Part shown: positions 1 through 36,306 of the stretch, one piece after another
Layout: every line of letters begins with the position of its first letter
How positions within the stretch are numbered: the stretch's first letter is position 1
Virus record (IMG/VR): IMGVR_UViG_3300020400_001055
Coordinates: 1-36,306 of that record
Origin: a virus
Length of the DNA: 36,306 bases
Direction: 5' to 3' (one strand)
Position numbers and translations under genes: made by a program
Notes under the pieces: generated by a model
The model's database searches: none
Told to the model about the DNA's origin: nothing
What the model saw: only the letters and a program-made list of their open reading frames with translations

Positions 1-399
1 AAAGATACAACCAATTGTTGTGGTCATATCTACATTCCAATTTTCAGCATCCAGTAGAGCTTGACGTTGAAATAATTTTGCACCGCCATATCCATATAAT
101 AGATCATTGACAGGATTACGGCTACGCCATACATATACACAATCTGTTTCTGGTACAGTTTCATATACAAATCTATCTGCTTGTGGTTTAAATCTGAAAC
201 TAAACTCTTCATCTATAATAGCATCAGCATCAATCACATAAAAATGACTAGTCTCTGCTATTTGAGCCGCGGCTTTGTGAGCTTCGAATATACCTTTAAC
301 ACCTTGTATACGTTTAGCATGAGGTGCGAACATTTGCAATAATTCAAAATTAAAATCTGCAAAAGGCTCATGGTAACTTATTTGAACAACATCTAACAA
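1..399 (-). CDS. Glycosyltransferase-like protein (DxD), partial, C-terminus beyond left edge
   Basis: An open frame of 133 codons runs from a TTG at 399 off the left edge of the window. I chose the TTG because an in-frame TAA lies just upstream, there is no ATG nearby, and a GGAG (407-410) sits 7 bases before it. The protein begins LLDVVQISYHEPFADFNF, continues with AKRIQGVKGIFEAHKAAA, and has a DAD motif at residues 57-59 (VIDADAII). The same layout (ISYDEPNADHNY, GVWGSDAAHKAAA, VDADN) is seen in the full-length gene at 14974-15960, so the two are paralogs. The DAD resembles the metal and sugar-nucleotide binding DxD of GT-A glycosyltransferases; that function is inferred. It has its own strong promoter immediately upstream, separate from the carbamoyltransferase genes. 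Confidence 0.8.
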   Translation of the reverse strand, partial: MLDVVQISYHEPFADFNFELLQMFAPHAKRIQGVKGIFEAHKAAAQIAETSHFYVIDADAIIDEEFSFRFKPQADRFVYETVPETDCVYVWRSRNPVNDLLYGYGGAKLFQRQALLDAENWNVDMTTTIGCIF

Positions 400-419
400 G
401 TGAATACTCCATTATTCTT

Positions 420-448
420 ATTATAGCAAATTATTTGACTGATGTCAA
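420..448 (-). promoter_or_regulatory. Perfect consensus sigma70 promoter with extended -10
   Basis: Reading the minus strand, TTGACA (448-443) is followed by exactly 17 bases and then TATAAT (425-420). A TGC immediately precedes the -10, giving the extended TGnTATAAT form. Transcription should start near 412-414, leaving a leader of about 14 bases before the TTG start of the left-edge gene. The -35 box begins one base past the stop codon of the 38-aa gene. A perfect match to both hexamers suggests strong early transcription by the host polymerase. Confidence 0.85.
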
Positions 449-565
449 CTACTCATATATGAAAGGATCACGTTTACGCAATTCTTCCATACGTTTTTTC
501 CTTAATTTTTTTATTTTGTACTGTGTCCACGGCCAAAGTAAGAAATTTTTTATTCGGGCAAGCAT
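449..565 (-). CDS. Small basic protein, 38 aa, downstream of the carbamoyltransferase
   Basis: The ATG at 563-565 lies inside the end of the carbamoyltransferase gene (16-base overlap) and is preceded by GGAG with a 7-base gap, an excellent ribosome site. The frame runs 38 codons to a TAG at 449. The product has a short hydrophobic and tryptophan-containing start (KNFLLWPWTQ) and then a strongly basic stretch (KIKKLRKKRMEELRKRD), ending DPFIYE. The basic stretch is probably helical. I recall similar short proteins ending RKRDPFIY in marine T4-like phages, but from memory only. Its role is unknown. The tight coupling suggests production together with the carbamoyltransferase, for example as a membrane-surface or partner peptide. 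Confidence 0.72.
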   Translation of the reverse strand: MLARIKNFLLWPWTQYKIKKLRKKRMEELRKRDPFIYE

Positions 566-2028
566 ACTTCTACTCCATATTTTTTAGTCCATCTGAGGGC
601 ATCTTTACGTGTATTTACTAAGGGTTCACCTTTTATGTTTAAACTGGTATTAAGTAGCATTGGACAACCTGTTAGTTTATACCACTGTTCTAACAGTTTT
701 CGGAATCCTGTATTATCTGTTTTAGCAACTGTCTGAACTCTTGATGTGTCATCGTAGTGGACGATTGCTGGAAACGCATCAGGTCTTTTACACGTCGAGG
801 TGTATTGCATATACGGACCTGTGTAGCCGTCGAAATATTCGCTTGCGTATTCTTCAAGGATTGCTGGTGCAAATGGTCTGAATGATTCTCGCTGTTTAAT
901 ACTGTTAACAAGGTCCTTGACATCATCTCCACGGGGATCAGCAAGAATACTGCGGTTGCCAAGAGCCCTAGGACCATACTCAGCCCTTCCACTTGCAACA
1001 GCGGTGATCCTATCTGTTTGTAACTTTTGTAATATCTTTTCAACTGGATATTCTCCTTTTATATTATGTCCCAAGTAAGGTCCGGGCCAATCAATATGCT
1101 TGCTTTTGTGTGCTAACACACAACCAATTGCACTGCCAGCATCACCAGGATTTGGCATAATCCACACATTCTTAAAATGCTTATGTGCAATTGGATTAGC
1201 AACACAATTTAATACACAACCTCCAGTAAGCACTAGATTCTTTTTATTTGTTATATTAGCTGTATATTCAATCAATCCTTGAAATATTTCTTCATATATT
1301 CGTTGGACACCAGCGGCAATATCTGCATAGTTTTGTACAGTTTTCAACAAAGGTTGCCAGTTCATACAGCCTCTGTGACAGTTACGCAAGAATACAGTTT
1401 TACCGTCTTGCTTTGTTGGCATTTTGAGTATAAAGTCTTCTTTAATCATATTATAGTAAGTATTAGGATCACCTACAGCTGACATGCCCATCAATATGTA
1501 TTCATGTTCTTGTGGTTTCAATCCAATACGCTGTGTCATTCCACTGTACCATATTCCAATACTGTCAGGATAACTTTGACTCCATACTTTTTTCAAGCGA
1601 TTGCCTTCTCCAGTCCATACACTAATAGTTTCCCATTCACCTATACTATCAATACACAATATAGCGGCATCATCAAAAGGACTAGTAAAGTAACCTCCGG
1701 CGGCATGACTGTGATGATGTGTGGTATTAATACTTCTAGGAGCGTCTTTGTAAAACTTTCGCATATATGTTGTTGGAGATTGTTTTTTAAGTAAGTTATA
1801 TTGCCCAGCATAAAACTGTCTTGTTTTTTTGAGCCAAGGTCGTTCATAAAAGAAAACTTGTTGAGGTTTGCCAAATTTTAATGCATCTGATATTATTCCA
1901 TTATTTAGATGCTTGTCATTTTTAATTCTACTGTAGCGTTCTGCATGTGCGGCGAATACCAATTGCTTGTCATCAAAGACAGCCAAACTAGCATCATGTG
2001 CCATACCACTCCAACCCCAACTAATCAT
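550..2028 (-). CDS. NodU/CmcH-family O-carbamoyltransferase
   Basis: Members of this family transfer a carbamoyl group from carbamoyl phosphate, via carbamoyl-AMP, to a hydroxyl of a sugar or antibiotic. From ATG 2028 the protein is 492 aa. The Kae1-like N-terminal half shows MISWGWSGMAHDASLAV at the start, the metal-binding HHHSHAA at 104-110, GGCVLN at 269-274 and PGDAGSA at 294-300. The C-terminal YrdC-like half shows EYGPRALGNRS at 350-360, RESFRPFAPA at 380-389 and LNTSLNIKGEP further on. At 492 aa it is shorter than the usual 550-600. The ATG overlaps the stop of the HAD gene as ATGA; a TTG at 2046 is in frame but would add residues the family does not have. The substrate is probably a sugar made by the neighbouring enzymes (inference). 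Confidence 0.93.
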   Translation of the reverse strand: MISWGWSGMAHDASLAVFDDKQLVFAAHAERYSRIKNDKHLNNGIISDALKFGKPQQVFFYERPWLKKTRQFYAGQYNLLKKQSPTTYMRKFYKDAPRSINTTHHHSHAAGGYFTSPFDDAAILCIDSIGEWETISVWTGEGNRLKKVWSQSYPDSIGIWYSGMTQRIGLKPQEHEYILMGMSAVGDPNTYYNMIKEDFILKMPTKQDGKTVFLRNCHRGCMNWQPLLKTVQNYADIAAGVQRIYEEIFQGLIEYTANITNKKNLVLTGGCVLNCVANPIAHKHFKNVWIMPNPGDAGSAIGCVLAHKSKHIDWPGPYLGHNIKGEYPVEKILQKLQTDRITAVASGRAEYGPRALGNRSILADPRGDDVKDLVNSIKQRESFRPFAPAILEEYASEYFDGYTGPYMQYTSTCKRPDAFPAIVHYDDTSRVQTVAKTDNTGFRKLLEQWYKLTGCPMLLNTSLNIKGEPLVNTRKDALRWTKKYGVEVCLPE

Positions 2029-2387
2029 AGTTCGTATTCTTCCCAATCAATGTTTTCAAAGCCTTCATCACGCTTCATATTTACAGCATGGGCTTTTACC
2101 TTGCCTTTCCAATTAATGTCATTTATTAATACTCTGCCTGTATCTGCATATCCCATCAGCAACACATCAAACGGAATGCCTGCATTTCTTAGAGCATTTT
2201 CTGTAATTTCTCTAACACTTTCTCTCCTGCCAGTTAACAATATAATTCTGCAACCTTTTTCCTCCCATGCTTTGAATTTTTCTAAGACACCAGGAAGTAT
2301 TTGTGCTTCTGTGTGTACTAGGTCGTAATGATGGTTACGTACATATTTGAAAATGGTTCCATCAATATCACATATTATTGTTTTCAT
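2025..2387 (-). CDS. Small HAD-superfamily phosphatase
   Basis: The 120-aa protein has HAD motif I DIDGT (D7, D9) at the N-terminus, motif II LLTGR at residues 50-54, and a motif IV-like LINDI around residue 90. There is no large cap domain, as in small phosphatases often found in capsule and sugar loci. The likely reaction is hydrolysis of a phosphate ester, perhaps of a sugar phosphate or a carbamoylated intermediate, but the substrate is unknown. The ATG at 2387 has only a weak purine-rich upstream stretch (GAAAGTGAAAC). It is the first gene of a leftward three-gene unit and its stop overlaps the carbamoyltransferase start by 4 bases. A TATAAATA box lies about 40 bases upstream. Confidence 0.85.
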   Translation of the reverse strand: MKTIICDIDGTIFKYVRNHHYDLVHTEAQILPGVLEKFKAWEEKGCRIILLTGRRESVREITENALRNAGIPFDVLLMGYADTGRVLINDINWKGKVKAHAVNMKRDEGFENIDWEEYEL

Positions 2388-2419
2388 AGTTTCACTTTCA
2401 AGACAAATTTAAATATCTT

Positions 2420-2427
2420 CATAAATA
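2420..2427 (+). promoter_or_regulatory. T4-type late promoter box (CATAAATA) for the plus-strand block
   Basis: The plus strand reads CATAAATA at 2420-2427, one base from the T4 late consensus TATAAATA. It would place the transcript start near 2433 and the GTG start of the next gene about 25 bases later. It is directly back to back with the minus-strand box at 2428-2435. Confidence 0.45.
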
Positions 2428-2435
2428 TATTTATA
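2428..2435 (-). promoter_or_regulatory. T4-type late promoter box for the HAD/carbamoyltransferase unit
   Basis: The minus strand reads TATAAATA from 2435 to 2428, identical to the T4 late promoter consensus. Initiation about 6-8 bases downstream would give a leader of roughly 34 bases before the ATG at 2387. It lies within a perfect 14-base palindrome (2421-2434) and abuts a similar box on the other strand. In AT-rich DNA an 8-base AT motif can occur by chance; the position between divergent genes supports it. Confidence 0.55.
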
Positions 2436-2457
2436 TATGTAGTTAATAGGCAATATT

Positions 2458-3858
2458 GTGAAAATAATTCAAATAAATCAGCAACGTAATCAGCGAATGA
2501 AAAATCAAGGTGATGTGCCTTATTGGTTTGTTGATAATTTAATACATCAAAATCAAAACGATTGGAAAATAATTAAACCAACGCCTGTGTTTGAATTAGC
2601 ATACCCTGAAGAAGTGTTTAACTCGAATGAAAAATATTGTGTATATCTTAATGTGTTTGATGATTTAATTTTTCCACCTGGTGAATATGCTTTTTTAAAA
2701 CATAATAGAGATGAAACAGACCCTAACAAATGGCTAAATGTAATGACCATGAATCCTCATATCTGGGAAGATTCTGGAAAAGGTAATGTGTTGTGGATTG
2801 TTGATTGGAGCACAGAAACTTATATAAGCAAGGATTGGATAGACATTACTATGTTGCCTTATGCATTAAATATAAAAGACTATCAAGAAAATCTTATTGT
2901 GCTTACTGGTGCTGAACTAAGATACAAAGACATTAATCAAGACACTAGACAATACTGCGATAAAGCAAAAGGAAAAAGTCATGTTTTTACATGTGACACA
3001 CTTGCAAGTTTTTTAGATAGGATAGCAGTTGCTGAAGAAATACAACAAACAGATTACTTAAACAAAAAAATAAAATCTATACATCAAAAAGAAGATAGAG
3101 AATATTACAGTGTGTGTTATAATCGTCTACCAAGAATGCATCGAAGTTATATAGTGTCACACATGATGCACATGGGTTATATTGACAAATGCAATTACAG
3201 TTTAGGTATACAAGCACCTTTTATTGGACAGTATGCAAATTTACCAACACAAGTAAGACCAGAATTAATTCACTACATAAGACACCTTGGGCTAGATCCT
3301 AATGTAAATGATACATATATTAAGTTAAGAGAGTCGTCTAAGGATGGGCAAGGAATTGAACAGCAGATTAATACTAAACATGAAAGCATGGATCTAAATT
3401 TTAATCAAGCTGATAATTTAAATCTAAATCAAGGTATGCACAACTATTTGCATATTGTCACGGAAACAATGGCAATTGACACTTGTGCATCTCCACTGTA
3501 CCATCCAACTTTTTTAACAGAAAAATCATATAAACCTTTTTTAATGCTTCAACCATTCATTGCTTTTGGATCAAAAGACAACTTGTTAAGTTTACAATAC
3601 AAAGGTTTTGATGTATTTGACAAATGGATAGATGTAAGCTATGATAGTATAGTCGATGAAGGAAAAAGACTTAAATTATTTTTAAAAGAATTAGATAGAT
3701 TACATTCACTATCAATTGAGGAATGGAAACAGTTGTCCATTGACATGTTACCCAGTGTGTTACACAATTACTACAATTATTTCAATTATGATCCCAACGA
3801 CGTCATTGTAGAAATATGCAGTATTGCAATGCAATTCCAACACAAAGTAGTACAATGA
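2458..3858 (+). CDS. Glycosyltransferase-like protein with TEKSxKP C-terminal motif
   Basis: This 466-aa protein starts at GTG 2458, preceded by AGG 7 bases upstream; the next in-frame ATG (about 2494) has no visible ribosome site. The N-terminal two thirds match no family I recognise. The last third carries TFLTEKSYKPFLMLQPFIAFGS followed by GFDVFDKWIDVSYD (given here in two parts), a pattern resembling the C-terminal sugar-nucleotide half of some retaining or fucosyl-type glycosyltransferases. The minus-strand protein at 8477-9682 has the same block (FITEKSIKPMSMLQP, GFYMFDDVIDHSYD), so these are paralogs. It is the first gene of the plus-strand block, sharing an ATGA junction with the SGNH gene. 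A glycosyltransferase role is inferred; catalytic residues cannot be named. Confidence 0.7.
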   Translation: MKIIQINQQRNQRMKNQGDVPYWFVDNLIHQNQNDWKIIKPTPVFELAYPEEVFNSNEKYCVYLNVFDDLIFPPGEYAFLKHNRDETDPNKWLNVMTMNPHIWEDSGKGNVLWIVDWSTETYISKDWIDITMLPYALNIKDYQENLIVLTGAELRYKDINQDTRQYCDKAKGKSHVFTCDTLASFLDRIAVAEEIQQTDYLNKKIKSIHQKEDREYYSVCYNRLPRMHRSYIVSHMMHMGYIDKCNYSLGIQAPFIGQYANLPTQVRPELIHYIRHLGLDPNVNDTYIKLRESSKDGQGIEQQINTKHESMDLNFNQADNLNLNQGMHNYLHIVTETMAIDTCASPLYHPTFLTEKSYKPFLMLQPFIAFGSKDNLLSLQYKGFDVFDKWIDVSYDSIVDEGKRLKLFLKELDRLHSLSIEEWKQLSIDMLPSVLHNYYNYFNYDPNDVIVEICSIAMQFQHKVVQ

Positions 3859-4547
3859 AACTAGTAGTTGCTGGTTGTAGTGTAAGTGATCGTACTAGAG
3901 TAGACACTGCATATGGTGAAATTTTAGCTGATTCAATTGGTTATGATTATGTGCATCATGGAGCTGGTTGTGGAAGTAATTACAGAATTTGGAAAAAACT
4001 TACACAGATGCTGATGTCGGGTCAATTGACAGAAAATGATATAGTATTAGTGCAATATACCAGTATGGATAGGCAGGAATTTTGGAGTGATACACTAGCA
4101 CCAGAATTCCATCGATATTCAATGCATGATAAAAATATTGAGTTGCGTGAGCTTAACAATGGTGGCAACATCGTAAGATACAAAAGTTTTGTATATGGCG
4201 AAGGAAAAATTGAAAACCAGTTTTTAGAAATGTATGAAAAATATTTCAATAATATTGAATACAATCGAGAACTGTTTGCAACAAATCATTTTCTATTTCA
4301 TAACACCATGGACAAATATGGTATAAAAATATTTTACATAACTTTTGAAGATACAGATACACACAATTTTTATGCTTATGTAGGTCAAGAACAACCTTTG
4401 TTTCAAACTACAAACGAACAACACATTAATATAACCAATATTGAAAGTAAATACTGTTTGGAAGATAAAGGACATTTCAGTCAACAAGGTCACAATTATG
4501 TTGCAAAAGTTCTTGAACAAAAATTAAAAGACAGAGGAGTAATATAA
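3855..4547 (+). CDS. SGNH/GDSL-type hydrolase or acyltransferase
   Basis: SGNH enzymes are esterases or acyl transferases, often acting on O-acetyl groups of glycans. From ATG 3855 (ATGA overlap with the previous stop) the protein is 230 aa. Visible blocks are AGCSVSD with the presumed nucleophile S9, HGAGCGSN with the oxyanion-type G40 and N42, and near the C-terminus EDKGHFS, fitting the DxxH block with D204 and H207. The middle holds VLVQYTSMDRQEFW. A start 39 bases upstream is in frame but lacks a ribosome site and would place non-homologous residues before block I. It may add or remove acyl groups on the glycan made by the island (inference). A second SGNH gene lies at 11719-12636. Confidence 0.72.
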   Translation: MKLVVAGCSVSDRTRVDTAYGEILADSIGYDYVHHGAGCGSNYRIWKKLTQMLMSGQLTENDIVLVQYTSMDRQEFWSDTLAPEFHRYSMHDKNIELRELNNGGNIVRYKSFVYGEGKIENQFLEMYEKYFNNIEYNRELFATNHFLFHNTMDKYGIKIFYITFEDTDTHNFYAYVGQEQPLFQTTNEQHINITNIESKYCLEDKGHFSQQGHNYVAKVLEQKLKDRGVI

Positions 4548-5776
4548 TGTCAAATATTGGCTTTATAGGCGTAGGCAAACTAGGAATGCCATGTGCAGAA
4601 GAAGTAGCTAAAAAAGGTCATCACGTAGTTGGTTATGACATTGCTACAAGACACAGTGATATAATAAAAACAGTTGACACTATTGAAAAATTAGTGCAGA
4701 ACAAGGATATAGTATTTGTTGCAGTACCAACTCCACATGATCCCAAATATGATGGAGATGCACCTACTGCACATTTAGATCCTAAGGACTTTAGTTATGA
4801 TATTGTTAAACAATGTTTAACGGAAGCCAACAAATACATGAACAAACAACAAATATTAGTTTTGATCAGTACGGTCTTACCAGGTACAACAAGACGTGAA
4901 TTTGTTAGTTTAGTATCTAATACAAGGTTTGTTTATAATCCATATTTGATTGCAATGGGCAGTGTAGCTTGGGATATGGTAAATCCAGAAATGGTAATGA
5001 TAGGAACAGAAGATGGATCTGAAACAGGTGATGCAAAAGAACTTGTTGAATTTTACAAAACAGTGATGAATAACAATCCACGCTATGTAATAGGAACATG
5101 GGATGAATGTGAATGTATCAAAGTTTTTTACAATACATTTATAAGTGCTAAACTGGGTTTGGTAAACATGATACAGGATGTAGCTGAAAAACAAGGAAAT
5201 ATTAATGTAGATGTAGTAACCAAAGCACTAGCTGAAAGTGATATGCGTATCATGGGCAAACAATTTATGACAGCAGGTATGGGAGATGGTGGTGCATGTC
5301 ATCCAAGAGACAATATTGCACTGAGATATATGGCTGAAAAATTAGATTTAGGATATGATTTGTTTGATAGTATAATGAATGCTAGAGAAGTGCAAGCCAA
5401 AAATATGGCTAACACTATTACACATTTTGCCAAATTAAACAACATGCCAGTAGTAATCCACGGTAAAGCCTACAAACCCAATGTGCCTTATCAAGAAGGT
5501 AGCTACAGCAAACTGGTAGGACACTATGTTCAGAATGCAGGGATCAACAATGTTAACTATGTTGATCCGCAAACAGATGACTATTACAAGCCCGAAGGCC
5601 CTTGTGTATTTTTACTGGCTCACAGTGCAGAAATAACCTATGAATACACAGGTAAAAATCATCAAGATAAACTGTATTGTGATATACCAGCTGGAAGTAT
5701 AGTAATTGATCCTTGGAGAAAATTTAAAAAAGATGACGTGACCGTAATACATTACGGAAACACAAGAAAGACATAG
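4547..5776 (+). CDS. UDP-glucose/GDP-mannose dehydrogenase family protein
   Basis: Enzymes of this family oxidise the C6 alcohol of a nucleotide sugar to a uronic acid with two NAD molecules. The 409-aa protein has the Rossmann motif GVGKLG at 8-13, the ISTVLPGTT segment near 108-115, the central ECIKVFYNTF helix with K192 and N197, and the catalytic cysteine in GGACHPRDN (C251). The C-terminal NAD/UDP-sugar domain includes GKAYKPNV, the usual substrate-binding loop. Its length is normal, if at the short end. ATG 4547 overlaps the previous TAA by one base and has GAGGAG upstream. The specific nucleotide sugar cannot be read from the sequence; UDP-glucose, UDP-N-acetyl sugars and GDP-mannose are all used in the family. 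Confidence 0.92.
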   Translation: MSNIGFIGVGKLGMPCAEEVAKKGHHVVGYDIATRHSDIIKTVDTIEKLVQNKDIVFVAVPTPHDPKYDGDAPTAHLDPKDFSYDIVKQCLTEANKYMNKQQILVLISTVLPGTTRREFVSLVSNTRFVYNPYLIAMGSVAWDMVNPEMVMIGTEDGSETGDAKELVEFYKTVMNNNPRYVIGTWDECECIKVFYNTFISAKLGLVNMIQDVAEKQGNINVDVVTKALAESDMRIMGKQFMTAGMGDGGACHPRDNIALRYMAEKLDLGYDLFDSIMNAREVQAKNMANTITHFAKLNNMPVVIHGKAYKPNVPYQEGSYSKLVGHYVQNAGINNVNYVDPQTDDYYKPEGPCVFLLAHSAEITYEYTGKNHQDKLYCDIPAGSIVIDPWRKFKKDDVTVIHYGNTRKT

Positions 5777-5778
5777 TT

Positions 5779-6690
5779 ATGAAAATATTATTAACAGGCA
5801 CAAGTGGATTTATTGGTCAACATCTATTGCCTAGATTAAAACAATTTGGTGAAGTCCACAGTTTAAAAAATGACCTTACTCATCATACAGGTATACAACT
5901 AGAAGTAAAAAAAGCTAAGCCGGATATTGTTGTACACTTGGCGGCAAGAACTGAAGTGCAAAAAAGTTTTTATGAACAGGTAAGTTTCAGCGAAGTAAAT
6001 TATGTTGGCACAGTTAATCTAATAGAAGCCTGTAGACAGCTAAGTGACATGCCGTATTTTGTATTTGCTAGCACAATGGAAGTGTATGGTTGGCAACCAA
6101 TTAGCGATGAAGTAAAACAAACTGGAACTTACACAACAAAAGTTGCTTTTGATGAATATACACAGCCCAATCCTAATGCACCTTATGCTGTGGCAAAATA
6201 TGGTTGTGAAAAATATTTAGAATATGCTGGTAGAGCATATGGACTACCTTGGGCAAGTTTTAGACAAACAAATAGTTATGGTCGCAAAGACAATGACTTT
6301 TTTGTTACAGAGCAAATTATCAGTCAAATGTTAAAAGGTAACACCTGCAACTTAGGATATGCAGAACCATACCGAAACTTCATTTACATAGATGATTTAT
6401 TAGATGCATGGATGGCAGTAATTGAAAACAGAGACAAGTGCAAAGGAAACTTTTACACAATTGGGCCTAACGACCCACGAAAGATCAGACATTGTGCTGA
6501 TTACATTGCAAAACAATTAGACTGGACTGGGAAAATAAATTGGGACACCAAAGATCCTCGACATGGCGAAATCTGGTGGTTAAATAGTAATAATGACTTG
6601 CTAACTAGCAAAACAGGTTGGACATCTAAAGTAAGTTATGAAGAAGGAATAGATAGAACTATTCATCATTGGAAAAGTGTTTTAGGTTAA
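5779..6690 (+). CDS. NAD-dependent nucleotide-sugar epimerase/dehydratase (extended SDR)
   Basis: The 303-aa protein has the N-terminal NAD motif TGTSGFIG at 6-13, HLAA at 53-56, the catalytic serine region FASTMEVYG (S98) and the YxxxK pair as Y136-AVA-K140 in APYAVAKYGCEKY. It also has RQTNSYG and NFIYIDDLLDA, both typical of nucleotide-sugar epimerases and dehydratases. It lies two bases after the dehydrogenase stop. The pairing suggests they act in sequence, for example oxidation followed by epimerisation or decarboxylation of a nucleotide sugar. Epimerase, dehydratase and uronate decarboxylase cannot be told apart here. The ribosome site is weak (GAAAG), consistent with translational coupling. 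Confidence 0.92.
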   Translation: MKILLTGTSGFIGQHLLPRLKQFGEVHSLKNDLTHHTGIQLEVKKAKPDIVVHLAARTEVQKSFYEQVSFSEVNYVGTVNLIEACRQLSDMPYFVFASTMEVYGWQPISDEVKQTGTYTTKVAFDEYTQPNPNAPYAVAKYGCEKYLEYAGRAYGLPWASFRQTNSYGRKDNDFFVTEQIISQMLKGNTCNLGYAEPYRNFIYIDDLLDAWMAVIENRDKCKGNFYTIGPNDPRKIRHCADYIAKQLDWTGKINWDTKDPRHGEIWWLNSNNDLLTSKTGWTSKVSYEEGIDRTIHHWKSVLG

Positions 6691-6693
6691 TGG

Positions 6694-8493
6694 ATGCATA
6701 ACATTTACTTGTTTCAACCTCAGTATACAAGTATTTTTAATGGGGAAAAAGTATACTGGATACCCTATAGTATAGGATGTTTGTGGAGTTATGTCAAGCA
6801 ATTTGAACATATTGATAAAAACTTTGAATGTCCTGAATTATTCTTCAAGCGAGATAATCCTAAAGATATTATAGCAAGACTAGATAATCCTAAGCTGTGC
6901 GGTTTCAGTTGTTATGTTTGGAATGAAAAGTATTGTTTGCATGTTGCTGAACAAATAAAAAAACAATGGCCAGATTGTATCATTATGTTTGGCGGAGAAC
7001 AAACTGATCAAAGTTTTCTTGATTATGACTTTATTGATAGTGTTGCACAATATGAAGGTGAAGAAAATTTTTTAGAAATATTAGAATGTATTTTAAAAAA
7101 TACTACAATACCAAAAACTTTTGCTAAACGTAGACTGAATAACTTAAATATTCCTAGTCCTTATACCGAAGGCATATTTGATAAAATTATTCAAGACAAT
7201 TCTAATGCAAAATGGAATATGACTTTTGAAACCAATCGTGGTTGTCCTTTCAGTTGCACATTTTGTAATTGGGGAAGTTTGACACAGAGTAAAATTAAGC
7301 GTTTTGATATAGAAAGAGTTACAAAAGATCTTGAATGGTGTATAGGTAAGCCTATAACATATTTGTTTGGCGCCGATGCCAATTTTGGAATATTTAAAGA
7401 TAGAGATTTAGAAATTGCCAGAGTAATTAAACGTGTTGCGGCACTAAGTGAAATTGATGCTGTCAATCTACAGTACACAAAAAACAGCAATGAAACAGTA
7501 TTTGAGATAGCACAAGAAATGGATCACCTAAGTAAGGGTATTACTGTTAGTGTGCAAAGTATGAATCAACCGACACTAGAAGCTATAAAAAGAACAAATC
7601 TAGCTTTTGATAATATTGAGCATGTCATGAAGGTTGCTAAGAAATACAAGACAAAAACATACAGTGAACTAATTCTTGGCTTACCTTTGGAAACAATTCA
7701 TACATGGAAAGATGGTCTATGCGAATTACTAGAGCTTGGTCAACATGACAGTATAGATGTATGGTTTGCACAATTGTTGCAAAACAGTGAACTAGCACAC
7801 CCTGACACAGTAAAACAATATGGCATTAAAAGTGTAATGGCAAAAGATTATTTTATACTGAACAATTATAATTATTGGGAAGATGTGCCTGAACAAATTA
7901 ATATTATTAATGCAACCAATACAATGACCACTGAACAAATGGTAGAGTGTTACGTATATGCTTGGATGATTATTAATTTCCATATAAATGGATACAGTCA
8001 AATTTACAGCAAGTATTTAAACAAAGTTAAAAAAATACCTTATAGAACTTTTTATGATCTGCTATGGCAGGAATTAAATTCGCCAACTAACAATCAACTA
8101 CAAAAACATGTCAAGTTTTTGAGAGATACTATCTACAAATATTTAAAAACTGGAGCTATAGATGATGGACAAAAAGGACATAACTTTATTCACGTAAGCA
8201 GTAAGTTTTTGTATGAACATAAGAGTGATATGTTTGCAATTAGTAAAAAAATACTAGACTGCCTTTGTGAAGATAATCCAACAAATCTACAAAAGCTACA
8301 GGAAAATATACTATTAGATAAGGAACTAAGTTATCCTATACAAATTAGTTTTGATTATGATATAGATGGTAATTGGGAAAATAAAGAAGTTAATATTACA
8401 TTGGATAGTCGTATTACAGATTTCGACAATCACAATTTTTATGCTTTGCGTAGACAAAATTTAATCCGTAATCAAATTACTGTTCATGCATAG
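6694..8493 (+). CDS. B12-binding-type radical SAM protein
   Basis: The 599-aa protein has a cobalamin-binding-like N-terminal domain (about residues 1-135, including FSCYVWN, IIMFGGEQ and YEGEENFLEIL) and a radical SAM core whose CxxxCxxC is C184, C188 and C191 in NRGCPFSCTFCNWG. The core continues with FGADANFGI, SVQSMN and ELILGLP. The C-terminal 200 residues are not recognised. The N-terminal domain lacks an obvious DxHxxG cobalamin ligand motif, which is common in this broad class. Family members catalyse C-methylation and other radical reactions; the substrate here is unknown, but the gene setting suggests a sugar or glycan. The ATG at 6694 was chosen because the ATG at 6690 stops after three codons. 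It ends head-on into the gene at 8477. Confidence 0.88.
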   Translation: MHNIYLFQPQYTSIFNGEKVYWIPYSIGCLWSYVKQFEHIDKNFECPELFFKRDNPKDIIARLDNPKLCGFSCYVWNEKYCLHVAEQIKKQWPDCIIMFGGEQTDQSFLDYDFIDSVAQYEGEENFLEILECILKNTTIPKTFAKRRLNNLNIPSPYTEGIFDKIIQDNSNAKWNMTFETNRGCPFSCTFCNWGSLTQSKIKRFDIERVTKDLEWCIGKPITYLFGADANFGIFKDRDLEIARVIKRVAALSEIDAVNLQYTKNSNETVFEIAQEMDHLSKGITVSVQSMNQPTLEAIKRTNLAFDNIEHVMKVAKKYKTKTYSELILGLPLETIHTWKDGLCELLELGQHDSIDVWFAQLLQNSELAHPDTVKQYGIKSVMAKDYFILNNYNYWEDVPEQINIINATNTMTTEQMVECYVYAWMIINFHINGYSQIYSKYLNKVKKIPYRTFYDLLWQELNSPTNNQLQKHVKFLRDTIYKYLKTGAIDDGQKGHNFIHVSSKFLYEHKSDMFAISKKILDCLCEDNPTNLQKLQENILLDKELSYPIQISFDYDIDGNWENKEVNITLDSRITDFDNHNFYALRRQNLIRNQITVHA

Positions 8494-9682
8494 CACATCT
8501 TTTATATAACTCAACATCACCTTTACTAATTGTGTGACTCATTCCTAGCACAATTCTTTGATTGTGCAATAACTTGTCTATATTATTATACAATATTTCA
8601 GGCCATTTGTCAATACTACACAATCTACTAACCTCATTAGATACTTTTATTAACCTTTGGATTTCATCTGTTTCTTCATCATAACTATGATCAATTACAT
8701 CATCAAACATATAAAATCCCATATCTCTTAAATGTTGTACAGTGTTTACACTACCATAAACAACAATTGGTTGTAGCATTGACATAGGCTTAATACTTTT
8801 TTCTGTTATAAAAGCATGAGCAGTGGGCAATGTTTCTACTGCTAATTGAAAGTAACTGGTTTGTGAATGACCCCAATCAATTTCATTGACAAACTGCATA
8901 TCAGTGTTAAAATTATATTTTGTATCTATTTTACTGTGTTTTGGAAAATGTGGAATGTTTAATTTTTTAATAAAATTATCATAGTCATCAAATCCAATTT
9001 TAGTAAACAAAGTCTTACTCATATCAATATAGCTTTGTGTAGGTTCAAATAGCACACTAAAATTAATTTTGTCCAATACATTGTTTTCATCTAATAGTCT
9101 TAGCATTGCAATTCTGTCTTGTCTACTTCTTCTCACATAGTATAAACCATAATATGGCAATAGTGTTTTATCCAAAATTTGTTGTGTTTTTTTACAATAC
9201 TCTGATTGATTGGTATAATCAGTTCCAATGACACTGCCTATTGATAGCATATTGTAATTGTAAACAATAGTATGTATTCCTGGAATAATTTTAAGTGGTG
9301 TATTGTTTCCTATTAGATATGTAATGTTTTTTTTACTTAAACCAAATATTGTACAAAATTTATCAAAATTTATTATATCGTTGTCTATGTAATTTTTAAC
9401 TTCGTATCCAGTTTCCCATGATACATTGAAAATTACATGTACATTATTTTCTTTGATATCTCTGAGAATCTTTTTTGGAAAATTTATATCTTGGTGAAAT
9501 CCTTGATTGACTAATCCAAATCTATTGTCATTCAAATATGCCCAAGCATTAATTATAACACTATATTTTTTAGGAAGTTTATCTATATCTTTACACTGTT
9601 CAACTGTTTCCAACAGCAAATGTGACACATAAGCACAGTCAAACAGACTATCATCATCTGGACTGTATAAAGTTGGTTTCAT
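8477..9682 (-). CDS. Glycosyltransferase-like protein, paralog of the one at 2458
   Basis: The 401-aa protein shares with the protein at 2458-3858 the C-terminal block FITEKSIKPMSMLQP, a GS four residues later, and GFYMFDDVIDHSYD. The N-terminal regions differ more. I read this block as a glycosyltransferase-type nucleotide-sugar-binding region by resemblance, not proof. ATG 9682 overlaps the stop of the preceding gene as ATGA. It is the last gene of the long leftward operon, and its final 17 bases lie opposite the final 17 bases of the radical SAM gene, leaving no room for a terminator between them. Confidence 0.68.
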   Translation of the reverse strand: MKPTLYSPDDDSLFDCAYVSHLLLETVEQCKDIDKLPKKYSVIINAWAYLNDNRFGLVNQGFHQDINFPKKILRDIKENNVHVIFNVSWETGYEVKNYIDNDIINFDKFCTIFGLSKKNITYLIGNNTPLKIIPGIHTIVYNYNMLSIGSVIGTDYTNQSEYCKKTQQILDKTLLPYYGLYYVRRSRQDRIAMLRLLDENNVLDKINFSVLFEPTQSYIDMSKTLFTKIGFDDYDNFIKKLNIPHFPKHSKIDTKYNFNTDMQFVNEIDWGHSQTSYFQLAVETLPTAHAFITEKSIKPMSMLQPIVVYGSVNTVQHLRDMGFYMFDDVIDHSYDEETDEIQRLIKVSNEVSRLCSIDKWPEILYNNIDKLLHNQRIVLGMSHTISKGDVELYKRCAMHEQ

Positions 9683-10587
9683 AACAACTCAATTCCTATC
9701 CATTTTTGTTTCAACCATATGTCATGCCAATCGTCTTCTGTATATGATTGATGTTTTTTATTTACGAATGCAACAACTGGTGCTGTATTGTACATGTGTT
9801 TTGGATTATATGTATCGACATAACTTTGTAAATTATTTTTTTGTACCCAGTCATGTTGCTGTTGATGATTGTCTTGGTTTATTTTATCTATAGTTTTCAT
9901 GTCATGATTTACAAAATTACTACTATGCCTAAACAATACTTGAGTATATATGTATTCTTGTGGTCTTAGCATATTGTCTTTAACAACTTGTGTATCATTT
10001 GTCCATGTACAATGTCCTAGATGTTTGCCTAATGTACAGTATCCTAACAATAAAGCAGTATCACATGCTTGTTCATAATATGCTTCACTGAACCACTGTC
10101 TTTCGTTATCCGCTATAGGACGCTGTATTTTTAATTCTGTTTCCAATGATCCAAAGTCTAACACTGCATAATTTTGTCTATCATTGTTTTTTGACCACAT
10201 TATTTGTTCCATCTGATGTACAAACTGATTAATCTTCTGTAGTGTATCATGTGCATCTTGAGGTAATTCATGCTTGTATATTTCTTCTTTATGATGAAAG
10301 TCTTGATGTAAACTGTTAAGATTTTGCTGTGTAATACTATCAATATCTTCAGGCCAATCAAAATCAAAATTATACTGTTTCATAAGTTCAACATTTTCAA
10401 TAATATTGTTTTGACATTCGTTAATATCTCTGTAAGCTGGAAAGTCAGGTTCCATACTTATTACAGGAGTCAATGGTTCTATGTTTTTTCTCAATTGCAT
10501 TTGATTCCACCATGCATCTGCTACTGAGGAATCTACAACGTCAAAAGCTACAATGTCTTTAGTAAATTTAAATTCAATCTGTCTCAT
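9679..10587 (-). CDS. Unknown phage protein (302 aa)
   Basis: I do not recognise this family. I chose ATG 10587 (MRQIEFKF) because GGAG lies 8 bases upstream; an in-frame ATG at 10608 overlaps the preceding gene further and contains that GGAG downstream of itself. The protein is rich in His, Gln, Asn and Trp, with no signal peptide or membrane segment. A cysteine and histidine cluster, LLLGYCTLGKHLGHCTW, lies in the middle and could bind metal. The ends overlap both neighbours (the radical SAM gene upstream and the glycosyltransferase-like gene downstream), so it belongs to the operon and probably works on the same substrate. Confidence 0.75.
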   Translation of the reverse strand: MRQIEFKFTKDIVAFDVVDSSVADAWWNQMQLRKNIEPLTPVISMEPDFPAYRDINECQNNIIENVELMKQYNFDFDWPEDIDSITQQNLNSLHQDFHHKEEIYKHELPQDAHDTLQKINQFVHQMEQIMWSKNNDRQNYAVLDFGSLETELKIQRPIADNERQWFSEAYYEQACDTALLLGYCTLGKHLGHCTWTNDTQVVKDNMLRPQEYIYTQVLFRHSSNFVNHDMKTIDKINQDNHQQQHDWVQKNNLQSYVDTYNPKHMYNTAPVVAFVNKKHQSYTEDDWHDIWLKQKWIGIELL

Positions 10588-11722
10588 ACATACATCTCCA
10601 TAATTCATAATTAACTTGTTTTAGGTCAGTATTTCTTACTCTATCCAACGATTCGTTAAACGATCTAAACGTAAAAATATTATCTTGTTTATCCTCTGGT
10701 TCTTCAAATAACATATTTTTTAAATGTAATAAACCATGTTCAGGATTTACATTGAATCTTTCTAAGTTTAACTTAGTCCATAGTCTATGTTTTTCTGCTG
10801 TGGGTAAGAGATTAACATTCATAAATCTAGGATTTCTCAACACATTAAAATACATTATGTCTTCTGAATAAACACCTAGCTTCAACAAATAGTCTATAGT
10901 TTTATCTAATTGATGAATTGTAAGCAAACTAGTTGTAATATTAACGTTAACATTTATCTGATCTGATTGGTACTGTAAAATTTTACGTAAATTTTCTTCT
11001 ATTGTTTCCCATACTGTGCCTGTTCTACTATATTCTGCTAGTTCACCAATAGCATCCACGCTGACACTGATGCTTATTCTTTGAAACTTTTTCCACATTT
11101 CAATTGCATCCATGCCTTTGTATTTTGTTTTCATTAAATTAGTTGTATAGCGTACATGTGTATCCCATCTTTCGTTGTCATATAAAATTTTTAATATATC
11201 CCAATGAGTATTGTTAAGTAATGGTTCTCCTCCAGCAAAATACACACTTTTGCAATGGTCTAAATTATCTTGAAACACTTGTTTGGTATCTGTTTTTGTC
11301 TTTAATATTATTGAATCGCTTACTGGATGATTATAATAAGTTTTATCATCTTTATACTTTCTTGCTTCTTGATTCCATAAACTACTACACCATGGCCCGC
11401 ACATTCTACAACTCATATTACAAAGATTATCATCTCTTATATCCCAATGACTTAGATTTTCGCTGTCAGTATGCATTGAACTAAATCTTGTTCTACTACT
11501 GCCTAGTCCTTTGTTTTCTGAGTTCCAACAGACACTGCAACTAGGATCTTGTATATCGTCTGCTAAATTTTGTCGGACCTGTTTAAACTTTTCACTGTGA
11601 AAAGCTTCAAGCAATCCTATATTGTTTGCGTTTAGACCTAAACTTTTTTGGTCGCAACACATTACGATGTCACCATCTGGTCTTACGTGAATTCCACTTT
11701 TTGCTAATACACATCTTTTCAT
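10574..11722 (-). CDS. Radical SAM protein with N-terminal twitch-like cysteine domain
   Basis: Residues 1-70 hold an N-terminal cysteine cluster (C4, C22, C23, C62, C65, in GDIVMCCDQ and CSVCW) that resembles a twitch or SPASM auxiliary iron-sulfur domain. It sits in front of the core rather than behind it. The radical SAM motif follows as C101, C105 and C108 in LCNMSCRMCGPW, with the SAM-contacting GGEP at 164-167 (YFAGGEPLL). Such proteins bind a catalytic 4Fe-4S cluster and probably an extra cluster, and typically modify peptides or sugars; the substrate here is not known. ATG 11722 overlaps the SGNH stop by 4 bases. It is a paralog of the gene at 12626. Confidence 0.87.
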   Translation of the reverse strand: MKRCVLAKSGIHVRPDGDIVMCCDQKSLGLNANNIGLLEAFHSEKFKQVRQNLADDIQDPSCSVCWNSENKGLGSSRTRFSSMHTDSENLSHWDIRDDNLCNMSCRMCGPWCSSLWNQEARKYKDDKTYYNHPVSDSIILKTKTDTKQVFQDNLDHCKSVYFAGGEPLLNNTHWDILKILYDNERWDTHVRYTTNLMKTKYKGMDAIEMWKKFQRISISVSVDAIGELAEYSRTGTVWETIEENLRKILQYQSDQINVNVNITTSLLTIHQLDKTIDYLLKLGVYSEDIMYFNVLRNPRFMNVNLLPTAEKHRLWTKLNLERFNVNPEHGLLHLKNMLFEEPEDKQDNIFTFRSFNESLDRVRNTDLKQVNYELWRCMYETD

Positions 11723-12636
11723 TTGTTTAATTCTGGTAGTATCACTTGCTCTACATACTTTTCATATGTATATTTACTGTAGTGACCTCCAACACATTGT
11801 ATTGGATTACCTTCAGCTTCAACTTGTTCAAATACTTCACTTATACCAGTCAATAATAAATCAGAAAATTGTTCTTTTAAAAATTTAACTAAATCTTTGT
11901 GTTTGTATTTTTCAACTAAATTTTCATTGTCAAAAAGTTCTTGTGTTGAGAGTTCTATTTCAATATAGTCCCAAGGAATATTAGGATGATATTTGTTTGG
12001 ACAAAACTGATGAAAAGGATCTATAAAGAGAATTTTTTTACAGCCTTGTTCATTTATCAGTTGTTTGATAGTTTTGACATAACTTAATGTTGTAATTGCT
12101 TTTGCTGTACTGTCATCTCCAAAGATAAGATCAAGTTGTTTCCATTTTGTATACCCGTCTTTGTTAAGCACAGGTGACCAACAGTTTGTAAATGTGCCGG
12201 TTCTTCCATTACTTGTATGTATACCATAGTAGGATCTTCTTTCTGGTTGACTTATTCCGCACACAACAATAGTCTCTTTATCTATAGTTTTTAAATTTTT
12301 TATAACATCATTTAATATAATGTTATTGCTGTGTCCTCCAGTTGCATAATTTATATGTTTTACATCAAGTTTCCTACTGAGTATCCCTCCTATACTATAA
12401 TAGTGTGGATGTGTGGCATCTTCATGTTTTTCTAATTTAGTCATGAAATCGTTGTAATCATTTCGTTCTTGTGATGTAAGGGGAGGGTCAGGCACTCCGT
12501 CTTTATCTAAGACCAATTCCCATCTGCCAATTGCATCACCTGCATCTTGTAAAAATTTAGATTTACAAAAATTGTGTTGGAAACTTTCGGTACCATACAT
12601 AAAACTATCACCAAATACAATTACTTTATTCGTCAT
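11719..12636 (-). CDS. SGNH/GDSL-type hydrolase-like protein
   Basis: The 305-aa protein begins MTNKVIVFGDSFMYGTE, a classic block I with the nucleophile S11. A glycine and asparagine block follows as YATGGHSNN at 98-105. Near the C-terminus is GGHYSKYTYEKYV with a candidate catalytic H285, but the residue three positions before it is valine, not the usual aspartate, so the canonical DxxH is not present. A different acid may serve, or activity may be changed. ATG 12636 has an AGGAG upstream and overlaps the previous gene by 11 bases. It sits between two twitch-type radical SAM genes. It could act on acyl groups of the glycan (inference). Confidence 0.78.
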   Translation of the reverse strand: MTNKVIVFGDSFMYGTESFQHNFCKSKFLQDAGDAIGRWELVLDKDGVPDPPLTSQERNDYNDFMTKLEKHEDATHPHYYSIGGILSRKLDVKHINYATGGHSNNIILNDVIKNLKTIDKETIVVCGISQPERRSYYGIHTSNGRTGTFTNCWSPVLNKDGYTKWKQLDLIFGDDSTAKAITTLSYVKTIKQLINEQGCKKILFIDPFHQFCPNKYHPNIPWDYIEIELSTQELFDNENLVEKYKHKDLVKFLKEQFSDLLLTGISEVFEQVEAEGNPIQCVGGHYSKYTYEKYVEQVILPELNK

Positions 12637-14194
12637 TTTGCTTCTCCTGTTCTAGTTTACATATATTGTAAAAATGCTCAAGTTCTGGAAATGTTTTTAC
12701 AAAATCTTTGTTTCTTCTTTTTTCGTACTCTTGTGCGAAATTAAAAAATCTTCTTCTAGCACGACCATAAACACTATCTTGTTTTGTCTCATCTTCGTTT
12801 ATGTATCTTATTTGTATAATTAAGTCAAAAAGTATACGTCTAAATTTTTCTATTTCTTGCGGTTCAAATCTTATATTATCTGACCACCCAGGTACCACTG
12901 CATTTTCAGTCATATATTCAAAAGCAGGTATTAGATAATTTGCAATCACATCTTTTGTAAGCAGTCTGGCATCTAGGAAATCTGGCTGTCTAACATATGG
13001 AATATCAATACCAACTCTTGATACACTTTCATCATCAGGTCGATTAATACTACTACCTGCTAAAGTTATAAAATTGTCTACATCAAAAGGTGTATCTTTA
13101 GATAACCAACGTTGTATACCATTGGCACTGTATTTTCTTTTTAGGTTTAATATATATTCTAAAAATTTTTTAAAGCTAGGAGCACTAAGCAAGTTGAATG
13201 CACTCATAAAAGTTACTCTAGTATTATTAGTATTGTCCAAAAAATATTCTATATCACGTACAAAGTTTTTCCAAACAATACCATCTCTGATATATTCACA
13301 CTGTTCGTCTGTTGCTTCAGAGCTTGTAAATAATGTAAATTTTTTCACACACTTTTCTTGCTCTAATATTTTTACATTGTCTACAAATTTTTTCCAAAGT
13401 TTATCTGGTACGCCTGCATTACTGTTAATTGCAAATTCTAAATTAGGCATAGGATTATCTTTCAAATAATCAATTACTTTAAAAGTGTGTTTACTCAGTA
13501 GAGGTTCACCTCCTGTAATTCTAAATGTATGCATGTGTTTAATTGATTTGGGGAACCATTTCCAAAAAGCATCAGTATAAGGATTGTCTTCTCTGTTTGC
13601 AATTTGTTTCTGTATATCACTACCGCCATTAAATGACATATTTTCTAGTTTATAAGGACCGTGTCTGTTTATTTCTTCTGCCCATATGCTACTAAAATTA
13701 GGACCACAATATGCACATTTGAAATTACAAACATTACTAAAACTTACTTCAACATATCTAGGAAAGATATTCTCATGCCCTTTAAGATTGCTTATATCAT
13801 CATGGTCATCGAAACTGTAGTGGTCAAAACTTTTGTAAACTCTATCACTAAAATTTCCATCTTTATTATCTTCTATTCGCCAACAATAATCACACTCAGC
13901 AGGTCTTTGACCATTTAGCATGAGTCTACGTTGTTCTTTTTTATGTTTTGTGTTATGCAATGATCCTGGATGAACTTCAAGTTCATCCAATGGAATAGGA
14001 TGTGCAGATGGATGATGACAACTGTGTGTTAGTCCATTTCCCAAATGCATTGTTACTTGCGTCCATTTTGCCAAACAAAAACCAGGACCTTTAGAATCCA
14101 ATAGATCTTTCATTTTTTGATGATTTGCATGACTAATTATAGGTTTGCCTTTACTATTGACATCCCAATCATAATCAGCTAAAGATTTACTCAT
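12626..14194 (-). CDS. Radical SAM protein with N-terminal twitch-like cysteine domain (long form)
   Basis: From ATG 14194 the protein is 522 aa; a TTG two codons upstream is in frame but offers nothing better. N-terminal cysteines C40, C59, C101 and C104 (CLAKW, THSCHHP, CDYCW) form a probable auxiliary cluster. The radical SAM motif is C156, C160 and C163 in SNVCNFKCAYCGP, with TGGEPLL near 227-233. The C-terminal 200 residues, with many basic residues, are not recognised. It shares its layout with the 382-aa protein at 10574-11722 but is longer and replaces a CC pair with a histidine-flanked cysteine. The start overlaps the fusion-enzyme gene by 8 bases. Confidence 0.86.
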   Translation of the reverse strand: MSKSLADYDWDVNSKGKPIISHANHQKMKDLLDSKGPGFCLAKWTQVTMHLGNGLTHSCHHPSAHPIPLDELEVHPGSLHNTKHKKEQRRLMLNGQRPAECDYCWRIEDNKDGNFSDRVYKSFDHYSFDDHDDISNLKGHENIFPRYVEVSFSNVCNFKCAYCGPNFSSIWAEEINRHGPYKLENMSFNGGSDIQKQIANREDNPYTDAFWKWFPKSIKHMHTFRITGGEPLLSKHTFKVIDYLKDNPMPNLEFAINSNAGVPDKLWKKFVDNVKILEQEKCVKKFTLFTSSEATDEQCEYIRDGIVWKNFVRDIEYFLDNTNNTRVTFMSAFNLLSAPSFKKFLEYILNLKRKYSANGIQRWLSKDTPFDVDNFITLAGSSINRPDDESVSRVGIDIPYVRQPDFLDARLLTKDVIANYLIPAFEYMTENAVVPGWSDNIRFEPQEIEKFRRILFDLIIQIRYINEDETKQDSVYGRARRRFFNFAQEYEKRRNKDFVKTFPELEHFYNICKLEQEKQNDE

Positions 14195-14999
14195 TTTCAA
14201 ATCTCTCTATATCATCTTCACTAAGTAAATTGGATTTTCCTTTCCATATTTCAACAATATGAGCAGGTTCATCACTGTCATTACAACCTTGATGCCAACT
14301 GTATCTGGGTATATCAACAGGATTGTTTGGATGCAAATAATACAATGAACAACCATCAAATGGATTGTGCAATCTATGATTTATTTTTATGTAAGCCTGA
14401 CCACTGACAATATTCCAAGTTTCGCTTCTGTGTTCGTGCCTTTGCATGGTTAATTTGCTTCTAGGATTTATCACAAGTTCTTTGACTTGAAATCCTTGAC
14501 CTTTATATAATTCTCTGTAGTGTCCCCATTCACGTTCTACTTTGGGTGCAATCCAATTTTGTAATATCCAACTACTACTATTAATTTTAGTTGTTCCGCC
14601 TACCCCACTTACAAATTCAACATTAGGATGATCACCATAAATTTCCTGCTCTGGTATGTTTCCTTCTATTCTATCTCCACCATTTGCAACAATAATTTTT
14701 GCGGAAGTAGTGCTTAGTAATTTAAAAATAGCACCTCCTGCATCATCAAATTTATCATCATTGTCAACTGAGATGACATCATCTACTATACTAAGTTCTT
14801 TTATTATTTTTAATCTTTCAATAAACGGCATAAATGGTCTGCCTTTTTTACGTGCAAGCCATTCGTCACTGTTAACTCCTACCACTAGTTTTTGTCCTAG
14901 TTTTTTTGCTTCTCTAAAATATAAGATATGTCCACTGTGTAAAGGATCAAAACCTCCTGTGACCAAAACAATTTTAGTTATCTCCGAGGGTGTCTTCAA
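14187..14999 (-). CDS. Cytidylyltransferase fused to a ManC-type cupin
   Basis: Residues 1-150 are a nucleotidyltransferase of the RfaE/TagD type: GGFDPLHSGHILYF with HSGH at 21-24, then VGVNSDEWLA and the TKINSSSWIL segment. Residues 158-268 resemble the cupin at the C-terminus of ManC/type II phosphomannose isomerase: WGHYREL, QRHEHRSETW (candidate metal ligands Q186, H188, H190, E193) and RYSWHQG (H236), ending with SEDDIERFENE. It may activate a sugar or alditol phosphate and isomerise it, or use the cupin only for binding. No ATG precedes the catalytic motif; the best start is TTG 14999, with GGAAG 6 bases upstream. It overlaps the preceding gene by 26 bases. Confidence 0.85.
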   Translation of the reverse strand: MKTPSEITKIVLVTGGFDPLHSGHILYFREAKKLGQKLVVGVNSDEWLARKKGRPFMPFIERLKIIKELSIVDDVISVDNDDKFDDAGGAIFKLLSTTSAKIIVANGGDRIEGNIPEQEIYGDHPNVEFVSGVGGTTKINSSSWILQNWIAPKVEREWGHYRELYKGQGFQVKELVINPRSKLTMQRHEHRSETWNIVSGQAYIKINHRLHNPFDGCSLYYLHPNNPVDIPRYSWHQGCNDSDEPAHIVEIWKGKSNLLSEDDIERFENE

Positions 15000-15960
15000 C
15001 TTGATCTTCCCTTATCATAGGCCCTAATCTACTAGGATTTTTATATACAGTTTTAAAAAATCTACTAGCAGTTTTATCCATGTCGCTTATTTCTAAATCT
15101 AAGGTACCACGTAACTCTTCACCAAGTCGAACAGTTTCTTTTTTAAGTTTATTCCAATCCCAACTCATGCCAGTGTTAACGCACATTTGATCAAATCCTT
15201 CGAACTCAGGGAAAAGTTCTTTTGTAAAATAATCACTAAGCCAATCAAAATCTCTAACGTTTTTCCAATCCCATTTATGTCTCTGAATATTAGTCATGTG
15301 ACATCCTAATCTAGCACCATACACAGCCCACAGACCATTGGTAACATCTTCACCTACGCTCATCCATACAAGCAGTCTTTGATAATTTTGTCTGTGTATT
15401 TGTTTAATTCTAGTTGGATCAATTACATCACCACCATCTAATCCCATCTTTACACCTTCACGAAAACCAGCTCTCCATGCTTGTAGTGGTGAGCCGTTGT
15501 TCATTACATCACAGTATACGTTGTTCATTTGCACGTAATGTATATTCCAACAAAAGTCTACTTGTGCTCTTTTGTCACTTTCAGGTGCCGCTTCATGTGT
15601 ACGCATTCTATTAACAACATCTACGGGCCAACATTTAATACCTCCATTACCATATACCAAACCATTTACAGCATTTTTTCCTGCCCAACTGATTACGTCC
15701 TCTGCGCCTATTTTATCCATGTCTATTTCAACATTGAAAAAATCTTCTCTTACTATATTATCTGCATCTACTGTTACAAATCTATCGGTCTCGCACATTG
15801 CCGCCGCCGCTTTATGTGCCGCATCACTTCCCCATACTCCATGACTGCGTTTTGCCCAAGGACATTTGTCCAGCAAATCATTGTAATTGTGATCTGCATT
15901 TGGCTCATCATAACTTATATAAACAATATCAAATTCAGTGATTGGAACTAAATTAGCCAT
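14974..15960 (-). CDS. Glycosyltransferase-like DxD protein
   Basis: The 328-aa protein starts MANLVPITEFDIVYISYDEPNAD, followed by SHGVWGSDAAHKAAAAM and RFVTVDADNIV, with the DxD at 65-67. This resembles a GT-A fold with its metal-binding motif. The later part includes NGLVYGNGGIKCWP, often the acceptor side in such enzymes. It is the full-length paralog of the partial gene at the left edge. I recall proteins of this type from marine T4-like phages, from memory only. ATG 15960 overlaps the TAA of the preceding gene by one base and has AGGAG 8 bases upstream. Donor and acceptor are unknown. Confidence 0.75.
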   Translation of the reverse strand: MANLVPITEFDIVYISYDEPNADHNYNDLLDKCPWAKRSHGVWGSDAAHKAAAAMCETDRFVTVDADNIVREDFFNVEIDMDKIGAEDVISWAGKNAVNGLVYGNGGIKCWPVDVVNRMRTHEAAPESDKRAQVDFCWNIHYVQMNNVYCDVMNNGSPLQAWRAGFREGVKMGLDGGDVIDPTRIKQIHRQNYQRLLVWMSVGEDVTNGLWAVYGARLGCHMTNIQRHKWDWKNVRDFDWLSDYFTKELFPEFEGFDQMCVNTGMSWDWNKLKKETVRLGEELRGTLDLEISDMDKTASRFFKTVYKNPSRLGPMIREDQVEDTLGDN

Positions 15961-16973
15961 TAATTTTCTCCTACTAATTCGTAATCGAATGTTATCAGTC
16001 TATTTTCTTCTTTACATAATATGTCACAATCTTCTATTTTTACCTTGGTATGAAGTTTAGATATTTTGTTGTAACCTATCTCATCATATGGAATAGTAAT
16101 TGCGGACTTCATATAATTTATGTTATTTTTATCTACCAAGAATATTGTAAGATCTTTGTATATGTTATGTTCATTGGGATCATCAAAATTACTTCTTATG
16201 TAATACTTTCCGTCTCTACTAATAAATGTAAAAGGATTAATTACTGTTTTTGTTGTAGCTGTTATTTTTACAAAATTTCTAGATTTGCTTTCTTTTTTAG
16301 TAAATTCAGGACGTACAAAGTAGTTTTTATATTTGACACCATAAGATTTAAATATCTTTTTTGTCAACACACTTATATCACCCAAACCACATACTGTGTG
16401 TAAATGATGCATATCAAAAATCAAATATCCACGTGTTAATAAATGGGCTGTATCTATCTCCAATGTGTGTATTAAAAAATTTGGGTCATTTTGTTTTACA
16501 AGATAAAATATAACATTATCATATTTGCCTTCTAGATGTGAATTTATTTTTAAGTTTCTATGATAGCGTTTACCTGTCATTTTGTACAGTGTATCTTCAT
16601 TAAAATAAACTTCCATTTTCCAACTGTCTATATAAAAAAGTATATTGATATCTTTGTCAGCAATTTTAATAGTTGGAATTAAAGTTAAAAAATCTTCAGC
16701 TGATCTTATTCTAAGATCCTCGCTTCTTGTTGAAAGAGCATAGCCATCTTCACGCTCAACTACACAGTATTTTATGGGATTCAATTCACCAAGCAGTATA
16801 CGTCTAGCATCATCATTTATTGTGGTTATATATGGAAAATCTATTTGTTGTTTAGGTTTATTGGTTACAGTAACTATATCTCCATTTTCATCATCAAAAT
16901 AAACGCACCATTTTTTTGGTGCTTTTGGTTTATGTTTATCAATTAATAATGATTTTACTTGTTCATTTAACAT
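15960..16973 (-). CDS. Unknown phage protein (337 aa)
   Basis: I do not recognise this family. The protein has no signal peptide or clear membrane segment. It is rich in Lys, Asp, Ile and Tyr, with a charged start (KSLLIDKHKPKAPKKW) and many short beta-prone stretches (YLIFDMHHLHTVCGLG, DGKYYIRSNFDD). It lies between two glycosyltransferase-like genes, overlapping the upstream gene by 11 bases and sharing a TAATG junction with the downstream one, so it is likely made together with them. The ribosome site at ATG 16973 is weak. Confidence 0.72.
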   Translation of the reverse strand: MLNEQVKSLLIDKHKPKAPKKWCVYFDDENGDIVTVTNKPKQQIDFPYITTINDDARRILLGELNPIKYCVVEREDGYALSTRSEDLRIRSAEDFLTLIPTIKIADKDINILFYIDSWKMEVYFNEDTLYKMTGKRYHRNLKINSHLEGKYDNVIFYLVKQNDPNFLIHTLEIDTAHLLTRGYLIFDMHHLHTVCGLGDISVLTKKIFKSYGVKYKNYFVRPEFTKKESKSRNFVKITATTKTVINPFTFISRDGKYYIRSNFDDPNEHNIYKDLTIFLVDKNNINYMKSAITIPYDEIGYNKISKLHTKVKIEDCDILCKEENRLITFDYELVGEN

Positions 16974-17835
16974 ATGTATCTAACAGTTCTTTTGTAAAAA
17001 ACTTTTCATCGTTGTAGTGAATAATTCCGCTATTGATTACATGATTTTCAATTTGTATTTTTCCATTTCCACTTATCCAATAGTTTAGCATTTCAGTCCA
17101 ATTTTGTGGTATATCATCAGTCCATACCCCCTGACTGTCACTATGCAAATCATAATGATTGTTAAGATGTACTGCTATTTGTTTGTGTAGATCTGTGCAG
17201 TGTGTCACAAGATTGCACAAAATATTTTTATTGAAAGTCAAAGGTTTTTTATCTTTAAAAAAATAATTGTAAACACTACGCCAATTTTGCATAATTGGAT
17301 CAGCCATTTTAAACCATTGTTCTGCGTCAGGATGATCTCTTTTAAAGTAAATCATATTGTTAAACAATTGAGGAAGTGCATACAATTCTTCAAATTCAAA
17401 TCTGTATTTCCTAAAAATAGGTATATGTTTAAAACTTAATGCTTGTGTAGGAATACTAATACCTCCATTGATTTGCATTGTATTCCATAATAAATCTATG
17501 TCTATGTTATGCAATAACGTATCAGCATCTACGTAGATTGTATCTTTAAAAGGAGTACAATGATACATCTGCCACAAGTTCATGCCATGAAACCCGTCTT
17601 TATAAGCAGTGTTACCAAATGGTAATTCAACAATATAATCAAAAGCATGATGATATTCTTTCTTCACATTATCCATTTTGTCCTTGTCAACTACTAAGCA
17701 GACTTGACTATCTGGATCGCTTGCTTTAATGCTACATGCTAATCCATAACAATGGTAAATTCTGTCCTCTTGTGTATTGATTCCTAGTGTAATAAATCCT
17801 TTTCCTGCTCTTTCAAAATCTAGTTTATCAGACAT
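16963..17835 (-). CDS. Glycosyltransferase-like protein (GT8-like DxD)
   Basis: From ATG 17835 (GAGGA 8 bases upstream) the protein is 290 aa. It opens with KGFITLGINTQEDRIYHCYG, a layout seen in GT8-type enzymes, and has the DxD at 103-105 in TIYVDADTLLHN. Further on are NNMIYFKRDHPDA and, near the C-terminus, INSGIIHYNDEKFF, which may hold the second metal-binding histidine. The gene overlaps both neighbours by 8 and 11 bases. It resembles the next protein upstream (17828-18736), so the two are likely paralogs with different specificities. Confidence 0.8.
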   Translation of the reverse strand: MSDKLDFERAGKGFITLGINTQEDRIYHCYGLACSIKASDPDSQVCLVVDKDKMDNVKKEYHHAFDYIVELPFGNTAYKDGFHGMNLWQMYHCTPFKDTIYVDADTLLHNIDIDLLWNTMQINGGISIPTQALSFKHIPIFRKYRFEFEELYALPQLFNNMIYFKRDHPDAEQWFKMADPIMQNWRSVYNYFFKDKKPLTFNKNILCNLVTHCTDLHKQIAVHLNNHYDLHSDSQGVWTDDIPQNWTEMLNYWISGNGKIQIENHVINSGIIHYNDEKFFTKELLDTYVK

Positions 17836-18736
17836 ATGGAGATTCCTCAAAATGTTTTGCTATCTGGCCAGAATGTCTATCTAATGATCTTTTGTTCATG
17901 ACATGTAGATTATCATTTGTATGTCTTACAAGAATGTTTTTCCATTGTTCAACTCTGTTGTGTTTTAAAAATATAACATCGTTGGATTTGTTAAACTTAA
18001 CAATATCATCTTTTTGATCCATGTTAATCATTGGAACACCTTTAAAGTCATGTATAAAATCAAAACTGTTCATACCATTCATTAAATGACATGCAATACT
18101 AACACAAAAATCAGTTCTATATAAATGTTTAGGAAACTGGTATAACAAACTGTAGTATTCGTAATTGTCCCTGACATGACTCCAAATATCAAAAAACAAT
18201 TTGCTTTCTTGACTTTGATCGAAATAAATTACTGTACTCCACCAATGGTGAATACCACTACTGTTTAACAACATTTCGCTGAAGTAAGGTAATTCGCCAC
18301 CTATGTATTCTGCATTTTTGTGTAGACCAATGCTGATGTCTGTGTCAAACAAATAATCGTAAAAGTTATTCATTATGAGATAATCTACATCTATTAGTAA
18401 TGTTTTTTCAAAAGGTGTATATTCAAAAACTTTGTGTTTGTTACTGTTTTTGAATTGTGCATTAAATTCTGTCCAAGGACTGTCATGATGCACTCTTGGA
18501 TTGCTTTCATGTTCTATATTACTTGTTACAATATAATCAAAGCATTCATCTATTGTTTGTTTATCTATACTTTGTTCCATCCAATTGATTGTACCGTCGT
18601 CAGTAATCAAACAAACTTTGTTGTTTTGCATGTTACGTTTCACATATTGACTTACAATTGTTGCAAACTTTATATAATCTAATTCAGGATTATTATAAGC
18701 AAAAATGCAAATTCCAGCTTGTTCTTGCTTACTCAT
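17828..18736 (-). CDS. Glycosyltransferase-like protein (GT8-like, DVD)
   Basis: The 302-aa protein opens with AGICIFAYNNPELDYIKFA and has the motif KTLLIDVDYLIMNN with DVD at 116-118, replacing the usual DAD. It also carries IHHWWSTVIYFDQS, matching the acceptor-side region of the neighbouring 290-aa protein, and FLKHNRVEQW towards the C-terminus. The start ATG 18736 immediately follows the TAA of the 115-aa gene (TAAATG), so translation is coupled. The role is inferred from the DxD and context; the donor is unknown. Confidence 0.77.
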   Translation of the reverse strand: MSKQEQAGICIFAYNNPELDYIKFATIVSQYVKRNMQNNKVCLITDDGTINWMEQSIDKQTIDECFDYIVTSNIEHESNPRVHHDSPWTEFNAQFKNSNKHKVFEYTPFEKTLLIDVDYLIMNNFYDYLFDTDISIGLHKNAEYIGGELPYFSEMLLNSSGIHHWWSTVIYFDQSQESKLFFDIWSHVRDNYEYYSLLYQFPKHLYRTDFCVSIACHLMNGMNSFDFIHDFKGVPMINMDQKDDIVKFNKSNDVIFLKHNRVEQWKNILVRHTNDNLHVMNKRSLDRHSGQIAKHFEESPYV

Positions 18737-19084
18737 TTACCAATCCATCAAACTTTTAATATTTCTAGCTTTTGTAACTTTATCCATTTGTAATTTATAT
18801 TCATTGGTGCTTTCTGTGTAAGCGCCTAATAATAAATCCAATAGTTCTTGAGTATCTTCTATTGTAATTGGTGTTTCTTTTGTGTCCAATACAATTGCAC
18901 TTTTTCTGTCACTGTCTACTAAAGATTTTACAAAACTAATTGTAATTGGATTAGCTACAAAGACTCCTTTGTTGTGATGTACAGTTTGTAAAACATGCAT
19001 TCTTTGTCTAATGCTTCTTTTTTGATTACTTAATGTAATCCTATAATTTGCAAATTCTAATGCTTTTTCGAGTCTATCATCCAT
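18737..19084 (-). CDS. Small conserved-looking phage protein (115 aa), unknown role
   Basis: The protein starts MDDRLEKALEFANYRITLSN and is mostly charged with helical stretches, ending TKARNIKSLMDW. I recall similar small proteins next to tail fibre genes in marine T4-like phages, from memory only; a chaperone or assembly role is possible but unproven. ATG 19084 has GGAG at 19095-19098 and is the first gene after the promoter region at 19112-19141. It is the only small soluble protein at the junction between structural genes and the glycan operon. Confidence 0.75.
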   Translation of the reverse strand: MDDRLEKALEFANYRITLSNQKRSIRQRMHVLQTVHHNKGVFVANPITISFVKSLVDSDRKSAIVLDTKETPITIEDTQELLDLLLGAYTESTNEYKLQMDKVTKARNIKSLMDW

Positions 19085-19111
19085 GATGAGTTTCTCCTAT
19101 AATTATATACT

Positions 19112-19141
19112 ACTATAACTTATTTATGTGGTTTGTGTCAA
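19112..19141 (-). promoter_or_regulatory. Sigma70-like promoter with a late-type box in its spacer
   Basis: On the minus strand TTGACA (19141-19136) is followed by 18 bases and TATAGT (19117-19112), five of six matches to the -10. The spacer contains CATAAATA (19128-19121), one base from the T4 late consensus. It is placed in the only clear gap between the structural genes and the 11-gene leftward operon, about 30 bases ahead of the first start codon. It could allow both early and late expression. Confidence 0.6.
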
Positions 19142-19144
19142 GTG

Positions 19145-20317
19145 TTAACTGTCATCACCGCTAGTTAAATTGTTAACAATTGAAACTGTTGGTGCAGGAG
19201 TAACATCAAAAGTTGCTCCGCCATTTGTGATTGTGTCAGGCATTAGATAACTTATTGTTGGAGTAATTGTTCCATCCACTACGTTTGCATGTGAAGTGTC
19301 ATCTAGTAATATTTTAAATTGTACGCCAGCACCATTGTCAGTGTATTTGCCATACAATTTGAACTTCAGCTGTTGATAACTGCTATATACGCTGTACGCA
19401 CTGGCATACACGCTATTGCTATAAGAACCATCAGGTAATAAAGCTGGATCAGACCATTCAGGATGTCCACCTGGACCTGTTATAAATCCATAAGCAGATC
19501 CGTATGTACCTGGTCTATCACCAACAATTTGACTAAGTGTAACACCACTTGAAGTAAACAATAAACCTTCATTTGCACTACCAGAATCTGTACCATCTCC
19601 ATAGTACTGTGTAAGTTCATAGAAACCTTTTCCTGTACTTGTGCCTGCTGTAGTGCTACTACTTTGAGTTACTGTATCCCAAGTGAAGTTTAGTACACCC
19701 ATTTCATTAATTACATCTGCCCAGTTGTAATAACCAGCAGTGGTACCACTTGCCATTTGAAGTGCAATTCGTAACTGCCCGCCTCCATTGAAAAAGTAAC
19801 GTGCATCATTGTAACTACTGAAAATCCACTTGTGTTCTCCTACCAGTTTGTCCTGCCATTGGGTACTTCTAGTGTAGGGTCCGCCACTGGTTGGGTTTGC
19901 TACTAACGCACTAGCATTTGCTGGATCTACTGTTGCATGATTATTATTTGATAAAATAGTATTTGTAAATTTATCAGAAACCAAGTTAAGATCTTCTGCT
20001 CTAACTAATGTGTTTGCTGTTACATTTGTTCTGCCAGTGGGTACAGCAAATATAAGTGTAGTATCTGTAACATTTATATGATCAATACTTACATTTGTTC
20101 TCTCAACTAGAGCTTGTAGTCTTGCGGCGGTAATAGTAGTTCCTGTTGCCAATGCATTAGCCACATTGGTCGCACCCCAGCCAAATTTATGTGTTGCAAT
20201 CCTATTGGTGTCTGTTACAGCCGCACTACTGTAGTTGTCACCAAAAACTTTGTTAACATCTGTGGCGACTGTATTGTAATGTGTGGCTGTCGCTAGTTGA
20301 CCAGGACTTTGTGGCAT
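19145..20317 (-). CDS. Tail fibre-like structural protein
   Basis: The 390-aa protein is rich in Thr, Ser, Ala and Asn, with no enzyme motifs. The N-terminal 110 residues look like an attachment region (THYNTVATDVNKVFGDNY and RLQALVERTNVSIDHIN). The segment EHKWIFSSYNDARYFFNGGG followed by QLRIAL near residues 163-190 is a pattern I know from fibre-type virion proteins of marine phages. The rest is beta-rich and ends with a Thr-Ser tail. It lies two bases after the 304-aa gene stop zone and is the last structural gene before the operon promoter. It is probably a baseplate or fibre component exposed on the virion; the exact name cannot be given. Confidence 0.75.
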   Translation of the reverse strand: MPQSPGQLATATHYNTVATDVNKVFGDNYSSAAVTDTNRIATHKFGWGATNVANALATGTTITAARLQALVERTNVSIDHINVTDTTLIFAVPTGRTNVTANTLVRAEDLNLVSDKFTNTILSNNNHATVDPANASALVANPTSGGPYTRSTQWQDKLVGEHKWIFSSYNDARYFFNGGGQLRIALQMASGTTAGYYNWADVINEMGVLNFTWDTVTQSSSTTAGTSTGKGFYELTQYYGDGTDSGSANEGLLFTSSGVTLSQIVGDRPGTYGSAYGFITGPGGHPEWSDPALLPDGSYSNSVYASAYSVYSSYQQLKFKLYGKYTDNGAGVQFKILLDDTSHANVVDGTITPTISYLMPDTITNGGATFDVTPAPTVSIVNNLTSGDDS

Positions 20318-20318
20318 T

Positions 20319-21233
20319 TTACTTTGCCCCCACTACTACTTCTATAGTACCAGCTTCTTCTGTGTCTTTTGATTCCAAAGCTCTACCAATTATAGGTCTG
20401 TAATCTGGACTATCACCTATGTGTGCTATTGCAGTGCCTGGTGTGTCACTGCTAATCATTCTATCGCCTTTAGCAATTTTTCCAATTACTTTACAAGGTA
20501 CTCTTCCCGCGAGTGCTACAAAAGGATGCGTAGCATCTGTACCTGCACTAGCGTTCATTTCAAAACCTGGTGAGATACTTACTATACCAAATACATCAGT
20601 ATCCATTTGTTGTGTTGTTTGTGTAATTTCTTTATCGCCGCCTAGCTTAACCACTGTGCCAGCTTCATACTCAGCATCAGCTTCATATCTTTCAGCTAAG
20701 TCAGCATATTCTGAACTGGTAGCTATACCTCTAAACTTGTAGTTTGTGGTATTGTTCATTTGAATACCCGCTTGAATAGTAGGAAACTGTGTTGTTAAAG
20801 CTGTAGTGCCATCCTCTAAATATTCTGTTGCATGAGGTGTCCATGCTGTGGTATCATCTGTAGCTATCCATACAATATTGTTATCAACAATACATTCAAC
20901 TGTTTTATGAAATACACTGGCTGTATCTTGTCTATTCCGATATTCAAAACGTGTAGTACCTGCTGGCGAACCAATAGTATACCATTGTCCGTTATCGTAT
21001 AATTTTAAAACACTGTTCGTTGTGTCGTACCAAAGTTGACCTTCGGTTGGATTGCTTGGAGCATTTGTATTAGCAAAATTTTCTAATATACGTAACATGT
21101 TTTCATTTAATAGTTCACCAAAATTAGTATAGTTTTTACCTATTAAATTAATGCTTGTACTAGTATCAACTGTACCATCATTTACTACTATTGCTGTTTT
21201 GCTACTTGTGCTATAATCTACTGTATATGGCAT
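20319..21233 (-). CDS. Tail fibre-type structural protein with C-terminal G2/chaperone-like domain
   Basis: The 304-aa protein has an N-terminal attachment-like segment, TSINLIGKNYTNFGELLNEN with NEGQLWYD-like text (PTEGQLWYDT) just after, typical of fibre proteins in marine T4-like phages. From about residue 165 it changes to SSEYADLAERYEADAEYEAG, GIVSISPGF, GRVPCKVIGKIAKGDRMIS and PIIGRALESKDTEEAGTIEV. This pattern is like the peptidase_G2/intramolecular chaperone-type domains at the ends of tail fibres, though I see no defined cleavage site. ATG 21233 has an AGGAAA upstream. It probably forms a fibre or spike trimer near the baseplate. Confidence 0.78.
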   Translation of the reverse strand: MPYTVDYSTSSKTAIVVNDGTVDTSTSINLIGKNYTNFGELLNENMLRILENFANTNAPSNPTEGQLWYDTTNSVLKLYDNGQWYTIGSPAGTTRFEYRNRQDTASVFHKTVECIVDNNIVWIATDDTTAWTPHATEYLEDGTTALTTQFPTIQAGIQMNNTTNYKFRGIATSSEYADLAERYEADAEYEAGTVVKLGGDKEITQTTQQMDTDVFGIVSISPGFEMNASAGTDATHPFVALAGRVPCKVIGKIAKGDRMISSDTPGTAIAHIGDSPDYRPIIGRALESKDTEEAGTIEVVVGAK

Positions 21234-21245
21234 CTGTTTTTCCTA

Positions 21246-21845
21246 TTATAAGTCCGCAAATGAACTTCTTATTCTTAATGTATAAACAACTTGTATTTTT
21301 CTATTAGCACTTTTTTGTACTGGATGAAAAATTACATGCGTCAACAAATCGTTGTTGGCTGTGTATAAAGCTAATTCGTCAAATACATATGTTCCGTTCA
21401 TATTTGTTGCTGTATCTGTTGCATCTTGTCCACTAGGTGTCCCGTAATCCAATGTGCAGGTCACCGTAACATCACTGTAGGTATTAGGACTAGTATGACT
21501 TGCTTCAGTGCTATTGTCGGCACTTCCACTTACAGTTTCATCAACTATCTGACTGTGTGTTTGATTGTATAATGCACCACTTGCACTATTTGTATTTGTC
21601 GCTTTGTAAGTAACTGCACCTAATCCATCTATGCTAGTGCCTCCATTACCAAAACGTAAAGTTCTAATTTCATATGTGCTTGTTCCACCTGATTCATTTG
21701 CTAGTAAGTTGGCAATAGCAATACTCATGTTTTCAAAATTAATAGCATTGCGTCTACGAACCATTATATCACCTGATTCAGGATCCCAAATTTTAATATG
21801 ACCTTCAATACCTATTAGTGGTGTTTCAATTTGTTCTAAACTCAT
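21246..21845 (-). CDS. Baseplate/tail structural protein, 199 aa
   Basis: I start it at ATG 21845 (MSLEQIETPLIGIEGHIKIW), with GGAAG 6 bases upstream, rather than at an in-frame ATG about 84 bases further up inside the giant gene. The protein has segments NAINFENMSIAIANLLAN, IRTLRFGNGG and TYVFDELALYTANNDLLTHV followed by a beta-rich end (IQVVYTLRIRSS). This is the layout of small structural proteins lying downstream of gp6-type genes in marine T4-like phages. No enzymatic motif is seen. A late-promoter box lies just upstream. Confidence 0.75.
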   Translation of the reverse strand: MSLEQIETPLIGIEGHIKIWDPESGDIMVRRRNAINFENMSIAIANLLANESGGTSTYEIRTLRFGNGGTSIDGLGAVTYKATNTNSASGALYNQTHSQIVDETVSGSADNSTEASHTSPNTYSDVTVTCTLDYGTPSGQDATDTATNMNGTYVFDELALYTANNDLLTHVIFHPVQKSANRKIQVVYTLRIRSSFADL

Positions 21846-21864
21846 AGTATCTTCCAATTTATAA

Positions 21865-21872
21865 TATTTATA
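21865..21872 (-). promoter_or_regulatory. T4-type late promoter box (TATAAATA)
   Basis: The minus strand reads TATAAATA from 21872 to 21865, matching the T4 late consensus. It spans the TAA stop codon of the giant gene (21870-21868) and lies 20 bases before the start of the 199-aa gene. It would allow separate late transcription of the three tail genes downstream. Chance occurrence in AT-rich DNA remains possible. Confidence 0.5.
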
Positions 21873-24800
21873 TCGATCCTTGCCCTGCATTTCTAATGAA
21901 TGCATGCTCTGGTGAGATTCCTGCGGCACTTAGGCTTATACCGCTATCATTGTATGCCAATCTAAGATTATCCTCATAATGTGAGAATTTTTCTAAGATA
22001 GGAATACGTGTTGTTGGTCCACTATGCACTACACTATCACCAGATGTATGTGCTTTTGCACTAGTGCCCATTGTTCCTCTTGTGCAGAATAATAAGTTGT
22101 TTCCATCTATAGCATCATATTCAATTCTTTCACCATTGATATAAACAACACCTGGTACTTCACCTACACCATAAACACTATTAGGATCATCAAGTTGAGC
22201 CACACTTGCTACTGGTATAGTAGTGTCTGTACCGCTTACATTACTAGTTAAGGTTGTTTTATGTGCATCTACTATTACATTACTAAATTGTATATCATTT
22301 GGTTGGTAAATGCTCATTCTAAAAGTTCTACTGTCAGTTGTAATTGCACTACCTGTTGTAAATTCATACGGTACTGAAAGTGTATATGATTTAACTAAAT
22401 CAGTTTGATTGCCTACTATAAACATTTTTGTACCGTCAGGACTGATATGTATACCGGAAGGATTACCACCTACAAAATAAAATTCATGATGTGTTGCTGT
22501 TGATATATCCCACGGTGTTGATACATACCATAAATCTACACCATTGTGGATTGTCCCAACTATAAACAGTCTAGTACCATCAGGACTCCACTCAATGCCA
22601 AATGGTTCAAAGTCATGTGGTTGAGTACTCAAATCTTGATTGAATGTTGCTGTGGAAATATCAAATGCACTGCTTAAATTGTATTCATATATCTTATCGT
22701 TTTGATTTCCTGTAATCCACATTTTAGTACCATCATCTTTAAAGTCAAGTCCAAAATTATCATTGTCAACAGTGGTAACAAGTGTTTGTGTGAAACTTGC
22801 AGTTGATACATCAAAGCCAGTTGTCAATGCATACTCATGTACATTGCTGTTGCCTGTACCAGTAACAAACATCTTTGTACCATCTGTATTGAACTTGACT
22901 GCGGTTGGATTTGGACATTGTGTGACTGCATAACTGTCTACAAAAGTGACTGTAGAAGTTAAATCAAATCCTGTTGAAAGAGTGTATTCATTCACATCAT
23001 CACCTTGAGGGCCAGTAATAAACATTTTTGTTCCGTCGTTGTTGAATGTTATGCCTCTAGGTTGATTTTCTTCAGAAACTACACTATAAGTTGCACCTGC
23101 TGTGACTGTGCCTTGAGGATTTGTTTGCACTGTAATAGCAATATTTTCCGTAAAATCATTTGGATATAGCTCTTCACCCCAACCTTCACATGCAGGTTGT
23201 TGAAAGATATTACCATTATATATAAAATCAATACTTGAGTCAAGCGTTGTAAATGTTATACTATCAACATCACCAGTAGCAGTACCAGTAAATGTTCCTC
23301 CTTCAAGCACAATATCACATGCCCAGTCTCTGGTTGTATGATCTTCATATTTCATAGTAATTGCTGTGTTTCTTGCTTCTTCATCAACTTGTATATCAGT
23401 TGCTTCACTATGTGTATTACTGTCTACTAAATCCAACAGTTTTGTATGAAATGGTTTAATAGAATTAAAATAATCTTCGACTTTACTAATATCATATTTT
23501 TGATAAGTCTTTTTGCTAGTAAGTAATTTATGTTGCACTGCTAGTTTTACAAAACTTGTTTTGAATGCAAAATCATCAGTAGTATTTTGTAATATTGCCG
23601 CATACAATAACTTGAACCACATTTTGTTATACTTTGGCAAATGTCTACCAATAAACACATCTTTTCTTAGTATATCCATTAGATTTGAAATAACAATATT
23701 ACTACTGCTATCAAACGGCATTATTCCAAATCCACTCGAATCAAATCCATGTCCATATTTGTGTTGTAACCATAATTCTTCACTTAGTTCATAGGTTGCG
23801 TTTTCTTTGAATACAAGTTTGTCTACTCCGTTTTTGTAATAGTATACTTCCTGTCTATTAATGTTATCAGTATTATTTGTTTTTTTAATTAATATGTAAC
23901 TGCCTTCTGGTGGACTTAAAGTATCGTTGACATAGTCCTGCCAGGATTCATATACCAAATCAGCAACTGTGTTTGTATTATAAGAAAATGTAATATTATT
24001 TTCTGCATCTCTTTCCACCAATGACCAATCTACCAAGTTGCAATATTCTCCTACATTGTATGTTATATTTCCTTTAGTAAATGTTTTGTTAAAAACTGTG
24101 GTAGCATTAGTAGTTTCATCTATTAGATTAATTTGGCTTAGTAGGTCATTTACTACTTCTACAAAGTTATGTCTTGCTTCCTCAATATCTCTGTATAGAC
24201 TCTGTCTTGGTCTGACCAAATGTCCGTATCTATTAAATTTGTGTAAACTATAATCTGGAACAGTTTGTCCTCTCCAAATTCTAATATCATCTTCTTGTGT
24301 AACATCACGCAGTGTGTAATCATAAACTCTAGCCCAATTAACAAATGTAGTGTCAAGTGCTGGATCATTATTTTGATTATTGTCTTTTAAACTTATGTAA
24401 AAGTTGGTGTTTCTCTGCACCACTGCATCAGCACTGTAATTTGTTAAACTACTCCATGTGGTATAGTTATAGTCAACACTGAAATTATTGTATCCTGCTA
24501 GACTATCTCTTACTTTTATATGCAAATATTCTGGAATGTAGCTGTTTGGATCACCATCAGCTAACAACGTAAATTCATTCAATGGTAAACTGTTTGTATT
24601 TTCATATGTTTGATTTACTTGAACTACACTGTTATCTGTTACAAAATTTGCAATATTTGACAGTAGTAATTTGTCATCTCCGCTAGCGGCTACCCAACTT
24701 AAACCAAAACTATTTGGATCTTTGAGTATCTGACTTAACTGTGTAACATTGTATTGTCTATTTCCACTGAAGTTTTGTTTATTTTTAACCCAAAAATAAT

Positions 24801-27800
24801 AAACAGTTTCATTACGTTTTGTTTTTTGGTTATAGTAATTTTGTTCTGTCCAATCATAAACTCTTTCATTGTTTACTAAATTAAAATATGCTTCTCCAGT
24901 TACTTCTTGCCCGTCAATAATTAAACCATCATCTACTGCTTGTTGCCATTGTTCAGGTGTAACAGGTGACTTTGTCCATTCGTAAATGTCAATACTAGCT
25001 CCATCAAATAATTTACCCCAATTAGCTTGTTGGTAATCAATTACACTTTGTTCATAATCAAAATAAATTGCTGTGCTTAAATCCCACCAACGTACACCTA
25101 CATACTCATCTTTCCATGCATTTAGATTTGTAATTTCACCACTATTAGTATTATAGTTATAACTTCCAATATCATTTACAAGTTTGTAGTCAATTTCTTT
25201 ATCAATAAATCCAAAAATAATACCTTTTGCAGGATCCCAAACTTCTATATTTGCTATGCTAGTTCTGTTAATAGCATCATATATTTTAACATTTTCAATT
25301 AGATCATTTCTAGCTTGAGCTATACCAGATCTTACCAAGTTCCAACTGCCATTGTTATGTCCGTTTGAATTATCAAATGATCCTACCCATTTGTAAACAG
25401 CAGGTACACTTGAACCATCATCATCTACAAAAGCATACACTGGATTAATAGAGTTATTTTGTCTAACTCCATTGAAATTGTATTTGTAAACCCCATTAAC
25501 TTGTAAATTTTTGTTAGAGTCAAGCTCACTGTAACTATTAAACCTTACTTTTCGCAATGGATAGATATTCCCACCTTTTCCTTCTTGTTCTATATATTCA
25601 TCAATATAAAAAATAGCATTATTACTAGAATCAACTCTTGTTACTTGATGTATTCCATCTATACTTGGAACAGTAGTGCTTCCTCTAATTAACACATAAT
25701 CTCCAAGCACTAGGTTATGAGCTTGTGTAGCAGAACTTGGACTTCTTGCTACAGTAACCTGTGCTTCATCTGCACTTACAATGCCTGCACAACTGTTACT
25801 GATATACATACCAAGATCCATAGTCTGATAAACCTGATAGCCTCTATTAAAGTCACCATATTCACTGTCGTCTGCAACCCATATACTAAAAATATTTGGA
25901 TCGTTTGTCATTTCTTTAAATACTTGCACACCGTTTACAATTGCGTTAAACACATTGCTAACACTTGTGGTTGTTGCAGTGTATGTCTGAGCTGTCATTC
26001 CTAATACACTGTTTGCAGTACCTGCTCCTATGACCATAGTAGCGTTAACACTTGTTAGTTTTAATCTATTATTACTATTACTAGCTGTTACACCACTTAT
26101 TGTTGCTGTGTTAATTTTGTCAACAATATCATTTATTGTTAGTGCAACATTTGTTGTGCTTGTAGTTGTGCTTGCAGGTGTAATACCAGTTGTAAAACCA
26201 ATTGTACCGTTTGCAGTACCAGTGCCAATAAACAAGCTAGAAAGGTTACAGTTAATTTGTAATAAATTTGTATTTGCACTGTTTACCGCGGCAGTAATAC
26301 CACTTATACCAGCATTGTTAATTTGGTTAACGACCTGTGTAATAGTAAGATTTGGTGTTGAGGTCGTTACAGAGCTAGTAGCTGATATTGTTTCAGTAAC
26401 ACTGCTAAAACCTACATCTGCATTTGCAGTTCCTGCACTGATTACTAAACTAAAAGGATTAGTTGGAGTGCTTGTGGTTTTTGTTATTCTTAAAAAATTA
26501 CTGGTTGCACTTGCTGTTACATTGCTTATACCTGCACCTGTGATTTTGTTTACAATATCTGTTAATGTATAGGTTTTGAAAACACTGCCACTTTGTGTTG
26601 TGACCACTGTACTTGCAGTTATGGTTACAGTTGGATTTGCAATTAAATAGGTTTTTGTTGCTGTTATATATTGACCGTTATCTACAGCATTTTGTGTTGC
26701 TGTAATATCACTGTTTGGTATTACAGTGCTTCCGTTAATTACTGCTGTAGCAACATAGCTGTTTCCTGTTTGAGCATTGATTAATGCAACATCACTGGTA
26801 ATTAATGCATCAAGTTGTGTCTTGTACGCAGGATTGGTTGCAGTCAAAGTAAGCAGTTGACTCATGTTAATACCTGCATCACTTACACTGTGATAGGTTG
26901 TTAAAAATGTTGCCCAGTCACTGCTACTGGTTGCATTTATATATCCTACTCTCAATGCTTCTAATGCATTAATCCTATTAGTTGCCAATGAAGAAGGATT
27001 TGAAAAACTGCTGGTATTGAACGCATTCTCATATGCTGTTTGAAGAGTAATATTTGTAGTGCTACTAACTGTATCATCGAATGTAATTGTATTACCATCA
27101 ATTATTAAAGTCTTTGCCGCACTTCCAACAAAAGTTGGATTGCTTACGGTACCAGTTTTTACAATATTACTGTATTGTGTTGTTGACACAGAATTTGCAA
27201 ATGTTATAGTTTGTGCCAAAGCACTTGATTCTCCTAATATTAATGTACTGCCGTGTGCAACTGTATTACTGGTCACAATATCTTGAGTACCAATTTTTTG
27301 TATTACTCCTAGTGCAGACGTTGTTTGTGTTTTTGTTAGGTTGACAGTTGTTCCGTCAATTATAAATGTACTACCGCCAGAAGGAGTAATTGGCAAAGTA
27401 GTTGTTCCTGTAACTTCTATAGCACTGGTTGCACTTGATAATCCAGTATAACCTTTTGGATCAACCATTTCATATGCATCACCTTGATATAAAACTTTAT
27501 CGTTAAATTTATAGCTTACATCTTTTTCCCAAGGCACTGTGTCTTGCCAATTTCCTTCAAAAGTATATTCACTTTTTGCTAGCTGTGGAAACTGTAGCAT
27601 GTGTTCTCTTGTTAAAACTCTAAAATCAGTTTCACTTGTAAGTGGCAAACCTGCTGTAATAAAATCATCAGCATAGATATTTTCATTTGTAATATTTGTT
27701 TGTGTATAGATCTTTGCAGGTCGAGTTGTAAAATTATTTCCTATTATATAACGTCTTGAACCTGGCTTTCCTGTTACTAATAATGGACTATTGCTGTCAA

Positions 27801-30800
27801 TATCAATAGTAATATCAGTCAGCACATCATTTTTTTCTCCATCTGTGAATCTAACAGGCTGAGGACTTGTGGTTAAAAGCTCTTTTGTAATTTGAAATTC
27901 TAGTGTTTCTCTTTTTCTGACATCACCAAAATCGTTTGTTCTTATTGCCCATTCTTCATAAAGATTACCTGTTGCATCAGTATCGAATAAACCTTTGTTT
28001 CTTAAAAAAGCATCAACGGCATATTTTGTACCTCTGTATTTGTATGTGCCTTTTACAAATTCAAAAAGTGTGTCATCATCAATATCTAAATTGTTTGCCC
28101 AACTAGGTTTGTTGTAACCTATATTAAATCTAGCAACATCTGTAACTTGCTTATTTGCAAGTTCATTTGTTCTTCCCATGTATTGGTCTAGTTGTCCAGC
28201 AACACTGTCAAAGTTTGGAATAATTGAATTGTCATTTACAATAAATCCTGGACTATATAATTTGCCATTCCAGTTCTTTGTTCTATTGCCTTGCCATATT
28301 ACTCTTTTATGTGCTTGTCCAATTGCTGGATTGTATACAGTATCATCAAAATTTGTAACAGTATCAAAAACAAACAAATGTTCTATTTCAGTTTTGTATA
28401 GACGCAATCCATAAATTTCAGTCGTTGATATTTTAGATTTAAAAATCGCAGTACTATCAGGATCCATAAAATTACGATCAATTATGAGATCAGTTGCTCT
28501 TATACGTTGTCCTAGTTTGTTGTTAATATTGTATACACCATCGTATTTGTTTTCTAAACTATCAAAGTATCCTCTTCCGCTATCGTCAACAATAATACTG
28601 TTATTGTCTGGTATAAGATAGATTGTTTCAACACTTGTGCCATTTGCCCATGTAGCAAATGCAACTCCTTGAGCTTTCCAATCTTGTTCAAAACCTAATC
28701 CATTGAGATATTCTCCATAACCAAGTATAAAATCGTAAACACTTTGGATTGTAGGCAATGTTGTATTATAATCCAGTTGACTTACAGTAGTAGTATAATT
28801 TGCGTATCTAATTAAATTTAAATTATCTATGCTTACTGTGATTTGATTACTGCTTGTGTTTGGTGCTGTGTAATTAAAATAATAGTTACTGTTATCATAA
28901 CCACTAATTTTATATCCATTTGTAACTTTATCTATTTTAACACCACTGTAGAAATATTCGACATTTGGTTTGCTGTTGTACAAAATTGTTTTATAGTTTT
29001 CTTCAGGAATAAAAACTCTACCTTTGTCTTGACTGCTTTCTAACATAAATCTATTATTTTCATTAACAAAGCCACCAGCTTTTATCATTGGTCTATATTC
29101 AGCAAATTCAAACCTTTTGTTAATTGTATCAGAGGTTGTACCATTGCTTAAAGCATATTCTGTTATAGCATTTTGATAACCTGCAATATATCTTTTTGCA
29201 TTACTAGCCAGTGTGATCTGTAATTTAGCTGATCCTGTGCTAAGAAATAATATAGGTGTGTTATAATAATCTTTTCCAGGATTTGTTACACTTGCACTTA
29301 CTACTTTGCCACCTTCAATAAAAACACTTATACTAGCATCTTGTCCAAAATTATCAAAAATACTAACAGTTGGTGCACTAGTATATCCACTGCCCTGATC
29401 AGTTATTAGTACACTTTCAATAATTTTTCCTGTTTGCTCTGTGCCACTGATTTTGGTTTTTGTGTAATTTTGTAACTTATTATTTTCTACATTTACAATA
29501 TGTGGTCTAATAAAACTACTAATGTCTTTTTTAGTTCTTGCGTTTAGTTCAAAATAATTGTTTGATGCTATTAAAGGTCTTGTTTTGAGTAAAGCTAAAA
29601 ATTCACTTATCTTGTATGCACTAGTTCTTCTCCATTCTGCTTCTATCGGACCCCAGTCACCATAATTAAAATCTTTGATTCTGTCAGTAGCTGAAGGGGT
29701 TGTTACTACACCAGCTGTAATTGGATCATTAAGTGCTCCAAGTAAAGTAACCAATGTATTAGTACTCCAATCATAATTGTTGTATGCATAGTTTGTATCG
29801 TAGACATCTTGTGTACTAGGATCGCTTATCTTTCCATATTTTAGAGCATTAATAAGTGCAGTTCTCTCACTGGCATTTGTCCAACTATAGTTTGCGTCCC
29901 ACCAACTAGGTTTGCTATTATATCCCATCATTTCCCAAGGATGTGTATGTGGTCTATCAGTGTTAAAGAAATAATGATATATACCTCTCCAACCACCAAT
30001 GTTTGGACTTACACTTGAATAGTTCCAAGTGAACTGGTCACTGCCATCATAATATGAACTACTATTATAATCAGTTTTGTTGTTTGTTACTCTCCACTTG
30101 TTAAATTCACTTTTAATAGTATTTTGATACTGTGTCCAAGAATAACGATTAGATCGTTGTCCATTTGGCGTATAAGTTTTTATATTTTCTATAGCATCTA
30201 AATCACTGTTTAGGTTATTGTATATTCTTAATTCAAGATCCCATAGTGCGGCGTCAACAGCATTAAAATTACTGCTGGATCTATTGTAAAGTTCAGTGCC
30301 TAATCTTATATGTATGTTGCCATCATGTCCAATAATTACACTGTCAGTAGTTGTGCCAGTGCTATCTTTACTGTAATCTGTTCTTAATTCAGGAATGTAA
30401 GGTTTTGCCAATCCTAATTTGACAGAACTGCTTGGTACAAAACTTACACTGTCTCTTTTATACCATCTCACATGAGCTTTAGCAACACCACTTGCAGGAT
30501 ATGTTACACTACCTGTAATTGTAATTTTATTACTTGCAATTGTATAATCTACACCTTTAATTATTCCTCGCCATCTAAGATTACCCGAACCATCATCATC
30601 ATTTATCCAAACTTGCACATGATTCTGGGTATCATCATATGTATTGATACTTTGTGGCACATCAAATACTTTTGTGCTTGTGCTATCCCAACTATATTCA
30701 ACACTTTCGTAATCTCTATACATTGCCATATCACTTCTGGCAAAAAGACTGTCTTTGTTTTTTCCTACATGTATTGCTTCTAATGCTTTATCCACTAATT

Positions 30801-33800
30801 CATAAACACTTTTACTAGTATCCAATGTTTTATGCAATTGTAATACTTTTTGTTTGAACTGATTAATAAAAATATCATAATTACTGCTGGCGTATCTAAT
30901 ACTGTTGAAAACATTTGTATCATTATCCATAAGCAGTTGACTTAAAAGCTCTGTGGAATATGGTTGTTGTCTAATAGTTCCACCAAACTCATGAACATGT
31001 GTAATATTTCTATAATTATTTTGTCCGAAATAATTACCAGTAAATCCAGGTATAGCAGTCATTTGATCTCTCATATGATCTATTAAATCTCCAAAGCTCA
31101 TTTTTGTTAAATCATTATTTTGTGGATTAAGAATATGAGTATCTGCAACTTTTTGATTGCCTTCTGCTGTTGCACTGTATTGACTATTTGTGTAATATTC
31201 TACTTCATAGACATCATTTTTAACAAGCCCACTACCCACAGTAAGTATATTATTGCTTATAGTATAGTTTGTTACTTCACTTGCATTTTTGTATACTTTT
31301 AGATTGACATCATATGCATTTGTGTTAAAATTAATAATACCATAATTTGTAGGATCAGCTACAAGTCTATATTTGATTTGATTAACAGTTGGTGTAGTAA
31401 TTGCAAGTGTGAACACATCATCACTTCCTGCATTTCTAGTTAAACCACTACCTATTGCTGACCCATCCATATTAACAAATTCTATAAGTGCTTGTGCAAA
31501 GTATGTTCTAAAAGTATAGGTAGTATTTGTATTCATAAACAACGTAGGAAAATAACCATTCATGTCATTTACAATGTTGGTAATATCCGACGATGCTTGT
31601 GACTTTAATTGCAGTTTTCCAAATCGTTGAAAGATATTATAATATCTATCAGTTATATACGAATCATGTCCTAAATCAAATGTAAGAGGTAGGCTAGAAT
31701 CTGTAACAGTTTTTTCAATTACACGTTTTATAGGTTGCCCATTGCGAGTGATTGACCACCCATTATAGAGATAGCCATTGAATTTTTTATACAAGTAGTA
31801 TCCTTGTATTTCTAATGTTTTGCTCTTGGTGTTATCTGTGCTAACTTGAGCATATTCATATCTGTTACTTAAAAATGGAATTTGAAAATTTATTCCAGGA
31901 TTGTTTCCATAGTCAACATAATCAGGTGCAAATCCCAAAGCATCATCAACTGTGTTTGCAGTATTGTGAACATAATCAAATATACTAGTGCCTTTGTATG
32001 TGGTATTTGGATATGCAGTTGTATCGCCAATCATAGTACCATTTAAGTCATATAAATTTACCTCCATAGCAGTGCTTCTAGCCATTTTCTGTTGCCCATA
32101 TGTCCAAACATTTCCACTGTAATAAAGTTCACAACCTCCATAAGGTTGATCATTCTCGTTGTCAAGATCTTCTGCTAAATTGTGTCCATGTATAATTAAT
32201 ATTTTGTCATTATTGTTAATAGTGGTGCTGTTTGATCCAAATATTTCTGTAAGGGCAATGCTTGATCCTACACCACTTACTCGGAAAATTCTTTCATTAA
32301 AGGTGCTGTTACTGGTATTTTTAAAAAGTATAGTGTCACCATTTTCTATTTCAACAGGAACAATTCTTTTCCAAAATTGTTTGTTTTCACCATGTATTGG
32401 ATTTGCAGGAGTAGTATGAGTTTGAATACACTCATAGTACATTCTTTTTTGATTTGGACTGGTGCCAATATCAACATAGACTTTTGCACCTAATTCATAA
32501 CCTCCATATCCTTGACTCCAGGCATAGTTTATTCCTTGTATATTCCAATCAAATGTAGTCTGACCAACTATCAAAGTAGCTGGATCTATTGATTGTTCTA
32601 TAATATAACTTACATTTGCAATATGTGTCCTACCAAAGCTGTGTTTTTCAATATTTGCTTTGTATTCAATAATAGGTCTGACTGCTCTCAATGTGTCCAA
32701 TATATATTCAGATTCATTAGCATTTTGAAAAGTTAAAATTGCTCTTGCTGTATCTACATGTACCCATAGATTACTTCTAGCCCATGCACTTTGATCTCTG
32801 CTGTGTCTTTGTTCTACAACATAATCTCTTGTAGTCATTCTAAATTCTTTTAGGTCAAAAGGTCTAAAGTCAAAACCACCTGCGTGTTCATCAAATCCAG
32901 TCGGCTCTTGACTACTGTATACTGTATGATTAAGCCAATTTCTTTCGCTATACGTACCTTCAACCTGACCACTTGTAAACTGTTTTGTTAGTGCAATACC
33001 TTCTGTACCACCTACATTATCCACAATGTAAATGTCACCAACAGCATAATTACCACTGGTACTGTGGGCATAAAATGTATGTATTTCAATTTCATCTGTC
33101 AACGCAGGAGCAGATGTAAATGTAACAACACCAGTTCCGCTATTGTATGTGTAGTGTGTTGTTAAAGTTTGTAATATATTATTTTTGTAAACTTTAAGTG
33201 TACCAGTAGTCACTGCGGCGGTTGCTGTAAATGTCGTATTAGCATTGTTGGTTTGAGTAAATCTATCAATGTGTGTTGGCATAAATCTAATACGCATTCC
33301 GTTCTGTAAAGTCAGCGTATTATTTGTGCTCAGTGTTGGCGTAGTGTAAGTAGATTCAGATACTATTGTATCTATATCAATAACATTGCTACTAGTAGGT
33401 TTAATTTCTGCAGGAGGTAGAGTGTCTAGTAACCAAAGATAATGATGATAGTTAATAAACATGTCATAGTTAATTGGTAAGTCTAATGTAAGACCTTGTT
33501 CATTTAAAATATTATTATGATTATTTGTGTTAACCTCATTGAACTTTAGAGTGTTGATTAAATCATCATAGGGTAAAGTTTGTGTAACATTCTGATCTTC
33601 ATCTCTATTGATCATTCCTGGAACAAACTGATAAGCATCACTGTCTCTACCATCACTGATATAATTTTCATTATACGTATCTTTGTTAAATCTACTACCG
33701 ATATAATTTCTAATAGGCTGTAAACTACCACTAGACATCAACTGTTCTAATGTTGAATCTAAAAACTTTTTATTGACATCTGTTTGAAAAATATTAGGTA

Positions 33801-33897
33801 AAAAACTTGTTACATCTCGTGTACCAATGTATTCTTTACTTGCACCTGGTTTTGTAATTAGAGGTGCAATTTTTGGATTTACATCACGTTCACTCAT
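21868..33897 (-). CDS. Giant virion structural protein, baseplate-associated (4009 aa)
   Basis: A single unbroken frame of 12,030 bases. The N-terminus (DVTSFLPNIFQTDVNKKF, residues 28-45, and SGSLQPIRNYIGSR) is a marine T4-like structural signature, and its place after gp6 matches gene 7 in T4, whose product is about 1000 aa. From N to C: repeated structural modules (residues 1-1500), a GSGYTSAPTV beta segment (about 1500-1555), a gp7-like stretch with YKYRGTKYAVDAFLRNKGL (about 1940), hook-IN-like repeats (about 2440-2640), more structural sequence, a five-blade propeller-like region (about 3600-3840) and a final INGERIEYDAIDG domain (about 3900-3960). No enzyme motif is apparent. ATG 33897 shares a TAATG junction with gp6 and has GGAG 9 bases upstream. 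It probably forms the outer baseplate wedge. Confidence 0.82.
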   Translation of the reverse strand: MSERDVNPKIAPLITKPGASKEYIGTRDVTSFLPNIFQTDVNKKFLDSTLEQLMSSGSLQPIRNYIGSRFNKDTYNENYISDGRDSDAYQFVPGMINRDEDQNVTQTLPYDDLINTLKFNEVNTNNHNNILNEQGLTLDLPINYDMFINYHHYLWLLDTLPPAEIKPTSSNVIDIDTIVSESTYTTPTLSTNNTLTLQNGMRIRFMPTHIDRFTQTNNANTTFTATAAVTTGTLKVYKNNILQTLTTHYTYNSGTGVVTFTSAPALTDEIEIHTFYAHSTSGNYAVGDIYIVDNVGGTEGIALTKQFTSGQVEGTYSERNWLNHTVYSSQEPTGFDEHAGGFDFRPFDLKEFRMTTRDYVVEQRHSRDQSAWARSNLWVHVDTARAILTFQNANESEYILDTLRAVRPIIEYKANIEKHSFGRTHIANVSYIIEQSIDPATLIVGQTTFDWNIQGINYAWSQGYGGYELGAKVYVDIGTSPNQKRMYYECIQTHTTPANPIHGENKQFWKRIVPVEIENGDTILFKNTSNSTFNERIFRVSGVGSSIALTEIFGSNSTTINNNDKILIIHGHNLAEDLDNENDQPYGGCELYYSGNVWTYGQQKMARSTAMEVNLYDLNGTMIGDTTAYPNTTYKGTSIFDYVHNTANTVDDALGFAPDYVDYGNNPGINFQIPFLSNRYEYAQVSTDNTKSKTLEIQGYYLYKKFNGYLYNGWSITRNGQPIKRVIEKTVTDSSLPLTFDLGHDSYITDRYYNIFQRFGKLQLKSQASSDITNIVNDMNGYFPTLFMNTNTTYTFRTYFAQALIEFVNMDGSAIGSGLTRNAGSDDVFTLAITTPTVNQIKYRLVADPTNYGIINFNTNAYDVNLKVYKNASEVTNYTISNNILTVGSGLVKNDVYEVEYYTNSQYSATAEGNQKVADTHILNPQNNDLTKMSFGDLIDHMRDQMTAIPGFTGNYFGQNNYRNITHVHEFGGTIRQQPYSTELLSQLLMDNDTNVFNSIRYASSNYDIFINQFKQKVLQLHKTLDTSKSVYELVDKALEAIHVGKNKDSLFARSDMAMYRDYESVEYSWDSTSTKVFDVPQSINTYDDTQNHVQVWINDDDGSGNLRWRGIIKGVDYTIASNKITITGSVTYPASGVAKAHVRWYKRDSVSFVPSSSVKLGLAKPYIPELRTDYSKDSTGTTTDSVIIGHDGNIHIRLGTELYNRSSSNFNAVDAALWDLELRIYNNLNSDLDAIENIKTYTPNGQRSNRYSWTQYQNTIKSEFNKWRVTNNKTDYNSSSYYDGSDQFTWNYSSVSPNIGGWRGIYHYFFNTDRPHTHPWEMMGYNSKPSWWDANYSWTNASERTALINALKYGKISDPSTQDVYDTNYAYNNYDWSTNTLVTLLGALNDPITAGVVTTPSATDRIKDFNYGDWGPIEAEWRRTSAYKISEFLALLKTRPLIASNNYFELNARTKKDISSFIRPHIVNVENNKLQNYTKTKISGTEQTGKIIESVLITDQGSGYTSAPTVSIFDNFGQDASISVFIEGGKVVSASVTNPGKDYYNTPILFLSTGSAKLQITLASNAKRYIAGYQNAITEYALSNGTTSDTINKRFEFAEYRPMIKAGGFVNENNRFMLESSQDKGRVFIPEENYKTILYNSKPNVEYFYSGVKIDKVTNGYKISGYDNSNYYFNYTAPNTSSNQITVSIDNLNLIRYANYTTTVSQLDYNTTLPTIQSVYDFILGYGEYLNGLGFEQDWKAQGVAFATWANGTSVETIYLIPDNNSIIVDDSGRGYFDSLENKYDGVYNINNKLGQRIRATDLIIDRNFMDPDSTAIFKSKISTTEIYGLRLYKTEIEHLFVFDTVTNFDDTVYNPAIGQAHKRVIWQGNRTKNWNGKLYSPGFIVNDNSIIPNFDSVAGQLDQYMGRTNELANKQVTDVARFNIGYNKPSWANNLDIDDDTLFEFVKGTYKYRGTKYAVDAFLRNKGLFDTDATGNLYEEWAIRTNDFGDVRKRETLEFQITKELLTTSPQPVRFTDGEKNDVLTDITIDIDSNSPLLVTGKPGSRRYIIGNNFTTRPAKIYTQTNITNENIYADDFITAGLPLTSETDFRVLTREHMLQFPQLAKSEYTFEGNWQDTVPWEKDVSYKFNDKVLYQGDAYEMVDPKGYTGLSSATSAIEVTGTTTLPITPSGGSTFIIDGTTVNLTKTQTTSALGVIQKIGTQDIVTSNTVAHGSTLILGESSALAQTITFANSVSTTQYSNIVKTGTVSNPTFVGSAAKTLIIDGNTITFDDTVSSTTNITLQTAYENAFNTSSFSNPSSLATNRINALEALRVGYINATSSSDWATFLTTYHSVSDAGINMSQLLTLTATNPAYKTQLDALITSDVALINAQTGNSYVATAVINGSTVIPNSDITATQNAVDNGQYITATKTYLIANPTVTITASTVVTTQSGSVFKTYTLTDIVNKITGAGISNVTASATSNFLRITKTTSTPTNPFSLVISAGTANADVGFSSVTETISATSSVTTSTPNLTITQVVNQINNAGISGITAAVNSANTNLLQINCNLSSLFIGTGTANGTIGFTTGITPASTTTSTTNVALTINDIVDKINTATISGVTASNSNNRLKLTSVNATMVIGAGTANSVLGMTAQTYTATTTSVSNVFNAIVNGVQVFKEMTNDPNIFSIWVADDSEYGDFNRGYQVYQTMDLGMYISNSCAGIVSADEAQVTVARSPSSATQAHNLVLGDYVLIRGSTTVPSIDGIHQVTRVDSSNNAIFYIDEYIEQEGKGGNIYPLRKVRFNSYSELDSNKNLQVNGVYKYNFNGVRQNNSINPVYAFVDDDGSSVPAVYKWVGSFDNSNGHNNGSWNLVRSGIAQARNDLIENVKIYDAINRTSIANIEVWDPAKGIIFGFIDKEIDYKLVNDIGSYNYNTNSGEITNLNAWKDEYVGVRWWDLSTAIYFDYEQSVIDYQQANWGKLFDGASIDIYEWTKSPVTPEQWQQAVDDGLIIDGQEVTGEAYFNLVNNERVYDWTEQNYYNQKTKRNETVYYFWVKNKQNFSGNRQYNVTQLSQILKDPNSFGLSWVAASGDDKLLLSNIANFVTDNSVVQVNQTYENTNSLPLNEFTLLADGDPNSYIPEYLHIKVRDSLAGYNNFSVDYNYTTWSSLTNYSADAVVQRNTNFYISLKDNNQNNDPALDTTFVNWARVYDYTLRDVTQEDDIRIWRGQTVPDYSLHKFNRYGHLVRPRQSLYRDIEEARHNFVEVVNDLLSQINLIDETTNATTVFNKTFTKGNITYNVGEYCNLVDWSLVERDAENNITFSYNTNTVADLVYESWQDYVNDTLSPPEGSYILIKKTNNTDNINRQEVYYYKNGVDKLVFKENATYELSEELWLQHKYGHGFDSSGFGIMPFDSSSNIVISNLMDILRKDVFIGRHLPKYNKMWFKLLYAAILQNTTDDFAFKTSFVKLAVQHKLLTSKKTYQKYDISKVEDYFNSIKPFHTKLLDLVDSNTHSEATDIQVDEEARNTAITMKYEDHTTRDWACDIVLEGGTFTGTATGDVDSITFTTLDSSIDFIYNGNIFQQPACEGWGEELYPNDFTENIAITVQTNPQGTVTAGATYSVVSEENQPRGITFNNDGTKMFITGPQGDDVNEYTLSTGFDLTSTVTFVDSYAVTQCPNPTAVKFNTDGTKMFVTGTGNSNVHEYALTTGFDVSTASFTQTLVTTVDNDNFGLDFKDDGTKMWITGNQNDKIYEYNLSSAFDISTATFNQDLSTQPHDFEPFGIEWSPDGTRLFIVGTIHNGVDLWYVSTPWDISTATHHEFYFVGGNPSGIHISPDGTKMFIVGNQTDLVKSYTLSVPYEFTTGSAITTDSRTFRMSIYQPNDIQFSNVIVDAHKTTLTSNVSGTDTTIPVASVAQLDDPNSVYGVGEVPGVVYINGERIEYDAIDGNNLLFCTRGTMGTSAKAHTSGDSVVHSGPTTRIPILEKFSHYEDNLRLAYNDSGISLSAAGISPEHAFIRNAGQGSI
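22370..23100 (-). repeat. Five propeller-type repeats inside the giant protein
   Basis: About 50-residue repeats each contain an F-x-x-DGTKMFI(T/V)G-type core: NNDGTKMFITG, NTDGTKMFVTG, KDDGTKMWITG, SPDGTRLFIVG and SPDGTKMFIVG. Cores lie near 23030, 22875, 22727, 22575 and 22428, a spacing of about 150 bases. Between them are (V)xEYxLSTxFDxST segments. This fits WD40/YVTN-like beta-propeller blades. Confidence 0.8.
25985..26580 (-). repeat. Three hook-IN-like repeats inside the giant protein
   Basis: Three tandem units of about 68-74 residues each contain LTDIVNKITGAGISNVTAS, ITQVVNQINNAGISGITAA or INDIVDKINTATISGVTAS, then a beta segment and SAGTANADVGF, GTGTANGTIGF or GAGTANSVLGM. The first part resembles the flagellin hook IN motif of flagellar cap protein FliD, by pattern only. 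Confidence 0.65.
29240..29405 (-). repeat. GSGYTSAPTV-type beta repeat in the giant protein
   Basis: The encoded segment reads DQGSGYTSAPTVSIF, then VVSASVTNPGKDYYNTPIL, two turns of a glycine-rich repeat also found in the gp6-like protein. The DNA at 29369-29385 is identical over 17 bases to 35560-35576. Confidence 0.65.
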
Positions 33898-36306
33898 TAG
33901 TAGCCGCTCCCTGACGTAGCACTAGTTGCACCTGTAACAGATGTAGTTGAACTTTCGGCTATAGTTGTACTGTTTACTGCCACGGTATTGTTAACTACTA
34001 TATTATTAGACTTTACTATTGGTAAAAATAGTTCATCTCCAGAGGCACTTATTTCAAACAGTTCTGTATTGTTAGTATCATTTCCAACTGGTTGTATAGT
34101 AATTTGACTTATCTGTCCAATCAAATTGTTATGAATAAATGCCGCCATTTCAGTAAAGTAAAAGTCTTCACCAAAGTCCCAATTATTAATGTTAAAATAA
34201 TTTGTGATTAATCTTATTACATTCTGTTTTATTTCTGTGTCACTCATTGTACTTGTACTTGTTTTGGTAACTAGAAACTTTGCTTGTAGTTCACTGCTGG
34301 CTAGATCTCCAAATAATATTTTGTATTTTACAGGTCTGTAAATAATTTGGTCACTTATGCTTTTTCTATTTTCCAATGATTGAAATAAGTTAGTTAATTC
34401 ATTTATAGTGGGTGGATTTGGTTTGGTTTCACTTCTACCATCATAGTTTGCCCAAGTTCTAAATTCTCTATCATAGCTTGTAAGCAATACATAAGTGTCT
34501 ATTATATTTGTTATAGCTGGATCAATAACATTATAGATGTCTGCTATTCTATCATACTGAGCATGTAAGTTAGCCCTTCCATTTACAGTTGTTGTTCCAT
34601 TTTCATCATAAACTGTATACGTAAAACCTTCAACTTGTTTATCTCCAATTTTAATTGTTTGTCCTTGTAATACTTGGTTAAAACTTTCAGGATTTGTAGG
34701 ATACTCTCCAGAATCTGGATCTGCTAGTGTTACTCTTACATTGTGAGGATCTGTATATCCATCTTGATAAGTTACATATCCAAATGTATTGAACTTATAA
34801 TCTTTGCCCAATGGAGTTGCATCAGTATCAGTTGTTTTGTTGATGCTTAAAAACTTTATACAATCACGTAATGGTTTTTGTGTTTCACTGCTAAATGTTT
34901 CATTGAAGTTTAAATTACCAAATTTAAGTTTTTGTACACTTCCTACTATAAGCTGTGATTTACGCTGTAGCATCTCCCAATCAGTGGAAGTGTAGTTGAT
35001 TCTAATTAGCCAACTATTATCTCTACCAGTGTTTGTACTATCACCTTCATATAATCTACTCCAACTTGCTACGCTGTTATTTGCAGTTGTGTTTGCAGGT
35101 AAATTACTGTTATCAATTATTTGCCATTCTTGACTGTTTGCATTATATCTTAAACCAAAACTTACTTTGTTGTTAATTTTGCTTATGACATTATTTTTTA
35201 TTGTTGTAGTAAGATCTTTGTTTAATACAGTAACTATTCTATTTACTCGCGCCGCACTATTTACAATGCCACTTAACACAATAGCACCTTTTCCGCCACT
35301 GTCTAATCCTGTAGGAGCACCTGCACTACTGTCGTCTCCCAATCCATCTTTATAAATTTTATCTACTTTTACCCATTTGGTTTCTGCATCAGTTACAGTT
35401 ACACTAGCAGAAGCATTAGATCCTCCACCACCTGTAATTGTAATCACTGTGTTTGCATTATAACCACTTCCTGAATCTGTTATTGTAATTGCTGTTACTG
35501 CACCACTTGTCACTGTTGCTGTAGCTGTGGCACCTGTACCAGCTCCTCCGATAGTCACTGTTGGTGCACTAGTATAACCACTTCCACCGTTTACAACTGT
35601 AATTGTATTGATATATCCTGTTTTGTATGGTGAACTGATAAATTCAACCAAACTGTTTAAACTGGCTTTTCTTAATGCATTAGTTTGTGTTAGTCCTACT
35701 CTTTGTATGTAATTTGAAGAGCCATTATTAAAAGTTAAATATCCACTACAACCAGTAGCGCCTTTTGTTACTTGATTCCAACGAAATACATTGGTCTCGT
35801 CATTTGTTGTACTGTTTACTACTGTGATGTTTGCTGTGGTATTATCAAAATCAGTTGTAGCACTATATCCAGCATTTGTATATCCTTGTCTATTGTAATA
35901 ATAGTTTTTTAATTCAGGGTTGCTTAACATAGGTAAAATATACTTGTTGTAAATTTGTAATCCTGTAAGCGTGGTTGGCAAACTTACCAAACTTCTATTG
36001 GTAACATTATTTTCATAAATGTATACATCATCACTATATTGTGTAGCATTATTATAAGTTGCTGTTGGATCATATAAATCTCTAAATCTACTATGTCCAC
36101 TTGCAACACGATTAACACTTTTTATTTTACTAATATTTTCGCTTACTGTGACTGGAAATACACTGTAATCTTCTGCTGTAACCATTCTATCCTGTGTTGC
36201 AAAATATCTAGGTGCATTTGCTTTAATGCTTGCAATACTTTCTCTTTCACTTGCATTTGAAACTTTTGTTTTTAAACTACATGTAAGTGTAACTTGATGA
36301 ACATTG
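33897..36306 (-). CDS. 6: Baseplate wedge gp6-like protein, N-terminus beyond right edge
   Basis: The frame is open to the right edge; the residues before the internal ATG at 36185 read SIKANAPRYFATQDRMVTAEDYSVFP, so that ATG is not the true start. The ANAPRYFATQDRMVTAEDY segment is a signature of gp6-type baseplate wedge proteins (baseplate J family). Gp6 forms the inner ring of the baseplate. The visible 802 codons are already longer than T4 gp6 (about 660 aa), the excess including glycine-rich repeats (35390-35610). The C-terminus ends with Ser, Thr and Val-rich sequence (TSVTGATSATSGSGY). The gene after it shares a TAATG junction. Assignment rests on this signature and the order of genes. 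Confidence 0.8.
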   Translation of the reverse strand, partial: NVHQVTLTCSLKTKVSNASERESIASIKANAPRYFATQDRMVTAEDYSVFPVTVSENISKIKSVNRVASGHSRFRDLYDPTATYNNATQYSDDVYIYENNVTNRSLVSLPTTLTGLQIYNKYILPMLSNPELKNYYYNRQGYTNAGYSATTDFDNTTANITVVNSTTNDETNVFRWNQVTKGATGCSGYLTFNNGSSNYIQRVGLTQTNALRKASLNSLVEFISSPYKTGYINTITVVNGGSGYTSAPTVTIGGAGTGATATATVTSGAVTAITITDSGSGYNANTVITITGGGGSNASASVTVTDAETKWVKVDKIYKDGLGDDSSAGAPTGLDSGGKGAIVLSGIVNSAARVNRIVTVLNKDLTTTIKNNVISKINNKVSFGLRYNANSQEWQIIDNSNLPANTTANNSVASWSRLYEGDSTNTGRDNSWLIRINYTSTDWEMLQRKSQLIVGSVQKLKFGNLNFNETFSSETQKPLRDCIKFLSINKTTDTDATPLGKDYKFNTFGYVTYQDGYTDPHNVRVTLADPDSGEYPTNPESFNQVLQGQTIKIGDKQVEGFTYTVYDENGTTTVNGRANLHAQYDRIADIYNVIDPAITNIIDTYVLLTSYDREFRTWANYDGRSETKPNPPTINELTNLFQSLENRKSISDQIIYRPVKYKILFGDLASSELQAKFLVTKTSTSTMSDTEIKQNVIRLITNYFNINNWDFGEDFYFTEMAAFIHNNLIGQISQITIQPVGNDTNNTELFEISASGDELFLPIVKSNNIVVNNTVAVNSTTIAESSTTSVTGATSATSGSGY
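35390..35610 (-). repeat. Two GSGY-type glycine-rich beta repeats in gp6-like protein
   Basis: The encoded text INTITVVNGGSGYTSAPTVT is followed by AITITDSGSGYNANTVITIT, two turns of about 35 residues separated by Thr- and Ala-rich sequence. The same repeat type occurs in the giant protein at 29240-29405. Confidence 0.75.

Follow-up and report, generated by a model that had tools for sequence, protein, structure and literature searches.

The host recognition cluster (HRC) of pelagimyophages is a hypervariable island beside the tail-fibre genes of T4-like phages, bounded by VrlC and the neck gene gp14, and contains GT8 glycosyltransferases, rfaE, UDP-glucose 6-dehydrogenase and radical SAM cassettes (PMC7029224). 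Such tail-linked sugar islands of marine T4-like phages were read, without a test, as modifiers of the host O-chain (PMC7029224). Large cyanophages, for example S-SSM7 and P-SSM2, have LPS gene clusters (PMC3037559), and clusters with a carbamoyltransferase and a UDP-glucose dehydrogenase are present in Pelagibacter phage HTVC008M and Synechococcus phage Bellamy. The moraphages, which are large aquatic phages with predicted Bacteroidota hosts, have four glycosyltransferase groups among their widely shared genes (PMC12619734). Glycosylated virions are reported for mycobacteriophages, in which phage glycosyltransferases act on virion proteins (Freeman et al. 2023, as cited in PMC12619734); they provide a working model for the reading favoured below.

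The locus described here is encoded in a large, uncultured phage of a mostly aquatic group. The window, i.e. the whole stretch of DNA analysed, is 36,306 nt long (IMG/VR record IMGVR_UViG_3300020400_001055, positions 1 to 36,306); the contig end falls within the island. The locus shares with the HRC the gene families listed above, its position beside fibre and baseplate genes of a T4-like phage (a T4-type portal is present in relatives), and a gene content that varies between relatives. It differs from the HRC in that tail and variable part are kept apart by a constant operon, u115-gtE-gtD-gtC, which has a sigma70 promoter of its own, and in that the lineage is nearer to PA5oct/RaK2/Atu_ph07-type jumbo phages. 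Furthermore, neither the island nucleotides nor the GtC, GtE and RsTw proteins had a match in 50,697 phage records. The island resembles the cyanophage LPS, Bellamy and HTVC008M clusters in bringing together, in one operon, epimerases, a UDP-glucose dehydrogenase, glycosyltransferases and a NodU-type carbamoyltransferase. In Bellamy and HTVC008M, the annotation does not place the cluster beside tail genes, and the u115-gtE-gtD-gtC core was not seen there. A preliminary description of this DNA had considered the gene combination unusual for a phage, a view not supported in the light of the HTVC008M and Bellamy clusters; islands of the same kind have been published before (PMC7029224, PMC3037559). 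Membership of the moraphages was dropped because of their predicted Bacteroidota hosts.

Tail module and conserved operon

The tail module is encoded on the minus strand. It includes a baseplate wedge protein (33897-36305; phrog_10646, 2.6e-124), a tail-module marker that is open at the contig edge and has distant relatives in Paride, Phosso, Atu_ph07 and RaK2, a giant virion structural protein of 4009 aa (21868-33897; phrog_10938, 3.6e-232), and the tail/fibre genes t227 (21246-21863), fib304 and fib390 (together 19145-21863; phrog_11259 and tail-fibre PHROGs). The sugar locus adjoins these genes, as the preliminary description had stated. Immediately behind them comes the first of its two parts, the conserved operon u115-gtE-gtD-(u337)-gtC; the second is an exchangeable cassette.

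The operon, also on the minus strand, encodes (i) U115, a conserved helical protein of 115 aa and the first of the operon (18737-19084), for which a fold search against the PDB gave a weak, non-significant prefoldin-like coiled coil, (ii) GtE, a GT8-like glycosyltransferase with an LLIDVDY motif (17828-18736; A1 alignment), (iii) GtD, a GT8/glycogenin-like glycosyltransferase with an IYVDADT motif (16963-17850; glycogenin 1.4e-6), (iv) U337, a core protein with no assigned function (15960-16973; 11 relatives aligned, no PDB match), and (v) GtC, the most conserved core glycosyltransferase, with a VDADN motif (14974-15960). GtD has both marks of a GT8 enzyme, a profile match to a solved member and a DxD motif, and GtE is placed in GT8 only through GtD, of which it is a profile relative (99.7%). 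The structural model of GtC has a GT-A fold (pLDDT 88), with WrtF, SunS and TarS/TarP as best PDB matches at low TM-scores. Profile searches of the PDB with GtE, GtC, U115, U337 and the GtA/GtB pair returned chance matches or none (none for GtE).

The glycosyltransferase set is kept at the same tail-adjacent place in hundreds of relatives, and gtE and gtD follow u115 in 84/85 copies. Two samples of loci were compared, one selected on tail genes with room for the operon (n=40) and one selected on gtC alone (n=55). The core lies behind tail genes in 38 of the 40 tail-selected loci; among the gtC-selected loci, tail genes are upstream in 54/55, gtE/gtD are present in 55/55 and u115 in 54/55. The picture of a phage sugar locus with a glycosyltransferase operon behind tail genes is thus upheld. 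The preliminary description had named unlinked genes in homologous loci as evidence against its model; the carbamoyl and uronic acid genes are indeed unlinked, but the core glycosyltransferases are not.

All four core genes co-diverge with the tail protein T227 (rho 0.49 for u115, 0.55 for gtC, 0.64 for gtE and 0.79 for gtD; 0/200 permutations for each), whereas the cassette gene rsTw does not (rho -0.09). Glycosyltransferase genes are therefore linked to and co-inherited with structural genes, which is the pattern sought for virion glycosylation.

Exchangeable cassette and sugar enzymes

The cassette families are radical SAM enzymes, epimerases, cytidylyltransferase-cupins and further glycosyltransferase-like proteins. 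Radical SAM enzymes are the commonest (24/85 cassette proteins); the relatives G001 and G003 have 15 radical SAM genes each. Cassette content varies between relatives, yet stays the same where core identity is at least 80%; the cassette is exchangeable at moderate divergence, and the idea of a very fast turnover is weakened.

In this phage, the minus strand encodes a cytidylyl/adenylyltransferase (HldE-like, CTP_transf) fused to a MannoseP_isomer cupin (14187-14999; PF01467 3e-14, PF01050 5.9e-20), the twitch radical SAM enzyme RsTw (12626-14200; CNFKCAYC; NF033640, 283.6 bits), which opens the cassette in many relatives, an SGNH-like protein with only a GDSF motif (11719-12636), a second twitch/SPASM radical SAM enzyme, RsSP (10574-11722; CNMSCRMC; NF033640, 280.9 bits for a curated cut-off of 170 bits), U309, with no assigned function (9679-10608; 58-59% identity in L007/L008/L011), which comes after RsSP in close relatives, and GtB, a glycosyltransferase-like paralogue of GtA (8477-9682; ITEKS..QP..G motif). 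The plus strand encodes GtA, itself glycosyltransferase-like (2458-3858; LTEKSYKP motif; A6 alignment for the pair), a second SGNH-like protein recognised at motif level only (3855-4547), a UDP-sugar 6-dehydrogenase (4547-5776; curated model; GGxC motif GGACHPRD), an NAD sugar epimerase/dehydratase (5779-6690; STMEVYG, YAVAK; PF01370 4e-38; UDP-glucose 4-epimerase structures 1e-23), and a B12-binding radical SAM enzyme (6694-8493; CPFSCTFC; PF04055, PF02310), whose nearest NCBIfam model, the KedN5 C-methyltransferase, scores under its cut-off. The CxxxCxxC motif is kept in all three radical SAM proteins. Back on the minus strand are a small HAD phosphatase (2025-2387; HAD_PNKP, 36.5 bits for a cut-off of 27.6), a NodU/TobZ-type O-carbamoyltransferase (550-2040; PF16861 1.8e-53 and PF02543, both over cut-off) with the Kae1-like His motif HHHSHA, to which the NovN, GdmN and TobZ structures align, and Gt0, a paralogue of the GtC family truncated by the end of the contig (1-399), whose counterpart at this position in G001 is 67% identical.

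Curated models thus agree with most of the enzymes first listed (carbamoyltransferase, dehydrogenase, epimerase, HAD phosphatase, cytidylyltransferase-cupin and three radical SAM enzymes). Among the proposed glycosyltransferases, GtD, GtE and GtC are supported, while GtA and GtB stay at motif level, with no model match. The two SGNH assignments likewise stay at motif level, as neither protein matched an SGNH/GDSL model of Pfam or NCBIfam at E 0.01. That the genes form a single system is borne out in part: the segment 2458-8493 is encoded on the opposite strand, where it has a late-type motif to itself. Moreover, the carbamoyl and uronic acid genes, first taken to be the system itself, are rare optional cargo: among the gtC-selected loci, a carbamoyltransferase is present in 2/55 and a UDP-sugar dehydrogenase in 4/55. 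The name 'carbamoylated uronic acid' therefore fits one version rather than the system as a whole.

Promoters and timing

A T4-type late motif, NATAAATA, is found ahead of the tail genes, 9 nt ahead of t227 (at 21872). The window holds only four such sites, two of which, at 2420 (+) and 2435 (-), lie in the divergent intergenic gap 2388-2457. Only late motifs stand ahead of the carbamoyltransferase and dehydrogenase units. Ahead of u115 is a dual promoter (19084-19141, minus strand), composed of TTGACA-18-TATAGT, an overlapping late motif CATAAATA (19128) and AGGAG. The sigma70 promoter that starts the operon is conserved: 33 of 53 loci have it with a match of at least 11/12, where 0.1 would be expected, and it is found in 13 of 19 clusters formed at 50% identity. 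It was replicated on previously unused loci (20/46; 0.2 expected). Promoter counts over the whole window did not stand out against shuffles (119 vs 108), so this claim rests on position and conservation. An extended -10 sigma70 promoter (12/12; 448-420) precedes gt0. Promoters of Bacteroidota differ from the TTGACA/TATAAT type seen in the window.

Sigma70-class promoters also stand ahead of replication genes in two relatives and, since sigma70 is the operon's best-conserved promoter, its expression probably begins early. Under the preliminary description, a late promoter favoured the virion as target and an early sigma70 promoter the host; at sequence level the outcome is mixed, with both signals ahead of the operon and late motifs alone ahead of the carbamoyltransferase and dehydrogenase units.

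Proposed acceptor of the glycan

Membrane segments are absent from all proteins of the window and were found in 1 of 228 island-side ORFs of relatives; no flippase, polymerase, ligase or initiating transferase is therefore present, which speaks against a system of the flippase or ligase type. The serotype-converting gtr cassettes of temperate phages, likewise a phage-encoded change of surface glycans, need membrane proteins, namely the flippase GtrA, the polyprenyl transferase GtrB and the membrane protein GtrC. None is encoded in the window, and Gtr-type serotype conversion was rejected. Soluble GT8 enzymes also occur among the glycosyltransferases of the LPS core, so the lack of membrane proteins is compatible with an LPS target.

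Taken together, the observations suggest that the phages make a variable sugar coat, placed either on the tail or on the surface of the host. We favour glycosylation of a phage tail protein, with a probability of about 0.48, on account of the place of the core behind the tail, its co-divergence with T227 when RsTw shows none, the lack of membrane proteins, and the late motifs ahead of the tail, carbamoyltransferase and dehydrogenase units and, overlapping, ahead of u115. Furthermore, GtD is glycogenin-like, the fold matches of GtC include the peptide S-glycosyltransferase SunS, and an enzyme set that does not change among lineages of different waters would fit an acceptor that is itself constant and encoded by the phage. 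Counted against it are the better conservation of sigma70, the fact that genes acting on the host receptor would also be expected to be linked to tails, and the lack of co-variation between T227 and Fib304 (rho -0.07), a comparison confounded by mosaic fibre genes. GtC homologues also occur in Rhodobacterales and Bdellovibrionia contigs, beside radical SAM and glycosyltransferase genes, where no phage tail genes were found, so the GtC family can do without a tail acceptor.

Remodelling of the host envelope is the main competitor, and a somewhat less probable one. The enzymes would act early on lipid A-core or O-chain precursors of the infected cell and alter the receptor, which would keep out other phages or spare new virions from being lost on dead cells. 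The conserved sigma70 promoter, GT8 and rfaE-like enzymes typical of LPS biosynthesis, and the published reading of similar pelagimyophage islands (PMC7029224) all point this way, but the core enzymes are constant across phages with presumably different hosts and follow the tail, Wzx/Wzy/WaaL-like proteins are as absent as Gtr-type ones, and the sugar-making units (2025-8493) have late motifs only. It is improbable that the locus is mainly non-glycan, with the twitch radical SAM enzymes introducing RiPP-like crosslinks or epimerisation into a peptide or a protein of the virion, and the sugar genes as accessories: the abundance of radical SAM genes would fit, and peptides are the substrates of many SPASM/twitch enzymes characterised so far (PMC11002830), but no precursor peptide was noticed, nucleotide-sugar enzymes recur next to the radical SAM genes, and the bacterial contigs pair these with glycosyltransferases. 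Glycosylation of a modified DNA base, as in T4, is very improbable. A thymidylate-synthase-family gene, whose fold is shared with dCMP hydroxymethylase (the two are indistinguishable here), occurs in 5/7 relatives and a QueE-like radical SAM gene is among the sigma70 genes, but the island enzymes are GT8/GT-A types that do not match T4 DNA glucosyltransferase families, their place behind the tail is fixed, and we know of no DNA role for a carbamoyltransferase or epimerase. Deazaguanine modification was rejected, as no DpdA/TGT was found in the seven relatives.

For tail glycosylation, we infer glycosyltransferase activity, acceptor, sugar chemistry and benefit as follows. In this T4-like jumbo phage, the constant operon of the tail-linked glycan island, u115 with the soluble GtE, GtD and GtC, would be inherited together with the tail, and its three enzymes, working in the cytoplasm, would assemble a short glycan on a tail or fibre protein that the phage encodes. 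The downstream cassette, swapped among moderately diverged relatives, would supply and tailor the outer sugars, here possibly by UDP-sugar oxidation, 4-epimerisation or decarboxylation, NDP-activation through the cytidylyltransferase-cupin, tailoring by radical SAM enzymes with C-methylation, and O-carbamoylation. The receptor-binding surface could thereby be varied or shielded. That a widespread phage system works in this way, with a core glycan added to a virion protein by a constant, tail-inherited operon of three glycosyltransferases and its outer sugars rewritten by exchangeable radical SAM enzymes, is a doubtful proposition; if true, radical-SAM-tailored virion glycans would be a switchable receptor-binding or shielding layer and a previously undescribed system. 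To our knowledge, glycosylated mycobacteriophages have no radical SAM or carbamoyl tailoring cassette. The dual early/late promoter and the tail-inherited core set against exchangeable cargo give a concrete question, namely which acceptor is used and when the genes are expressed. The uncharacterised radical SAM enzymes that the island links to glycosyltransferases also form a large reservoir, in which new sugar chemistry is likely.

Gene layout and lineage

On this linear virus record of 36,306 bases from IMG/VR, all reading frames of which are intact, the minus strand encodes a baseplate wedge protein, a 4009-aa virion protein and three tail/fibre genes, including t227 (21246-21863), and continues unbroken with u115, gtE, gtD, u337, gtC and a cytidylyltransferase-cupin gene (14187-14999), followed in the same run by a twitch radical SAM enzyme (rsTw, 12626-14200), an SGNH-like protein, a second twitch radical SAM enzyme, u309 (9679-10608) and gtB. 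An inserted plus-strand block comprises gtA, an SGNH-like protein, a UDP-sugar dehydrogenase (4547-5776), an epimerase (5779-6690) and a B12 radical SAM enzyme; beyond it lie a HAD phosphatase, a carbamoyltransferase and a gtC-family gene (gt0) truncated by the contig edge. The two SGNH proteins and the glycosyltransferase-like paralogues gtA and gtB received no support from any model. The portal of the relatives is of T4 type and most similar to that of Pseudomonas phage PA5oct and of Sinorhizobium phage Phosso (~51% identity), and the baseplate protein of the window is similar to its counterparts in Paride, Phosso, Atu_ph07 and RaK2; on sequence grounds, these likenesses make the lineage a group of uncultured T4-like jumbo myoviruses.

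Constant core and exchangeable cassette

Three separate IMG/VR selections, made by t227, gtC and the twitch radical SAM enzyme, were compared; the relatives are uncultured contigs throughout, loci were trimmed at 10 kb flanks, and counts take in related sequences, with clustering and permutation applied where it mattered. The GT8-like pair gtE/gtD lies downstream on the same strand in 38 of the 40 t227-selected loci with at least 4 kb beyond the last tail match. Among the 55 gtC-selected loci whose upstream flank reaches at least 6 kb, tail genes precede gtC in 54, gtE/gtD are present in 55 and u115 in 54; gtE/gtD follow u115 in 84/85 cases. Across pairs of loci, identity in t227 rises with identity in u115, gtE, gtD and gtC (correlations 0.49-0.79; 0/200 permutations), and in the same comparison it shows no correlation with identity in rsTw (-0.09).

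The twitch radical SAM enzyme is found in 30/55 gtC-selected loci, the carbamoyltransferase in only 2/55 and the dehydrogenase in only 4/55 (the last two being lower bounds, with flanks of at most 10 kb). Tail genes accompany only 38 of the 80 loci selected by the twitch enzyme, which therefore occurs in other settings too. Among the 85 cassette proteins from relatives there are 24 radical SAM proteins, and SPASM is present in 10; next come epimerases, cupins, cytidylyltransferases, dehydrogenases and carbamoyltransferases. Relatives with a core identity of at least 80% carry the same cassette, which is replaced at greater divergence. The island of the close relative G001 has the same closing genes as that of the window, a carbamoyltransferase (66%) and a copy of gt0 (67%), whereas the genes between the island ends are mostly different. 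Fifteen radical SAM genes are present in the phage genome G001 (172 kb; 123-161 kb), where all of them cluster around the sugar island, and 15 in the phage genome G003 (168 kb; 56-111 kb).

Genes of the gtC family also occur in bacterial contigs of Bdellovibrionia/Bdellovibrionales (L194, L205, L211, L212) and Rhodobacterales (L197, L200, L206-L210, L213, L220, L223), in which phage tail genes were not found; as judged from gene content, the module also exists outside phages. Downstream of it in Bdellovibrionia come a gt0-type gene and a twitch radical SAM gene, and in several Rhodobacterales a group-1 glycosyltransferase or a caspase-domain protein is encoded nearby. Other contigs filed under bacterial MAGs carry the tail and core genes of this phage (L188 and L189, MED685; L191 and L192, MED657; L190 and L216, RS350; and others) and are probably phage contigs binned with bacteria.

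Predicted chemistry and known systems

The radical SAM cysteines are conserved, the carbamoyltransferase is of the NodU/TobZ type, gtD has GT8 character directly and gtE via gtD, and the predicted structure of gtC has a GT-A fold with weak TM-scores. Judging by families, the dehydrogenase would convert UDP-glucose into UDP-glucuronate, which could then undergo 4-epimerisation or decarboxylation by the product of 5779-6690; the best structure matches of the latter are 4-epimerases, but its T-x-E motif (STMEVYG) resembles that of decarboxylases/dehydratases. The cytidylyltransferase-cupin could activate another sugar phosphate, and radical SAM tailoring, C-methylation by the B12 enzyme and O-carbamoylation would be further steps.

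Pelagimyophages possess a hypervariable host recognition cluster adjoining the tail fibres; it contains GT8 glycosyltransferases, rfaE, UDP-glucose dehydrogenase and radical SAM cassettes (PMC7029224). Oceanic cyanophages carry LPS clusters and carbamoyltransferases (PMC3037559), and HTVC008M and Bellamy each group a carbamoyltransferase with a UDP-glucose dehydrogenase in a single cluster. The island is therefore a variant of an already known type of phage sugar cluster. One published genome of a marine T4-like phage contains 12 radical SAM genes (PMC5332604). Neither gtC nor gtE had a match in 50,697 phage records, and no earlier description was found of a constant u115-gtE-gtD-gtC operon with a dual promoter, or of a clear split between a tail-inherited core and exchangeable radical-SAM-rich cargo.

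Promoters, timing and the acceptor

Two promoter classes are distinguishable in this phage group. Sigma70 matches of at least 11/12 precede 16 genes in G001 and 30 in the relative G002 (antisense control, 1 and 0), including clamp loader, ligase, polymerase, SbcCD and late sigma factor; the T4-type late motif NATAAATA precedes 29 genes in G001 and 34 in G002 (antisense, 6 in each), including portal, protease, endolysin, carbamoyltransferase and radical SAM genes. Exceptions are one head-protease match in the sigma70 class and ribonucleotide reductase in the late class. The TTGACA/TATAAT consensus speaks against a Bacteroidota host. In the window, NATAAATA is strongly depleted (4 sites versus 25.6 expected from first-order composition), and all four sites lie 9-48 nt before starts (t227, u115, HAD, gtA); because it is rare and every remaining site directly precedes a gene, it lends itself to mapping late transcription units in these phages.

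A sigma70 promoter of at least 11/12 precedes u115 in 33/53 distinct loci (0.1 expected), and none precedes t227 or fib304, another tail/fibre gene, in the same comparison. With u115 clustered at 50% identity, 13/19 clusters have a promoter of at least 10/12; in 46 loci not used before, u115 is preceded by a sigma70 promoter in 20 cases (0.2 expected) and by a late motif in 18 (2.2 expected). In the window, both overlap before u115 (TTGACA...CATAAATA...TATAGT). These motifs at the core, and late motifs at the sugar-making units, indicate that the core is probably made early and late and the sugar-making units late.

The preliminary description had proposed that a late promoter would favour decoration of the virion and an early one remodelling of the host; the timing could be read, with both classes at the core, but does not discriminate between the two. 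A phage tail protein may be the acceptor, to which we give a probability of just under one half (about 0.48): the core is constant across lineages, it co-diverges with the tail, and membrane proteins are absent from the window and amount to 1/228 in relatives. That the enzymes act on host LPS is a plausible but more doubtful reading, favoured by the early promoter, the GT8 precedent and the published interpretation of similar islands.

The gt0 promoter is a 12/12 sigma70 match with a perfect extended -10, and this edge-cut gene and its promoter (1-448) mark where a second early glycosyltransferase unit begins. In G001/G002, QueE-like radical SAM genes, alongside which TGT/DpdA was not found, lie behind early-type sigma70 promoters.
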